Shown one piece after another: positions 1 through 56,590 of a stretch of DNA of 56,590 nucleotides. The stretch is taken from contig PAAY01000007.1 in the NCBI GenBank assembly GCA_002698985.1, positions 1 to 56,590 of the forward strand, given 5' to 3'. The position numbers and the translations under genes are program-made. This stretch comes from Saprospirales bacterium (lineage in GTDB: Bacteria; Bacteroidota; Bacteroidia; Chitinophagales; Saprospiraceae). Every line of letters begins with the position of its first letter. Positions within the stretch are counted from its first letter, which is position 1. The notes beneath the pieces are model-generated. The model had not been told where the DNA came from. It ran no database searches and saw nothing but the letters and a program-made list of their open reading frames with translations.

Positions 1-1
1 C

Positions 2-70
2 GGAGATTATATGAAACGCCCCTCGCCGTTTTCCCTGGACGGTGACGACGAAGGGCAATTTGTTAATTAA
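2..70 (+). CDS. 3' end of an upstream gene (partial)
   Basis: One frame is open from the left edge of the window to a TAA at 68-70, which would give the last 22 residues of a protein ending in ...DDEGQFVN. The tail is acidic and shows no recognisable domain. It ends 14 bases before the next ATG and lies on the same strand, as expected if the two genes are co-transcribed. With so little sequence the frame could be open by chance. Confidence 0.4.
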   Translation, partial: GDYMKRPSPFSLDGDDEGQFVN

Positions 71-84
71 AACAGTACAAAGCT

Positions 85-1476
85 ATGAAAAGGAATTCTT
101 TTCTCAGACCGATTATTGCGTTCACTTTACTTGCGATTTTGATGATGCCAAGTTGTACCAAGGATTTCACCACTGAATCATTACCGGGAATTCAATTCTC
201 GAACTCCCCTCCTGTCTGCAACTTCTCAGTTGAGGAATTTAGCGTCTTTGGAGAGTCGTTCTCTTATTACCTTGAAAACAGTTTTGGCTATTACTCACCG
301 GACTCAATGATCAGGGAATTTCTCCCTACCGAACTGCAAGACACCTTCAACATCGTTTACGATGATCTGGAAACTGCTATGTCGGGTATGGACCTGAATT
401 CAAGGCTCAATTACCTGTTATCCAACGGACTATCAAGTGTCAATTTCAATGCAGCCTATCTTGAAATCGCCAATACCGTAACAAACGGAATTGCCGCTCA
501 GGAAGGACTGGACATTATAAAGTTACGGGTACAGTCGCTGGAGCCGGGAATTGAATCAAGTACAAAGCTGACTTGCGATGAAAAAGAGATTCTCAGAGCA
601 ATGTCAGAATACGTCAAAAGCTCTTTGGATTACCTGACCAATATTTGGGGTACAAACGGCGAGCGTTACCAACTCTTTGACGGTCGCCCCATTGAAGATC
701 GGGGCTGTGGTTTCTGGACCGAACTCGGATGTTTTTTGGGTGGCGTACTGGAAGGATGGACAACGGCAACGGGTGTAATCGGTATCATTAAAAATGTCGC
801 CGGTGACCTGGGAATTTCCGTTGTTACAACGACCATTCAAAACGCATCCATTTACATAGCCGCTGCCAAGATCACCTATGCCATCATCTTTGCCATTCTC
901 AAAGACTGCTGCCCAGTGGATTGCGATGTCCCCATGGGTGCCTCACTCAGATTTACTGGGTGCGAGTCTGCAGTTTACAAAGCCTATGGATATGGGGATG
1001 ATGTGGTGACTTTGGATTGGGACAATGATGGTGGTATACCAAGCTTTATAACCACGATGGCTCCGCATGAAGTAGAGATAACCCAATTACCGCTTTTTAC
1101 TTTAGTACAAACTACCTGGACTACTCACTGTGCTGAAAATGGGAGTGAAAATAATTCTCTTAATCCATTCCATAGAGATCTACGAACACTTGCAGGTGCT
1201 TTTGGAGGCATTGCGGTAACAGGACCCAAGGCTGTAGATCCACCCTCGCAGCACACATACACGTATTGCAACACGGACATTTCACTCAATGCCAACATGA
1301 ACTTTCAGTGGTTTGTCCAGAATGGTACCATTGTTAACAACTACGGCCATTGCATCGAAGTACTCTGGGATGCAGACATGACCGAAGGGCAGGTACAGCT
1401 ACAGGCCCGCAACAACTGCTCTAACGCACAGCAATTGTTCGTGCTGAATGTGACGGATGGTGGCCCAATTCCATGA
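85..1476 (+). CDS. Predicted lipoprotein with C-terminal PKD-like domain
   Basis: This is a 463-residue exported protein. The first 24 residues form a signal peptide with a hydrophobic core and a lipobox-like end (MMPSC, Cys24), so outer-membrane lipidation is likely. Residues about 60-200 look helical. A Gly/Ile-rich hydrophobic stretch follows at about 215-275, just before a cysteine cluster (DCCPVDC). The last 75 residues (YCNTDISLNANMNFQW, then IEVLWD and VQLQARNNC) resemble PKD-like beta-sandwich domains common in Bacteroidota surface proteins. No catalytic motif is visible. It is the first of three consecutive plus-strand genes for small exported proteins, and it is followed by its own terminator, so it may be a separate unit. 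Function unknown. Confidence 0.85.
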   Translation: MKRNSFLRPIIAFTLLAILMMPSCTKDFTTESLPGIQFSNSPPVCNFSVEEFSVFGESFSYYLENSFGYYSPDSMIREFLPTELQDTFNIVYDDLETAMSGMDLNSRLNYLLSNGLSSVNFNAAYLEIANTVTNGIAAQEGLDIIKLRVQSLEPGIESSTKLTCDEKEILRAMSEYVKSSLDYLTNIWGTNGERYQLFDGRPIEDRGCGFWTELGCFLGGVLEGWTTATGVIGIIKNVAGDLGISVVTTTIQNASIYIAAAKITYAIIFAILKDCCPVDCDVPMGASLRFTGCESAVYKAYGYGDDVVTLDWDNDGGIPSFITTMAPHEVEITQLPLFTLVQTTWTTHCAENGSENNSLNPFHRDLRTLAGAFGGIAVTGPKAVDPPSQHTYTYCNTDISLNANMNFQWFVQNGTIVNNYGHCIEVLWDADMTEGQVQLQARNNCSNAQQLFVLNVTDGGPIP

Positions 1477-1498
1477 TTTCATTCGAATCACATGCATT

Positions 1499-1541
1499 AC
1501 CGGAGGTGCCTCAAAAATAACTGACCGGCACCTCCGGTTTT
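1499..1541 (+). terminator. Rho-independent terminator
   Basis: A 12-bp perfect stem (ACCGGAGGTGCC paired with GGCACCTCCGGT) with a 16-base loop is followed by TTT. It starts 22 bases after the stop of the preceding lipoprotein gene and ends just before the next gene. Confidence 0.8.
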
Positions 1542-1556
1542 CCAAAATCAAATGAT

Positions 1557-2327
1557 ATGAAAAAGTTACTTATCATCATCGCAGCATTGGTCATCTCAAA
1601 TTCCTGCCAAAAAGATGACTACCTCGAATTTTATGACTTGAAATACGAATGCACTAAATCCATGAAATTTTCCTGCGAGGGGATCACTTCAGATCAATAC
1701 TTTAAAGGAATAATAAATGGAAAAGAATTTTGCGTCTCACATGGTAACAAGTATAAGGACCTTACTGGTTTTTACACCGGAGGAACTACAACGTCGCCTT
1801 TTGAGTTTGACCCAAGTGAGTTTGGTAGGGTAGGATTGGTGTTTAAATTTGAACCTGAAGTAAACCAAAATCCAACAACCATTTGCGACGGCGTTGACAT
1901 GTCTTCCGTTCCATCCATCAATTTATGGTCACCATACGTAATTGACAGCACAATACCTCCCATGAAACAATTAATGGATGAATTCATTAGTATCGGAGAA
2001 AAAAAATTCTGGACAAAAGACGATTCGAATGGATTTAGATTTTTCATCAACTGGACTTGCGGGGACACGACCTACTACGAAGGATTTGACCGAAGAACCG
2101 ATTGCATACAAGGGGGCTTTGGCACAGGCGGAAAGAAGCTAAACCCCCAAAAAAACAGAATTGTAATTTCTGATTTACATATCACCGAAACTCCAGATTT
2201 CTATATTTACGACATCACATTCGAAATAAATGCAGAGCTTTTTTCTACAGATAAATATAGAAACACCTATCACTACGGTCAGTTAGAAGACGGCATCTTC
2301 AAGCACCGGGCTTTTGTGGAGAAATAG
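1557..2327 (+). CDS. Predicted small lipoprotein
   Basis: This 256-residue protein begins with MKKLLIIIAALVISNSC, a typical lipoprotein signal with Cys17 as the likely lipidation site. The mature part is polar with scattered cysteines and short beta-like segments and matches no family I recognise. The start is the first ATG after a terminator, 15 bases downstream. The next gene begins 2 bases after the stop, which suggests translational coupling and a shared role. It may belong to the many lineage-specific Bacteroidota lipoproteins; function unknown. Confidence 0.85.
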   Translation: MKKLLIIIAALVISNSCQKDDYLEFYDLKYECTKSMKFSCEGITSDQYFKGIINGKEFCVSHGNKYKDLTGFYTGGTTTSPFEFDPSEFGRVGLVFKFEPEVNQNPTTICDGVDMSSVPSINLWSPYVIDSTIPPMKQLMDEFISIGEKKFWTKDDSNGFRFFINWTCGDTTYYEGFDRRTDCIQGGFGTGGKKLNPQKNRIVISDLHITETPDFYIYDITFEINAELFSTDKYRNTYHYGQLEDGIFKHRAFVEK

Positions 2328-2329
2328 AA

Positions 2330-2848
2330 ATGCAAAAAATTTCCAATGATATGAGAACCATTGTCCTTCTTTCGATCATTTGCTTTTCCGGCCTGTTCAC
2401 TCAAAAAACAGTTGCACAAGACACCATCAAATTGGTGGAATATCCACTCAAGTCCGTGAGTATCTCCCCATTGATGTTGGCTGATGGACCTTCGCTTTAT
2501 TTTTATCAACTGGGCACGGAAGGGGAGGTAAAGCCCGTTGGATACCGGGGTAAAAACCTGGCACATCTTTTCAAACAATATCCGGACGCTCACAGCCGCT
2601 ACAAGAAATCGAGAGGAGCCTCGGTAACGGCTTCCATTCTGACCTATATCGGTTTGCTGGGCTTTATCAGCACCTTTCATACCGGACGTGAAGAATTCAT
2701 CAGGGAGCACGGCGACAACCTTCGAAATACAGGTCTTATGATCACCCTTGGCGGCCTACTCAGCGGCCAGCTTTTTGATAATCTTTCCCGTAAAAACTTC
2801 AGAAAAGCAGTCCGGAATTACAACGACGCATTGTTGGGGAGAAAGTAA
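2330..2848 (+). CDS. Secreted or periplasmic hypothetical protein
   Basis: This is a 172-residue protein with an N-terminal signal peptide ending near TVAQ/D. An in-frame ATG at 2351 (MRTIVLLS) would give a shorter, more usual signal peptide; the upstream ATG was kept because it is only 2 bases from the preceding stop. A central hydrophobic segment (ASILTYIGLLGFIS) and a second one (GLMITLGGLLSG) could be membrane helices or buried segments. No family is recognised. It ends 3 bases before the converging methyltransferase gene, with no terminator hairpin in the gap. Confidence 0.75.
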   Translation: MQKISNDMRTIVLLSIICFSGLFTQKTVAQDTIKLVEYPLKSVSISPLMLADGPSLYFYQLGTEGEVKPVGYRGKNLAHLFKQYPDAHSRYKKSRGASVTASILTYIGLLGFISTFHTGREEFIREHGDNLRNTGLMITLGGLLSGQLFDNLSRKNFRKAVRNYNDALLGRK

Positions 2849-2851
2849 GCT

Positions 2852-3511
2852 TCACCCTTCCCTCCTCCACACCCCATACACATAAGGCCGTGGCTCACCG
2901 GAGGGCGTGTGGTGGGTAAAGTCAAAAGAAGAAATCAACTCGAATTCCGGACCCAGGGATTTGGAGAGCATTTCGGCATTGTAGTTCATCACGGGCAGGC
3001 CACTGCACATTTTGGCGCCCTGCAGGTTGAACGCAGCGAGGAGGGCATGGCCGCCGGGTGCCAGCATTTCCCGAAGGAGGTCAAAATAAGCCTGCCTGTC
3101 TTCTTCGTCAACGAAAAAATGGAGCACGGCCCGGTCCTGCCAAAACTGCACGGGTGCAAAACCGGGCAGAAGCTTTGGCCGGAGCAGGTCATCCACCACG
3201 AAGGTCACCTTGCCACGTGCCTTTTCACCGAGGCGCTTTTTCAACAGGCAGAGCGCCTGGCTGCTGATGTCCGTGGCGATGATATCATTGAAACCTTGCT
3301 CCAGCAGGCAGTCCGCCAGACGGGAGGTGCCGGCGCCTGCAATGAGCAGCCTGCCGTTTTTGTTGGTACCTATGGTATTTATCAGGTCCAGTGAAGGTTT
3401 GGGCATCGCTTCGTACCAGCCCAGTTTTTCCTCCTCACTCCCTTCGTAAATCCGCTCCCAGTGCCTTCTCTGGCTAATACGATTCATGTCAGCATCATTT
3501 ATTGTCGGCAA
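2852..3511 (-). CDS. Class I SAM-dependent methyltransferase
   Basis: This 219-residue soluble protein has a Rossmann-type SAM-binding core: motif I LLIAGAGTSRLAD (residues about 55-67), an acidic residue after strand 2 (IATDIS, about 80) and FVVDDLL (about 104). The layout WERIYEGSEEEKLGWYE at the N-terminus resembles the thiopurine-methyltransferase-like and EEF1A-lysine-methyltransferase-like small enzymes. The substrate cannot be read from the sequence. The gene is divergent from an ArsR-rhodanese regulator and a major facilitator pump and shares their 76-bp AT-rich control region. Inference: it may methylate a small toxic compound, sulfur species or metalloid that the pump exports. Confidence 0.85.
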   Translation of the reverse strand: MPTINDADMNRISQRRHWERIYEGSEEEKLGWYEAMPKPSLDLINTIGTNKNGRLLIAGAGTSRLADCLLEQGFNDIIATDISSQALCLLKKRLGEKARGKVTFVVDDLLRPKLLPGFAPVQFWQDRAVLHFFVDEEDRQAYFDLLREMLAPGGHALLAAFNLQGAKMCSGLPVMNYNAEMLSKSLGPEFELISSFDFTHHTPSGEPRPYVYGVWRREG

Positions 3512-3530
3512 AAATGCAATAATTCAACTA

Positions 3531-3548
3531 TTCAATTAAATTATTGAA
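3531..3548. promoter_or_regulatory. Candidate ArsR-type operator
   Basis: A perfect 6-6-6 dyad, TTCAAT-TAAATT-ATTGAA, lies in the AT-rich spacer between the divergent methyltransferase and ArsR-rhodanese genes, 8 bases upstream of a TAAATTTG box. A further TTCAA half-site precedes it. ArsR/SmtB repressors typically bind such AT-rich dyads over promoters, so autoregulation and control of both arms is likely. This is inference from position and symmetry. Confidence 0.55.
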
Positions 3549-3556
3549 CAGATAAT

Positions 3557-3564
3557 TAAATTTG
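3557..3564 (+). promoter_or_regulatory. Bacteroidota -7 box (TAAATTTG)
   Basis: TAAATTTG fits the Bacteroidota TAnnTTTG consensus and sits 24 bases before the ArsR-rhodanese start. No clear TTG -33 element is present at the usual distance; the candidate operator fills that space. Confidence 0.45.
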
Positions 3565-3587
3565 ACCGACGAAAAAAAGACAGTGCG

Positions 3588-4220
3588 ATGACTTCAAGGG
3601 AAATGAAGAACGAGGTGTACAGCACGATAGCCGGCATAGCCAAAGCCTTTTCTAACCCCAACCGGCTGGAAATTCTGGACCTGCTCAGCAACGGCGAAAA
3701 ATCGGTGGAAGAAGTGGCGGCACAAACTGCCATTAGTTTTGCAAATGCCTCTCAGCACCTGCAAGTGCTGAAAAAGGCCCGCCTGGTGCGCCTTCGCAAA
3801 GATGGGAACAAGGTGATCTATTCCCTGGCAAACCGCAAAGTTGCCGAAGCGTGGACTGCCATCAAGAACCTGGCAGAAACAGTTGAACCTACCATCGGCC
3901 TTACGCTGCAACAGTACCGGCGGGCCCGGCAAACGGACCAGAGTATCTGCCTCACAGAGTTGGACTCAGCGAGGTACCAGTTGCTGGATGTGCGGCCAGC
4001 CGGAGAATACCACTACGCACACCTGCCCGGTGCCCTGTCCATTCCGGTAAATGAGCTCGAATTGCGCTTGGCAGAATTGCCGAAGGAAAAAACCATTGTG
4101 GCCTATTGCAGGGGGACCTACTGCACCATGGCCGATGCAGCCGTGCAACTGCTCCGGTCACGTGGCTTCAATGCCGTGCGGCTGGAAGAAAGCCCTGCGG
4201 ATGCGAGCAATCCAGCCTGA
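3588..4220 (+). CDS. ArsR-family regulator fused to a rhodanese domain
   Basis: Residues about 10-95 form an ArsR/SmtB winged helix: NRLEILDLLSNGEKSVEEVA, the recognition helix region SFANASQHLQVLKKARLV, then the wing RLRKDGNKVIYSL. The usual ELCV(C)DLC metal-binding cysteines of this helix are absent. Residues about 120-203 form a rhodanese domain with QLLDVRPAGEY and an active-site loop CRGTYC (Cys174, Cys179). A sensor thiol in the rhodanese half is therefore the likely input, for example sulfane sulfur or a metalloid; this is inference. The gene is divergent from a methyltransferase and is followed 18 bases later by an MFS transporter that it probably controls. Confidence 0.93.
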   Translation: MTSREMKNEVYSTIAGIAKAFSNPNRLEILDLLSNGEKSVEEVAAQTAISFANASQHLQVLKKARLVRLRKDGNKVIYSLANRKVAEAWTAIKNLAETVEPTIGLTLQQYRRARQTDQSICLTELDSARYQLLDVRPAGEYHYAHLPGALSIPVNELELRLAELPKEKTIVAYCRGTYCTMADAAVQLLRSRGFNAVRLEESPADASNPA

Positions 4221-4238
4221 ATTTAGAAACCTGAACCA

Positions 4239-5453
4239 TTGAAATCTATTCAGCTCGGCCTTCGTCAAAACTGGCGGCAGTTTGCACTGCTGGTCGTCGT
4301 CAATGCCTTTGTGGGTGGCATGGTGGGGCTTGAGCGGACGATTTTGCCGGAGCTGGCTGAGCAGGAATTCGGCCTGGCGGCCAAAACGGCCATCCTTTCC
4401 TTCATCGTTGTTTTTGGAATCACAAAAGCCATTGCGAACTATTACACCGGAGCGCTGGCCAATCGGTTTGGCCGGAAGAACCTCCTTTTGGCTGGCTGGC
4501 TGTTGGCGCTGCCCATCCCGCTGTTGCTGATCTATGCACCCAACTGGCAGTGGATCATCTTCGCCAATGCGCTTTTGGGCGTGCACCAGGGTCTGTGCTG
4601 GTCCAGCACTGTGGTGATGAAAATTGACCTGGTGGGCGAGAAAGACCGTGGACTGGCTATGGGGCTCAATGAAGCCTCAGGCTACCTGGCCGTTGGCGCC
4701 GTGGCTTTTGCAACGGGCTGGGTGGCAGCGGAATACGGCCTGCGACCTTGGCCCTTTTACATTGGTTTGGCACTGGCTGTGGCAGGGCTGTTGAGCACCT
4801 GGCTCTTCGTGAAAGACACCCGTCACCATGTGGCTGTGGAGACCCGACAAAGCTCCACCGGCAAATTGAAAAACATCTTCCGGGAAACCACCTGGACCAA
4901 CCCCAATCTCGGCTCCATCACCCAGGCCGGGCTGGTCAATAACCTGAACGACGGCATGGTGTGGGGCCTGCTGCCCATGCTGCTGGCCGCCAAAAACTTC
5001 AGCCTGGAACAAATCGGTGTGGTGGCCTCGGTCTATCCGGCGGTGTGGGGCCTGGGGCAACTCATTACCGGCAAGCTGGCCGATATTTTTCCGAAGAAAA
5101 AAATGCTGTTCTGGGGAATGCTGCTGCAGGCAGTGGCTCTTTTTCTTTTCGTTCCGGCAAGTTCGTACACCGCCTACATCCTCCTTTCAGGCCTTTTGGG
5201 CCTTGGAACCGCCATCGTCTACCCCACCTTTCTGGCGGCTATTGCTGACTACACCCACCCGCAACAAAGGGCCAAAAGCATCGGTGTTTTCCGGCTCTGG
5301 CGTGACTTGGGCTATGCCATCGGCGCCCTGCTCACCGGCATCATCGCCGATGCCTTCGGCCTGCTGGTACCGGTCATCGTGATCGGCGCATTGACGCTGG
5401 TTTCGGCGCTGGTGATTGGAGTGAGGATGAAGGGGGAGGATTTGAGGATTTGA
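4239..5453 (+). CDS. Major facilitator superfamily transporter
   Basis: This 404-residue membrane protein has about 12 hydrophobic helices in two halves. The loop after helix 2 carries GALANRFGRKNLLLAG, the MFS motif A (G-x-x-x-D/N-R-x-G-R-K/R), and the second half has the echo GKLADIFPKKKML. The start is taken as TTG at 4239 because no suitable ATG lies upstream of helix 1; an internal ATG would cut into that helix. It is 18 bases downstream of the ArsR-rhodanese gene, so it is probably the regulated export pump of that unit. The last residues (GEDLRI-stop) are encoded by the first unit of a GAGGATTTGA repeat tract. Confidence 0.9.
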   Translation: MKSIQLGLRQNWRQFALLVVVNAFVGGMVGLERTILPELAEQEFGLAAKTAILSFIVVFGITKAIANYYTGALANRFGRKNLLLAGWLLALPIPLLLIYAPNWQWIIFANALLGVHQGLCWSSTVVMKIDLVGEKDRGLAMGLNEASGYLAVGAVAFATGWVAAEYGLRPWPFYIGLALAVAGLLSTWLFVKDTRHHVAVETRQSSTGKLKNIFRETTWTNPNLGSITQAGLVNNLNDGMVWGLLPMLLAAKNFSLEQIGVVASVYPAVWGLGQLITGKLADIFPKKKMLFWGMLLQAVALFLFVPASSYTAYILLSGLLGLGTAIVYPTFLAAIADYTHPQQRAKSIGVFRLWRDLGYAIGALLTGIIADAFGLLVPVIVIGALTLVSALVIGVRMKGEDLRI

Positions 5454-5474
5454 GGATCTGAGGATCTGAGGATC

Positions 5475-5670
5475 TGAGTGCACTGCAAAAAGTGTTTTCC
5501 TCGTCGAAAAATGTGATTTTTTCTTTTCAAAAGTCGGACGGAGTCCGACAAGATGTGGTCCCGGACAGAGTCCGGAACCAGCGTGTTTGCTGGCGCCGGA
5601 CTCTGTCCGGCAGATAAATGGTTGAAATTCCAAATGGAATTAGTCAATCGGACTTTTTGCAGTGCGCTCA
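5475..5670. repeat. TIR element, copy 1 (196 bp)
   Basis: The element is bounded by 19-bp terminal inverted repeats, TGAGTGCACTGCAAAAAGT at 5475-5493 and its complement at 5652-5670, with one mismatch. Inside are a mini-hairpin (GTCGGAC/GTCCGAC, 5533-5549) and a 15-bp perfect stem (5561-5575 with 5596-5610) capped by CCAGC...GCTGG. GGATC occurs on both flanks, possibly a 5-bp target duplication, but GGATCTGAG is also the local tandem repeat. No ORF of note is inside, so it would have to be mobilised in trans, if at all. A related element lies at 23741-23990. Confidence 0.8.
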
Positions 5671-5832
5671 GGATCTGAGCATTCTACTCCTGACAGCAAT
5701 AGGCGTACTGTCAGGAGTGGGGGCTTCACTCTCAAAGCCCACGGTGCAGGAGTTCCAAATCTTGTCCGACTTCAATCCACCTATGTTATGTGTGAAGAAA
5801 CAACTTCCTGCTATTGCCTATGAAAACGCTGC

Positions 5833-5889
5833 GGCTCGTCACGAGCTCTGCTCGTTGACGCACCTAAGCAGCGGCCTCTGGCCGCCTCC
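5833..5889 (+). repeat. Double-hairpin repeat, copy 1
   Basis: Two adjoining stem-loops: CGTCA-CGAGC closing on GCTCG-TTGACG, then GCGGCC-TCT-GGCCGC. The same 57-bp arrangement recurs at 17335-17391 (same orientation) and, inverted, at 19714-19769 and 24098-24154. Together with the TIR element and GAGGATCTGAG tract it accounts for most of the 520-bp spacer 5454-5976; the rest shows no gene. Confidence 0.8.
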
Positions 5890-5976
5890 AGGACTTGTTG
5901 CAAAGAAATCTATCTTCCAATCCCGTCCAGCTGCCTCTGTTCTTCAATTCTTCAAATCCTCAAATCCTCAACAACC

Positions 5977-6450
5977 TCATTTTCTTCTGAAAATAAGCGC
6001 CACCACGGCTGAGGTGAAAGCCCCCATTACCAGGCCCATGAGCACACTCTGGACGATGTAGCTCTTGAGGTTGAAATAGGCTTCCAGTTGCTCCTTTGGA
6101 GCAATGTTGTGCTCCACGGCATAATTGATGGCATTCTGAAAATAATCCGGGGTGATAAAGGTGTGGGTCAGCCATTGCGCCAGCGGCGCTAACAAAACAA
6201 CAATCACAGTGACCCGCATTCCGAACATGAAGCCCTGTTTCCAGGTCATCAGTCCGCCCAGTTTTTTGCGGTGCTCCACCATGCCCAGGGCATAAATGAC
6301 GACGGGAATGAAAATGAACAGGTTGGTGTATTTGGGATGGTCGGCAATCGCCACATCGTGCCAGCCCATGGCTTTTTCAAAGACCATCCAGAGCAGGGTA
6401 GCCACCGTGAAGATGATGGCCCATTTGAGTTCGGTTTTGTATTTCTGCAT
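5977..6450 (-). CDS. DUF4199 family membrane protein
   Basis: This 157-residue protein has four predicted membrane helices (about residues 8-26, 44-60, 74-94 and 133-152) and matches the Bacteroidota DUF4199 pattern: an opening KWAIIFTVATLLWMVFEK, a second helix ending in a charged HRKKLGG loop, then MTWKQGFMFGM and a long amphipathic stretch with NYAVEHN before the last helix. The family has no known function. It lies downstream of the oxidoreductase gene on the same strand; the 267-bp spacer between them is filled by an array of mini-hairpins ending 11 bases before this start. Confidence 0.88.
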   Translation of the reverse strand: MQKYKTELKWAIIFTVATLLWMVFEKAMGWHDVAIADHPKYTNLFIFIPVVIYALGMVEHRKKLGGLMTWKQGFMFGMRVTVIVVLLAPLAQWLTHTFITPDYFQNAINYAVEHNIAPKEQLEAYFNLKSYIVQSVLMGLVMGAFTSAVVALIFRRK

Positions 6451-6461
6451 TTGTCAAGATT

Positions 6462-6560
6462 GTTTATCTGCCTTCGGCAGGTTTAATCGCCTGCGGCGGG
6501 TTTAATCGCCTGCGGCGGGTTTAATCACCTTCGGTGAGTTTAATTCGCCTGCGGCGAAGT
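6462..6560 (-). repeat. Mini-hairpin array, type A (5 units)
   Basis: Five units with a period of mostly 19 bp share a GTTTAATC spacer and a hairpin of 4-6 bp with a 3-base loop: CTGCC-TTC-GGCAG, CGCC-TGC-GGCG (twice), CACC-TTC-GGTG and TTCGCC-TGC-GGCGAA. Stem sequences differ but each unit pairs fully, so the changes are compensated. It lies in the spacer upstream of the DUF4199 gene. Confidence 0.9.
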
Positions 6561-6565
6561 TTATA

Positions 6566-6717
6566 TCTAAACATGGCGAAGCCATCTAAACATGACGAAG
6601 CCATTTAAACATGACGAAGTCATCTAAACATGGCAAAGCCATTTAAACATGGCAAAGCCATTTAAACATGACGAAGTCATCTAAACACGGCAAAGCCATC
6701 TAAACACGGCGAAGCCG
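6566..6717 (-). repeat. Mini-hairpin array, type B (8 units of 19 bp)
   Basis: Eight exact 19-bp units follow the pattern TYTAAACAYGRCRAAGYCR. Each holds a 5-bp stem around a 3-base loop, such as ATGGC-GAA-GCCAT or ATGAC-GAA-GTCAT. The three units that mismatch on the plus strand (C with A) pair by G-U wobble in minus-strand RNA. The array abuts the stop codon of the oxidoreductase gene at 6718-6720, and the last unit's continuation supplies it. Confidence 0.93.
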
Positions 6718-8154
6718 TCACAAGCTCCATCCTTTGCGGTATTCCCTTTTCACCCAGGCGTTGGCGGGATCGAAGTTGGTGACTTTCATGTTGTCGCCAT
6801 CCCATTGCAGGCGGATGCGGCCGGGGTACTCGTAGGGTGCCCAGTCGCCGGGCTTTTTGCCGGGTTTGAGGCGCTTCATGTTGAAACAGCGCACGGCCAG
6901 GTTACCCATGAGCACCATTTCGGTGAAGGGGCCGGCGTAGTCGAAACTGGAAGTGGTGGGCGTACCGTGCAGGATGCCGTTGATCCAGTTCATCTGGTGG
7001 CTTTCCTTGATGCGGGGCAGGGTTGGCTCCGGCTTTTGGAAATACTTATTCACTTTCGTTGGCAAGAGGGTGGGATTGCTGCCGAAGATGCCACACATCA
7101 TTTTCCCTTTGGAACCTTCGAAGAGGATGCCACCGTCCCACTCACCGAAAGGTTCGTTGGGACCCAGCTCTTCAGGGCGTGCGGGCTGTATGCCGCCGTC
7201 GTACCAGATGATCTCCACGGGTGGCATTTCTCCCCGTTCCGGAAAATAGATGTGCACCTTGCTGGCCGGCGGGCAGGAGTCTTTGTAGTCAGCCTCGAAG
7301 AAATCGCCCGACCAGACCTGGGCAGCGCTGGCCTCGGCAGCCACCGGGTATTTTAGCCGAAGGGCCTTGAAAGGCGAGTCGAGAAAATGGCAGCCCATAT
7401 CGCCCAGTGCGCCTGTGCCGAAATCCCACCAGCCGCGCCATTTGAAGGGCAGGTAGTTGGGGTTGTAGTCCCGGTACGGAGCGGGGCCGAGCCAGAGGTC
7501 CCAGTCGAGTTCTTTGGGCACCTCGTGCTTGCCGGTGGGAGTGGGCACACCCTGCGGCCACACGGGGCGGTTGGTCCACACATGCACCTTGGTAACGTCG
7601 CCAATGATGCCGGCATCGATGATCTCCTGGGTTTCCCGGATGCCGTCCATGCTGCTGCCCTGGTTGCCCATCTGAGTCACCACCTTGTATTTGGCGGCGG
7701 CCTCGGTCAGCATGCGGGCTTCGTAAATATCGTGGGTCAGTGGTTTTTCCACATATACGTGCTTGCCCAGTTGCATGGCGGCCATGGCGGCCACGGCGTG
7801 CACGTGGTCGGGTGTGGCCACCGTCACGGCGTCTATATCTTTTTGCTTGTCCAGCATTTCCCTGAAATCCTTGTAGCGGGCAGCTTTGTCGTAGCGCTTG
7901 TAGGTATCGGCGGCGCGGCGGTCGTCCACATCGCAGAGAGCTACGATGTTCTGACTTTCCAGGGCCCGGAGTACAGAAGCTCCACGCCCGCCAACGCCGA
8001 TGCCGGCGATGTTCACCTTATCGCTTGGTGGCGTGTAGCCCCGGCCCAGCACATAGCGGGGCACAATCATAAGGCCGGTGGCGGCCAGGGTAGTTTGTTT
8101 TACGAATTTCCGGCGACCGGATTCTTTCCTGGGATGCTGGTCATTTGCTGACAT
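6718..8154 (-). CDS. Tat-exported Gfo/Idh/MocA family oxidoreductase
   Basis: The start at 8154 gives 478 residues with a twin-arginine signal (GRRKFVKQ, Arg14-Arg15, then a short hydrophobic region), typical of periplasmic members of this family. A TTG/ATG 60 bases upstream would only add residues before the signal. The NAD(P) Rossmann fold is marked by [10 protein letters not shown] (about 50-58) and CDVD at the end of strand 2; the active-site EKP motif is at 136-138 (YVEKPLTHD). The C-terminal half has the family's beta-sheet dimer domain with WDLWLGPAP and the [14 protein letters not shown] segment. Substrate is probably a sugar or inositol derivative; it cannot be specified. Its stop codon is contributed by the adjoining repeat array. 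Confidence 0.93.
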
Positions 8155-8267
8155 AATCCTGAATTTTGATGAAAAGGAGTGAACGGACGGCAAAGAATTG
8201 CCAACTTGGGGCAATTTAGAAATTGTGTTTTAGAATCCATGCCCTGACCGCAATTGCTTTTATCAAA

Positions 8268-9914
8268 ATGCCACATTCCTTTTTCCTTCGGAAAACTGCC
8301 CGACAATTCCTTGCGGTAATCTTTCTCTTTTCGTCGCAATGGCTGTGGGGACAAGAATTTTTCCTCAACGGCTCCGCCACCCAGTCCAACGACACCTGTT
8401 GGGTGCTCACCCCCGACGAACTCTGGCAGGTAGGCAGCATCTGGAACGAACAAAAGATCAACCTCAACGAATCCTTCCAGGTTTTGATGGACATGTACTT
8501 CGGCTGCCGGGATTCCGACGGCGCTGACGGTATTGTCTTTGGCTTTCAGCCGGTCAGCACTTCCGTGGGTTCACAGGGCGAAGGCATAGGCTTTCAGGGG
8601 GTGGTGCCCTCACTGGGCATCGAGTTCGACACCTGGCAGAACCCCAACCTCGGCGATCCTTTCAACGACCACCTGGCCATCGTCCGGGATGGCAACATGA
8701 ACCACAACAGCGCCACCACCCTGGCAGGCCCCGTGCAGGCCGGCAACGGCAACATCGAAGACTGCAAGTGGCACAGCCTCCGGGTCAACTGGGATGTGAG
8801 TACCCACACCCTGGAAGTATGGTTCGACTGCCAGCTCCGCCTCACCTACACCGGCGATATCGTGACCGACATCTTCGGTGGCGATCCACTGGTATTTTGG
8901 GGTTTCACGGCAGCCACCGGCGGCGCCAGCAATTTGCAACAGGTTTGTTTCAGTTACACTTCTTTCCTGGATGGTTTCGAGGATGTGGTCATTTGCCCCG
9001 GCGGGCAATTCCAACTCAAGGTGAGCGGTGGCTCGAGCTATTCGTGGTCGCCGACGACCGGACTGAGCAACCCCAACATTCCCAATCCCATCGCCAGTCC
9101 GGATACCACCACCACCTACATCGTGGATGTGCTGGATGCTTGTAACAATCCGTTTTCGGATTCCATTACCGTCTTCATCGACGGGGATACCGTCTTTTTT
9201 GATCTCGGCCCCGACACCACCATTTGCGAAGACAGTCCGCTGACCCTCGACGCCACCAGTTATGGAACCAACTCGGTGGATTACCAGTGGAACAACGGCA
9301 GCACCTCCCCCACCCTGCAAGTTTCACAGAGCGGATTTTATGCCGTCACCGTCACCATCGACCAGTACTGCGTTGCCGACGACAGGGTGTACATCGAAGT
9401 GACGCCCCTGCCCTGGCCTTTCCTCGGGGTGGATACGGTGTTGTGCCTGGAAGACACCCTGTTGCTGAATGCCAGCACCACCGGCAATCCTGACTACCTC
9501 TGGTCAACCGGCGCCACCGGACCTGAACTCACCGTTACGGAACCGGGCTTTTACCAGGTGACCGCCTCCAACCAATGCCGCGACGCCAAAGCCGGCATCA
9601 ACGTGGGCTTTGAAGATTGCCGGCAGGTCTATTTCCCCGAGGCCTTTTCTCCCAATGACGACGGCATCAACGACATCTTTTACCCGCAGGACGGCGGTGA
9701 TGTGGAACTGATTCTGGAAATGCGGATCTACAATCGCTGGGGCGGGTTGGTGTTTGAAAACCTGGACTTCCGCCCCAACGACCCCTCCTCCGGCTGGGAT
9801 GGCCGCCACAAGGGCAAGCGCCTCAACCCCGGCGTGTACACCTGGCTGGCAAGAATCCGCTTTCGTGACGGGAAAGAGGAGTGGCGCAGCGGCGCCGTGA
9901 CGCTGATCAGGTAA
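8268..9914 (+). CDS. T9SS type B secreted protein with L-type lectin-like domain
   Basis: The ATG at 8268 gives 548 residues with a signal peptide ending near WLWGQ. Residues about 30-230 resemble legume-type (L-type) lectins: GADGIVFGFQP, then GIEFDTWQN and a second acidic Asn/Asp-rich site. Three Ig/PKD-like repeats follow, each with a dPDTTIC or DTVLC opening and a YxWSxG core. The last 90 residues are the gliding-motility-type C-terminal domain (VYFPEAFSPNDDGINDIF ... NRWGGLVFE ... WDG) that serves as the type B sorting signal for T9SS. The protein is likely exported and may bind carbohydrates at the cell surface. It is convergent with the TPR gene, 3 bases away. Confidence 0.9.
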   Translation: MPHSFFLRKTARQFLAVIFLFSSQWLWGQEFFLNGSATQSNDTCWVLTPDELWQVGSIWNEQKINLNESFQVLMDMYFGCRDSDGADGIVFGFQPVSTSVGSQGEGIGFQGVVPSLGIEFDTWQNPNLGDPFNDHLAIVRDGNMNHNSATTLAGPVQAGNGNIEDCKWHSLRVNWDVSTHTLEVWFDCQLRLTYTGDIVTDIFGGDPLVFWGFTAATGGASNLQQVCFSYTSFLDGFEDVVICPGGQFQLKVSGGSSYSWSPTTGLSNPNIPNPIASPDTTTTYIVDVLDACNNPFSDSITVFIDGDTVFFDLGPDTTICEDSPLTLDATSYGTNSVDYQWNNGSTSPTLQVSQSGFYAVTVTIDQYCVADDRVYIEVTPLPWPFLGVDTVLCLEDTLLLNASTTGNPDYLWSTGATGPELTVTEPGFYQVTASNQCRDAKAGINVGFEDCRQVYFPEAFSPNDDGINDIFYPQDGGDVELILEMRIYNRWGGLVFENLDFRPNDPSSGWDGRHKGKRLNPGVYTWLARIRFRDGKEEWRSGAVTLIR

Positions 9915-9917
9915 GCC

Positions 9918-12455
9918 TCATTCCTTCTGCAAAAAAGCCCGTGCCTCCTCCACTGCCGGGTGGCTGAAGCCCAGCGCTTCCAGTTGCTGAAGGTCTCTGA
10001 GGAAGATATTTTTGAAGGTGTCATCTTTGTAATACGGCTTATTCATCCACTCCTCGTAAATGGCCTTGGCCGCTTCCAGTTTCCCCTGAAACACCAGGCT
10101 GCTGGCCAATGGTATAAACAGCCAGCTTTCCCCCGGAGCGTACTGCAGCGCCTCCTGCACCGAACTTTCCGCCTTTTCAAAATTGCCGGCAAAAGCCGCA
10201 TAGGTGCCGAGGCCACCCAGTGCCTGACCCAGCCGGAGGCTCAGGGTAGAATCCCCTTTCAGTTTACCGAAGGCAGCCCTCAGGGTATCAACGGCCAGCT
10301 GTTGCAGGGCCAGCCTTTCCTCCGGTTTTCCGGAACGGCCTGCATTTTCTTCGTAAAAATTGGCGGCAGCCAAAGCGGCCTCCCGTGTGAGGAAATCCGC
10401 ATCAGCATTTGCGAAGAAAGCCTCAAAATACCCCACATCTTTCCGGATGCTTTGAATGAGCTCTCCTTCGCCTGCGGCAATGTCCGGATGAGCGTCCATG
10501 CGGGTTTTCAGTTCCTGCCACAGCTTTTTCCCTTCGCTGCGCAATGAGGTGTCGCCCGTTGCCAGCATCCGGTTTTTGAGCAGCACCAACACATTCATGT
10601 ACGACGTCCACAATACCGGTTCGTACATTTCCGGGTTTCGGGCGGCCAGTTTTTCCCGCATGCCGATCACCTCTTCGTAAATCCGCATGGCTTCCAGGGG
10701 CTTTCCGGTTTTTTCAAATCGGACGCCCTGCAGGTTCAGGGTGGCAGCGATGAGGCCCTGGTAAGCACCGGGTTGTTGGGCTTCCAGTTCAGCGTACAGG
10801 TTCATCGCTTCGCTCAGGCAACTGTCAGCCAGCGCCCATTGGCCGTTCATCACATACAGGCGGCCGCGGTTTTGCAGGTTCCGGGCCAGGTCGGGCTGGT
10901 AGGTCAGCGGGTTGGCCTCGAAGAGCTGTTGCCAGATGGCGCCGCTTTCACGCAGCCAGTCGTCGGCGGTGGCGGCATCGGCCCAGTCGGAATACAGCAG
11001 TCCCAGGTTGCCGAGGGTGGTGGCCAGGTCGGCGTCGTACTTGCCCGGCTGTTGCGCAGCGAGTTGGCGAAGCAAAAAAAGCGACTGCCGGAAGAGGGTG
11101 TCGGCCTGGGCGGGCTGGCCGTAATCCCTGTAAACCAGGGCCAGCGCCCCCAGCGTGGAAGCAGCTTTGGCGTAGGCGCCTTCAGGGTTGTGCGCCACCA
11201 GATCCCGCCAGATGAAGATGGCCTGCTCGTAATGGGCCTGGGCCTTGCGCAGCTCACGTTGGTTGTAATAGATGTGGCCGAGGTTTTCGAGCAACATGGC
11301 CAGGTGCGGCAGGAACAATACCGAATCGGTTTTGATGAGCTCCAACTGCACCCCCAGCGCTTCTTCCATGACGGTGCGGGCCTCGGCGCTCTTGTTTTGC
11401 TTCATCAGCACCACGCCTTTGATGTTGAGCAGTCCGGCACGCTGGCGGTCGGTGCAGGGTTTGGCCAGGGCCGCCTCGCAGAGCTCCAGGGCTTTGGTAA
11501 AGCGGTTCAGATGGGTCTGAAACTGGGCCAGTTCCCAGAGGATGTCCACGTTTTCGGGGTCGTATTTCAGGGCCAGGGCGTACTGTTCTTCCGCTTCGGT
11601 GAATCGGCCTTCGAGGCTGAGCAGCCGGGCTTTGAGCAGCACCTGCTGCAGCAGTTGCTCTTTTTGTTTTTCCTGCTTGGCAATGCGGTCTGAAAGGCTA
11701 TTCAGGGCGGCTTTGTCTTCAGAGAGCGCCAGTTCAAGTTGTGCGAGGGCAGCGGCATTGTCCACGCTGTCGAGGATGGCGATGGCCCGGCTGATGTTGC
11801 CTTTCAGAAAGGCCTCGTGGGCACGGACGTAGGTGTCACCAGCATCGTCGAGGTTGACCAGCAGCAGGCGGTCAGCAATGGCCTCGCCGCGAAGCTGCTG
11901 CACCATTTGCACTTCCTCCAGCACGGCCATCAGCTGCTTTTCGTCGGCAATTTTGCGGTCGAGCTCGGCTTCCAGTCCGGCGATGATCTGGCGGCGTGTC
12001 TGCTCATCCTTTTGCAGCTGCGCCAGCCGGTCCTGCATTTGCCGCAAGGCGATGTCCTCGGCTATGCGGTAATAGGCCAGCTGGTTTTCCCGAAGGGTCT
12101 GCTCATTGCACAGCACCACCTTCAGCGGGCGGCGGCGACTGAGCACGGCGGCATTCTCCAGTTCGCGGTCGTTCACCACCACGTAGCCGGGCTTTTTTAC
12201 CTGGATGCGAACGAGGTCGCCGGCGGGCTTATCGGCAAAGACGAGGGTGAATTTCCCAGAGGCATCACTTCGAGCGGGACTGGCGCCTGTGGCCAGCACA
12301 AAGGCTCCTTCGATGTGTTTGGTGGAACCCGTCCGGGTGCGGCTGTTTTGCTCCACGACCACACCCGGCAGCCGCACATCCTGTTGCGCCAGCGAAGGAA
12401 TGGCATTGCCGAAGAGGAAAAAAAAGAAAAGACCGGTCAGGATATTTTTATTCAT
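9918..12455 (-). CDS. Secreted TPR protein with N-terminal carboxypeptidase-regulatory-like domain
   Basis: This 845-residue protein has a signal peptide of about 23 residues (ending SLAQ). Residues about 28-112 look like a carboxypeptidase-regulatory beta sandwich (VEGAFV-type, with SDASGKFTLVFADK). A coiled coil follows at about 120-190 (LAQLQKDEQTRRQIIAGLEA). The remainder, from about 205, holds many tetratricopeptide repeats, including 46-50-residue units of the form LGxxYxxxxxxxxAxxxxxxA...P. It is the last gene of a minus-strand run after the TraB and effector-associated-like genes, 70 bases downstream of the latter. Probably a periplasmic or surface scaffold; partner unknown. Confidence 0.9.
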   Translation of the reverse strand: MNKNILTGLFFFFLFGNAIPSLAQQDVRLPGVVVEQNSRTRTGSTKHIEGAFVLATGASPARSDASGKFTLVFADKPAGDLVRIQVKKPGYVVVNDRELENAAVLSRRRPLKVVLCNEQTLRENQLAYYRIAEDIALRQMQDRLAQLQKDEQTRRQIIAGLEAELDRKIADEKQLMAVLEEVQMVQQLRGEAIADRLLLVNLDDAGDTYVRAHEAFLKGNISRAIAILDSVDNAAALAQLELALSEDKAALNSLSDRIAKQEKQKEQLLQQVLLKARLLSLEGRFTEAEEQYALALKYDPENVDILWELAQFQTHLNRFTKALELCEAALAKPCTDRQRAGLLNIKGVVLMKQNKSAEARTVMEEALGVQLELIKTDSVLFLPHLAMLLENLGHIYYNQRELRKAQAHYEQAIFIWRDLVAHNPEGAYAKAASTLGALALVYRDYGQPAQADTLFRQSLFLLRQLAAQQPGKYDADLATTLGNLGLLYSDWADAATADDWLRESGAIWQQLFEANPLTYQPDLARNLQNRGRLYVMNGQWALADSCLSEAMNLYAELEAQQPGAYQGLIAATLNLQGVRFEKTGKPLEAMRIYEEVIGMREKLAARNPEMYEPVLWTSYMNVLVLLKNRMLATGDTSLRSEGKKLWQELKTRMDAHPDIAAGEGELIQSIRKDVGYFEAFFANADADFLTREAALAAANFYEENAGRSGKPEERLALQQLAVDTLRAAFGKLKGDSTLSLRLGQALGGLGTYAAFAGNFEKAESSVQEALQYAPGESWLFIPLASSLVFQGKLEAAKAIYEEWMNKPYYKDDTFKNIFLRDLQQLEALGFSHPAVEEARAFLQKE

Positions 12456-12484
12456 TGTGTTCGCTTCGCAATGGTTCCTCTACA

Positions 12485-12511
12485 TTTACTAAACCTCCAA
12501 GGTTTAGTAAA
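12485..12511 (-). promoter_or_regulatory. Perfect hairpin between two operon genes
   Basis: TTTACTAAACCT and AGGTTTAGTAAA pair over 12 bp around a 3-base loop. One further outer position is C/A on the plus strand but G-U in minus-strand RNA, which suggests the transcript is what folds. It sits 30 bases upstream of the TPR gene start. No U tract follows, so an attenuator or mRNA-processing role is as likely as termination. Confidence 0.65.
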
Positions 12512-12525
12512 CGTAAAGTGAATTC

Positions 12526-13449
12526 TCACCGTTTCCGGTGGAGGGCCACTTGCAATTCCTGCCGGGTGTGTACCGGCACAGAATCCATCTCGCTGAATTG
12601 GTAGCCGGCCTTCTGAAACGCCACATTCTGGAATTTGGCCTGTAGCCCGGCGGGTATTTTCAATTCAAAGTAACCGTTTTCATCGCTGCTGGTTTTGACA
12701 TTGCGGATGCTGACGGTCACATCGGACAGGGGGTCTCCGCTGTCGAAGTCGAAGACCCGGCCGAAAATCTTGTCGGTATTGCGCAGCGACACCTCCAGGT
12801 AAACCGGCCTGCTGGGAAGGAGCAGGTACATGGAATCGGGGTGGGTACTCTGGTAGGGCTGTGGATGGTCGATGAGGATGCGGGCTGTTTTGCCCCTGAA
12901 TTTGGCGGGTATTTCTTTGAAATCGGCCTCTCCTTTTTCATTGATGCTGGCCTCGCGTTGGTCCTGCCCGATGTGGAGGACCACTTTTCCCTCGCTGCGC
13001 AACAGCCGTTGCTCCACCCCTTCAGGGCCATGCACGAAAACGGTCAGACCGAAGGGTTTGGAGTTCATCACGTCTTTGGCAATGATGTAAATAACCATGA
13101 TGCCGGCCAGGGCCAGAGGCAGCCACCAGTTGCGTTTGGTGGGTTTCGGATTGACAGCGCTGACTAGCTGCCCCATGTCCACATCCTTTTCCAGATCCTG
13201 GTCGAGCAAGTGTAAAATGGCTGCATTCACCTGGTTGCGGAGGGTATCGGCCGCTTCCCGGGTGATGGTGCCCTGCCGGGCTTCGCCCTCGTTTTGCTCC
13301 AACCGTGCCTGCATCATCAACAGGACGTTTTCCAGCTCTTTTAAGCCCTTTGCTTTGGCATGTTTGAGCAGGGCGGAAATGACAGCCGGGGTTTCACCGC
13401 CGGCAACGAGCTTTTTAAGTTTTTGCTTGTCGATCATGTCAGCTTTCAT
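12526..13449 (-). CDS. Membrane protein: effector-associated-like domain, TM helix, carboxypeptidase-regulatory domain
   Basis: This 307-residue protein has three parts. Residues about 7-85 form a small all-helical domain (LVAGGETPAVISALLKHAKA ... ENVLLMMQARLEQNEGEARQG ... AAILHLLDQ) that resembles the EAD11-type effector-associated domains used as adaptors in bacterial conflict systems. One membrane helix lies at about 108-125. The outer part ends in a carboxypeptidase-regulatory beta sandwich (IFGRVFDFDSGDPLSDVTVSI ... SSDENGYFELKIP, about 232-272). The start overlaps the end of the TraB gene by 11 bases, so the two are translationally coupled. The EAD assignment is from pattern only and should be treated as tentative; the topology (adaptor inside, sandwich outside) is inferred. 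Confidence 0.85.
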   Translation of the reverse strand: MKADMIDKQKLKKLVAGGETPAVISALLKHAKAKGLKELENVLLMMQARLEQNEGEARQGTITREAADTLRNQVNAAILHLLDQDLEKDVDMGQLVSAVNPKPTKRNWWLPLALAGIMVIYIIAKDVMNSKPFGLTVFVHGPEGVEQRLLRSEGKVVLHIGQDQREASINEKGEADFKEIPAKFRGKTARILIDHPQPYQSTHPDSMYLLLPSRPVYLEVSLRNTDKIFGRVFDFDSGDPLSDVTVSIRNVKTSSDENGYFELKIPAGLQAKFQNVAFQKAGYQFSEMDSVPVHTRQELQVALHRKR

Positions 13450-14269
13450 TGAAGGAGGAAGAGGGAACTAGCTCAGGTTCAGGCAATATGGCTTTGACTG
13501 TCAGGCCTTTGTGTTTCAGCAATCGAATCAATCCCTTTCCACCTGTAAGATGCCCTGCGCCAACGGCAGTGAACGTGCGCCCGGTCTGGCAGAGCTCATG
13601 AATCCGGTCGGCCATTTTGAAGTTTCGCTCATAGAGCAGTTTCTTGCGGTAATGACCGGACTGCTTTTTCAGAGACCTGTGCAGCCGATAGATGTCCTGC
13701 TGCTGGTAAAGGGTGATCAGGCGCTTGTATTGTTTTCTGACACTGGCGGGATGCCGGGCAAAATCCACCAGCATTTTGATTTGCTTTTCGATGGGGATGT
13801 TTTGGATGTAGTTGAATTGACCTTTCCAGGATTCAATTCCATCTAGTTCTTTGCCCAACTTTTCTGCATAGGTAAACAATCTCAGATCCAGCGGCATGTC
13901 TTCCTGAAAAGGCAATATGCGATGGCTCAACTGCTGCACGATGAAGAACGGGAGCAGCTTGCGATACTGTTCTACATCAATTCCGGTAGTCTTTTTCAGG
14001 ATTCTTCTGATCTTCTGAAACTTTCTCTCACCAAGCTGCTCGGCCCAGGGAATGGGTGATGCCAGGAGTTGTAAAACCTCCTCTGAAACTTCTCTGGTCT
14101 CTGCCAGGTTGTATTCTGCAACAAAGCGGTCGCAGGCAGCGATGTACTTCTCGAGCAGCGGCATCAGGGCAAAGGCCCGGCTGTCGTGCACGTGCATGGT
14201 GCCGAAGAGGTAGGAATTTCCGGGCAGCTCGCTGCCACTCAGTTGCCATAAAAGGCTTTTCTTCTTCAA
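13439..14269 (-). CDS. TraB/GumN family protein
   Basis: This 276-residue protein shows the TraB/GumN hallmarks: an N-terminal YLFGTMHVHD (GxxH motif, about residues 20-29), a conserved ERNFKMADRI near 217-226, and a C-terminal AVGAGHLTGGKGLIRLLKHKG (second GxxH). Members are thought to be erythromycin-esterase-fold or metal-dependent peptidase-like proteins; the two GxxH motifs are the proposed active site. Unlike many relatives it has no signal peptide. It is 32 bases downstream of the Lrp gene and overlaps the next gene by 11 bases, so it is part of a four-gene minus-strand operon. Confidence 0.88.
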   Translation of the reverse strand: MKKKSLLWQLSGSELPGNSYLFGTMHVHDSRAFALMPLLEKYIAACDRFVAEYNLAETREVSEEVLQLLASPIPWAEQLGERKFQKIRRILKKTTGIDVEQYRKLLPFFIVQQLSHRILPFQEDMPLDLRLFTYAEKLGKELDGIESWKGQFNYIQNIPIEKQIKMLVDFARHPASVRKQYKRLITLYQQQDIYRLHRSLKKQSGHYRKKLLYERNFKMADRIHELCQTGRTFTAVGAGHLTGGKGLIRLLKHKGLTVKAILPEPELVPSSSFNES

Positions 14270-14301
14270 AATGTAAGTGTACTATGGAAGCTACGGCTGT
14301 A

Positions 14302-14781
14302 TCAGCCCTGCTCGTAATCAAAGGGCAGCACCTTGCTGTTCTTGACCGTGGAAAGGGTCATCAGGGTGGTCAGCCGCTCGATTTCTTCAATTTGTGAAAG
14401 GGTCTTGAAAAGCAGTTTTTCGTAGCTGGGTATGTCTTTGCAGATCACCTTGATCAGAAAGTCAGCCTGTCCGGTGATGATGTAACATTCCACTATCTCC
14501 TCGATGGACTGAATCTTCTCCAGGAAATTGTTGAGCGCATTCTGACGGGGCCAGGCCAGGGAAACCTGCACGAAGGTCTGGACGTTGAGGCCCAAGGTCT
14601 GCGGATTCACCTTGGCGTGGTAGCTTTCGATGTATCCCTGCTGCTCCAGTTTCTTTACCCGCTCGAGGGTTGGAGCCGGTGAAAGTCCGATTTTCTTGGA
14701 AAGATCGAGGTTGGTGATCTTGCAATTCTCCTGCAGTATCTTCAGAATCTTAAGGTCGGTGCGGTCTAATTTATCAGCCAT
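14302..14781 (-). CDS. Lrp/AsnC family transcriptional regulator
   Basis: This 159-residue protein is the usual length. It has an N-terminal helix-turn-helix (LDRTDLKILKILQENCKITNLDLSKKIGLSPAPTLERVKKLEQQGYI, about residues 4-50) and a C-terminal RAM/ligand domain with the ITGQADFLIKVICKD segment typical of the amino-acid-binding fold. It probably senses an amino acid. It opens a minus-strand run with the TraB, EAD-like and TPR genes, and is divergent from thioredoxin across a 427-bp spacer. Whether it controls the run or only itself cannot be read from the sequence. Confidence 0.93.
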   Translation of the reverse strand: MADKLDRTDLKILKILQENCKITNLDLSKKIGLSPAPTLERVKKLEQQGYIESYHAKVNPQTLGLNVQTFVQVSLAWPRQNALNNFLEKIQSIEEIVECYIITGQADFLIKVICKDIPSYEKLLFKTLSQIEEIERLTTLMTLSTVKNSKVLPFDYEQG

Positions 14782-15208
14782 GCGGTTGTTGATTAAGCTG
14801 TTGGTAGTGAATGACGACTCAGGCCTTCCAGACGCCCATCTCTACAGAGATTTGCCTCTGAAACAGGTTTTATTTGGCGAGGGCTGGCCGGCAGCTGAAT
14901 TGCCGGGGGCTTAAACGGGCGCAAGATAGCAATACAAAGAATGAAATACAATAATTTTTCGCAATCACCTCCAATTGTTTTACGACCCCACCAAATTTTA
15001 TTCTTTCATACAATAAAATTCGGGCACACCGCCTCAACTTGCGCTTCCCGGCCAAGGTCCTGCCTGCACACAAATATCCGCATGACAACATTCACCCCCT
15101 GAAATGCAGAGTAGCTATCACTACATTGATTACCTTTGCAACCATTCTGCCGTTGGCGTTGTTACCCTCCGGCACAAAACATTCTTCCAAACAAAAAAAT
15201 CAGAAAAC
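14782..15208. other. Spacer between divergent lrp and trxA
   Basis: No gene is visible in this 427-bp stretch. It is AT-rich from about 14935 to 15030 and probably holds both promoters. An open frame that would extend thioredoxin upstream to 15104 lacks protein-like character and was not used. A TACCTTTG box lies at 15131-15138 on the plus strand. Confidence 0.6.
15131..15138 (+). promoter_or_regulatory. Candidate -7 box (TACCTTTG) of trxA
   Basis: TACCTTTG fits TAnnTTTG and lies 70 bases before the thioredoxin ATG. The identical octamer precedes the genes starting at 17494 and 27193. A -33 TTG at standard spacing is not evident. Confidence 0.45.
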
Positions 15209-15535
15209 ATGGCTTTTGAAATCACGGATGCAAACTTCAAAGAGCAGGTTCTCGACCGCCAGGGTGTTGCCGTTCTCGACTTTTGGGCTGAGTGGTGTGG
15301 TCCTTGCCGCATGATTGCTCCCATCATTGAAAAACTCGCCGAAGAGTACGACGGAAAAGTGCTGATTGGCAAAGTGAATGTCGATGAAAACCCGGAAGTG
15401 CCCATGAAATACGGCATTCGCAGTATTCCCACCATCCTCATCTTCAAAGATGGCGAAGTGGTTGACAAACACGTTGGATACACGACCCAGGCCAAACTGG
15501 CTGAAAAGATCGAAGCCCAGCTGGTTGCCGCCTGA
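15209..15535 (+). CDS. trxA: Thioredoxin
   Basis: The ATG at 15209 gives a 108-residue thioredoxin, the standard length. The redox motif WCGPC is at residues 29-33 and is followed by the conserved KVNVDENPEVPMKYGIRSIPTILIF, including the cis-proline after SI. It reduces disulfides of cytoplasmic proteins with electrons from thioredoxin reductase. The frame is open further upstream, but the added residues do not resemble the family. It is followed by a strong terminator 36 bases after the stop, so it is monocistronic. Confidence 0.97.
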   Translation: MAFEITDANFKEQVLDRQGVAVLDFWAEWCGPCRMIAPIIEKLAEEYDGKVLIGKVNVDENPEVPMKYGIRSIPTILIFKDGEVVDKHVGYTTQAKLAEKIEAQLVAA

Positions 15536-15571
15536 CAAGGATAAATGCCTGCCCCTGTGGCTGGCACACTG

Positions 15572-15610
15572 AAAAGCCCCGGAGAGCATTGCTTTCCGGG
15601 GCTTTTTTTT
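15572..15610 (+). terminator. Rho-independent terminator of trxA
   Basis: AAAAGCCCCGGA pairs with TCCGGGGCTTTT over 12 bp around a short loop, and the T tract continues (8 T in total). It is the clearest intrinsic terminator in the window. Confidence 0.93.
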
Positions 15611-15911
15611 GGGTTTATGAAGGATTATGGGGATTATAAGGATTATGGAGGATTATGAGGATTATGGAGGGTTATAGAAGTTGTAGGTTGTAGGTTATAG
15701 AAGTTGTAGGTTGTAGGTTGTAGGTTGTAGGTTGTAAGTTGTAAGTTGTAAGTTCTAGGTTCGCAGGAACTCCATGAAAAAACTCTGTGTGACTCTGTTT
15801 AATAACTCTGCTTAACTCTGTGGTTAATTGGGGATTATGGAGGATTATAGGGATAATGAAAAGCCAACTCACCCCGTCACGCGTCACGCGTTACGAGTTA
15901 CGAGTCACGAG
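15611..15911. repeat. Short tandem-repeat block between trxA and xdhC-like gene
   Basis: The spacer is almost entirely short repeats: degenerate GGATTATGG units (about 15620-15672), a 7-bp GTTGTAG/GTTGTAA tract of about ten units (about 15678-15755), four ACTCTG(T) units (about 15783-15825), two more GGATTATGG units (about 15831-15855), and a GTCACGC/GTTACGA 7-bp tract (about 15874-15917). The last tract runs into the 3' end of the XdhC gene and contributes its stop codon. No gene is visible. Confidence 0.85.
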
Positions 15912-16988
15912 TCACGCTCCATAAATCGGTCCTTCCCGGTCTCGCAGGTGGCCGCCGGAGCGTTTTCCGAAGAAGGCCTGAATTTCCGCCAGGATAGACA
16001 GGGCGATGGTGTCTGGGGTGTTGGCGCCTATGTCCAGGCCGGCGGGGCCGTGGATGCGGTCCAGGTCTTGCCGGGACAGGCTGTGGCCTTCGGCTTCCAG
16101 CTCGCTGAGCATGCGTTCTTTCCGCTTTTTGGGTCCCAGCAGTCCGATGAAAGGCACATCGGTGTCCAGTACTTTCAGCAGGTTGGCTTTGTCTGTTTTG
16201 AAATCGTGGGCCATCAGCACCACGGCCGTGCGGCCAGGATTGGGGATGGCAGGCATCTCTGTTCCGACGCTGGCCAGCCTGAACACATCCGGATGGAAAG
16301 CGCTCACCTTGCCCACGGCATCGAGCTGCCAGTCCAGCACGGCGGCCAGTTGCAGCAGGGGCAGCACATCGTAGTTGTTTCCGAAGACAATCAGATGGGT
16401 GGGAGGCAGCAGCAGTTCTGCAAAAATTTCCACCCCACCTGGAAAAGACCGACTGACAGAGCTGCCTGCGGTCAGCACCTCCCTTGCAAGGGCTTCCAGT
16501 TCGGATGCGGGCACCGGCATTTTCTTTCCGGAATAGCCCCCGTTTTCAAGGTAAATTCCTCTGGTTCCTATTGCAGCTTCACCTTCGGTAACGATGAACA
16601 GGACCGCCGGGGCATTGGCCTGAACAGCCTGCTCCAGCAAGTTCACGGGATTCCATTCATCGGCGGCATCCAGGGGTTCCAGAAGCACCCGGATGAGGCC
16701 CTTGCACCCCAGGTTGGCACCGATTTGAAAGGGGTCGTCGTCGAGGGTGTTGTAGGTGACCACTCTCGCCTCCTGCCGAAAAATGGCCTGCTGTGCTTTT
16801 CGCAAGGCATCGCCTTCCAGGCAACCGCCGCTGATGCCACCGGTCCAGTGCCCGTCATCCGTAATGAGCATCCGGGCCCCCTCCCGCCGGTAACTGGAAC
16901 CGGCCACATGCACCACCGTGGCCAGCGCCGCTTTGGTGGTGGTATCGGTCCCTTTCCTTTTCCTGATGATTCCCTTGATCTCTTTCAT
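15912..16988 (-). CDS. XdhC/CoxI family protein
   Basis: This 358-residue protein matches the XdhC family. The N-terminal XdhC domain has GSSYRREGARMLIT and GGISGGCLEGD (about residues 30-61), with the conserved Cys of the SGGCLE motif. A Rossmann-like C-terminal domain has LIVFGNNYDVLPLL (about 223), then VVLMAHDFKTDKANL and the closing PFIGLLGPKKRKERML ... IHGPAGLDIGANTPDTIALSILAEI. XdhC proteins bind molybdenum cofactor and insert it into xanthine dehydrogenase or related hydroxylases after sulfuration. No molybdenum hydroxylase gene is present in this window, so its client lies elsewhere. Confidence 0.93.
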   Translation of the reverse strand: MKEIKGIIRKRKGTDTTTKAALATVVHVAGSSYRREGARMLITDDGHWTGGISGGCLEGDALRKAQQAIFRQEARVVTYNTLDDDPFQIGANLGCKGLIRVLLEPLDAADEWNPVNLLEQAVQANAPAVLFIVTEGEAAIGTRGIYLENGGYSGKKMPVPASELEALAREVLTAGSSVSRSFPGGVEIFAELLLPPTHLIVFGNNYDVLPLLQLAAVLDWQLDAVGKVSAFHPDVFRLASVGTEMPAIPNPGRTAVVLMAHDFKTDKANLLKVLDTDVPFIGLLGPKKRKERMLSELEAEGHSLSRQDLDRIHGPAGLDIGANTPDTIALSILAEIQAFFGKRSGGHLRDREGPIYGA

Positions 16989-17048
16989 AGCTCCATTTTT
17001 GCCGCAGGCGAAAATAAGCCAATATTGGGGAGTTGAAGAACTGAGGAT

Positions 17049-17247
17049 TGAGTGCCCCGCTAGCGATCGGGGTAAAAAGTGCCCTCATTCGTTTAGAGTG
17101 GTTTAGAGAGGTTTAGAGAAGTTTAGAGAGGTTCCGCTCGGTCGCCCTAAATCTCTATAAACCAAAATTTTAGATCAAGCCAACTCCTTTCAACCAACGA
17201 CTCTCGCAGGCAACTCCAATTGAAAATGGCTTTTTGCAGTGTGCTCA
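17049..17247. repeat. TIR element, diverged copy 3 (about 199 bp)
   Basis: The right end CTTTTTGCAGTGTGCTCA (17230-17247) nearly matches the right end of copy 1. A left end is recognisable as TGAGTGC...TAAAAAGT (17049-17080), with the middle replaced by a small hairpin CCCCGCTAGCGATCGGGG. The interior is different: GTTTAGAGAG tandem units, then TCTCTATAAACC, able to form a stem. A GAGGAACTGAG tract follows on the right. The assignment as the same family rests mainly on the right end. Confidence 0.55.
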
Positions 17248-17334
17248 GGATTTGAGGAACTGAGGAACTGAGCCTAGTGCCGATATCCCGAAAGCCGATG
17301 CCGATAGCCATCGGCAGATGGATCAACAGCCTGA

Positions 17335-17391
17335 GGCTCGTCACGAGCTTTGCTCGTTGACGCACTTAAGTAGCGGCCTCCGGCCGCCTCT
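17335..17391 (+). repeat. Double-hairpin repeat, copy 2
   Basis: Same two-hairpin layout as the copy at 5833: a CGTCA-CGAGC stem closing on GCTCG-TTGACG, then GCGGCC-TCC-GGCCGC. A CCGATAGCCATCGG hairpin sits 30 bases upstream. Together with the TIR-like element this fills most of the 505-bp spacer 16989-17493; no gene is visible there. Confidence 0.8.
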
Positions 17392-17425
17392 ACATTTCAA
17401 CAATTTCAACAAGCGCACAACATCC

Positions 17426-17433
17426 TACCTTTG
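17426..17433 (+). promoter_or_regulatory. Candidate -7 box (TACCTTTG)
   Basis: TACCTTTG matches the TAnnTTTG consensus 61 bases before the ATG at 17494, and follows the double-hairpin repeat. No -33 TTG is clear. Confidence 0.45.
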
Positions 17434-17493
17434 GGGCTGTTTGAGTAAGGGTGTTTGCAGCACCTTCAATATCAGTCCTCAACCCCCATACAG

Positions 17494-19140
17494 ATGCGTT
17501 TGACCAGACTTCTTTCCGGTTTTGTTTTTTTCGTCGCAATGGCTGTGACATCGGTGCAGGCCCAGACCGAATCGCCAGCCCGAATCAATTGGGGCCCCAT
17601 CAGCCCGGAGCCCAACAACACCATGGCCACCAAAGTGGTGGGGCTCACCCCTGATGGTTACTACCTGCTTCGGCAAAAGGTGTTGCAGTCGCCTTCGGTA
17701 CGGCCACGCGCCTGGGTAGAATTTGCGACGAAAGACCTGAAAGTCACACGCTCTGAAGAACTGGATCTCAAATACAAAGGCAAACAGCGTGATTTCGAAG
17801 ACCTGATCTATTACAATGGCCAGCTTTACCTGCTGACCTCCTTCAACAACACCGCCCATAAAAAGAACTACCTGTTTTTACAGAAGGTGAGCACCCGGGG
17901 ACTGACCGCATCAAAATCGCTTAAGATGATTGCGGAGACAGAAGCCCGGAACAAGGAAGTGGAAGGCTCATTCGCCGTTGACATCTCCAAAGACAGCACC
18001 CACCTGCTGGTGTACCACGACCTGCCCTTCGAGAAGAACAACCCGGCCCGCTTCGGCTTCCATGTTTTCGACCAAAACTTTGACCTGGTGTGGGAAAAGG
18101 AGGTGATCCTACCCTACCCTGACAATCAGTTCACCGTGGAGGAATACCGGGTGGACGACCAGGGCAATGTGTTCCTGCTGGGAGTTTTGTACACCGACGA
18201 GGCCAAATTCAGACGGCGGGGAAATCCCACCTACCGTTATGTGCTGCTTTCCTACCTCAACAAAGGGGAAACCGAGGACGAAATCCAGATCGACTTGCCA
18301 AACAAATTCATCACCGACCTCACCTTCCGGGTGGGCAACGACGGCAACCTCGTTTTCGCCGGATTTTATTCCGACAAAGGTTCTTACAGCATTAAAGGCT
18401 CTTACTTCTTTCATCTCAACCCCTACGACCGCTCGATACTCAACCGCAAGCATACCCCATTCGACTTCGAGTTTCTCACCGCATTCATGCGCCAAAAAGA
18501 AAAGGTGCGGGCGCTGCAAGCCGAACAAAACAATGACCCCCGCCGCAGCCCTGAACTCTACAACTACTCCCTCGACCGCCTCATTTTGCGAAGCGACGGA
18601 GGTGCCGTACTGGTTGCCGAGCAGTTTTACATCGAGCGTGAAACTTACTACCGTGATTACTATCCGACTTACGGCTACTACCCCTATGGGTATTACAACA
18701 GCTATTACCGCAACAGCCGGGACATCGATTACCTGTACAATTACAACGACATCATCGTCGTCAACATCCGTCCCGACGGAGATCTGCAATGGACGGCCCG
18801 CATCCCCAAATGGCAGGAAACCCGCAACGACGGTGGCTATTACTCCTCCTATGCCATGAGCATCGTGCGAGACAAACTCTACTTCCTCTTCAACGATGAC
18901 GCCCGCAATTTCGACCCCAAACGCAAAGGCGACCGCATCTATAAATACACCGGCAGCAATGAAATGATGGTACTGGCAGAAATGAACCTGCAAGGCGATG
19001 TTCAAACCTATCCCGTCATTTCCGGCGATGGGGGTGTGACGCTTCGCCCTAAAATGTGCAAACAAACCGGCCTGCGGGAATTGCTCCTTTTCGGAGAGGC
19101 CAAGAGGGGATTCCGCCTTGGCAAAATGATTTTTAACTGA
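17494..19140 (+). CDS. Secreted hypothetical protein with Tyr-rich segment
   Basis: The ATG at 17494 gives 548 residues beginning with a clear signal peptide (MRLTRLLSGF ... VQAQ). The mature part has repeated blade-like strands (LIYYNGQLYLLTSF, VFLLGVLYTD, LVFAGFYSD, LYFLFNDDARNF) that suggest a beta-propeller, but I recognise no family. Around residues 400-430 lies an unusual Tyr/Gly/Asn-rich stretch (YYRDYYPTYGYYPYGYYNSY). No T9SS sorting domain is present, so a periplasmic location is likely. Its stop TGA overlaps the start ATG of the next gene (O6-methylguanine methyltransferase) by 1 base, a translational coupling with no obvious functional link. Confidence 0.88.
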   Translation: MRLTRLLSGFVFFVAMAVTSVQAQTESPARINWGPISPEPNNTMATKVVGLTPDGYYLLRQKVLQSPSVRPRAWVEFATKDLKVTRSEELDLKYKGKQRDFEDLIYYNGQLYLLTSFNNTAHKKNYLFLQKVSTRGLTASKSLKMIAETEARNKEVEGSFAVDISKDSTHLLVYHDLPFEKNNPARFGFHVFDQNFDLVWEKEVILPYPDNQFTVEEYRVDDQGNVFLLGVLYTDEAKFRRRGNPTYRYVLLSYLNKGETEDEIQIDLPNKFITDLTFRVGNDGNLVFAGFYSDKGSYSIKGSYFFHLNPYDRSILNRKHTPFDFEFLTAFMRQKEKVRALQAEQNNDPRRSPELYNYSLDRLILRSDGGAVLVAEQFYIERETYYRDYYPTYGYYPYGYYNSYYRNSRDIDYLYNYNDIIVVNIRPDGDLQWTARIPKWQETRNDGGYYSSYAMSIVRDKLYFLFNDDARNFDPKRKGDRIYKYTGSNEMMVLAEMNLQGDVQTYPVISGDGGVTLRPKMCKQTGLRELLLFGEAKRGFRLGKMIFN

Positions 19141-19625
19141 TGGAACTGGCGCACTACAATTCACCCATCGGCTGGCTGGAGCTGAGCGCCCGCAACGGCC
19201 GCCTGGTCCGGGTCCGCAAAGTGGACGACCCTGCCAGCCCTGTCTTCGCCAAAGAAGGTCTGCTGGCGGAAACCACCCGCCAACTCATCGATTACTTCAA
19301 TCGCCGCCGCAAGGATTTCGAACTCCCGCTCGACCTTTCCGACGGCACGCCATTCTACCAGTCAGTCTGGCAGGAACTGCTGAAAATTCCTTACGGCCAC
19401 ACCACTTCCTACAGTGCCATCGCCAAAACCCTCGGCCAACCCGATGCCGTGAGGGCTGTGGGCATGGCCAACAGAAACAATCCCATCGCCATCATCGTGC
19501 CCTGCCACCGGGTCATCGCCAAAAACGGCGACCTGCAAGGCTACTTCTACGGCCTCGATGTGAAAATGCAATTGCTCCAAATCGAAAACCCCATGAGCTT
19601 CGGGGAACAGGGAACACTGTTTTAG
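19140..19625 (+). CDS. Methylated-DNA--[protein]-cysteine S-methyltransferase
   Basis: This 161-residue protein is of the Ogt/MGMT type. The active site IVPCHRVI has the alkyl-accepting Cys122, followed by the conserved GDLQGYFYGLDVKMQLLQIE. Upstream, TPFYQSVWQELLKIPYGHTTSYSAIA is the DNA-binding helix-turn-helix of this family, and VRAVGMANRNNP carries the arginine finger region. It removes alkyl groups from O6-alkylguanine in a suicide reaction. The final C-terminal segment is short. The start overlaps the preceding stop by 1 base. A GAGGAACTGAG tract begins a few bases after its stop. Confidence 0.96.
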   Translation: MELAHYNSPIGWLELSARNGRLVRVRKVDDPASPVFAKEGLLAETTRQLIDYFNRRRKDFELPLDLSDGTPFYQSVWQELLKIPYGHTTSYSAIAKTLGQPDAVRAVGMANRNNPIAIIVPCHRVIAKNGDLQGYFYGLDVKMQLLQIENPMSFGEQGTLF

Positions 19626-19640
19626 GGATGAGGAACTGAG

Positions 19641-19870
19641 GAACTGAAGAATTGAGAGGAGCTAGCTGGGCGATTCTTCAATTCTTCCGCCAGCTCTTCA
19701 ATCAGCTTCTTAAAGGCGGCCAGAGGCCGCCACTCAAGTGCGTCAACGAGCGCAGCTCGTGACGAGCCCATGGAATTTATAGCAACGACTGAACTGAAGA
19801 ACTGAAGAACTGAGAGGAGCTAGCAGGTCAATTCTTCAATTCCACGATTCTTCAGTTCTTCGATTCTTCG
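19641..19870. repeat. GCTAGC-centred inverted repeats (two copies)
   Basis: Two similar hairpins: GAAGAATTGA (19646-19655) pairs with TCAATTCTTC (19678-19687), and GAAGAACTGAA (19796-19806) pairs with TTCAGTTCTTC (19851-19861). Each loop contains GAGAGGAGCTAGC. A double-hairpin repeat lies between them. A decayed relative precedes the TIR element at 23741. With the flanking GAGGAACTGA units these account for the 309-bp spacer 19626-19934, which has no gene. Confidence 0.8.
19714..19769 (-). repeat. Double-hairpin repeat, copy 3 (inverted)
   Basis: GCGGCC-AGA-GGCCGC is followed by CGTCAACGAGC-GCA-GCTCGTGACG, the reverse complement of the layout at 5833 and 17335. Confidence 0.8.
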
Positions 19871-19934
19871 ATTCCTCGATTCCTCAATCAATCGCTATTT
19901 TGCGACCACCTTTCACCGACCAACAAACCCTGAT

Positions 19935-20435
19935 ATGGCAAACGAACACAACAACTTCAGCATACGCCCGGCCACCATCGATGATGTGCCGCTGATCCTC
20001 CAGTTCATCAAAGACCTGGCGGATTACGAAAAACTCTCTGACATGGTGGTGGCTACGGAAGAACTCCTCCGGGAAACACTATTCGGGGAGCGCACCGTTG
20101 CGGAGGTGGTGATCGGGTATGAGGGAGAACAAGCGGCGGCTTTTGCCTTGTTTTTCCACAACTACTCGACCTTTTTGGCCCGGCCGGGCATTTACCTGGA
20201 AGACCTGTTTGTGAAGCCGGAATTCCGACGAAAAGGCTACGGCAAGCGCCTGCTGACCTACCTGGCCGGCCTCGCCGTGGAACGAAAATGCGGGCGCCTC
20301 GAATGGTCGGTGCTGGACTGGAACACCCCAGCCATTGATTTTTACAAGAGCCTCGGTGCCATCCCCATGGAAGAATGGACCACCTTCCGCCTCGCCGGCC
20401 AAGCCCTTGAAGAACTGGCTAGCGGGCTTAGGTGA
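19935..20435 (+). CDS. GNAT family N-acetyltransferase
   Basis: This 166-residue protein is a GNAT of the diamine/thialysine acetyltransferase type: FSIRPATIDDVPLILQFIKDLADYEKL at the N-terminus, LFFHNYSTFLARPGIYLEDLFV in the middle, the acetyl-CoA loop RRKGYGKRLL (about residues 96-105), then LEWSVLDWNTPAIDFYKSLGA with the Asn and Tyr typical of these enzymes. It probably acetylates a small amine such as a polyamine or lysine analogue; the substrate is inferred from family resemblance. A TATTTTG sequence upstream is one base short of a -7 consensus. Confidence 0.94.
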   Translation: MANEHNNFSIRPATIDDVPLILQFIKDLADYEKLSDMVVATEELLRETLFGERTVAEVVIGYEGEQAAAFALFFHNYSTFLARPGIYLEDLFVKPEFRRKGYGKRLLTYLAGLAVERKCGRLEWSVLDWNTPAIDFYKSLGAIPMEEWTTFRLAGQALEELASGLR

Positions 20436-20495
20436 GGGATGAGCCCCGATAGCCATCGGGGGAGGGATGAAAGAGCTAGCGCCTCCACAACAGAC

Positions 20496-20573
20496 AACAA
20501 CCTCCATAATCCTCATAATCCTCATAATCCTCCATAATCCTCATAATTCCGATAACCCTCATAACCCTCCAAC
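20496..20573 (+). repeat. CATAATCCTC tract immediately before a start codon
   Basis: Seven to nine degenerate units of CATAATCCTC/CATAACCCTC fill the leader of the next gene, up to 4 bases before its ATG. These are the complement of the GGATTATGG units near 15620 and 51893. There is no purine-rich ribosome-binding site. Confidence 0.85.
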
Positions 20574-23500
20574 ATGAAATTTCTCTACACCATTCTCGCC
20601 ATTCTTTCCTTCGGCCTTTCGGCCAATGCGCAATTCACAAAAGACCGGGCGGTGCCCATCTACATCACCGTGAACCCGGACACGCCCTCGGTGCATCTGG
20701 ACTGGCTCACGCCCACTGCCATTCACGATGCCACCGTTTTCCGAAGGGAAAAAGGAGAAAGCACCTGGTACATCATCGAACAGACCCAGCAAAGCATCAT
20801 TCACGAATACACGGACACGGATGTGGAAGTGGGCAAAACCTATGAATACGGCATCGAGCGGCTGGCCAACGGCATTTACGCTTATGGTTACGCCACAGTT
20901 CCGGTCATGGCTCCGGCGGAGCACAGCCGGGGCTACATCGCCGTTTTTTGCGAAGCGATGCTGGAGGACTCACTCGCCGCAGAACTCGAGCTGCTCCGTT
21001 CCGACCTCACCGGCGATGGCTGGCAGGTACTTTGGCACAGCGTCGGTCAACAGGACAGCACGGGCAGCATCAAAAGCAGCATCACCGGGGATTACAGCAG
21101 CACCAATGGCGAGCTGAAAGCGGTTTTCCTCTTCGGCGAAATTCCGGTTCCCTACTCCGGCAACTCCGCCTGGGACGGCCACGGCAACCACCAGGGCGCC
21201 TGGCCCGCCGATGTGTGGTATGGCGAACTGGACGGCAACTGGACCGATGTCAGCGTGAACAACACCACACCCAGCCGCCCGCAAAACGACAATGTGCCTG
21301 GCGACGGCAAATTCGATCAGAGTTTCCTGCCTTCGGCCGTGGAGGTGGCCGTGGGCAGGGTGGATTTTTCCAACCTTTCTGAAGCTGATTTTGGCACCAC
21401 AAGGATTGAGCTCTACCGCCGCTACCTGGATAAGAACCATCGCTGGCGCAACAAGCTGTTCACCGTTGACAACAAGGTGCTCATCGACGACAACTTCGGC
21501 TACTTCGGCGGCGAGGCCTTTGCCGCCAACGGCTGGCGCAACGGCTATCCCCTGGTGGGCGTGGACAATGTGATGGACGGCGATTTCTTTACCGCCACCG
21601 ACACGGCCAGCTTTCTCATGATCTACGGCTGTGGCGGTGGGTCCTATACCAGCGCAAACGGCGTCGGCAACAGCCTGCAATTCACCACCGACACCATCAA
21701 CGCCGTGTTTTCCATGCTCTTTGGCAGCTACCACGGCGACTGGGACTACAGCCCCAACCCCTTCATGATGAGTGCCCTGGCTTCACGGGGCGGCATTTTG
21801 AGCTGCTCATGGGCGGGCAGGCCGCATTGGTTTTACCACCCGCTGGCGGCGGGGGCCACGCTGGCAGATTGCACCCTCGCTTCGCAAAACGCCTGTTATG
21901 ACCAGGGCTATTTCAACTCTCTGGGGGCCTGTGGAGCCCATGTTGCCCTGCTGGGCGACCCCAGCCTGCGGGCGCAAATTGTGGAACCCGTCAGCGGCCT
22001 GACGGTGGCTGATGATTGCGGAACCGTAAGCTTGCAATGGGAGGCTGCCACCGCTGCCAATGCCGCAGGCTATTTCGTTTACCGAAGCGAAAACAAAGAA
22101 GGACCTTACGAGCTGCTCACACAGGAGGCCATTGCCGAAAATGAGTATTCCGACAGCCCGCCTCTAGACATTGAATACTGGTACATGGTGAAAACCGTGG
22201 CCCTGGAAAGCACGCCCAGCGGTCTCTTTTACAACACTTCTACCGGGCGCTTCATCAACGCCACGGCCCGGCCGGTGCCGGAGGCCGAACCCACTGCCAC
22301 AGCCCTTACCTGTGTCACCAATTATTCCGTTTTACAGGCCAACCCAGCACAGGAGGGTTATCTTCTGCAATGGACAGGCCCCGGAGGTTTCATGGCCACC
22401 GGCGACAGCGTCACAGCCAGCAATTTCAGTGAACCCTACCTGCTGACTGTGACCGACACCGCTTCCGGCTGCTCTTCGGAATACAGCATTGCCATACCAA
22501 CGGATTACAATTCGCCCAATGTCAACATCGGTCAGTTTTTCATGCTCACCTGCGATGTGACGGCCATCGACCTTGACTGCCCCTCCGACGACCTGGAGTG
22601 TTACATCATCAACCCCGCCGGGGATACCCTGGGCACTCCGGCCACCCTTACCGAGCCCGGTGAGTACATTTACCTCGCCGTGTTCCCCGGCAATGGCTGT
22701 TACGATGCTGACAATTTCGAGGTGGTGGTCGACACCACCCCGCCCATGCTGGAAGTGGACGGCAATCCGGAAATCATCTGCGAAAGCACGGTTTTGGAAG
22801 CCCTTCCGGGAAATATGCAGGACGCTGTGGTTTGGGATGGTCCGGGGATCAGCTCGCCCTTCTTGCTGGAGCAAACCATCGAGGTGCCAGGAACCTACAC
22901 GGTGACTTCGACCAATCCTTTGGGCTGCCAAACGGTGCTCACCATCGAAGTGACCAAACCCTTCCCAAGCCTGGTCATCGGGGCCACTTCGGAATCCGTC
23001 GATTGCTTCGGCAACATCACAGGCATCGACGTGGTGGCAAGCGGTGGTCTGCCGCCCTACAGCTGGCAGGTAACACCGGCACTGCCCATCGTTCCCGGCC
23101 AGACCTACACCATTGTACTGACGGATTCCAACGGTTGCACAGCGCAAATCAGCCAGGAGAATTCCAACCAGCCATCGGTGCCGGGTCTCGCACTCAGCTC
23201 CACCCCGGAGACGAGTGCCGGCTCGATGGATGGCACCGCTACAGCGCAGGCCACCGGCGCCAATCCTCCGTTCACCTACCTATGGTCAAACGGGCAAACC
23301 GAAGCGACGGCCACCGGACTCTCTTCCGGCACTTACACCGTCACCGTGACCGATGCCAACGGTTGCCAGGCTGTTGGAAGCGTCGAGGTGGATTTACTCA
23401 ACAGCACTTCCACCCTCCCCGGTTTGCTTTCCTTCGGCCTGCGGCCAAACCCGTCGTCAGGCACCTTTACAGCCAGTCTCAGCCTCAACGAACCGCTGTC

Positions 23501-23678
23501 CGTAAACCTTGACATCCTCGACAGCGATGGAAAGGTGGTGCACCGGGCCGGCACAAAAACCGGTCTCGAACTGAGCTGGAAGGTGGAACTGCCCCCTCTC
23601 GCCAACGGAACCTACTGGTGCCGGTGGAGCAGCAACGGAAAGGTTTTGACGAGGAAAATCTTATTTGTGAGGAACTGA
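20574..23678 (+). CDS. T9SS type A secreted protein with SprB repeats; possible C25-like peptidase
   Basis: This 1034-residue protein has a signal peptide (20 residues, ending ANAQ). An Ig/FnIII-like domain covers about 20-110. Residues about 120-470 form a large domain with VFLFGEIPVPYSGN, FLMIYGCGGG, GSYHGDWD and, 23 residues after that His, GILSCSWAG; a His followed by a Cys in such contexts recalls gingipain-type (C25) peptidases, but the match is distant. Then come Ig-like modules, two SprB-type repeats (GGLPPYSW..., then PPFTYLWSNGQTEATATGL ... VTDANGCQ), and a T9SS type A sorting domain over the last 75 residues (LRPNPSSGTFTASLSL ... LANGTYWCRW). The last two codons and stop come from a GAGGAACTGA repeat. 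Confidence 0.9.
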   Translation: MKFLYTILAILSFGLSANAQFTKDRAVPIYITVNPDTPSVHLDWLTPTAIHDATVFRREKGESTWYIIEQTQQSIIHEYTDTDVEVGKTYEYGIERLANGIYAYGYATVPVMAPAEHSRGYIAVFCEAMLEDSLAAELELLRSDLTGDGWQVLWHSVGQQDSTGSIKSSITGDYSSTNGELKAVFLFGEIPVPYSGNSAWDGHGNHQGAWPADVWYGELDGNWTDVSVNNTTPSRPQNDNVPGDGKFDQSFLPSAVEVAVGRVDFSNLSEADFGTTRIELYRRYLDKNHRWRNKLFTVDNKVLIDDNFGYFGGEAFAANGWRNGYPLVGVDNVMDGDFFTATDTASFLMIYGCGGGSYTSANGVGNSLQFTTDTINAVFSMLFGSYHGDWDYSPNPFMMSALASRGGILSCSWAGRPHWFYHPLAAGATLADCTLASQNACYDQGYFNSLGACGAHVALLGDPSLRAQIVEPVSGLTVADDCGTVSLQWEAATAANAAGYFVYRSENKEGPYELLTQEAIAENEYSDSPPLDIEYWYMVKTVALESTPSGLFYNTSTGRFINATARPVPEAEPTATALTCVTNYSVLQANPAQEGYLLQWTGPGGFMATGDSVTASNFSEPYLLTVTDTASGCSSEYSIAIPTDYNSPNVNIGQFFMLTCDVTAIDLDCPSDDLECYIINPAGDTLGTPATLTEPGEYIYLAVFPGNGCYDADNFEVVVDTTPPMLEVDGNPEIICESTVLEALPGNMQDAVVWDGPGISSPFLLEQTIEVPGTYTVTSTNPLGCQTVLTIEVTKPFPSLVIGATSESVDCFGNITGIDVVASGGLPPYSWQVTPALPIVPGQTYTIVLTDSNGCTAQISQENSNQPSVPGLALSSTPETSAGSMDGTATAQATGANPPFTYLWSNGQTEATATGLSSGTYTVTVTDANGCQAVGSVEVDLLNSTSTLPGLLSFGLRPNPSSGTFTASLSLNEPLSVNLDILDSDGKVVHRAGTKTGLELSWKVELPPLANGTYWCRWSSNGKVLTRKILFVRN

Positions 23679-23740
23679 GGATTTGAGGAACTGAGGATTT
23701 GAGGAAATGAGAGGGGCTAGCAGAGCGATTCCTCGATTCC

Positions 23741-23990
23741 TGAGCGCACTGCAAAAAGTGTTATCCTTATCGATAAGATGTTATTTCTTCTGAACAAAAG
23801 TCGGACAGAGTCCGACAAGATGTGGTCCCGGACGTCCCGAAGAAATTTCGGGAGGAACCAGCGTGTTTGCTGGCGCCTCCCGAAATTTTTCGGGACGTCC
23901 GGTGCCTCTTCAAGCCGGACTCCGTCCGGCAGATAAAAGATTCAAAATTCCCATTGGAATAAATGAATCGGACTTTTTACAGTGGACTCA
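23741..23990. repeat. TIR element, copy 2 (250 bp)
   Basis: The left end TGAGCGCACTGCAAAAAGT (23741-23759) and right end 23972-23990 (3 mismatches to its complement) match copy 1. The GTCGGAC-AGA-GTCCGAC mini-hairpin and the apical CCAGC-GTGTTT-GCTGG loop are conserved exactly, but the long stem between them is a different sequence: 23830-23855 pairs with 23876-23900 (GGACGTCCCGAA... with ...TTCGGGACGTCC), one base short of perfect. Preceding GAGGAACTGAGGATTTGAGG units begin at the upstream stop codon. Confidence 0.85.
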
Positions 23991-24018
23991 GGATTTGAGG
24001 AACTGAGGATTTAAGCTA

Positions 24019-24053
24019 AACGCTGGCAGGGGTTCGATCACCCTGCCAGCGTT
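24019..24053. terminator. Perfect 13-bp hairpin
   Basis: AACGCTGGCAGGG pairs with CCCTGCCAGCGTT around a 9-base loop. It sits between two convergent genes and could act as a terminator in either direction, though neither side has a long U tract. The rest of the 548-bp spacer 23679-24226 is repeats, with no gene. Confidence 0.55.
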
Positions 24054-24097
24054 GAATTATCTGACTGCTTTTGGGCTTCAATTGTCGGCAGAACTCA

Positions 24098-24154
24098 AAG
24101 GCGGCCAGAGGCCGCCACTTAGGTGCGTCAACGAGCATAGCTCATGACGAGCCC
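24098..24154 (-). repeat. Double-hairpin repeat, copy 4 (inverted)
   Basis: GCGGCC-AGA-GGCCGC then CGTCAACGAGC-ATA-GCTCATGACG. One pair of the second stem is C/A on the plus strand but G-U if read from the minus strand, the same orientation in which the element reads like copies 1 and 2. Confidence 0.8.
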
Positions 24155-24226
24155 ACTGGGTTCATAGGCGCCTGCAGGGGTCGATTCCTCGATTCTTCGA
24201 TTCCTCATTCCTCATTCCTCATCCCC

Positions 24227-24676
24227 TCATTCCTCCAACCGATCCAAATCTGTCTGGCTCAGCTGGTAGTCATTTAGGAAGTTGAGCTTGTTTGGCCGAA
24301 GGGTCAGAAAGACGAGGATGCCCGGCACGAACCAGAGAAAAGACCTGGGATTGTTGTCCATCATGGCAAGAAGGATGATGATCAGGTTGCAGCCCTCCAA
24401 TATCGCAGCCTGGAGGATGAGGTACCGCCTGTAGTGGTTGAGTTTTTCGGTGGGAGTGCCCGTCAGGGGTATGGTGTCGGCAGCCCTGTTGCGGAAGAAA
24501 AAGGACAGTGCGATGCCCACCCCCAGGATGATGGGAATGATGACACTGTAATCATCTCTGGAAGAATGATTCGGCTGGATCAGGACGAAGCGCATCATGA
24601 GGGCAATGAGCAGCTGCCCTGCCAGCATGGCGTAGTACATGATCTCATTCTGACGGAAAGTAGCTTTTGGCTGCAT
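24227..24676 (-). CDS. Hypothetical membrane protein
   Basis: The ATG at 24676 gives 149 residues; the open frame continues upstream through the neighbour's terminator and was not used. Four membrane helices are predicted: about residues 13-28, 44-60, 84-104 and 111-126. A conserved-looking cytoplasmic loop has TEKLNHYRRYLIL and the C-terminal tail is acidic. No family name comes to mind; it resembles small Bacteroidota four-helix membrane proteins. It lies downstream of the POT transporter, behind that gene's terminator. Confidence 0.8.
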   Translation of the reverse strand: MQPKATFRQNEIMYYAMLAGQLLIALMMRFVLIQPNHSSRDDYSVIIPIILGVGIALSFFFRNRAADTIPLTGTPTEKLNHYRRYLILQAAILEGCNLIIILLAMMDNNPRSFLWFVPGILVFLTLRPNKLNFLNDYQLSQTDLDRLEE

Positions 24677-24714
24677 AATCACAAGTGTTTTGACGAGGGG
24701 TGCAATATACAGCA

Positions 24715-24741
24715 AACGCCCGTCGCTGGACGACGGGCGTT
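24715..24741 (-). terminator. Hairpin after the POT transporter
   Basis: AACGCCCGTCG pairs with CGACGGGCGTT over 11 bp around a 5-base loop, 31 bases after the transporter's stop codon. The 3' side on the minus strand is TTGCTG, so the U tract is weak. Confidence 0.7.
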
Positions 24742-24771
24742 GCTGAATCTTACGTAACACAATAATTGAGA

Positions 24772-26376
24772 TCAGTGGATGCCGTGCATCCATTTCTTGA
24801 GTATCGGTGAAAGCAGCAGCAGCAGGGCTGCACAGGCCAGCACCACATAGACGCCCCAGGTCATGTACACATCGGCAAAAGCACCGAGGGCATGGGCGGC
24901 ATCTACAGGTTCACCGTTGGCACCCTCACCGTGGGAAATGGCCTGGCCAAGTGCGCCGGCAATTTTGTGGGCAAAGGCAATTGACAGGAACCAGGAGCCC
25001 ATCACGAATCCGACCACTTTGGCCGGTGACAGCTTGGTGACCACAGAAAGACCCACCGGCGACAAACTCAGCTCACCCGTGGTGTGGAAGAAGTACATCA
25101 CCATCAGGAACACCAGCGGTATCTGCGCTGCAACGGGTACGGCATCCGGTGCCACACCTTCCAGCATTGGCAAAACACTGTTTACCCCGATGACCATGAC
25201 GAAATAACCCAGCGCCATCTGTATCAGACCGAAGAAGAACTTCATGGGTGTGCGTGGCTCGAGTTTTTTACTGCGAAGCTTACCCCACATCCATGAGAAT
25301 ACCGGAGCCAGTAGGATGATGTACAAGGGGTTGACGGCCTGGAACTGCCCGGTCTCTATACCGAGGCGGTTGACATAGCGGTCGGTCAGGATGTTCAGTG
25401 ATCCACCAGCCTGTTCGAACAATGTCCAGAAAATCATGTGGAAGAAGAACAGGAAGATGAACACCAACAGGCGCTGTCCGTCCACACGGTCTTCCCATGT
25501 GAATGCGGTGTACAGCAGGTAAATGATTACACCGGCACCTCCGATGATGAGGATCCAGTCAGTGATGCCTTCATTGTTGATGAGAAAACTGAAAATGGGG
25601 ATGAAGATGATGGTTCCCAGAAGGATGACCATGATATTGCTCATTCCCATGAAGACCTTTTTGTTGAGAATGCCTTCCACGGGTGGAGTGCCTTTGTCGG
25701 CGTAGTTTTGCATGTTGCGGTAGAACACGAGCAGACCCAGGATCATACCGATGCCGGCGGCAAGGAAACCAGTCGATTCACCAACACGGGCATAGAGGTA
25801 ACCACAGGTGATGGGAGCCAGGAAAGCACCGATGTTGATACCCATGTAGAAGATGGTGAAAGCCCGGTCTTTCCGGGGGTCATCCTTGTCATAGAAGGTA
25901 CCGAGGAAACTGGAGATGTTGGGTTTGAAATAACCATTTCCAACTGCAAGAAGTCCCAGCCCCACGAAAAAGATGGATTCGCTGTGACCAGTAAAATGGG
26001 CGTTGGCAGCCAGTGTCAACTGCCCCAAAGCCATGAGAACACCACCGAAAATTACTGCATAGCGGAAGCCCATGATGCGGTCGGCAAGGATACCGCCCAC
26101 GATGGGGGCAGCATAGAGCAGTGCATTGAAAGCCCCGTAAATACCATAAGCCCTTTCGTCGGCTTCGTTCTGAGCAAGCTGGTCAAAGAGCACTTTGGTC
26201 ATGTAGAGGATCAAAAATGCACGCATTCCGTAGAAACTAAAGCGCTCCCACATCTCGGCGAAAAATAGGGTGAAAAGCGCTTTGGGGTGAACTTTACGTT
26301 GGGACATGACCACCATGGGTACCCACACCAACACGAACAACCATCCGAAAATCAGTAAACCTGTTGCGAAATCCAT
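24772..26376 (-). CDS. POT family proton-coupled peptide transporter
   Basis: This 534-residue protein has about 14 membrane helices and the POT/PTR hallmarks: the EMWERFSFYGMR motif (ExxERF, about residues 40-51) on helix 1, and GNGYFKPNISSFLGTFYDKDDPRKDRAF, the PTR signature region following helix 4-5. The second half has FWTLFEQAGGSLN (conserved FW.LFEQ..GS) and the late signature PVFSWMWGKLR. It imports di- and tripeptides with protons. Peptidases at 42.5-46.6 kb would suit such a role, though they are distant. The N-terminus carries an extra leading helix relative to shorter POTs. Confidence 0.96.
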   Translation of the reverse strand: MDFATGLLIFGWLFVLVWVPMVVMSQRKVHPKALFTLFFAEMWERFSFYGMRAFLILYMTKVLFDQLAQNEADERAYGIYGAFNALLYAAPIVGGILADRIMGFRYAVIFGGVLMALGQLTLAANAHFTGHSESIFFVGLGLLAVGNGYFKPNISSFLGTFYDKDDPRKDRAFTIFYMGINIGAFLAPITCGYLYARVGESTGFLAAGIGMILGLLVFYRNMQNYADKGTPPVEGILNKKVFMGMSNIMVILLGTIIFIPIFSFLINNEGITDWILIIGGAGVIIYLLYTAFTWEDRVDGQRLLVFIFLFFFHMIFWTLFEQAGGSLNILTDRYVNRLGIETGQFQAVNPLYIILLAPVFSWMWGKLRSKKLEPRTPMKFFFGLIQMALGYFVMVIGVNSVLPMLEGVAPDAVPVAAQIPLVFLMVMYFFHTTGELSLSPVGLSVVTKLSPAKVVGFVMGSWFLSIAFAHKIAGALGQAISHGEGANGEPVDAAHALGAFADVYMTWGVYVVLACAALLLLLSPILKKWMHGIH

Positions 26377-26554
26377 ATCCTTGATTTTGTTAGTGTTTCA
26401 ACCTTCCCGGGCATTCACTCACCCCCAGTAAGGTCCTTTCGTTTTGCAGGATTGCGAAGAAAAAAAGCCGTAAAAATTTTTCCGAAGAAAGGCCTTTTTC
26501 AAAGCGGCGGTAAAATAGATTTTTTTTGATTCAAATCCGGAAATCAGCCGCATT

Positions 26555-27193
26555 TTATTGGCCGGGGCGCCGTTGTTTGGCACTGTCTGTCGGTTCCGCA
26601 ATGCTGGGTTCCTGGTCAATTTTCAGGGTCCAGCCCATGCCCTCAACCAAAAAACGGATGGTGCTATAAATGTCATCCCGGCGTTCCAGCGCCCGGGTGA
26701 AGAGATCGCTGTCCTTGGCCTTGTTTCTCACAAAATCTTTGGCCTTGTCATTCAGCCGGTTGTAATCGGCTGGGCTGAAGGAATTGAAAGCCCCTTCCTG
26801 AATGTCGTAATAATCCAGGTTGTGATCCATGGAAAGAATCTCCGGCGCCGGTATGGCTGACATTCGCACGGTTTTGCTGGCGGCATCGGTTTCGATGTTC
26901 AGCTTGTCCAGGTCGAAACCCACAGACACTTTCGCCTGCACCCTGATGAGGGCCTTTTTGCGGAAGAAAGAGAGGTCGAAGCCGTAATAATCCTGATAGT
27001 CGTAAATCTCGCTGAAGAAGCCCTCCAACACCACCAGTTTGGTCACCGTCTTGATGCGGTCCAGCAGCACCGTGGCCTGCTCTTCCCGGTTGATCTTTCC
27101 GAGGTCGTAATACCAGCGGGTCAACAAGATGCCCGCGACGAACACCGCCACGACCAGAAGGACTGTTGCAATTATTTTGAAGTTGCGTTTCAT
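26555..27193 (-). CDS. DUF4230 family protein
   Basis: The ATG at 27193 gives 212 residues with an N-terminal membrane anchor (about residues 7-25). The body matches DUF4230: LLDRIKTVTKLVVLEGFFSEIYDYQ, then KKALIRVQAKVSVGFDLDKLNIETDAASKTVRMSAIPAPEILSMDHNLDYYDIQEGAFNSF and a helical ending. The family is widespread in Bacteroidota and Firmicutes and of unknown function, probably periplasmic or extracytoplasmic. A well-spaced promoter (TTG-N18-TACCTTTG) lies 47-75 bases upstream and overlaps the 3' end of the flippase-like gene. Confidence 0.92.
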   Translation of the reverse strand: MKRNFKIIATVLLVVAVFVAGILLTRWYYDLGKINREEQATVLLDRIKTVTKLVVLEGFFSEIYDYQDYYGFDLSFFRKKALIRVQAKVSVGFDLDKLNIETDAASKTVRMSAIPAPEILSMDHNLDYYDIQEGAFNSFSPADYNRLNDKAKDFVRNKAKDSDLFTRALERRDDIYSTIRFLVEGMGWTLKIDQEPSIAEPTDSAKQRRPGQ

Positions 27194-27239
27194 AAATCGT
27201 TGGATGGTAAGTTGAAAGACATAAGATCGCAAAAGCGGA

Positions 27240-27268
27240 CAAAGGTAACCGCTACTCCCGCCTATCAA
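27240..27268 (-). promoter_or_regulatory. Promoter of the DUF4230 gene
   Basis: On the minus strand, TTG (27268-27266) and TACCTTTG (27247-27240) are 18 bases apart, which fits the Bacteroidota -33/-7 arrangement. The -33 element overlaps the stop codon of the upstream gene. Confidence 0.6.
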
Positions 27269-28296
27269 CGCCGAAATCTGATTCCGAGTGTTTCACGGAT
27301 GTTGGTGAACCAGATCAAAAACAAACCGGCGAGCGAAGGCAGTGCTACGTTGACGAAGAACAGAAGGAAAGTGGCGCTCATCACCGAGGCGGTTGCATTT
27401 GGGCCAGCGTCGCCAAAAGCCATTATGGCAAATTCGCCTCTGGCAATCAGGCTCGCCAACGGCGGCAAGGGAATGCTGGCCTGCAGCAGAAAGATCATGG
27501 CGACGGCAGCCATTGCCGAAGGGTAATCCACTCCCAGTCCAAAAAACCACAGCAACAAAACGTATTGGGTGCAATAAGTCAGGTACCGCCCTGCAGCCAC
27601 GCCCAGGATGGTGCTGAGTTGCAGCACGGTGTACTGCTTTAAAAAAGAAAGCCTGGCGAGGATTTTCCGATAGGTTTTGCCCAGGGGTATTCTTCGCAGA
27701 ATGGGCAGGAGCAGGTCAACATGGTAATAGAAAACGAGCAGCAAGGCCACCAGACCCGAGCCAAAGAACAGCAGCAATGAACCCGACACCCCGTTCTCTT
27801 CCAGCCACCCGGCGTGGTAGGCAAGGGTGCCCGCCAGGCCAAGTGCCAATATTACCAGCAACTGGCTGAGGCTGCCCACCACCGTGGCTACAACCGCCTG
27901 CCAGCCGTATTTTTTCTTCAGAAACAGCACCCGGCCGGCGTATTCGCCAATGCGGTTGGGGGTGACGATGGCCACCGCCATGCCGCCCAACACGGATTTG
28001 AAAAGCACCCGAAAGCCCGTGGGTAAAAATTGCCTGGTCAGCAAGCGAAATTTGAAAGTCTCCAGACCCAGGTTGAGCGGCACCATCGCCAGAGCAAGTG
28101 CCAATGGCCAGAGTGCGGGCCACTGCCAGCGGCTTTCCATTGCCCGAAGGAGAGACAGCCACTGCCCTTCGGAAAACAGCTGCCGGTACAAGACCCACAA
28201 AAGCAGCAGGGTCAAAGGCAGCTTGACCAGCAGGTTGATCCGTTTGAGGAGAAAATGGAGGGTGGTGCTCGTTTTCACTTTTGGTAAATCGGTCAT
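27265..28296 (-). CDS. Flippase-like / lysylphosphatidylglycerol synthase TM-region family protein
   Basis: The ATG at 28296 gives 343 residues with about eight membrane helices. VTPNRIGEYAGRVLFLKKKYGW (about residues 108-129) corresponds to the TPxxxGE motif of the YbhN/AglD-like family (PF03706), and LQASIPLPPLASLIARGEFAIMAFG matches the second conserved region (normally P..p.GlG..E). Members are flippases or membrane components of glycan or aminoacyl-lipid pathways. No glycosyltransferase neighbour narrows the role. It shares a divergent region with ruvC. Confidence 0.88.
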   Translation of the reverse strand: MTDLPKVKTSTTLHFLLKRINLLVKLPLTLLLLWVLYRQLFSEGQWLSLLRAMESRWQWPALWPLALALAMVPLNLGLETFKFRLLTRQFLPTGFRVLFKSVLGGMAVAIVTPNRIGEYAGRVLFLKKKYGWQAVVATVVGSLSQLLVILALGLAGTLAYHAGWLEENGVSGSLLLFFGSGLVALLLVFYYHVDLLLPILRRIPLGKTYRKILARLSFLKQYTVLQLSTILGVAAGRYLTYCTQYVLLLWFFGLGVDYPSAMAAVAMIFLLQASIPLPPLASLIARGEFAIMAFGDAGPNATASVMSATFLLFFVNVALPSLAGLFLIWFTNIRETLGIRFRR

Positions 28297-28325
28297 TATC
28301 CGGGGGCTTTGTGCCCTGCCGGCCT

Positions 28326-28333
28326 TAGCTTTG
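28326..28333 (+). promoter_or_regulatory. Candidate -7 box (TAGCTTTG) of ruvC
   Basis: TAGCTTTG fits TAnnTTTG 30 bases before the ruvC ATG. A copy of the TTGCGAAGCGA 11-mer lies 10 bases downstream (28344-28354), about where transcription would begin. Confidence 0.5.
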
Positions 28334-28363
28334 TGCCACACTATTGCGAAGCGAAGCTAAGAG

Positions 28364-28924
28364 ATGCCAAAGAAAGAAAAATATAGGATCCTCGGTGTGG
28401 ACCCCGGCTCCAACGTGCTGGGCTATGCCATTCTGGATGTAAACGGGCAGCAAACCAAAGCCGTCGTTTTCGATGTGATCAGCATGGCCAGGTTCAGCGA
28501 TCACCACGAAAAGTTGCGCCACATCTTTGAGGAACTCGTCAAGGTCATCGCCAAATACAAACCCGACCAGATGGCCGTGGAGGCACCGTTTTACGGGAAA
28601 AACGTACAGTCCATGCTGAAGCTGGGAAGGGCGCAGGGGGTGGCCATTGCAGCCGGCATTACCCGCGACCTGACCATTGCGGAGTACTCACCTAAAAAGA
28701 TCAAGCAATCCGTCACTGGCAACGGCAATGCCTCCAAAGAACAGGTGGCGGCCATGCTCAAGCACACCCTCGCCATCAGCCTGGAAGATTCCAAACTGGA
28801 CGCCACGGATGCACTGGCAACCGCACTTTGCCATTATTACCAAAGTAAAAAACTGCCTGGAGCAGGGAACAGTTACAGCGGTTGGGATGCTTTCCTGAAA
28901 GACAATCCTGACAGGGTGCGCTGA
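28364..28924 (+). CDS. ruvC: Crossover junction endodeoxyribonuclease RuvC
   Basis: This 186-residue protein has the RuvC resolvase layout and length. The four acidic catalytic residues are visible: Asp13 in ILGVDPGSN, Glu73 in MAVEAPFYGKNV, and Asp146/Asp149 in KLDATDALATAL. The loop GNASKEQV and the PKKIKQSVTGNG segment are also typical. It cuts Holliday junctions with RuvAB. It stands alone; ruvA and ruvB are not adjacent, as is common in Bacteroidota. Confidence 0.97.
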   Translation: MPKKEKYRILGVDPGSNVLGYAILDVNGQQTKAVVFDVISMARFSDHHEKLRHIFEELVKVIAKYKPDQMAVEAPFYGKNVQSMLKLGRAQGVAIAAGITRDLTIAEYSPKKIKQSVTGNGNASKEQVAAMLKHTLAISLEDSKLDATDALATALCHYYQSKKLPGAGNSYSGWDAFLKDNPDRVR

Positions 28925-28929
28925 CCGCC

Positions 28930-29322
28930 TCAAACAGCGGCAGCAATCCGACGGGCAATTTCCGCCATTTCTTCAGAAGAAAGAGCCAGTTTAGGGGCAC
29001 TTATGTTCATCTGCCGTTCTTTCTGAAAGGGAATGAGGTGAATGTGTGCATGAGGCACTTCGGTACCCACCACCAGCACGCCTACCCTTTTGCATTCCAT
29101 GGTTTTATCCAGTGCTTTTGCCACTCGCTTCGCAAAAACGATCATGTCGGCAAGCAGGGCATCCTCCAGGTCGAAAAGGTAATCCACTTCTTTCTTCGGA
29201 ATGACGAGGGTGTGCCCTTTGGCAGTGGGGTTGATATCCAGAAAAGCGAGGAATTGCTCGTCTTCTGCCACCTTGTAGCAGGGAATTTCTCCGTTGACGA
29301 TTTTGGTGAAGATGCTGGCCAT
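28930..29322 (-). CDS. HIT family protein (HinT-like)
   Basis: This 130-residue protein carries the histidine triad HAHIHLIPF (His91, His93, His95) and the upstream family pattern IFTKIVNGEIPCYKVAEDEQFLAFLDINPTAKGHTLVIPKKE. It is a nucleotide-binding hydrolase, likely of the AMP-lysine/phosphoramidate (HinT) class. It converges with ruvC (5-base gap) and follows greA on the same strand behind a terminator, so it may have its own promoter. Confidence 0.95.
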   Translation of the reverse strand: MASIFTKIVNGEIPCYKVAEDEQFLAFLDINPTAKGHTLVIPKKEVDYLFDLEDALLADMIVFAKRVAKALDKTMECKRVGVLVVGTEVPHAHIHLIPFQKERQMNISAPKLALSSEEMAEIARRIAAAV

Positions 29323-29373
29323 GATTGGGTGGGTTTGGTTTGCAGTTGGTGAGGATTCACAAGGCCAAAAGTA

Positions 29374-29407
29374 ATCCGTTCCGGAAAAGCGGGTTTCCGG
29401 AACGGAT
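29374..29407 (-). terminator. Terminator after greA
   Basis: ATCCGTTCCGGAAA and TTTCCGGAACGGAT pair perfectly over 14 bp around a 6-base loop, 6 bases after the greA stop. On the minus strand it is followed by TACTTTTGG, a weak U tract. Confidence 0.8.
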
Positions 29408-29412
29408 AAAAA

Positions 29413-29886
29413 TCAGATGCTGATTTCAACGACTTCGAAGTGGATCACGCCGGCGGGGGTCTGAATCTCAGCCACCTCGCCAACCTTCTTTCCGAGCAGC
29501 CCTTGCCCGATGGGCGAAGAAGCGGAAATTTTCTTCGCCTTCAGGTCGGCCTCCGACTCCGAGACGATTTTGTAAGTCATCGTCTTCTTTGTCTTTTTGT
29601 TGAGAATGGTCACAGAGGTCAGCAGCCTGACTTCGGAAGTGTCCATCATGCTTTCATCGATGATGCGGGCGTGGGCCAGCGTCTTTTCCAGCTCGTTGAT
29701 GCGCATTTCCAGCATGCCCTGGGCATCTTTGGCAGCGTCGTATTCGGCGTTTTCTGACAGATCGCCTTTTTCTCTCGCCTCAGCAATGGCCTTGGCAACT
29801 TCCTGCCGGCCGGTGGATTTCAACTCGTCCAATTCGGCTTTGAGCTTGTCGTAGCCCTCTTGTGTCAGATAATTGTAGTTTGCCAT
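29413..29886 (-). CDS. greA: Transcription elongation factor GreA
   Basis: This 157-residue protein matches GreA in length and sequence: an N-terminal coiled coil (YLTQEGYDKLKAELDELKS) with the tip motif REKGDLSENAEYDAAKDAQ (about residues 40-58), whose acidic pair stimulates transcript cleavage by stalled RNA polymerase, and a C-terminal FKBP-like domain ending in SPIGQGLLGKKVGEVAEIQTPAG. An ATG 18 bases upstream would add six residues that are not typical. The gene has a 320-bp leader spacer containing two palindromic 12-mers. Confidence 0.97.
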   Translation of the reverse strand: MANYNYLTQEGYDKLKAELDELKSTGRQEVAKAIAEAREKGDLSENAEYDAAKDAQGMLEMRINELEKTLAHARIIDESMMDTSEVRLLTSVTILNKKTKKTMTYKIVSESEADLKAKKISASSPIGQGLLGKKVGEVAEIQTPAGVIHFEVVEISI

Positions 29887-30083
29887 AAGTTCACATGGTT
29901 TCATTCAAATGCGCCGGGGCGCGTTCCCTGTGGAGTCCAATCGCATCAGATTTCCAGGCCTTCGGTCACAGCAAAACAAACCTGCGGGTCAAAAGTCCCG
30001 AATTGAAACAGGTAATGCGGAAGTGTTTGTTGCTGGAGAAAATGAAGGAGCGGGCTCCTGTCCAGGTTGATGTAAATAAAATG

Positions 30084-30122
30084 CAGAAACGTTTCCATCG
30101 CGTGGAGCAACAGAAACGTTTC
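30084..30122. promoter_or_regulatory. Tandem palindromic sites (CAGAAACGTTTC twice)
   Basis: CAGAAACGTTTC occurs at 30084-30095 and 30111-30122, 27 bases apart start to start. The core GAAACGTTTC is a perfect palindrome with a central CG, the form recognised by many LacI/GalR-family regulators. They lie 20-60 bases downstream of a candidate -7 box on the minus strand. The regulator is not in this window. Confidence 0.45.
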
Positions 30123-30170
30123 TAAGTTTTCTTCTAACGCCACAAAAGTAGTGGTGTCAGGTCAAATAAG

Positions 30171-30202
30171 GAAAGCGAACAGCGGGAAAAATGTTCGCTT
30201 TC
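30171..30202 (-). terminator. Terminator of the TonB/PorV operon
   Basis: GAAAGCGAACA and TGTTCGCTTTC pair perfectly over 11 bp, loop 10, starting 6 bases after the PorV-like gene's stop on the minus strand. The trailing sequence is CTTATTTG. Confidence 0.75.
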
Positions 30203-30208
30203 AGTGGT

Positions 30209-31285
30209 TTAGAGGTTGAACCTCAAAGACAAGTGATGGTTGCCATCGAAAATTTTCGTGGTCTGATAGCCGTAGTCGATGGCCACCTTCGGTGAACCTT
30301 TTTCCTTGTTCAAAGGCACATTCACGGTGAATCCGCCGGCAATGCCGGTGAACAGCGGCTCGCTGTCGAACTCTGAGCTGGCCACCTGGCCGAAATCCAG
30401 TTTGTAGCCCCCACGGATCATCACCAGATCCTTGAAAGAGTACTCGATTCCTCCACCGATCTGGTCTTGTGAGAAGGCATTGGAGGTATAGTTACCCAAA
30501 GCAGTGATACGGTGGTTGACGGCCGGAATGAAGTCATAAGACAAACCGATGTTCAGCACGGACTGCAATTCAAAGGCAGTTGGGCGCTGGTTGACGGTGA
30601 CGGCGTGGTCGCCATCGAAATCGGTGATGGTCAGTTCTTCAGCCAATCCTTCCCCTTTGAACTGGAGGCGGGAACCCACATTGCGCAGCGAAATGCCAAA
30701 CTTGAAGTTGTCGTTTTCGCCGGTAACGTACTGGATGCCAGCATCCAGGGCCATGGCCGATGCCTGCACGTCTTCCAGTCCTTCGGTAACGGCACGGAAG
30801 AGCACACCCACTGTCACTTTGTTCTCAAACATGTGGGCATAGCCGATGCCGAGGTTGAAGTAGCGTGGAGAGAAAGTAGATCCTGTACCTTCCGGCTGTG
30901 TGGTGGTGGTACGGGCAATGTCTCCGAAGTCCAAAGTCATGATGCTGATACCGAGTGCGCTGTTCTCGCCAATTTTCTGGGCAAGGCCAAAGGCGTTGAT
31001 GCCGATGTCAGTGCCTTTGAGGTATTGGGTATGTGCCACGTTGATCTCAGTGCGATCAATTCTGACCAGACCTGCAATGTTGAGGCGCATGGCCTCCACA
31101 CCGCTGATCATGGAAGTATTCATGGTGTGCAATCCAGCACTGCGTGCCCAGGGATTGAGCAAGAGTTCGGGAGCACCGGCTTCACCCTGGCGGTCAGGGT
31201 TTCCGGCGGTAGTTGTGGTTGTGGCCCAGCCAGCTACCACCAGGGTTATGATGAAGTACAATATCTTGTTCATAAATAGTTTCAT
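30209..31285 (-). CDS. PorV/PorQ family outer-membrane protein
   Basis: This 358-residue protein (354 if the ATG at 31273 is used) has a signal peptide and the PorV/PorQ opening: GAPELLLNPWARSAGLHTMNTSMISGVEAMRLNIAGLVRID (about residues 36-76). The rest is alternating beta strands as in the FadL-like barrel fold, with FNLGIGYAHMF, GISLRNVGSRLQF and a barrel end HHLSLRFNL. PorV carries T9SS cargo from the translocon to the attachment complex. This copy sits at the end of an operon after a TonB receptor and a T9SS-type cargo gene, so it may be a dedicated shuttle rather than the housekeeping PorV. That is inference. Confidence 0.88.
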   Translation of the reverse strand: MKLFMNKILYFIITLVVAGWATTTTTAGNPDRQGEAGAPELLLNPWARSAGLHTMNTSMISGVEAMRLNIAGLVRIDRTEINVAHTQYLKGTDIGINAFGLAQKIGENSALGISIMTLDFGDIARTTTTQPEGTGSTFSPRYFNLGIGYAHMFENKVTVGVLFRAVTEGLEDVQASAMALDAGIQYVTGENDNFKFGISLRNVGSRLQFKGEGLAEELTITDFDGDHAVTVNQRPTAFELQSVLNIGLSYDFIPAVNHRITALGNYTSNAFSQDQIGGGIEYSFKDLVMIRGGYKLDFGQVASSEFDSEPLFTGIAGGFTVNVPLNKEKGSPKVAIDYGYQTTKIFDGNHHLSLRFNL

Positions 31286-31315
31286 TTTGAGCCATTTAGA
31301 CAATGATCAGCATTG

Positions 31316-31340
31316 GGGAGGGCAGCACAACTGCCCTCCC
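31316..31340 (-). promoter_or_regulatory. Intercistronic GC hairpin
   Basis: GGGAGGGCAG pairs with CTGCCCTCCC over 10 bp, loop 5, between the 1342-residue gene and the PorV-like gene. No U tract follows, so it may set relative expression by partial termination or by shielding the mRNA 3' end. Confidence 0.55.
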
Positions 31341-31355
31341 TGATGTTGCTGACAA

Positions 31356-34300
31356 TTACAATCCTGTCGGGTCGAACTGACGGGTGATTCCGAACCACTT
31401 GAGGGTGCGTTCACCCAACCCTGGAGCATCCACGTGGATGAGGTACACGCCACCAGCCACCGGAATGCCCTTGCTGTTCTTCAGGTCCCATTCCAGGTCA
31501 GGAATGATCTGAGCACTTGGAACGGCATTACCGAAGGGCTGCCCCGGCTGCTCATCACGGTTGTACTGGCGGATGAACTTGCCATCCAGCGAGTAAATGG
31601 TGACGGTACACTTGGCCGGCAGGTTGGTGATTTTGACGATGGTGTTCAGGCGGCTGCTTTCGTAGTCGCTGTAAGCATAGTATGGGTTTGGAACCACATT
31701 GATGGCCTGAAGGGCCTCGTCTATACCCACTGCATCCAGTGGAGAAGCCTGCTTGCCCTCGATCTTGAAGCGGTAGGTCGGGTAGCCATTGTAATCACCG
31801 GTACCGGTTTCAACAGCGTAGGGATTGTCCACACGGAGTTTCAGTGTAACCTCATTCGGAATCAATCCGGTAGGACCATCACCGAGCGCTTGCATGCGGG
31901 TGCCGGTCTGCATCATGGGCAAGCCTGCCCAGGTGATCTGCTTCATGGCATTGATCTTCTTCAGCTCCAGCGATGATCCGATGTTCGGATCGAGGCGGGT
32001 GCGCAGGAATGCACAGCTATCGTATTCCGTATTGGTCACATAAACGAAGTGCTGGCCACCTGCATAGTACAACATTGGCGTAAAGACAGTGGCATCTTCA
32101 AACAGCACCTGGCTGTTGGGGTTGAAGAGCATGTCACGGCCGTTTGGCTTGCCATCGAGGTATCCGCTCTCATAACCGTTTTCAGCGTCGTAAACGGAGT
32201 TTTCACCGAAAAAGATATTCAGGCGTTTACCGGTTTCCACATCGATGGCGTAGCCGGGGAACCAGCCCATGCCAACGCCGTCACCGTCAGGATCGGGCAG
32301 GCCGTCACCGTCGTTGTCGTTTTTACCGACGGAAGGTGAGTTGCGAACGTCCCAATGGGCAGCGCCGCCTCCGGTGGTTACCGGTGTTCCATCTTCACGG
32401 AAGGCAAAATTGTTGTAATCACGGTTGGCCATTTCAACCACTACGCAGCGGCTCCACAGGCTCTTGTCAGGCGTGATGACGATGTCAACATTGTTCAGCT
32501 TCTGCAACAGGTTCTCGTCTTTCTGGAAGTTGCAGTTTTTGCGCCATGACGGTGTGATGTAAAACGGATAGGTATTCGGATCCCTTTCCTGGCAATTGGC
32601 CAACTGGTAAGGAATGAAATAGCCGTTGCCGATGCGGGCAAGGTCAACGTGCGGATCGGTATCGTCCACATAGTCAAATGCGAACAAAGTGGGCGGAATG
32701 CTCGGGATGTTGAATCCATCCTGAATACCTGAGAACCAGAAAGAAGCATCCGGGTTGCCGTATTCAATGTCGTAACCAATGGCCCCGTCATTTGGAGCTG
32801 AGAGGGTACCTACATCCGGGGTTTGGCCAATGGTCACCGTGAATCCGTACTCACCGAGAATTTGCTCGTTGAGGTCCTCGATGGAACGCTCAGAAATGAT
32901 GGTGTTTCCGGTGGCCACCTCGGTCAGTTGCCAGTAGGTGGGGGCATCCAGTTTGTCGTTGCCCATGTTGTCGTCAACGAAAGTAAGTTCGAACTCTCCG
33001 TCAACCACATCCAGTGGGTTGAAGATTTTCACGTCGATGGGTCCCCTGCCTTCCCGGTAAACGATGGTACCATCAAAGGAACCATCCAGGATTTTGGCTC
33101 GGGTTTCATCTGAAATATCCACGAAGTTGCCTCCCACTCCGACACCATCGATGCGGGTAACTACGGGACCATCGCCGTATTTGGCGTTGAGGTCACGGTC
33201 AACAATGGGTCTTGGAATCGGTGCATAGGTGCGAATATTCCGACGACCAGTGAGGAAAGGCTTTTTCTGACCAACGAAAGTGAGCGGATCGAAAGGCTCG
33301 TAATCGTTGTGTGCATAAGCCAGCGCAGAGAAGTAGTACCTTCTGTGGTTGATCAACTTCCGGTCGCCGGTGGCAAACTGGTCTTCATTGATCACAAAAG
33401 TGTGGCGAATGCCCAGATCTGCACCTTCCACCTGAACTTCAGGATAGAAAATGAACTCAGGTGCATTCGGATCATTCTCAGCACTTGGATTGGCTATTGG
33501 AAGCCAGTTGTAAATGGAACTCACGCCGTTTTTGACGTCAACCTGGTACACCAGGCGGGCTTTGTCCGGGTTGTTGAAGTCGGCCGGGCCAACATTGGGA
33601 CCTGCCAGTTGGTACAAGAGGTAACCTTCAAAATTGTAAGTGGTATCGAGTTCCTGACCAGGTACCGGCGTCGGAATTTCAAGTCCGCGCTCTTCGTACT
33701 CCTCATTGTAGTTGTTTGAGGTTGGGCCATTGGTCAGTACAGCGATGATTTCCTGGTCGAGTTCGATCCAGTCAACGTCCGGCGCATCCGGACCATCGGT
33801 AATGTCAAAGCAGTTATCAAAGAGGGCCTGAGCAAGGTCGTCAGCAAATTGCAAGCGGCTGATGTCAGGGCAAGGATAATCGAGGTTGGGAACCCAAACT
33901 GCACCGATGATCAGCTCGTTAACCGCACCTGGCTGCAGGGTGAAAGGACCTGAGGCCTGAACGGTCCGGCGGTCGTATTCCGGCAAACCCTGTGGGAATT
34001 CGCCACCCGGGTTACACATTGACCATCCGGTTGGATCGTTGGGGTCGTCAACGAAAGCGTATTTGATGACCTGCGTGCTGGTGGGGTCATAACCGTCACC
34101 ACCGAAAGTAAAGGGTGTACCATCTCTCCACTGACCTGAAAGGTAGTTGTAGAACTGCACATCAGTAGATGGGTCAGTTGTACCGGGAGGAGGTGGTGGG
34201 TTACCGAAGCTGGGGTTGTTGAAGTAGGTAAAAGAGGACATGCCAAGTTCGTTGAGGAACTCATCACGAGGGCCACGGAAGTAGTCAATACCAATGATGG

Positions 34301-35384
34301 GCACGTCGGTTCCGTAAGTAGGCACACCATCGCAGGTAATACCCGGCTGTCCGTCTTCGGCATCGGCGTTGTAGGTGTATGCAAGGCTACGATCGATGTC
34401 ACAGCCGATGTAGTCGTCGAGGTAACAACCGAGGTCGGCGTCCACCCACATGGCGAAGTAAGTGGAGTCAATGTCCTCAACAGCGCGGTTGATCAGCTTG
34501 TATCGCTGGAAGGTCATGTCGTTGAGCTGGTCGTTGGTGGCATAGGCAAAAGACTGTACCTGCACCTCCATCCTGATGGCGATACCGTTGGTTTCACCGT
34601 GGACGGCTCCTCCTCCTTCATCGTTGTAAATCCAGAAGATCATTTCATCCGGAAACTGTGGAGGCAATTCTTCACAGCCGCGGATTTCAATCATGGGGAA
34701 GTCACCTTTGAGCGGGTCATAAGTGCCATCCATGTCATTGTCCCAGAAGCCGGCCAAACCCTGATCGGTATCGGGCAGATCAAACTGGTGAACACTGAAG
34801 AAATAAGGATTCCGCTTGCCGGGCCAACCTTTTACGCCCAGCGGGATCATATCTTCAGTATAAGTGATCAAACCGGCCTTGGCTTCTTCAAACAGGCGCT
34901 GGTGCTCTTCGATTTCAGAACCCTGCACTTCAAAGAACTGGTCCCATTTGTCGCAGATTTCTTTAGAGGTAACACCCTCGTTGTCGCTGAGGGGGCCGGG
35001 CCAGAAATCGCTCTGGTTGGAACCGTTACCATAGGTTTGACAAGCCACTTTAAGGCTACCGCCTTTATCGAGGCCGCCGAGCCAAACGGCACCGGCAAAA
35101 ATGGAAGAAACTTCGGTCTGGCCGGGTTCAACGGCCGGTACGACGTACTTACCGTCGCCGCGGTCCCACCAAACGTCGCCACCGGTGGTCAGACGGGCAC
35201 GCACGTTGTTGACGTTTTGGTCAATCTGGGCTTTGGCGGTGGTACAGGCCTCCCGAAACTGCACCTGGGCATCGTTTGGCTTGGCTGGTTTTTCTTTGGG
35301 GTTGTAATAAGCCTTCGCCGAAAAGGAGAAAAGGCAGCACCCCAAAACCAGCATGGTTATTCTTGGTAAACTAAGATTACGCAT
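31356..35384 (-). CDS. Large T9SS-type secreted protein
   Basis: This 1342-residue exported protein has a signal peptide (about 25 residues, ending AKA). The N-terminal half contains ARLTTGGDVWWDRGDGKYVVP and GAVWLGGLDKGGSLKVA, followed by long segments rich in acidic, Asp-x-Asp-type loops (DNDMDGTYDP, NDNDGDGLPDPDGDGVG) that look calcium-binding. The C-terminus (VPNPYYAYSDYESSRLN ... VTIYSLDGKFIRQYNRDE ... WDLKNSKGIPVAGGVYLIHV ... ERTLKWFGI) resembles FlgD-like/T9SS type A sorting domains. The same fold family is common in Saprospiria next to TonB and PorV genes. It lies between exactly those genes here. No enzymatic motif is visible; a structural or adhesive surface role is plausible. Confidence 0.85.
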   Translation of the reverse strand: MRNLSLPRITMLVLGCCLFSFSAKAYYNPKEKPAKPNDAQVQFREACTTAKAQIDQNVNNVRARLTTGGDVWWDRGDGKYVVPAVEPGQTEVSSIFAGAVWLGGLDKGGSLKVACQTYGNGSNQSDFWPGPLSDNEGVTSKEICDKWDQFFEVQGSEIEEHQRLFEEAKAGLITYTEDMIPLGVKGWPGKRNPYFFSVHQFDLPDTDQGLAGFWDNDMDGTYDPLKGDFPMIEIRGCEELPPQFPDEMIFWIYNDEGGGAVHGETNGIAIRMEVQVQSFAYATNDQLNDMTFQRYKLINRAVEDIDSTYFAMWVDADLGCYLDDYIGCDIDRSLAYTYNADAEDGQPGITCDGVPTYGTDVPIIGIDYFRGPRDEFLNELGMSSFTYFNNPSFGNPPPPPGTTDPSTDVQFYNYLSGQWRDGTPFTFGGDGYDPTSTQVIKYAFVDDPNDPTGWSMCNPGGEFPQGLPEYDRRTVQASGPFTLQPGAVNELIIGAVWVPNLDYPCPDISRLQFADDLAQALFDNCFDITDGPDAPDVDWIELDQEIIAVLTNGPTSNNYNEEYEERGLEIPTPVPGQELDTTYNFEGYLLYQLAGPNVGPADFNNPDKARLVYQVDVKNGVSSIYNWLPIANPSAENDPNAPEFIFYPEVQVEGADLGIRHTFVINEDQFATGDRKLINHRRYYFSALAYAHNDYEPFDPLTFVGQKKPFLTGRRNIRTYAPIPRPIVDRDLNAKYGDGPVVTRIDGVGVGGNFVDISDETRAKILDGSFDGTIVYREGRGPIDVKIFNPLDVVDGEFELTFVDDNMGNDKLDAPTYWQLTEVATGNTIISERSIEDLNEQILGEYGFTVTIGQTPDVGTLSAPNDGAIGYDIEYGNPDASFWFSGIQDGFNIPSIPPTLFAFDYVDDTDPHVDLARIGNGYFIPYQLANCQERDPNTYPFYITPSWRKNCNFQKDENLLQKLNNVDIVITPDKSLWSRCVVVEMANRDYNNFAFREDGTPVTTGGGAAHWDVRNSPSVGKNDNDGDGLPDPDGDGVGMGWFPGYAIDVETGKRLNIFFGENSVYDAENGYESGYLDGKPNGRDMLFNPNSQVLFEDATVFTPMLYYAGGQHFVYVTNTEYDSCAFLRTRLDPNIGSSLELKKINAMKQITWAGLPMMQTGTRMQALGDGPTGLIPNEVTLKLRVDNPYAVETGTGDYNGYPTYRFKIEGKQASPLDAVGIDEALQAINVVPNPYYAYSDYESSRLNTIVKITNLPAKCTVTIYSLDGKFIRQYNRDEQPGQPFGNAVPSAQIIPDLEWDLKNSKGIPVAGGVYLIHVDAPGLGERTLKWFGITRQFDPTGL

Positions 35385-35414
35385 GGTTGAATATTTTTTG
35401 AACTAAGAAAATCA

Positions 35415-35443
35415 CCGGGCGAGCGCCAGCGGGCGCTCACCGG
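35415..35443 (-). promoter_or_regulatory. Intercistronic GC hairpin
   Basis: A stem around GAGCGCC-AGCG-GGCGCTC extended by CCGG pairs lies in the 73-bp gap between the TonB receptor and the 1342-residue gene. Like the hairpin at 31316 it has no U tract. Confidence 0.5.
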
Positions 35444-35457
35444 CAATTCGGTTTTTA

Positions 35458-38400
35458 TCAGAAGTTGACAGCAGCGCCGAAGAAGATTCTCCTCGGCAAA
35501 CTGTAGTTGTTCGGATTGAGCAGTCTCCACTGGTAGGAAGCCAGGAAGGCATCCAGGCTCTGGCCCGGGTTGATACCACCTTCCAGGAAGGCCTGTCCTC
35601 TGGAGGAAGAAAGAAATCCATCATCGTCAGGTGAACCGGTGAAGCGATAAACACCGATGATATTGCGACGATCAAATACATTGGATACCCGCAGGTAAAC
35701 ATTCATGCTGAGCGGACGCTTGGACTCCGGACCTGAGAGATCGAAATTCTTGTCGATTTGTGCATTTACTACGAAAGTCCATGGCAGACGGGAACTGTTG
35801 ATGGTTCCTGCAATACCCTGAGAACCCAATTGTGCAGGCTCTACAGCTTTGGTATAAGGACGCCCGCTCACGGCACGGCCCGTAATGTTGAGACCGGCAT
35901 TGGCGAAGATGTCGAGACCACCGATACGAGGACCATTGTACTTCTTGCCGGAACCGTAACGGAAGTCAAAAATACCCGTGAGGATGTGGCGCTCATCGTA
36001 GCTGAGCGGGAAGAGCACCCGCTGAATGCTCCGTGAACCAAGGCCCCGGGAAGAGTTGGCATCAGACCCCGTACCATCAGCGAACTGAAGGGTGTAGTTC
36101 AGGTTCAGTGAAACGTTGCCGGTACGGCGAAGGTCATAAGCAACAGAGAAACCTTTCACCGTCGCAAAATCGAGGTTGTCATAGGTTTCGTAAATGTTGA
36201 CCGGAGCCGGTACGAACTGAATGAAACGGCTCTGGATCATGTCGCGCAATTCCTTGTAGTAAGCTGAAAGCTTGAGGGCAGAAGAGTTGCTAAGCTTTTG
36301 CTGGAAACCAACTTCGTAATCCACGGTGCGCTCAGGCTTCAGGGCGGCGTTGTTCCGCAAACCGCTACCGTTCGTTTCCCAATAGAAATAAGTCAATGGG
36401 CTTACGAAGGTGTTTGATGGTGGGCGCTGAACGAGGATGTCGTAGTGTGCAAAGAAGTTGGCCTCTTCAGAAATCGGGAAAGAGAAGGCCAAACGCGGCA
36501 TCCAGTTGATCTGTGGCGTGTAGTCTTTGAATGAGATATCCGTCTGGAAGTTCTCATTGGTGATGTCCCGCTTGGTTTCATCATCTTCGGAATAGCGTGG
36601 GAATACAATGCCACCACCGAAAATCTCCGAACCATCGTTGGCAGGAGCGCCATTGGGATGGTACCAGGTATCGCCCTGACGGTAAGCCTGCACGGTTTCA
36701 CCACCTTCACTGGTTACATACACTTTGAAATCATCCCCGATGTTACCGGGACGCTGCACGCCAAAGCGATCGCTGAAATCCTTGGCAGTCATGATGTCGT
36801 AAAGCGAGTAAGGATCTCTCAACACCTTTGTATTGGCGTCGTAACGGTCAACCCTTACACCCAAACGGAAGATGATGTCTTTGAAAGTGAATTTGTCCTG
36901 AATGTAAGCGGACTGGTAGTTCGGACGGAAAGCAGCTACCGGGAAGTCACGGATTCCGTTGGCATCTTTGTGGGTAAAGAAATCATCGAAAGTGGTACCC
37001 GTCAACTCATTTCCGAGGTAATCATAACCATAGTAGCTCAATAAGCTGAGATCGTTCAACTCACGGGCAGAGAACATATCCAGGCTCAGATCGCTGGGAT
37101 CCATCCCGTCAACGTTGACATATTGGTTGAGTGGCAGGTTGAGCTTTTCACGAACCTTCTTGAAGAAGAGGTTGTCGTTGCTGGTTGTCACGATGTTGGG
37201 TGCGAAGATGGGTACCTGAATATCGGTAATCAAAGAATCACCTGTGAAGGTGTTTAATTTGATGTACTGACCATCTATGGTATAAAGCACCTGTGTAGAA
37301 TCAAGTCCCTGTCCCTCGATGTGCTCGTTGGCGTGGAGGCGTGCAACGGTCCAGAGTCCTACAGGAGCTACGGTGTAGCTGCGGCTTATCCGCTCTTCAT
37401 ACATGAAGCCCATCTGGATGTTGTGACGAGCATTACCGGAGCCACTCGGCACCAGCTCAAATGAGGTATTGGCATTGAAAGTGATGCGCTCGTCCACCCC
37501 TTTGTTGAAACGGTCGTAAACTGCGCCCACGTTGGTGTGCAGGCCCCATACCGTTGAGAGATTGGTAGGTATGAGACCGTTGCGAAGCTCAAAGTCGTTG
37601 AAATCTGTAGCATCAGCGGCGTTGTGGATGTAGCGTGTAAGCACCGGATTGACCGTGCCTGGCGTGAAGCCGTTGAAAAAGCGGGTGTAGTCAACCTGCC
37701 CCGGATAGATTTCTACTGTGTCCGGTGCAATTGGTTCCACAATGATGTTGATGGATGGCTCCCAGGTAAGGTCAAAGTTTCCGATGTAGCCGTAGTCGAA
37801 CAGGCGGTCGCCATGACGCGGGTCAGCGGTGTTGCTGTTTGATTTTTCGTATCCGAATTGCAGAATGTAAGCTGCATTCTGGATGAGTGCACCCCTGCTG
37901 CGCTCGCCTTCATCGGTGCTGGTGGCCATGGTGGTTCCCAGACGGTGGCGAAGACGTACATTCAGGCGGTAGCCGTCGGATTTTGCGGTTGGATTGTTGT
38001 GGCTGTTGAAAACCTGCCATCCACCAGGTGTGAACTGGTTCTCACGGTTGAAATAAGCTCCCGACAGGGTTACATCAACATTCTTTGAAACATTGGCGTC
38101 GAGTTTTCCGACGATATCGTAGTTGGTTCTTTGCTCATAAGGACGGGCGTCCAGTGCATTTACACCTGAGTTGTCCACCCATTCGGCTGAAGGGAACGGC
38201 GTTCCGCCCAGCAGACGAACCGGATTGGCTTCCAGTTCTGCCAGCACATCATCTTTCACCCGGTAAACAGGAATGGCAGGCGGGTCGTCGTCTTCATTGG
38301 ACTGGAACTGACCGGCAAGGCGGAAACCGAGAACTGTTTCACCGTTGCGCTTCCAGATTGGTCCGGAGACGTTGACCGCAGCCAGGTTGTGGCCAAAGGC

Positions 38401-39117
38401 ATCAAGAAATTCTGAGGTCTCAAACTCAGCACCTCCACCATAGCGTTCAGACGGGCCTTTGGTGGTAATGGAGATGATACCACCGGTCACGTCACCATAG
38501 CGGGCTTCTACCCCACCGGTAATCACCTGCAATTGCTCAATTTCCGATTTCGGAATGGAGGCTCCGGACACCCGCACACCATCGATGTAGTAGTTGGTGG
38601 CGTTTGAACGGGAACCGCGAATGGAAATGGCGCCTCCCTCGTCGCTGGTGGAAACTCCACCTGCCAACGATGCCAGCGCGTTTACACTCCTGGTCGGGAT
38701 CTTGGCAATTTCTTCACTCGTGAGGGTTTGTCCCTGGGTGGTGTTGTCCTGCTCGATGAGCGGTTTCTTCCAGGTTACTGTAATTACATCGATGGTAATA
38801 CCGGCCGAAAGCTGGGCATTGAGAATATTGGCCTTACCCTCCAGTACAGCTACTCCCTCAATTCTCTGAGTTTGGTAGCCGGTGTAGGAGAACTCTACAT
38901 CGTAGGTTCCCGGATCAAGTTCGGTGATACTGTAATAACCGTCAAAATCCGTTTCACCTCCGGTAATCAGCACTCCGTTTTTGTACAGAGCCACCGTACC
39001 GAAAAGAATCGGTTGACCGTTGTCAGCATCCGTCACCTGCCCCTTCAATGAGGTTTGGGCATGCAGCACCAGACCCGCCAGAAGGAAGACCAGGGTGAGA
39101 AGTAAATGACGTGCCAT
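35458..39117 (-). CDS. TonB-dependent outer-membrane receptor
   Basis: The ATG at 39117 gives 1219 residues with a signal peptide (ending HAQ). Residues about 22-105 form a carboxypeptidase-regulatory domain (LKGQVTDADNGQPILFGTVAL ... TDFDGYYSITELDPGTYDV). The plug domain follows with ALASLAGGVSTSDEGGAISIRGSRSNATNYYIDGVRV and ARYGDVTGGIISITTKG, and the remainder is a 22-strand barrel type ending in an aromatic residue (GAAVNF). It is not a SusC: no SusD partner follows. It is the first gene of an operon with a T9SS-type protein and a PorV-like protein. Ligand unknown. Confidence 0.93.
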   Translation of the reverse strand: MARHLLLTLVFLLAGLVLHAQTSLKGQVTDADNGQPILFGTVALYKNGVLITGGETDFDGYYSITELDPGTYDVEFSYTGYQTQRIEGVAVLEGKANILNAQLSAGITIDVITVTWKKPLIEQDNTTQGQTLTSEEIAKIPTRSVNALASLAGGVSTSDEGGAISIRGSRSNATNYYIDGVRVSGASIPKSEIEQLQVITGGVEARYGDVTGGIISITTKGPSERYGGGAEFETSEFLDAFGHNLAAVNVSGPIWKRNGETVLGFRLAGQFQSNEDDDPPAIPVYRVKDDVLAELEANPVRLLGGTPFPSAEWVDNSGVNALDARPYEQRTNYDIVGKLDANVSKNVDVTLSGAYFNRENQFTPGGWQVFNSHNNPTAKSDGYRLNVRLRHRLGTTMATSTDEGERSRGALIQNAAYILQFGYEKSNSNTADPRHGDRLFDYGYIGNFDLTWEPSINIIVEPIAPDTVEIYPGQVDYTRFFNGFTPGTVNPVLTRYIHNAADATDFNDFELRNGLIPTNLSTVWGLHTNVGAVYDRFNKGVDERITFNANTSFELVPSGSGNARHNIQMGFMYEERISRSYTVAPVGLWTVARLHANEHIEGQGLDSTQVLYTIDGQYIKLNTFTGDSLITDIQVPIFAPNIVTTSNDNLFFKKVREKLNLPLNQYVNVDGMDPSDLSLDMFSARELNDLSLLSYYGYDYLGNELTGTTFDDFFTHKDANGIRDFPVAAFRPNYQSAYIQDKFTFKDIIFRLGVRVDRYDANTKVLRDPYSLYDIMTAKDFSDRFGVQRPGNIGDDFKVYVTSEGGETVQAYRQGDTWYHPNGAPANDGSEIFGGGIVFPRYSEDDETKRDITNENFQTDISFKDYTPQINWMPRLAFSFPISEEANFFAHYDILVQRPPSNTFVSPLTYFYWETNGSGLRNNAALKPERTVDYEVGFQQKLSNSSALKLSAYYKELRDMIQSRFIQFVPAPVNIYETYDNLDFATVKGFSVAYDLRRTGNVSLNLNYTLQFADGTGSDANSSRGLGSRSIQRVLFPLSYDERHILTGIFDFRYGSGKKYNGPRIGGLDIFANAGLNITGRAVSGRPYTKAVEPAQLGSQGIAGTINSSRLPWTFVVNAQIDKNFDLSGPESKRPLSMNVYLRVSNVFDRRNIIGVYRFTGSPDDDGFLSSSRGQAFLEGGINPGQSLDAFLASYQWRLLNPNNYSLPRRIFFGAAVNF

Positions 39118-39305
39118 AAAGTTGAATTTTATTTGCGTTAAGTGATTATTCAATACTGTGAGATCAGCTCATGAGAGGACGGGCGCAAGTATAGTGAAAA
39201 GCCATTGCCTCTCAAAGCCCTTCGCCATGGCAATGGGCTTAAGTCTTGCAGCTATCATTCTCTGGCTGATGGGGAAAATTTCGGTTTTCAGGCTTTGTCA
39301 CTGTG

Positions 39306-39313
39306 CAAATGTA
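39306..39313 (-). promoter_or_regulatory. Candidate -7 box of the TonB operon
   Basis: TACATTTG on the minus strand fits TAnnTTTG, 189 bases before the receptor start. The nearest TTG upstream is 25 bases away, a little long. A second possibility, TATACTTG, is nearer the gene. Confidence 0.35.
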
Positions 39314-39740
39314 GGCGCAAGGTTCTGGCTTTTCCTTCCAAACTGAATCAAAAGTCAGATTCTTGACCCCCATTTTGCCAATGCAAGACATTCACACATT
39401 GCGCCGAAGGCGCTAAAGTAGCTAAATCCTGAAGCCAACTTAAGTGAGGCAATTAAAAATCACCTACCATTGGTGGAAAGCGTAAAGCAACCGACAAGAT
39501 GTAAAAAAGCCTCTGCCCGGATAACAGGCAAAGGCAACGACAAAAATGGACAGGATATCTTTAAAATTGTGGCAAGAGGGTTACCCCTCCTGCGCACAAT
39601 TGTTTTTTGGGCTTAAAAAAGGTGACACCGTTTTACGATGTCACTGTTGGTCGAAACCAAATGGTAGTACATGAAACTTAAATTCGAGGACAAAGTTAGG
39701 GGCAGGAAACAAGGGACGGCAACGACGATTTTAACCGCTT

Positions 39741-39773
39741 TTGATGCTATCTTAACCAAACGAACTATTTTTG
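39741..39773 (+). promoter_or_regulatory. Promoter of the AraC gene
   Basis: TTG at 39741-39743 and TATTTTTG at 39766-39773 are 22 bases apart, within the range seen for Bacteroidota promoters, and 46 bases before the ATG. Confidence 0.55.
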
Positions 39774-39819
39774 CGTAGTTTATTGTCACTTTTGGGTTAA
39801 TAAAGCACAAGACCATCAG

Positions 39820-40716
39820 ATGAAGCCCATTTACGAAGACATCCGTCCCAGCTTTGGCAGTAGCTTCGCCTTCCGCCGTTTCAACGGCGAACAATGCTCC
39901 AGCCTGCCCTACTGGCACTGCCACCCCGAATACGAAATCACATTCATTTCCAACGGAAGGGGCAAAAGGCACATCGGCGACCACATCAGTTATTACGACG
40001 AAGGGGATCTGATTTTCCTCGGCCCTAACATTCCCCACATGGATTTTTCACAGGAGGTTTTTGAGGAACACTACGAAATAGTGGTCCAGATGAAAGAAGA
40101 TTTCCTGGGGCCACATTTTCTGGATGTCATCGAAATGGGAGCCATCAAGGAACTGTTTGAAAGGTCAAAATCCGGATTGGTGTTTTACGGAGCAACGAAA
40201 TGGGACATTGGCGAACGGCTTTCCAGGATGGTGGACATGAACAGCTTCGACCGCCTGCTGGAGCTGTTGAGGGTACTCAACATTCTGGCTTACTCCCCCG
40301 ATTGCTTCTCATTGAACCTGGATTACCAGTCGCTCGAGATCAAACCACAGGAAAAGCAGCGCATTAAAGCGATTTACGATTTCATCGAGCAGAACTACCA
40401 GCGGCAGTTTTCACTGGAGGAAGTGGCAGAGCATGTGAATATGACCGTGCCGGCCTTTTGCCGTTTCTTCAAAAAACACACCCACAAGACTTTTGTCTCC
40501 ATCCTGAACGAGTATCGCGTGGCCCGTGCCTGTGCATTGTTGGGAGAAGAGCACGTCAACATTGCCAACGTGGGTTATGAGAGCGGATTCAACAACCTGA
40601 GCCATTTCAACAAACAGTTCAAACTCTTCACCGGTAAAACGCCCACGGGATACCGCAAGCACCTGAAAAAATTCATGGTAGCACCTAAAAAAACGGGTGA
40701 TGCCACAGCCTCCTGA
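39820..40716 (+). CDS. AraC family transcriptional regulator (cupin plus HTH)
   Basis: This 298-residue protein has an N-terminal cupin-like sensor (LPYWHCHPEYEITFISNGRGKRHIGD ... GDLIFLGPNIPH, about residues 28-75) and a C-terminal double helix-turn-helix (IKAIYDFIEQNYQRQFSLEEVAEHVNMTVPAFCRFFKKHTHKTFVSILNEYRVARAC ... IANVGYESGFNNLSHFNKQFKLFTGKTPTGYR, about 190-285). Such proteins usually sense sugars or glycans and activate nearby uptake genes. It is divergent from the TonB operon, a possible target, and 6 kb from SusC/SusD. Confidence 0.95.
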   Translation: MKPIYEDIRPSFGSSFAFRRFNGEQCSSLPYWHCHPEYEITFISNGRGKRHIGDHISYYDEGDLIFLGPNIPHMDFSQEVFEEHYEIVVQMKEDFLGPHFLDVIEMGAIKELFERSKSGLVFYGATKWDIGERLSRMVDMNSFDRLLELLRVLNILAYSPDCFSLNLDYQSLEIKPQEKQRIKAIYDFIEQNYQRQFSLEEVAEHVNMTVPAFCRFFKKHTHKTFVSILNEYRVARACALLGEEHVNIANVGYESGFNNLSHFNKQFKLFTGKTPTGYRKHLKKFMVAPKKTGDATAS

Positions 40717-40941
40717 CTCGTTCATTCAGAATCAGTTTGACATTTGACACGGTTTTTGCCCTGGGCTAAGCACCATCCCCCAGTTTTTAAAGGACATCTT
40801 TGTCCAACCCATCCCCCACCCAATCCGAATTACTTAAGACAAGACTGTTTTTGCATTGCCAACATTTGGTTCACGCCAAGATGTGTGTGGCATGCCGAAA
40901 GATACTTTACTCCTATTTCCGTGTTTAATTAACCAAACTGA

Positions 40942-40973
40942 AAAGCCTGCCTTCCTCGTGAAGTGCAGGCTTT
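40942..40973 (+). terminator. Terminator-like hairpin
   Basis: AAAGCCTGC and GCAGGCTTT pair over 9 bp with a 14-base loop. It is 226 bases downstream of the AraC stop and could end that transcript; a TGTGCTTTT follows. Confidence 0.6.
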
Positions 40974-41124
40974 GTGCTTTTGAAAACTTTTTTCGAAAAA
41001 AGTTCTTGTTTTTCGCAACCGCTAAGGGTTTACCCCTGTCTATAGGATTGTCCATCTGAGAACATTGGGTTTTTGTTAAAGAAAATCACTTTCAGAATAG
41101 GGGTGCCAGCGAGCAGTTTCCATC

Positions 41125-41132
41125 TATATTTG
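41125..41132 (+). promoter_or_regulatory. Candidate -7 box (TATATTTG)
   Basis: TATATTTG fits TAnnTTTG, 49 bases before the ATG of the 73-residue protein. A -33 element is not evident. Confidence 0.5.
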
Positions 41133-41181
41133 CAAAGTCAACACCCCACCACCGATTTTGGTGACCAAAACGAATCTACCT

Positions 41182-41403
41182 ATGAAATCCAAATCATTCC
41201 GCAATTACATCTGGGCTGCACTGGTTACTTTCAGTGTTGCATGCTACGGCTACCTGTACACCCAGGATGTTTCTGATTACACTGTTCAGGAACAAGCCAC
41301 GGCCACCGTAGATGAAAATGAGGAAGAAGCCAGGGTTTACCTGCCCGACATTGCTTTGTTGAAAAAACTCTACGATTTGGCCGAAGGATTTCTGAACCGC
41401 TGA
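41182..41403 (+). CDS. Small membrane or secreted protein (73 residues)
   Basis: The ATG at 41182 gives 73 residues: a positively charged start (MKSKSFRNY), one hydrophobic segment (about residues 9-26), then an acidic linker (VDENEEEAR) and a C-terminal amphipathic helix (LPDIALLKKLYDLAEGFLNR). This could be a single-pass membrane protein or a secreted small protein. It has its own promoter box and lies 12 bases from the convergent metallo-hydrolase gene. No family recognised. Confidence 0.7.
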   Translation: MKSKSFRNYIWAALVTFSVACYGYLYTQDVSDYTVQEQATATVDENEEEARVYLPDIALLKKLYDLAEGFLNR

Positions 41404-41415
41404 TTTGACCCGGAT

Positions 41416-42306
41416 TCATTCATTACCGTACTTTTTCCAGTACCTGATCAACCCAGCCACGCTCATCCAGGCTGGGTTTGCGTTTTCATAGCGCTCGATG
41501 TTTTCCCCTTCCACACCTGCGTTCCGCAATTGTTCCGCTACATATTCCTGAAACTTTGGCGTCACCTCTTTTGGATCGGCATCCTGCTCAGCCCAGGGTT
41601 TCATCCACAAAGCCCAGTCCATCAAAATGGTCTTGAGTTCTGCCAGGTGTCGGGCTACAGCGGTGACCTCCCCGAAATGCGTCAGGAAGAGGCGGGCAGG
41701 ATTCAATGATTCCAGCCTTTTGATGGACTCCATCCAATGCCCTATGTGGATATCCGGCGGTGGACAAGGGGGCACTACCGGGCCCTTGTTGATCCGGATA
41801 CCTCCCACATCACCCGTGAAAACGTCTTTGCCCAGTTGCCAGGCAATGTGGTGGATGGCATGGCCAGGGGTGTGGTGTGCAATGAACTCTTGATCACCAA
41901 CTTTCACACTTTGGCGGTCTTCGACAATTACCAGCCGATTTTCCGGAATAGCATGCATCTGCCCCCAAAGGCGGTCCATATCGTCTTTGTAAATGCGGGT
42001 GGCTGAGGCCATCAGCTTCGACGGATCGGCGAGGTGAGGCTGGCCGGCGGGATGCACATATACCTTTGCACCACTATTGGCAAAGACCCATGCCGCCCCC
42101 CCGTGGTCGAGGTGGATGTGGGTCAGTAAAACATGCTGAACATCACTCAACTTATAGCCGGCATTCGCCAATCCGGCTTCCAGGGCCGGCAGGGTGGAAT
42201 GAGGTCCGGTTTCTATCAACACAGGTCCTGCCTGGGTTTCCACCAGAAAGGAAGCGATGGTCTCACTGTGATTTCCGAAGTTGAGGTCTATGATCTGGTG
42301 CTTCAT
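41416..42306 (-). CDS. MBL-fold metallo-hydrolase
   Basis: This 296-residue protein has the metallo-beta-lactamase fold motif LLTHIHLDHGG (His63, His65, Asp67, His68) and later metal ligands in HHTPGHAIHHIAW (about 143-155) and FTGDVGG (about 165). A further His is in LFLTHFGEV. There is no signal peptide. The layout resembles glyoxalase-II-like and lactonase-like cytoplasmic hydrolases; the substrate cannot be named. Confidence 0.93.
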   Translation of the reverse strand: MKHQIIDLNFGNHSETIASFLVETQAGPVLIETGPHSTLPALEAGLANAGYKLSDVQHVLLTHIHLDHGGAAWVFANSGAKVYVHPAGQPHLADPSKLMASATRIYKDDMDRLWGQMHAIPENRLVIVEDRQSVKVGDQEFIAHHTPGHAIHHIAWQLGKDVFTGDVGGIRINKGPVVPPCPPPDIHIGHWMESIKRLESLNPARLFLTHFGEVTAVARHLAELKTILMDWALWMKPWAEQDADPKEVTPKFQEYVAEQLRNAGVEGENIERYENANPAWMSVAGLIRYWKKYGNE

Positions 42307-42518
42307 AAAATGGTTTTATCCTTTGCCGCCAAAGTCGGATGATTTTCAGGATTGGCAAAACTGCCGATGCTTTGGCCGAAGGTTATTAGGAAAATTCACC
42401 ATCTTCGTCAAAGGTTGAGAGAGGTTGGGAGGCAAACACTTGCTCAAGCTCAAAAAGCACTTCAGAACGAATCAGGACTTTCTTACCGATGGAACCAATT
42501 TTCACCAAAATCCTACCG

Positions 42519-44141
42519 ATGAAAATTTTGCAATTTACGACGCTGGCACTGTTGCTGGCGCTGCTGCCGGTCACCGCTTCCGGTCAGGGAGTGGTAAGTG
42601 CTGCCACCCCTGAAGCTGTTGAGGCCGGCCTTGAAATCCTCGAGAAAGGCGGCAATGCCATCGATGCTGCTGTGGCAGTCTCATTTGCATTGGGAGTTAC
42701 GGAACTGGCCATGTCAGGGCTGGGAGGGGGCACCCAACTGCTCATTGCCCGGCCGGGCGAAATCCCTTTCAGCATCAACGGAAGCACCATCTCGCCTGCG
42801 GCAACACCCACATCGGCCACGAAAGAAGACCTACTCTTTCACCGGAGGAGCACCATCCCCTCCACCGTGAAGGTGCTGCACAAAGCCTGGAAAGAATTTG
42901 GCAGCGGCAAAGTATCCTGGGCGGAACTGCTGCAGCCGGCCATCCGTTTTGCGGAAGATGGCTTTGAGGTGGGAGAATTCCGGCACCTGGTTTACCGGAA
43001 GTACGAGAAGGAGTTGAAAAACAGTCCGTACAACACCCGTTTTTTCCTCCTCGATGACGGCAGCATCCCTGCCGTAGGGGATGTCATCAAACAACCGGTG
43101 CTGGCCCGCACGCTCAGGCGCCTGGCTGAATTCGGAGCCGAAGATTTTTACGAAGGAGAAATTGCCCGCCTCATCGCCGAAGACATGCAGGCCAACGGAG
43201 GCTGGATTACACTGGATGACCTAAGAAACTTTCCGGAACCACCTGTGGTGCCTGCCCTTCATACCACCTTCCGTGGCCACGATGTGTACTCCCAACCACC
43301 ACCCTGTGGAGGATGGACCACCCTGCTGGGGCTCAACCTGCTGGAACAGTTCCGGCCACAGAACCTGGCCCCGGAGCACCCCTTGCGTGGCAGAAACGTA
43401 TTGCTGGCCCTCCACATGGCACATGCCGTGCGAAAGGCCCTGCCCGTTACTGATTTCGGAGATTACGACGAACAAATCCAAAAAAGACTTGACAAGGATT
43501 TTGCGAAGAACCTGCTGAACACCGGCCTACCCACCGGTACCGGCGCTGATGGAGAAAAAGGCGGAGAAACCACCCACTTCACCATTGTTGACCAATCGGG
43601 AATGGTGGTGGCAGCCACGGCCAGCATCAACGCCTATTTCGGTGCCAAAGCCGCCTCGGAAAAACTCGGTTTCCTCTACAACACCTACATGAACGACTTT
43701 GAAACCAACCAGCCGGACCATCCCTTTGCCATTGGCCCCGGCCTGCAGAACTACTCCTCCATGAGTCCTGTCATCGTTCAGCAAAACGGCCAAAGTGTGC
43801 TCGCACTTGGCAGCCCCGGCAGCGCCCGCATCATTTCGGCGGTGGCACAGCTGACGGAACTGTGGATTGACCACCAACCACCTCTGGCAGATCTGCTGGC
43901 ATTGCCCCGGTACCATTCGCAGGATTTGAAAGTTTTTTACGAGCAACCGTACATCAGCCCCGAAGACCGGACCTACTGGCGAAATGCCGGATTCGAAATT
44001 GCCTTTCCGACCTACGACCTCGACCTGAACGGCTTGAACGCCTGGTTTGGCGGCGTCCACGCTGTGGCCAAAGAAAACGGCAAATGGACCGGCGCCGCTG
44101 ATCCCCGACGGGATGGAACAGTGGGCTACACCCGGGAATGA
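42519..44141 (+). CDS. Gamma-glutamyltransferase family protein
   Basis: The ATG at 42519 gives 540 residues with a signal peptide (ending SGQ). The family pattern is clear: VVSAATPEAVEAGLEILEKGGNAIDAAVAVSFALGVTEL at the start, SGLGGGTQLLI, and the autoprocessing site GGETTHFTIVD with the catalytic Thr near residue 351. The oxyanion glycines appear in NYSSMSPVIV and LGSPGSARII. It probably cleaves gamma-glutamyl bonds of glutathione or peptides in the periplasm. The next two genes encode an M14 peptidase and an S9-type hydrolase on the same strand. Confidence 0.94.
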   Translation: MKILQFTTLALLLALLPVTASGQGVVSAATPEAVEAGLEILEKGGNAIDAAVAVSFALGVTELAMSGLGGGTQLLIARPGEIPFSINGSTISPAATPTSATKEDLLFHRRSTIPSTVKVLHKAWKEFGSGKVSWAELLQPAIRFAEDGFEVGEFRHLVYRKYEKELKNSPYNTRFFLLDDGSIPAVGDVIKQPVLARTLRRLAEFGAEDFYEGEIARLIAEDMQANGGWITLDDLRNFPEPPVVPALHTTFRGHDVYSQPPPCGGWTTLLGLNLLEQFRPQNLAPEHPLRGRNVLLALHMAHAVRKALPVTDFGDYDEQIQKRLDKDFAKNLLNTGLPTGTGADGEKGGETTHFTIVDQSGMVVAATASINAYFGAKAASEKLGFLYNTYMNDFETNQPDHPFAIGPGLQNYSSMSPVIVQQNGQSVLALGSPGSARIISAVAQLTELWIDHQPPLADLLALPRYHSQDLKVFYEQPYISPEDRTYWRNAGFEIAFPTYDLDLNGLNAWFGGVHAVAKENGKWTGAADPRRDGTVGYTRE

Positions 44142-44226
44142 ACACAATGTTGTGGTCAAATTCTTTTTCTCCTTTTTCTTTTTTCATATTCGCTGCGCAA
44201 TGACGCAACTCACTCACCAAACCACT

Positions 44227-45447
44227 ATGATCCGACTGCTGATTTTTCTTGTTCTCATGCTCCAGATCATCGCCTGTGGTGCGCCGAAGCCGGGGCAGTT
44301 TACCTATCCGGAACCGGTGGACACCAGCACACGGCCCATAGAAATGCAGGAGAAAAAGACCTGGACGGTAGCCGGCGTGTATGCCGACAACCAGTTTGAT
44401 GCCGCACGACTAAACGATTTCACGCAACTGGACGACAGCACCTGGCAGGCCACCATACGCCCCGAAAATTTTCCCATCAACATGAGCCCCTGGTATGCTT
44501 TCCGGCTCTGGGCGGACTCGACCATCAGCATCAACCTGCGCCTGCATTACGAGAACGGCCGCCACCGCTATCCGCCAAAGATCAGCACCAATGGCCGCAC
44601 CTGGCAGCCCATCGACAGCACCGCCATGCAGCCGGTAGACAGCACCGACCTGCTGGTAAAGCTGGACCTGAGCACCGACACCATTTTCTTCGCTGCGCAA
44701 GAGCTGGTACCCTCGAGGGACGTGGAAAGCTGGTGCTCCCTGATGGCCCTGCACCCGGCGGTGACCTATGGCAGTGCCGGCATCAGCAAACAGGGCCGCA
44801 ACATCCCCATGCTCATCATCAATGAAGGCGAACCCAAAGGCAAGGAAATGGTGGTCGTCCTCAGCCGCCAGCACCCGCCGGAGGTCACGGGCTACTTCGC
44901 CATGCAGGCCTTTGTTGAAGAGCTGCTGGCCGACAAACCGCTCTCCAACGCCTTCCGGAAAAAATACCGGATACTGGTCTTCCCGCTCATGAACCCCGAC
45001 GGCGTGGACAACGGCCACTGGCGCCACAACGCCGGCGGCATCGACCTGAACCGTGACTGGGCCTACTACCGCCAGCCGGAAGTGCGACAAGTGACAGCCC
45101 GCATCGTACAAGAGGCGCATGAATTCAAAAACCCGGTGGTGCTGGGCCTCGACTTCCACTCCACCTGGAAAGACCTATACTACACTTTCGACGAAACGCT
45201 GCCGAGCGTACTGCACGGCTACAAAGACTATTGGCTCCAGGGCATAGAAGAGGCACTGCCAGGCTACAAAGCCGACGACCGCCCCAACGGACTGAATCAG
45301 CCCATTTCAAAAACCTGGTTCTTTCAGCAGTTCCGGGCCGAGAGTGTGACTTATGAAATCGGCGACAACACCCCGCGGGATTTTGTCCGAAGGAAAGGAG
45401 CCGTGGCCGCCATCGAGATGATGGAGTTGATGATATTGAGGAACTGA
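44227..45447 (+). CDS. M14 family zinc carboxypeptidase lipoprotein
   Basis: The ATG at 44227 gives 406 residues with a lipoprotein signal (MIRLLIFLVL ... IIAC). An N-terminal beta-sandwich (about residues 40-150) precedes the M14 domain. Zinc ligands fit the HxxE pattern in SRQHPPEVTG and a later His in GLDFHSTW; FPLMNPDGVDNGHWRHNAGGIDLNRDW carries the substrate-binding Asn-Arg, and the catalytic Glu is probably in TYEIGDNTPRDF. Such proteins trim peptides or peptidoglycan-type stems. The C-terminus (MILRN-stop) is supplied by a GAGGAACTGA unit. The open frame extends further upstream but the lipobox start is clear. Confidence 0.92.
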   Translation: MIRLLIFLVLMLQIIACGAPKPGQFTYPEPVDTSTRPIEMQEKKTWTVAGVYADNQFDAARLNDFTQLDDSTWQATIRPENFPINMSPWYAFRLWADSTISINLRLHYENGRHRYPPKISTNGRTWQPIDSTAMQPVDSTDLLVKLDLSTDTIFFAAQELVPSRDVESWCSLMALHPAVTYGSAGISKQGRNIPMLIINEGEPKGKEMVVVLSRQHPPEVTGYFAMQAFVEELLADKPLSNAFRKKYRILVFPLMNPDGVDNGHWRHNAGGIDLNRDWAYYRQPEVRQVTARIVQEAHEFKNPVVLGLDFHSTWKDLYYTFDETLPSVLHGYKDYWLQGIEEALPGYKADDRPNGLNQPISKTWFFQQFRAESVTYEIGDNTPRDFVRRKGAVAAIEMMELMILRN

Positions 45448-45503
45448 CAACGGACAACCGACAACCGAAAACAATACAACAGACAACCGCTAACAATACA
45501 ACC
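45448..45503 (+). repeat. ACAACCGA leader tract
   Basis: The 56 bases between the M14 and hydrolase genes consist almost entirely of GACAACCGA/ACAATACAAC-type units up to the start codon. The leader is devoid of G-rich ribosome-binding sequence and of secondary structure, which could favour initiation. Confidence 0.8.
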
Positions 45504-46604
45504 ATGAAAAACTTCATCCTTTTCTTCGCAATGCTTCTGTTTACGGGAAGCGCCGTGCGGGCACAATCAGAAACTGAACTCAAAAAAGAAATTGAATCGC
45601 TGCGCAACCAGTTGTCCGGGATGCGGCATTCGTTCAATTCACTGGAGAAGCAAATTGATGATATACTCTGGTACCAGCGCCTGGGCGATGTGGCCTTCAT
45701 CGACAAGGTGGAGATAACCGGGCCGCCACTCACGGAAGCCCAGATCAAGCACTTCAGCAAGGGTGGCAACAACCCTACCCTGCTGGCCCGCAATCCCTTG
45801 CGCTTCAAAACCTACGTTTTCATCCCTCGCTTCGCAAACAGCCAAAAAAAATATCCGCTGTTGGTATTTCCGCACGGAGGTGTTCACGGCGACTTCAACA
45901 CCTTTTACGTGCACATCCTGCGGGAGCTGATGGCACAGGGTTACATTGTGGTGGCTCCTGAATACCGGGGCAGCACTGGCTATGGTAGGCGTTTTTACGA
46001 AAGCATTGACTACGGAGGACTGGAAGTGCAGGATGTGAAAGCCGCCCGCGACTGGATGGTAGAAAACTACGGAATTGTGGACGATAAGCGGGTGGGCATT
46101 CTCGGCTGGAGCCACGGCGGCATGATCACCCTGCTCAACCTCTTTGAATACCCGGATGCCTACAAAGTGGGCTACGCAGGTGTGCCGGTGAGCGACCTCA
46201 TTGCCCGAATGGGCTACAAAACAGATGGATACAGGGATCTGTACTCGGTTGATTACCACATTGGCAAAACCGCCCACCAGGACCCCGAAGAATACCGCCG
46301 CCGCTCACCCGCCTGGCAGGCACACAAGCTCCAGACGCCCCTGCTCATCCACACCAACACCAATGACCCCGATGTGAATGTGCTGGAAGTGGAGCACCTG
46401 ATCAAAGCCCTGAAGGCGGAGGGGAAAAAATTTGAGTACGAGATTTTCGAAGAAGCCCCCGGCGGCCACGCCTTCGACCGCATCGACACCAAACTGGCCG
46501 GTGAAGTGAGGTTCAAAGTGTATAAGTTTCTGGAGCGCTACCTAGATCCGCCACGCCCGTTCGAGAGCCTGAAAGATTTGCGAAAAGCGGGTTACGGATT
46601 TTGA
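45504..46604 (+). CDS. Secreted alpha/beta hydrolase, prolyl oligopeptidase (S9) type
   Basis: This 366-residue protein has a signal peptide (ending VRAQ) and an N-terminal coiled coil (ELKKEIESLRNQL, about residues 24-50). The hydrolase domain runs from about 90: LVFPHGGVHGDF (oxyanion hole), APEYRGSTGYGRRFYESIDYGG (S9 signature), the nucleophile elbow GWSHGG with Ser203, LIHTNTNDPDVN with the acid Asp, and the catalytic His in PGGHAF. It probably hydrolyses peptides or esters outside the cytoplasm. It follows the M14 peptidase gene in the same direction. Confidence 0.92.
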   Translation: MKNFILFFAMLLFTGSAVRAQSETELKKEIESLRNQLSGMRHSFNSLEKQIDDILWYQRLGDVAFIDKVEITGPPLTEAQIKHFSKGGNNPTLLARNPLRFKTYVFIPRFANSQKKYPLLVFPHGGVHGDFNTFYVHILRELMAQGYIVVAPEYRGSTGYGRRFYESIDYGGLEVQDVKAARDWMVENYGIVDDKRVGILGWSHGGMITLLNLFEYPDAYKVGYAGVPVSDLIARMGYKTDGYRDLYSVDYHIGKTAHQDPEEYRRRSPAWQAHKLQTPLLIHTNTNDPDVNVLEVEHLIKALKAEGKKFEYEIFEEAPGGHAFDRIDTKLAGEVRFKVYKFLERYLDPPRPFESLKDLRKAGYGF

Positions 46605-47052
46605 GATCATTGACAGCCGGCAACAGCTCTTTTTGCTGCCGGCTGACAAACATTATCATTGAATTGAATTTATAGCCTCAGAATTTGAGTAAAAAAGAAT
46701 CGTAAACTACCTTCATGCCCACAATGCATGAATGACCGACAAAGCACCCCTGAAATTCGGAAGATCGTCATTCACCCGTCTGCGCTTACAATGCCCATAA
46801 AGCAACCAAATCGTGGTCTGTTTGTCCGTTGACATCACTACTCGCAATGCGGCCTGATTCACCAGCGCTGCTGATCCCAGGCCCTTGTAACTGCCTGTTC
46901 TTTAAACATTTTTAACCCCTTTTACCCAAGCGCTTCAAAGCCAGCTTGGGCAAATCCCCGGCATATCCAAAACCAGCTTTGAGTCCCAAATGACTTTGCG
47001 AAGCGAGGTCGAGCTATAACCATTTACTTCTCATCAATTAAATCAAAAAGCT
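46605..47052 (+). other. Control region upstream of SusC/SusD
   Basis: No gene is visible in these 448 bases. It begins with a hairpin (46615-46644), and ends with the TTGCGAAGCGA 11-mer at 46996-47006, 47 bases before the SusC start, overlapping an imperfect -7 box (TGACTTTG, 46991-46998). No anti-sigma or regulator gene is adjacent. Confidence 0.55.
46615..46644 (+). terminator. Hairpin after the hydrolase gene
   Basis: AGCCGGCA and TGCCGGCT pair over 8 bp, 11 bases after the stop codon. No U tract follows; a T run is inside the loop instead. Confidence 0.55.
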
Positions 47053-50000
47053 ATGAAGCGATTTTTATTTTGCTTGTGTGCATGCTGCTTTCTATGGACG
47101 GCGGCCATGGCACAACGCACAGTCAGTGGCACTGTGACCGATGATTCGGGCATGCCCCTGATAGGTGCCACCGTTCAGGAGCGTGGCGCCACCACCGGCA
47201 CAGCCACCGATGTGGATGGCAAATTCAGCCTCACCGTATCAGGCGATGATGCGGTGCTCCTGGTCAGTTACACCGGTTACCAAACCAAAGAAGTGCCGGT
47301 CAATGGCCGCAGCACCGTGGACGTGGTTCTGGCCGAAGAAACCGAACTGCTACAGGAAGTGGTTGTAACCGCACTTGGCTTTACACAGAAAAAAGATGAG
47401 ATGGGTTCAACCTACTCCGTCGTCAAACCCGACGACATCGTGCGCTCGGGTGAGGCCACCTTTCTGAACTCCCTGGGAGCCAAAGCCGCCGGTGTGCAGA
47501 TACAGCGTTCCAATGGCGACCCTGGTGCCGGCTCCACCATCCGTATCCGGGGTGCCAACACCATCTCGGGTTCCAGTGCTCCGCTCATCATCGTTGACGG
47601 TATTCCCATAAGCAACTCAGCCATCTACGGTGGCGGCAACGACATCTCCGGTGACCGCAGCGGCGGTGTGTCGCAACAGTCCCGCATCAACGACATCAAC
47701 CCCAACGACATCGAGTCGGTACAGATCCTCAAAGGCGCCTCAGCTGCCTCGCTGTGGGGCAGCCGTGCCGCCAATGGCGTCATCGTCATTACGACGAAAA
47801 GCGGGAAGAGGGGAAAACCTAAAATCACCTTCAAATCCAGCCGCTCCTTTGACGAGGTTAGCGAACGCTATCCTTTGCAAAACACTTACGGCCAGGGCAG
47901 AAACGGATCCTACTCTCCTACCAGTGCCGAATCCTGGGGCGACTACATCCCCGACCGGCCCGGCGGTGCTGATGAGGTGGACATGAGCGGTGAGTATTTC
48001 GAAGCCGAAGACGGCACCAAATACTACCCCATTGTCAGCAAGAATTCCCGCGACACTTATGTCGATGAAAACTGGGACGCCGTATTCCAGACCGGTGGTT
48101 TCTGGCAAAACGACCTGACGATCAGCGGTGGCAGCGACAAGGCGACCTATTTTTTCAGCGTTGGCCGGCTGGACCAGGAAGGCATCATCCGCAACAGCAA
48201 CTACGACCGCACCAACCTGCGGCTCAACAACAAGTTCATTCTTGCCGATTGGCTGAGTGTAACTTCCAAGGCTGGCTACACCAACAGCAATGCCAACCGC
48301 ATCCAGCAGAGTTCCAACGTTTCCGGTCTTATGCTAGGCTTGCTTCGCAACCCGCCGGATTTTGACATCCGGGATTACAAAGGCACCTACTACGACAACA
48401 ACGGCGCCGCCTTTCCCAAACGCCACCGTGCCTATCGCCGATACCTGGGCGGGCCATCGTCCAACCCCATCTACAACAACCCGCTGTGGACCATCTACGA
48501 ACAAAAGGCCACCACAGCCGTCAACCGCTTCATGATGAGCCAGGAGATGAACATCACCCCCACCAACTGGCTGCAACTGACCCTCCGGGGCGGTGTGGAC
48601 AATTACGACGACAAGCGTGTCTATTTCTTCCCCATCGGCTCAGCTTCCGACCGCAACTCGGGTTATTTTGCCGAAGACCTCATTGCCGAGAAGGAACTTA
48701 ACTTCGATGCCATTGCCAAAGGCAACTTCAACCTCTCGAAAGATGTGGGCCTCACGGCTACCCTTGGCTGGAACCTCAACGATCAACGCCGGAGAATCAA
48801 CACCAGCGCCATCACCGGCTTCCTGGTGAATTCTACGAAGGAAACCACCAACCTCAACACCGCTGCCGAGGCCTCCACCATCTCCAACAGCAAGCGCAAC
48901 GTGCGCTCAAACAGGGGTTACGGAATCCTCGGCTTCGACATCGATGACCAGCTCTTCGTGAATGCTTCCGGGGCATTGGAAGCTGCCTCCTCCGTCAAAG
49001 GAACCTTCTTCTACCCTGCTTTCGATGCCGCATGGCAATTCACCAAAACTGCCGTCAAGTCTGACCTGCTTTCCTTCGGCAAACTGAGAGCCAGTTGGGG
49101 CAAGGTGGGTGTGCAGCCCATTCCGCACAGGTTCCAGACCCTGGCCGAATCAGGCTTCTCTTACAGCACCTATTCCGACCCGCTCGACATTGCACTGTTC
49201 GGCGGCGGATTCCGGCTGGATGACGACAAAGGCAACCCGGACCTGGAACCAGAGGTGAAAACCGAGTGGGAAATCGGCACCGACCTGCGCTTCTTCCGCG
49301 ATGCCCTCTCCATAAACATGACCTACTACCAGAACAACATCGACGGCATCCTCATCAGTGTTGATCTCACGCCATCTTCCGGCTTTGACACCCAATACGC
49401 CAACGCCGCCGAGATGGAAAACAAAGGATTCGAAGTGGAAGCTTCCTACAACATCCTGAAAGGACAGGACTACGGAGTGGACTTTTACGCCAACTGGAGC
49501 ACCAACAAAAACAAAGTGCTGGACCTGGAAGGCACAGAGACCATTAACCTGACGCCCGGTGCGTCGGTAAGCTCGAGGGCCATCGTCGGTCAGCCGCTTG
49601 GCGTGCTGTACGGAACAGGTTCACAAACCGACGACAATGGCAACTTCATCCTCGACGACAACGGCTTTCCGCAAATCACCTCCAGCCCCGTGGTATTGGG
49701 AGACCCCAACCCCGACTGGAGGGCAGGCGCCGGCATCAATGCCCATTGGAAAAACCTTCAGTTCAACGTCCTCTTCGAACACAGCCAGGGCGGTGAGTTC
49801 TCGCCCAGAACGCTATGGGTATTGCGTCGTTTCGGAACCGTTCAGGAAACAGCCAACAGGGTTACCCTCACCCAGGATCTGGTCAACTACGCCGGTGATG
49901 TCATCCCGGCCGGAACAACGGTCAGGGGCAACATCGAAGACTTTGGCGCAGGCCCCGTGCTGCTCGACGAAAGCTGGTACCGCACCGGCATCGGCGGTGG

Positions 50001-50286
50001 CTTTGGTGACAACCAGGCCTACAACTTTTCCATCTTTGACGCCACCGTCACCCGCCTTCGGGAAATCTCCCTCGGTTACAGCATCAATTCCGCAGCCTTC
50101 CGTGAGCGCACAGGCCTCGGATCCATCACCCTGATGGCCACCGGCCGTAACCTTTTCACCTGGGACGAAATCGATGGAGTTGACCCGGAAATCAACCAGT
50201 ACGGGGTGAGCAACGGTTTTGGTCTGGACTACTTCACCAACCCGACCACCCGCTCGTTCTTGTTCTCTTTGACCATCAACTATTGA
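47053..50286 (+). CDS. SusC/RagA family TonB-linked outer-membrane protein
   Basis: This 1077-residue protein has a signal peptide (ending AMAQ), a carboxypeptidase-regulatory domain (SGTVTDDSGMPLIGATVQERG ... TDVDGKFSL, about residues 22-90) and the SusC signature EVVVTALGFTQKKDEMGSTYS. The plug has GSTIRIRGANTISGSSAPLIIVDGIPI and ESVQILKGASAASLWGSRAANGVIVITTKSGK. The barrel ends in aromatic Tyr after FLFSLTINY. With the SusD that follows by 51 bases, it imports a glycan or peptide ligand. No anti-sigma/ECF pair or glycoside hydrolase lies next to it, so the ligand is unknown. Confidence 0.97.
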   Translation: MKRFLFCLCACCFLWTAAMAQRTVSGTVTDDSGMPLIGATVQERGATTGTATDVDGKFSLTVSGDDAVLLVSYTGYQTKEVPVNGRSTVDVVLAEETELLQEVVVTALGFTQKKDEMGSTYSVVKPDDIVRSGEATFLNSLGAKAAGVQIQRSNGDPGAGSTIRIRGANTISGSSAPLIIVDGIPISNSAIYGGGNDISGDRSGGVSQQSRINDINPNDIESVQILKGASAASLWGSRAANGVIVITTKSGKRGKPKITFKSSRSFDEVSERYPLQNTYGQGRNGSYSPTSAESWGDYIPDRPGGADEVDMSGEYFEAEDGTKYYPIVSKNSRDTYVDENWDAVFQTGGFWQNDLTISGGSDKATYFFSVGRLDQEGIIRNSNYDRTNLRLNNKFILADWLSVTSKAGYTNSNANRIQQSSNVSGLMLGLLRNPPDFDIRDYKGTYYDNNGAAFPKRHRAYRRYLGGPSSNPIYNNPLWTIYEQKATTAVNRFMMSQEMNITPTNWLQLTLRGGVDNYDDKRVYFFPIGSASDRNSGYFAEDLIAEKELNFDAIAKGNFNLSKDVGLTATLGWNLNDQRRRINTSAITGFLVNSTKETTNLNTAAEASTISNSKRNVRSNRGYGILGFDIDDQLFVNASGALEAASSVKGTFFYPAFDAAWQFTKTAVKSDLLSFGKLRASWGKVGVQPIPHRFQTLAESGFSYSTYSDPLDIALFGGGFRLDDDKGNPDLEPEVKTEWEIGTDLRFFRDALSINMTYYQNNIDGILISVDLTPSSGFDTQYANAAEMENKGFEVEASYNILKGQDYGVDFYANWSTNKNKVLDLEGTETINLTPGASVSSRAIVGQPLGVLYGTGSQTDDNGNFILDDNGFPQITSSPVVLGDPNPDWRAGAGINAHWKNLQFNVLFEHSQGGEFSPRTLWVLRRFGTVQETANRVTLTQDLVNYAGDVIPAGTTVRGNIEDFGAGPVLLDESWYRTGIGGGFGDNQAYNFSIFDATVTRLREISLGYSINSAAFRERTGLGSITLMATGRNLFTWDEIDGVDPEINQYGVSNGFGLDYFTNPTTRSFLFSLTINY

Positions 50287-50337
50287 TCATCGCAGGTCTT
50301 CGGCCCTCCCGGGCCAAACCTGAAAAAATATAGACTT

Positions 50338-51756
50338 ATGAAAACCATATTTCAATTCCTGTTTCTCACTGTGTTGCTGGTGTTCACTTCCTGTGAAGAC
50401 CTCGTTGACGGCATCAACGACAACCCCAACGACATCACAGTGGAAGATGTGGACGCCGAGCTCTTTCTCACCGGCGCCCAACTTGCCAACACGGTGGCAC
50501 AAGCCGGCCACCTCAACCGCATTGCCGGCATGTGGAGCGGCCAACTCATTGGCTACCAGTCGCTGTACTCCAACATTTACGGTTACAGCATCTCCACGGC
50601 CGAATCCGTGAGTACCTGGAGCCGCATCTACATCGGCGTGGTGCCCAATGTGCGCCACATCCGAGAAACTGCTCCCAACGATGCCCTCCTCGTTGGCATC
50701 AGCAAGGTCATCGAAGCCCATGCCATCGGCACTGCCGCCTCCCTCTTTGGCGATGTGCCTTACAGCGAAATCAACAACCCGGACATTCCGGACCCGAAGT
50801 TTGATTCACAGCGTTCGGTGTTCCAGGCTGTCATTGCCCTGTTGGAAAGCGCCATTGCCGATCTCTCCAACACATCGGGCCGCCCTCTCAGCACCGACAT
50901 ATACTACGGTGGCAATGCCACCAAATGGAAAGAGGCTGCCTACACGCTGATGGCCCGGTATCACCTGCAAATGAAGGACTATGCCAAGGCCTACGACGCT
51001 GCCCTCAACGGCATCTCCTCTGCCGATGGCAACTTGCAGCACATCCCCCGCGGTGATGCCGCCAATGCAGAAGGCGACAAAAACCTGTTCTGGATGATCC
51101 TGGAAGGCAGCCGTGCCGGTGACATCGGCAATGCGGGCAGCTTCCTGATGGACCTGATCGATCCGGCCAACTCAAACTCCCGCAACAACGCTAAAACGGA
51201 CGAAACCGGCCGCCATGCCTACTATGCCATCGATGAGTCCAGCGGTTCGCCCAACAAAGGCATCATCGAGCAGTTTGAGCCGCAGAACCTGGTCAGCTAC
51301 CAGGAGAACCAGCTCATCCTGGCTGAATGTGCCGCCCGTGCCAATGACTTCAACACGGCCCTGGGCCACCTCAACGACCTGCGTGCCTGGCTCAACACCG
51401 GCGCTTTCCTCAACGCCAATTTTGCCGGCCAGCCGGTGAAGTACGAGGCCTATGAGGCAGCCGATTTCAACAACGGAGGCATGGAAAATCCCGATGGCAT
51501 CGATCCAACCAGGGCTTTGCTTCGTGAAATCATCGAAGAGCGTTATGTTAGCGGCTTCGGAACCTACATGCCTTTCAACGATGCCCGTCGCTTGCGCAAA
51601 TCTGATGGAGACATCGCCGTCCCCATCCCCCTGAATACCAACACCGTAAGCCAGCATCCGGAGCGCATGCCCTATTCCGACGATGAATTGAACTCCAATT
51701 CCAACGGCCCGGGTGACGACCCCGGCATTTACGCAGTCACTGAAGTGAACAAATGA
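50338..51756 (+). CDS. SusD/RagB family nutrient-binding lipoprotein
   Basis: This 472-residue lipoprotein (FTSC, Cys19 lipidation) has the SusD-like opening GINDNPNDIT, TPR-type helices (ANTVAQAGHLNRIAGMWSGQLIG, NATKWKEAAYTLMARYHLQMKDYAKAYDAAL) and the late conserved block LILAECAARANDFNTALGHLNDLRAWL, plus IEERYVSGFGTYMPFNDARRLRK and an ending VPIPLN. It resembles the SusD-like_2 subgroup, which is often peptide- or small-nutrient-linked. It caps the SusC barrel as the surface lid of the transporter. Confidence 0.94.
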   Translation: MKTIFQFLFLTVLLVFTSCEDLVDGINDNPNDITVEDVDAELFLTGAQLANTVAQAGHLNRIAGMWSGQLIGYQSLYSNIYGYSISTAESVSTWSRIYIGVVPNVRHIRETAPNDALLVGISKVIEAHAIGTAASLFGDVPYSEINNPDIPDPKFDSQRSVFQAVIALLESAIADLSNTSGRPLSTDIYYGGNATKWKEAAYTLMARYHLQMKDYAKAYDAALNGISSADGNLQHIPRGDAANAEGDKNLFWMILEGSRAGDIGNAGSFLMDLIDPANSNSRNNAKTDETGRHAYYAIDESSGSPNKGIIEQFEPQNLVSYQENQLILAECAARANDFNTALGHLNDLRAWLNTGAFLNANFAGQPVKYEAYEAADFNNGGMENPDGIDPTRALLREIIEERYVSGFGTYMPFNDARRLRKSDGDIAVPIPLNTNTVSQHPERMPYSDDELNSNSNGPGDDPGIYAVTEVNK

Positions 51757-51823
51757 TAAACCCCAGGTTGACAAAACCATATTACTCGGGTTAAGCCCCC
51801 GAACTCCGAATGTCACTCAAAAA

Positions 51824-51878
51824 AGCCGTCTAACTACCCCCCGGACGGCTAAGGAAGCCCGGTCATTTGGCCGGGCTT
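51824..51878 (+). terminator. Two consecutive hairpins after SusD
   Basis: AGCCGTC/GACGGCT (51824-51850) is followed by AAGCCCGG/CCGGGCTT (51855-51878), the latter ending in TTTC. Together they probably end the SusCD transcript. Confidence 0.7.
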
Positions 51879-51892
51879 TCAACTTTAAAGGA

Positions 51893-51999
51893 TTATGGAG
51901 GTTTATGGCGATTATAGAAGATTATAGAGGTTATGGCTCCTCATAACCCTCATAACCCTCCATAATCCTCCATAACCCTCATAATCCCTATAATCTTCA
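51893..51999. repeat. GGATTATGG tract with inverted half
   Basis: The left half has GGATTATGGAGG/GATTATAGAGG units and the right half has their complement (CTCATAACCCTC, CCTCCATAATCC), so the tract can fold into one long imperfect hairpin. The right half forms the leader of the PabB gene up to its ATG. Confidence 0.85.
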
Positions 52000-52002
52000 A
52001 AA

Positions 52003-52986
52003 ATGACCGCATGGCAAAAAATGGATGATTGGGCGGCACGAAACATTCCATTCGTGTTCCTGGTGGACTTTGAGCAGCAAAAGCCTGTGGCGGTGCCATT
52101 GGTTGAAGCAGCTGCAGAAGGCATCTGGTTTTCGACACCCAACATGCGCAATGCGGGAACTGCGCCTGTTCCCGAAAATGCGCTCTTCGAAAAACATCCC
52201 ATCAGTTTTGAGGAATACCACCATGGCTACCGCATCGTGGCTGAGCACATCCACGCCGGCAACAGCTTTTTGCTGAATTACACCTGCCCCACCCCTGTCA
52301 GCACCAATCTTTCCCTTCGGCAAATTTTTCATTCGGCTGCCGCCAAATACCGGGTTTTGTTCCGCAATGAGTTCGTCTGCTTCTCTCCGGAAACTTTTAT
52401 CGAGATCAGTGGCAACCGCATTCTGACCCGGCCTATGAAAGGCACCATCGATGCCCGGCTGCCGGATGCCCGCACCCGCATCCTGAACGACTTCAAGGAA
52501 ACCGCTGAACACAACACCATCGTTGACCTGCTGCGCAACGATCTCAACCGCATTGCCCGAAGGGTGAAGGTGGAAAAATTCAGGTACCTGGACCGGTTGG
52601 AGACCAACGAGAAAAACCTCTTGCAAGTCAGTTCAGAAATTTCCGGTGTATTGCCCGTAAACTGGCCTTCGGAATTTTCTGCCCTTCTGAAAAACCTCTT
52701 GCCTGCCGGCTCGGTCAGCGGCGCCCCCAAGGCCAAAACCCTGGAGATCATCCGGGAAGCCGAGACGGGGCCCCGGGGCTATTACACGGGCGTTTTCGGG
52801 GTATGCCGTGGCCGTGAAGTGGAAGTGGCTGTGCTGATACGCTACATCGAACAGACACCGGAAGGCCTGTTTTACCGCAGCGGCGGCGGCATCACCTGCT
52901 TCAGCGATCCGGAATCTGAGTACCGGGAGATGATCGACAAGGTGTACCTGCCCATTCCCCAGACCGAACCAAACCCCTCCTGCTGA
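52003..52986 (+). CDS. pabB: Aminodeoxychorismate synthase component I (PabB)
   Basis: This 327-residue protein covers the chorismate-binding domain. SPETFIEISGNRILTRPMKGTIDA has the lysine of the PIKGT motif (Lys146) that distinguishes PabB from TrpE (PIAGT). NDFKETAEHNTIVDLLRNDLNRIA and LPAGSVSGAPKAKTLEIIREAETGPRGYYTGVFG are the other signatures, and the ending GGGITCFSDPESEYREMIDK is typical. The N-terminal domain is shortened. The glutamine amidotransferase partner PabA is not nearby. The next gene, overlapping by 1 base, encodes the probable lyase of the same pathway, leading to p-aminobenzoate for folate. Confidence 0.93.
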   Translation: MTAWQKMDDWAARNIPFVFLVDFEQQKPVAVPLVEAAAEGIWFSTPNMRNAGTAPVPENALFEKHPISFEEYHHGYRIVAEHIHAGNSFLLNYTCPTPVSTNLSLRQIFHSAAAKYRVLFRNEFVCFSPETFIEISGNRILTRPMKGTIDARLPDARTRILNDFKETAEHNTIVDLLRNDLNRIARRVKVEKFRYLDRLETNEKNLLQVSSEISGVLPVNWPSEFSALLKNLLPAGSVSGAPKAKTLEIIREAETGPRGYYTGVFGVCRGREVEVAVLIRYIEQTPEGLFYRSGGGITCFSDPESEYREMIDKVYLPIPQTEPNPSC

Positions 52987-53573
52987 TGCTGTTGGAAACC
53001 ATACGCATTTACCGAAGGAAAGCCGAAAACCTGCCCTGGCACCAGCAAAGGCTGGAACGTTCACAAAAAGCTTTGTTCGGGCAGGCGGGAGGCATTGTGC
53101 TTCAGGAGCTGGAATTGCCCGGCTGGCTGGGCCCAGGCCTCTACAAATGCCGCATCCTGTACGACACGCAAATTAGACAGCTCGAATTCCAGCCTTATTT
53201 CCCGAAGGAAATACAGACGGTGGCCCTGGTCCGCAACAACGACATCAGCTACCCGCACAAATTTGCCGATCGCCGCCAGCTTTACGAACTGCTGAAATTT
53301 TCAGGAGCCGACGAGATCATCATTGCCAAAAACGGCCTCATTACCGACAGCAGCTTCAGCAATTTGGCTTTTTCAGACGGCAGCAAATGGTTCACGCCCG
53401 CCACCCCCCTGCTGGCCGGAACCTGTCGCGCCAGGCTCATTGAGGAAGGCCGGCTGACCCCCGCCGAGATCAAAATCGAGGACCTCCCTTCGTTCAAATC
53501 CTTCAAGCTCATAAACGCCATGCTGCCGCTGGATGAGAGCCGGCCGCTGCCCATTAGCATCATCAGGCTTTAG
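52986..53573 (+). CDS. Aminotransferase class IV family protein (PabC-like)
   Basis: This 195-residue protein belongs to the PLP fold type IV family but is shorter than most (about 270). YPHKFADRRQLYELL carries the candidate PLP-binding Lys, then ADEIIIAKNGLITDSSFSNLAFSDGSKWFTPATPLLAGTCRARLIEEG (the Glu of the usual E-x-S-x-xN is replaced by Asp/Ser here). Its start overlaps the PabB stop by 1 base. It is most likely 4-amino-4-deoxychorismate lyase. Function is inferred mainly from the coupling. Confidence 0.9.
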   Translation: MLLETIRIYRRKAENLPWHQQRLERSQKALFGQAGGIVLQELELPGWLGPGLYKCRILYDTQIRQLEFQPYFPKEIQTVALVRNNDISYPHKFADRRQLYELLKFSGADEIIIAKNGLITDSSFSNLAFSDGSKWFTPATPLLAGTCRARLIEEGRLTPAEIKIEDLPSFKSFKLINAMLPLDESRPLPISIIRL

Positions 53574-53634
53574 AGCTGAAGAAAGGATGCCCGCCATTAG
53601 AAATCATTAACGCACATCGTACACCCCGCCTGAG

Positions 53635-53642
53635 TATATTTG
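53635..53642 (+). promoter_or_regulatory. Candidate -7 box (TATATTTG)
   Basis: TATATTTG fits TAnnTTTG, 71 bases before the next start codon. No -33 element is clear. Confidence 0.45.
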
Positions 53643-53713
53643 CCGCCCGGCGAAGCAAGCCTATAAAATCAGCAGGTTCTAAGCCGGCATTTTTAACCTG
53701 ACTACCACCACAA

Positions 53714-54397
53714 ATGATGAAAATGAAAAAGCAGTTTCTGTTCGTCGCAATAGCGCTTTTGGCCTTCGCTGCCTGCAAGTCAGAGAAAGACGCCAACGGC
53801 AATGCCCCAAACGATACTACCAACCAGGCCACTCCTACCCAGGATGCACTCGACCGGATCTATGAAACCAAAACGGTGCTGGATTCCATTACCGGGGAGG
53901 CTTTTGAGGTGAAACGCCCGGTGGATCCTATCAGCACCGCCATCAGCAGCAACCCCGTGAGCATTCCGGATGCGGTGAAGCCAAAACCCGTAAACCCCGC
54001 CCCGGTCAGCCCGCAGCAAAAGCGCATCGTCCGTGTACTCACCAAAGACTACTGGATCGTGTGGGCCCTGCACAAGATCGGCCACAAAGGCCTCAACCAC
54101 ATCAACCAGGGCGCCTGGTTCAAATTCAATCCCGACGGTTCTTACCAGTACGGCCAGTTTGAAAAAACCATCGGCAACGGCGCCTGGAGCTGGAGGTACG
54201 AAGGCGATAAAGCCATCCTCCTGCTAGACTCCGATAAGGTGGGCGACGACCGGGAATGGTCATTCCTGCTCGGCAGCGACGAAGACGTAATGGTCTGGGT
54301 CGGTACCGACCGCTACCACACCACCGACACCCAGTGCAAACTCCAAAACCTCATCCAGCCACCCCGCAACAGAAAGGAAATGGGGTTTGAGGAATAG
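53714..54397 (+). CDS. Predicted lipoprotein, lipocalin-like C-terminal domain
   Basis: This 227-residue lipoprotein has its lipobox at LAFAAC (Cys21). A flexible Asn/Thr/Pro-rich linker (about residues 23-100) leads to a C-terminal domain with YWIVWALHK ... GAWFKFNPDGSYQYGQFEKTIGNGAWSWRYEGDKAILLLDSDK, a strand pattern like lipocalin-type domains of Bacteroidota. The ligand is unknown. The last residues (GFEE-stop) enter a GGGATGA tandem tract. Confidence 0.85.
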   Translation: MMKMKKQFLFVAIALLAFAACKSEKDANGNAPNDTTNQATPTQDALDRIYETKTVLDSITGEAFEVKRPVDPISTAISSNPVSIPDAVKPKPVNPAPVSPQQKRIVRVLTKDYWIVWALHKIGHKGLNHINQGAWFKFNPDGSYQYGQFEKTIGNGAWSWRYEGDKAILLLDSDKVGDDREWSFLLGSDEDVMVWVGTDRYHTTDTQCKLQNLIQPPRNRKEMGFEE

Positions 54398-54423
54398 GGA
54401 TGAGGGATGAGGGATGAGGGATG
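54398..54423 (+). repeat. GGGATGA tandem (4 units)
   Basis: Four 7-bp GGGATGA units begin 1 base after the TAG stop of the lipoprotein gene; the tract carries further in-frame stops. Confidence 0.8.
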
Positions 54424-54598
54424 ACTGTGGAAGGGGTTGTACCCTGCTGTCGTCATAGCTTCAAGTACAAGCGACAATCAGCAACAGCAGACTATTTCGA
54501 TTCCAAACTTCTCAAAAGTTTAAAGCACAACTCGATAAGGTCTTCAACTTGGAGATTTGAATAAAATTCTGGAGTTTGTGCCCTGCTTTAAAAAGGAC

Positions 54599-54627
54599 AG
54601 AGGAGGTCTGAGAAACAGGCCTCCTCT
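54599..54627 (+). terminator. Terminator-like hairpin before the MFS gene
   Basis: AGAGGAGG and CCTCCTCT pair over 8 bp, followed by GGTTTT. It is 200 bases from the lipoprotein stop and only 34 before the next start, so it may be an attenuator in the leader rather than a simple terminator. Confidence 0.6.
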
Positions 54628-54661
54628 GGTTTTGATGTACGAAACGAAAACCTGACCATCC

Positions 54662-56041
54662 ATGGCAAACACAAGCACCACACTTTCAGGCAAAAAGCCC
54701 CGCCTCAGCATAGCTCAGATCATCAACATGAGCGTTGGTTTTCTGGGGATTCAGATTGGCTTTGCACTGCAAAACGGCAATGCCAGCCGCATCCTGCAAG
54801 GTTACGGCGCCAACGTGGAAGAACTTCCCAACTTCTGGCTGGTGGCACCCATCATTGGGTTGCTTGTGCAGCCGCTCATCGGCCACTATTCCGACCGCAC
54901 CTGGACCAAACTGGGCCGGCGCCGGCCATACTTTCTGGTGGGAGCCATCATGGCCAGCATAGCCCTCTGCCTGATGCCCAATGCCAACCTGCTGACCAAC
55001 CTGATTCCACCACTTTGGGTGGGTGCAGGCATGCTGATGATCATGGATGCCTCTTTCAACGTGAGCATGGAGCCCTTCCGGGCGCTGGTGGCCGACAAGC
55101 TGTCCAGCGAGCAGCGCACCCTGGGCTTCAGTGTACAAACCGTACTGATCGGCATCGGTGCGGTGGTGGGCTCCTGGCTGCCCTATGTGCTGGCCAACTG
55201 GATCGGCATCCCCAACACTGCGCCTGAAGGGCATGTACCACCCAACGTGGTATGGTCCTTTTACATCGGTGCGGCCATCTTTATCTCGGCCATTTTGTGG
55301 ACGGTTTTCACCACCTCGGAATACCCCCCGGAGGTGCAGGCCAGTTTTGCCGAAGGCGATGAGGATAAAAACGAAGTGATGCCCTCTGGCGGCCTGATGA
55401 CCATCTTCAAGGACATCGCCGACATGCCCAAAACCATGAAGCAGCTGGGACTGGTACAATTCTGCTCCTGGTTCGGACTGTTCAGCATGTGGGTGTTCAC
55501 CACGCCCGCAGTGGCGCACCACATCTACGGTTGCGCCATCGATGACAGCAGTTCCGCAACTTACCAGACAGCCGGCGATTGGGTGGGCGTAATCTTCGGG
55601 GTTTACAACCTGGTGTCGGCCATTTATGCCATGATGTTGCCGAAAATTGCCGGCCGCATCGGTCGCCGGCAGACCCACGCTTTCTCGCTGGTTTGCGGGG
55701 CCATCGGCCTCATATCCATCTACTTCGTAAAAGACCCCATGTGGCTCATCGCCTCCATGGTGGGCGTGGGCATGGCCTGGGGCAGCATTCTTGCCATGCC
55801 CTACGCCATCCTCGCAGGCGCTCTGCCCGTCAGGAAAATGGGGGTGTATATGGGCATTTTTAATTTTTTCATCACCATCCCGCAAATCGTAAGCGGCATC
55901 GTCAACCGCCCCCTGGTCAAGTATGCTTTCGGTTCAGAGGCCATCTATGCACTGGTAATGGCCGGTGTGCTTTTCCTCGTTGGCGCATGGGCCGTCATGC
56001 GTGTGGAAGACAAGGATGATGTAGTGGTGGTTGGGGAATGA
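54662..56041 (+). CDS. MFS sugar transporter, SLC45-like
   Basis: This 459-residue protein has 12 predicted helices. After helix 2-3, GHYSDRTWTKLGRRRPYFLVG carries the RRRPY motif of the SLC45/sucrose-proton symporter group (about residues 76-96). Helix 1 starts with SVGFLGIQIGFALQNGNASRILQ, and the first half has MDASFNVSMEPFRALVADKL. A GRIGRRQTHAF loop echoes the first in the second half. It most likely imports a disaccharide or glucoside with protons. It stands alone; no sugar hydrolase is nearby. A 16-bp hairpin follows the stop. Confidence 0.94.
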   Translation: MANTSTTLSGKKPRLSIAQIINMSVGFLGIQIGFALQNGNASRILQGYGANVEELPNFWLVAPIIGLLVQPLIGHYSDRTWTKLGRRRPYFLVGAIMASIALCLMPNANLLTNLIPPLWVGAGMLMIMDASFNVSMEPFRALVADKLSSEQRTLGFSVQTVLIGIGAVVGSWLPYVLANWIGIPNTAPEGHVPPNVVWSFYIGAAIFISAILWTVFTTSEYPPEVQASFAEGDEDKNEVMPSGGLMTIFKDIADMPKTMKQLGLVQFCSWFGLFSMWVFTTPAVAHHIYGCAIDDSSSATYQTAGDWVGVIFGVYNLVSAIYAMMLPKIAGRIGRRQTHAFSLVCGAIGLISIYFVKDPMWLIASMVGVGMAWGSILAMPYAILAGALPVRKMGVYMGIFNFFITIPQIVSGIVNRPLVKYAFGSEAIYALVMAGVLFLVGAWAVMRVEDKDDVVVVGE

Positions 56042-56046
56042 GCCCT

Positions 56047-56080
56047 GATCCCGATCCCGAAAGTTTTCGGGATCGGGATC
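56047..56080 (+). terminator. Perfect 16-bp hairpin after the MFS gene
   Basis: GATCCCGATCCCGAAA pairs with TTTCGGGATCGGGATC around a 2-base loop, 5 bases after the stop. It lacks a U tract but is the most stable hairpin near this gene end. Confidence 0.6.
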
Positions 56081-56147
56081 GGGGGAGGAATTGAGGGAGC
56101 TAGCATGAACGCACAACGCTACTATAATGCATGGCCCCACTCCCCCT

Positions 56148-56590
56148 TTGTCATCCTCTAAGTCTGCCCGGAAGGCAGACGCAGGGGGATCTGCAACTGG
56201 AATGTTCAGGGCGCTGTAGGCTGCCGTCTAGCAGGCCTCTCGTTTGGAAGACCCTCCTTCGCCCCCTCCCCCTTGTCCTCCTCCGAAGGAGGAACTACCA
56301 GTCGAACATTCAAGGCATTGTGGGCTACCGTGTGCTAGCTCGTTTGTTTGGAAGATCCTCCTGCGGAGGATGACAAGGAGGGCTAGTGGATGGCAAAAGG
56401 GGCTAGCATTGGATGAGCCGCAGGAATTCTGCAAGCAGCCCCTCCCACCTTTGTCATCCTCCAAGTCTGCCCGGAAGGCAGACGCAGGGGGATCTGCAAC
56501 TGGTATGTTCAGGGCGCTGTAGGTTGCCGTCTAGCAGGCCTCTCGTTTGGAAGATCCGCCTTCGCCCCCTCCCCCTTGTCCTCCTCCGAA
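56148..56590. repeat. 303-bp-period direct repeat at the right edge
   Basis: A block of about 140 bp at 56148-56290 recurs at 56451-56590 with few changes, cut by the window end. A more diverged third version of part of the block lies between them (about 56295-56355). The blocks carry mini-hairpins such as GTCTGCC-CGGAA-GGCAGAC, TCCTCC-GAA-GGAGGA and TCCTCC-TGC-GGAGGA. The overlapping ORFs here are repeat-derived and not taken as genes. Confidence 0.85.

What the first reader, a model, noticed from the sequence alone, without database searches (positions are those of the whole stretch)
5475..23990. Intergenic elements with 19-bp terminal inverted repeats and exchanged hairpin stems
Copies at 5475-5670 and 23741-23990 share TIRs (TGAGYGCACTGCAAAAAGT), a GTCGGAC mini-hairpin and an identical apical loop (CCAGCGTGTTTGCTGG), yet the long stem below the loop is unrelated in sequence: a 15-bp GGACAGAGTCC-type stem in one and a 25-26-bp stem built on GTCCCGAA in the other. 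The pairing is kept while the sequence is replaced, so structure seems to be what is maintained. This fits a non-autonomous mobile element or a structured RNA whose stem can be swapped. I know no described family of this form.
Basis: seen in the sequence. Interest (0 to 1): 0.82.

Follow-up and report, generated by a model that had tools for sequence, protein, structure and literature searches.

The report
Miniature transposon with swappable hairpin inserts
A family of short, gene-free jumping DNA elements in a Saprospiraceae bacterium and its close relative carries tiny palindromes that are repeatedly exchanged at fixed positions, so apparently conserved pairing need not mean a functional RNA.

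Summary
Observation confirmed: both window copies have the stated terminal inverted repeats (TIRs), mini-hairpin, identical apical loop and unrelated stems. A third element (17049-17247) was missed. The TIR core has 66 hits in the host genome (reversed control 1), the full TIR 84 in a sister species. Of 21 elements with clean flanks, 12 have a 4-bp duplication (control 4%). The sister lacks the element at both window sites. They are miniature transposons (MITEs) with several interiors. The sister also holds a multi-copy element with the same ends, interior lost at contig breaks: a candidate parent, not shown to encode a transposase. The 'exchanged stem' is two slots, each holding its own palindrome. 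Of 48 copies from two species, 34 have matching slots and 14 do not, so long-stem pairing is not obligatory. The short palindrome is nearly confined to the two species that carry the element; the long one (TCCCGA...TCGGGA) belongs to a micro-palindrome family spread through the genus (128 here, 627 in the sister), also found in TIRs and tandem arrays. Slot states change at least 16 and 13 times on the backbone tree. Recurrent cassette exchange explains this better than selection on one RNA. New variant of known kinds (MITE plus very small palindromic repeat).

The parts
5475..5670 (+). HP-type MITE, copy 1 (196 bp), both slots short palindrome
   Evidence: flanked by GGATC on both sides (inside an 8-bp array)
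5475..5493 (+). left TIR
5652..5670 (-). right TIR
5533..5549 (+). GTCGGAC mini-hairpin
5561..5575 (+). left slot module CCGGAC[AGAGTCC]GG (short, self-complementary)
5578..5593 (+). apical hairpin CCAGCGTGTTTGCTGG
5596..5610 (+). right slot module (reverse complement of left module)
17049..17247 (.). third TIR-bounded element (type c interior); left TIR has ACT replaced by CCCGCTAGCGATCGGG; right TIR 17229-17247
   Evidence: by comparison
23741..23990 (+). HP-type MITE, copy 2 (250 bp), both slots long palindrome
23741..23759 (+). left TIR
23972..23990 (-). right TIR (2 mismatches)
23800..23816 (+). GTCGGAC mini-hairpin
23834..23853 (+). left slot, long palindrome GTCCCGAAGAAATTTCGGGA
23858..23873 (+). 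apical hairpin
23878..23896 (+). right slot, long palindrome TCCCGAAATTTTTCGGGAC
23915..23929 (+). third short hairpin CCGGACTCCGTCCGG, absent from copy 1
5443..5474 (+). 8-bp tandem array (GAGGATYT) in which copy 1 sits

Best explanation
The elements are MITEs: non-coding DNA transposons of about 110-680 bp with a 19-bp TIR (TGAGNNCACTGCAAAAAGT) and a 4-bp (sometimes 5-bp) target duplication, moved in trans by a transposase that recognises the TIR. The transposase is inferred; a candidate parent is seen only by its two TIR-bounded ends in the sister species. Several interiors share the TIR; the finding's is the HP type. Inside HP, two symmetrical slots (CCGGAC[...]GG and its reverse complement) flank an apical hairpin. 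Each slot holds one self-complementary module: a short one (NGAGTCC) that looks native to the element, or an 18-20-bp one of a genus-wide micro-palindrome family (TCCCGA...TCGGGA). Slot contents have been replaced repeatedly, often on one side only. Inferred: palindromes enter or overwrite a slot, then spread between arms and between copies by gene conversion or replicative template switching. That can make arms look co-varied without selection for a long stem.
For: Copies: 66 hits to the TIR 14-mer in G000 with up to 1 mismatch, reversed control 1; 84 TIR hits in sister G003. TSD: 12 of 21 clean-flank elements have a 4-bp and 3 of 21 a 5-bp duplication; shuffled flanks give 4.0% and 0.8%, maxima of 1000 shuffles 23.8% and 9.5%. 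Absent sites: the G003 orthologues of both window sites hold no TIR with up to 4 substitutions. Candidate parent: 4 copies of end A and 4 of end B in G003, each bounded by the TIR with different outer flanks and each within 17 bp of, or at, a contig end; end B shares 31 bp with one G003 HP end (L132). Slots: 48 copies SS 15, SL 12, LS 2, LL 19; in RNA folds 0 of 14 mixed and 34 of 34 matched copies have 10 or more cross-arm pairs. Short module: 54 and 154 hits in G000 and G003, at most 6 in each of 19 others, reversed controls up to 4. Long module abundant in genus members that lack the TIR in number. Seventh stem pair of 147 micro-palindromes: AT 83, CG 32, GC 31, TT 1. HP copies of the two species form separate groups, yet slot states need at least 16 and 13 changes.
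Against: The interior of the presumed parent is missing; its known edges are too short to show a gene, its two ends may belong to different elements, and neither was found in G000. Window copy 2 has no 4- or 5-bp duplication; 9 of 21 clean-flank elements lack an exact 4-bp one. In G003 left and right slots are associated (29 matched, 7 mixed), so coupling or selection is not excluded. With DNA parameters 1 of 14 mixed copies keeps 10 or more cross-arm pairs and 3 of 34 matched ones do not. How a palindrome enters a slot is not shown. Flanks of the micro-palindromes are no more complementary than shuffled flanks (0.69 against 0.95 pairs), so a general 'hairpins insert into hairpin loops' rule is not supported.
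Confidence: 0.7

Rival explanations
1. Two old subfamilies (short-slot and long-slot) and ordinary homologous recombination between copies; the long palindromes entered rarely and nothing is mobile at the palindrome level.
For: The commonest left module TCCCGAAGAAATTTCGGGA is shared by both species; one right module (TCCCGAGATGGACTCGGGA) was seen only in HP copies (9 of 9 in the sampled loci); crossover in the conserved apical hairpin would give mixed copies.
Against: Right slots hold several different long palindromes, and two of these (TCCCGAAATTTCTTCGGGA, TCCCGAAATCCTTCGGGA) also occur in TIR slots and elsewhere in the sampled loci. Palindromes of the same kind replace the TIR triplet ACT in elements of different interior.
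Confidence: 0.3
2. Replicative template switching rewrites one arm from the other (quasi-palindrome correction), producing compensatory stem changes without selection.
For: Mechanism described in PMC8794818 (abstract and opening read). Arms are inverted copies in the same context; on the tree left and right tend to change the same way (3.8 against 0.6 of 6 pairs, not significant).
Against: It explains arms becoming equal, not the arrival of a palindrome known from elsewhere, nor 14 of 48 copies with unequal arm classes; none of the 19 LL copies has fully identical arms.
Confidence: 0.2
3. A structured RNA or bidirectional terminator selected for its long stem.
For: Very strong folding (z -10.8, -12.3); both window copies lie between convergent long ORFs of the mechanical list; 34 of 48 copies keep matching arms.
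Against: 14 of 48 copies lose the long stem; no Rfam match in 5000-24500; no terminator-like or promoter-like site in 5400-6000 (copy 2 not scanned); several interiors share only the TIR.
Confidence: 0.07
4. REP/BIME-like element moved by a single-strand (Y1, RAYT-type) transposase that recognises the hairpins.
For: Short palindromes in intergenic clusters; TIR-flanked RAYT-like genes have been described (PMC3733652, passages).
Against: 4-bp target duplications and exact TIR boundaries point to double-strand transposition (established knowledge of DDE elements). A RAYT gene was not searched for by profile.
Confidence: 0.05

Closest known systems
IS-derived MITEs of Bacteroidota, e.g. the IS982-derived MITE of Cardinium (PMC9769881, abstract read)
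   Same: short, non-coding, many copies; a fuller multi-copy element with the same ends is present in the sister
   Different: parent transposase not read here; several interiors on one TIR; internal and terminal slots that exchange palindromes
REP and CGTC-tagged palindromic repeats (PMC3733652, passages read)
   Same: small palindromes; families with alternative complementary stem residues
   Different: units here are 16-20 bp, and those tabulated carry no GTAG/CGTC tag that I could see; they sit inside transposons, TIRs and arrays
Very small mobile repeated elements of cyanobacteria (Elhai et al. 2008; seen only as a reference in PMC4390886; content recalled)
   Same: very short repeats that appear inserted in other repeats
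   Different: other phylum; here palindromes exchanged at fixed slots
Mobile palindromes of fungal mitochondria (PMC7218506, abstract read) and hairpin repeats of sponge mitochondria (PMC2800124, search listing only)
   Same: optional hairpin repeats in related genomes
   Different: organelles; no TIR transposon as carrier

Membership tests
MITE | terminal inverted repeats at both ends | tested here: met
   (93 distinct TIR-bounded elements up to 700 bp in the fetched loci)
MITE | short target-site duplication | tested here: met
   12 of 21 with 4 bp, 3 of 21 with 5 bp, controls 4.0% and 0.8%
MITE | multi-copy and dispersed, no transposase gene inside | tested here: met
   the paired elements printed are short and non-coding by eye. 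The inward side of 69 unpaired TIR matches was translated but not profile-searched
MITE | autonomous parent with the same ends | tested here: inconclusive
   multi-copy TIR-bounded ends A and B in G003; interior not in the assembly, coding content not shown
MITE | element absent at orthologous sites | tested here: met
   both window sites lack it in G003; not base-exact because the arrays vary, and at site 1 the contig ends 161 bp after the gene
REP / RAYT element | GTAG or CGTC tag at the palindrome | tested here: inconclusive
   none seen by eye in the units; no formal test
REP / RAYT element | insertion without target duplication (recalled for Y1 transposases) | tested here: not met
   for the TIR elements
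Known structured RNA (Rfam) | match at gathering score | tested here: not met
   window 5000-24500
Very small mobile repeated elements | units insert into other sequence leaving the parent site recognisable | tested here: inconclusive
   3-bp direct repeats at 15.3% of 118 and 23.3% of 30 units, controls 2.6% and 5.8%; in tandem arrays replacement of about 5 bp would look the same

The most novel reading that the evidence does not exclude
The 16-20-bp palindromes are a mobile class in their own right: hairpin cassettes that replace small modules at fixed positions, including the ACT triplet inside transposon ends, and so are carried round the genome by MITEs while spreading between MITE types. 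Two elements of different interior (L288 type c, L290 HP) carry the identical 54-bp nested palindrome in the TIR, and a type-d element (L276) a very similar one.
Probability: 0.35. Interest if true: 0.72.

Novelty: new variant of a known kind. Interest (0 to 1): 0.55.

Why it matters
Compensatory stem changes are commonly read as proof of a functional RNA. Here is a repeat with tens of copies in two species in which matched and unmatched arms coexist and stems are swapped as modules, so cassette exchange can be told apart from selection. It also gives a tractable case of repeats of 20 bp or less that may themselves be mobile.

Tried and rejected
ISAs1-like transposase (family name recalled, no profile run) beside a TIR in L020 as autonomous partner: rejected, its own inverted ends show that it is nested in a type-d element. 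TIR in viral contigs: 2 hits, neither with an inverted partner in its contig at up to 5 substitutions. Plasmids: no match to copy 1. Exact TIR in a class sample: 1 of 395 genomes, the own one; GAGNNCACTGCAAAAAGT in a family sample: 4 of 248; relatives with up to 1 mismatch: 7 of 60, of which three (G007, G014, G038) lie in what looks by eye like coding sequence. The weak G459 hit to end A is in an ordinary gene context. A rule that palindromes insert into loops of other palindromes: flank complementarity is below, not above, shuffled partners. Independent-pairs test for coupled arms: not significant; the tree has one very long row (L097) and only 6 starred of 45 inner branches.

Rows dropped: searches count only copies with both slots readable (48); truncated copies such as L017, L027, L034, L035 and L049 are left out. 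One search prints 24 TIR pairs, one of which encloses another. One search scored 40 of 88 candidates. One search leaves 72 array-flanked elements out of the TSD test (4-bp match 54% there, without a control). Of the 43 palindrome-ended TIR hits, 30 were read: 29 are TIR ends (one with GGAG for TGAG) and one, L273, has no TGAG.
Full report
CHECK. The two copies are as described. TIR matches in the window: 5, against 0.04 expected. The fifth belongs to a third element, 17049-17247, whose left TIR is split by a palindrome. Both main copies fold much better than shuffles.

HOW MANY. The TIR core GCACTGCAAAAAGT with up to one mismatch has 66 hits in the host genome and 1 for the reversed control. 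Twenty-four TIR pairs were printed, one enclosing another, with at least four kinds of interior by eye: HP (the finding), b (CTGACAGCACTCGAAGTGCTGTCAG), c (GTTTAGAGAGGTT) and d (CCCCCCTCGAGGGGGG); a fifth (e) is in the sister. Blast of copy 1 gives 33 matching stretches in the own genome, 40 of 88 candidates scored. Of 60 relatives, only G000 and G003 have the TIR in number, 60 and 84 hits; five others have one each. G003 is of the same genus; its contig lengths equal those of Saprospiraceae MAG JALWSS. Wider searches: 1 of 395 genomes of a class sample, 4 of 248 of a family sample. G018 and G454, of other genera, each hold one paired element with another interior.

TRANSPOSITION. Of 93 distinct TIR-bounded elements in the fetched loci, 21 have flanks outside the 8-bp arrays: 12 carry an exact 4-bp and 3 a 5-bp direct repeat, against 4.0% and 0.8% with shuffled partners. 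Copy 1 has GGATC on both sides; copy 2 has no such repeat. In G003 the orthologous places of both window sites carry arrays and micro-palindromes but no TIR. At site 1 the G003 contig ends 161 bp after the gene; site 2 is spanned into the next gene. Conversely G003 has a 109-bp TIR element flanked by ACCC on both sides (C94:425-533) between places that correspond to window 24661 and 24712, where the window has none.

CANDIDATE PARENT. The ISAs1-like gene in L020 has its own ends and is nested. No TIR pair up to 3 kb among the loci I examined encloses a transposase that I could see. In G003, however, four contig ends carry the TIR followed by one sequence (end A) and four carry the TIR followed by another (end B), with different outer flanks. 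End A has an ATG frame open for its last 32 bases only; end B has a stop in each of two frames; neither is evidence of a gene. End B begins TGAGTCCACTGCAAAAACCCCTATTTCATTA, as does one G003 HP end (L132). I read this as a multi-copy insertion sequence collapsed by the assembler and the likely parent of the G003 MITEs. That A and B are two ends of one element is inferred, and the transposase family is open. Neither end is found in G000.

THE STEM. In 48 copies with both slots readable (12 G000, 36 G003) the left/right classes are SS 15, SL 12, LS 2, LL 19. With RNA parameters 0 of 14 mixed and 34 of 34 matched copies have 10 or more cross-arm pairs; with DNA parameters 1 of 14 and 31 of 34. Over all 48 the classes are associated (Fisher p 0.0019, ignoring relatedness); G000 has 5 matched and 7 mixed, G003 29 and 7. 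Within SS copies the variable loop base does not follow the other arm: 4 A-T, 2 G-C, 3 G-T, 6 non-pairing. None of the 19 LL copies has fully identical arms. So the constant feature is a self-complementary module per slot. On a tree of the backbone without the slots the two species separate, while left and right states need at least 16 and 13 changes; with few firm branches this is a rough count.

WHERE THE MODULES COME FROM. The short module CGGACNGAGTCCG has 54 and 154 hits in G000 and G003 and at most 6 in each of 19 other genomes, reversed controls up to 4. The long type TCCCGAN4-7TCGGGA is found 128 times in G000, 627 in G003, 206 in G010, 1 in G009 and 7-85 in the other ten genomes of the genus, with controls 0-3. 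In 147 distinct units of the fetched loci the seventh pair is A-T 83, C-G 32, G-C 31, T-T 1. A palindrome ending TCGGGGCAAAAAG has 20 and 23 hits in G000 and G003 (controls 0 and 1); of 30 contexts read, 29 are TIR ends with the palindrome in or next to the place of ACT, in c, d, e and HP elements. In arrays, units are often flanked by 3-bp direct repeats, which fits insertion with duplication or replacement of about 5 bp.

READING. MITE: strong. Parent insertion sequence: plausible for G003. Palindrome exchange: shown as a pattern; mechanism inferred (conversion between copies, template switching as in PMC8794818, or true mobility of the palindromes). Selection for one RNA structure: disfavoured, not excluded in G003.

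PRINT. A search for Saprospir with inverted repeat, palindromic and intergenic gave 0 papers. A search with MITE and REP words gave 724 papers with two or more terms, 10 listed, none on such a family by title; the one listed paper that names Saprospiraceae (PMC12542641, passages read) does so only in a community list. I found no description of this family in those searches.

Noticed in passing
window 5820-5888, 17322-17390, 19709-19782, 24094-24167: A 69-74-nt repeat with two hairpins (GGCGGCC-AGA-GGCCGCC and CAACGAGC-NNN-GCTCGTGACG) occurs four times, three of them 75-150 bp beyond one of the three TIR elements. Its CGTC/GACG ends recall CGTC-tagged repeats.
   Followed up: partly
window 6546-6735: 19-bp tandem array whose units form CATGGC-GAA-GCCAT or CATGAC-GAA-GTCAT hairpins: the stem changes on both sides between units.
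   Followed up: no
L020 (G000:C49:1-1237): ISAs1-like element (name recalled) with its own inverted ends nested in a type-d element; its transposase frame is broken.
   Followed up: partly
L179, L163, L177 against L161 (G003): Type-e elements with and without inserted palindromes at two places, one with a palindrome inside a palindrome.
   Followed up: partly
L131 (G003:C94:425-533): 109-bp TIR element with ACCC duplication in the sister at a place where the window (about 24661-24712) has none: the reverse of the window's own insertions.
   Followed up: partly
window 56142-56287 and 56445-56590: 146-bp direct repeat, 96% identical, at the window end.
   Followed up: no
window 5443-5474, 23661-23720: Variable 8-bp GAGGA-type arrays in which most of the examined elements sit (72 of 93 array-flanked); similar arrays are hit in genus members without the TIR family in number.
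   Followed up: partly
L027: ORF fragment with HSDRGSQYCSDIYTALL near a truncated HP copy looks like an IS3-type transposase (recalled motif).
   Followed up: no
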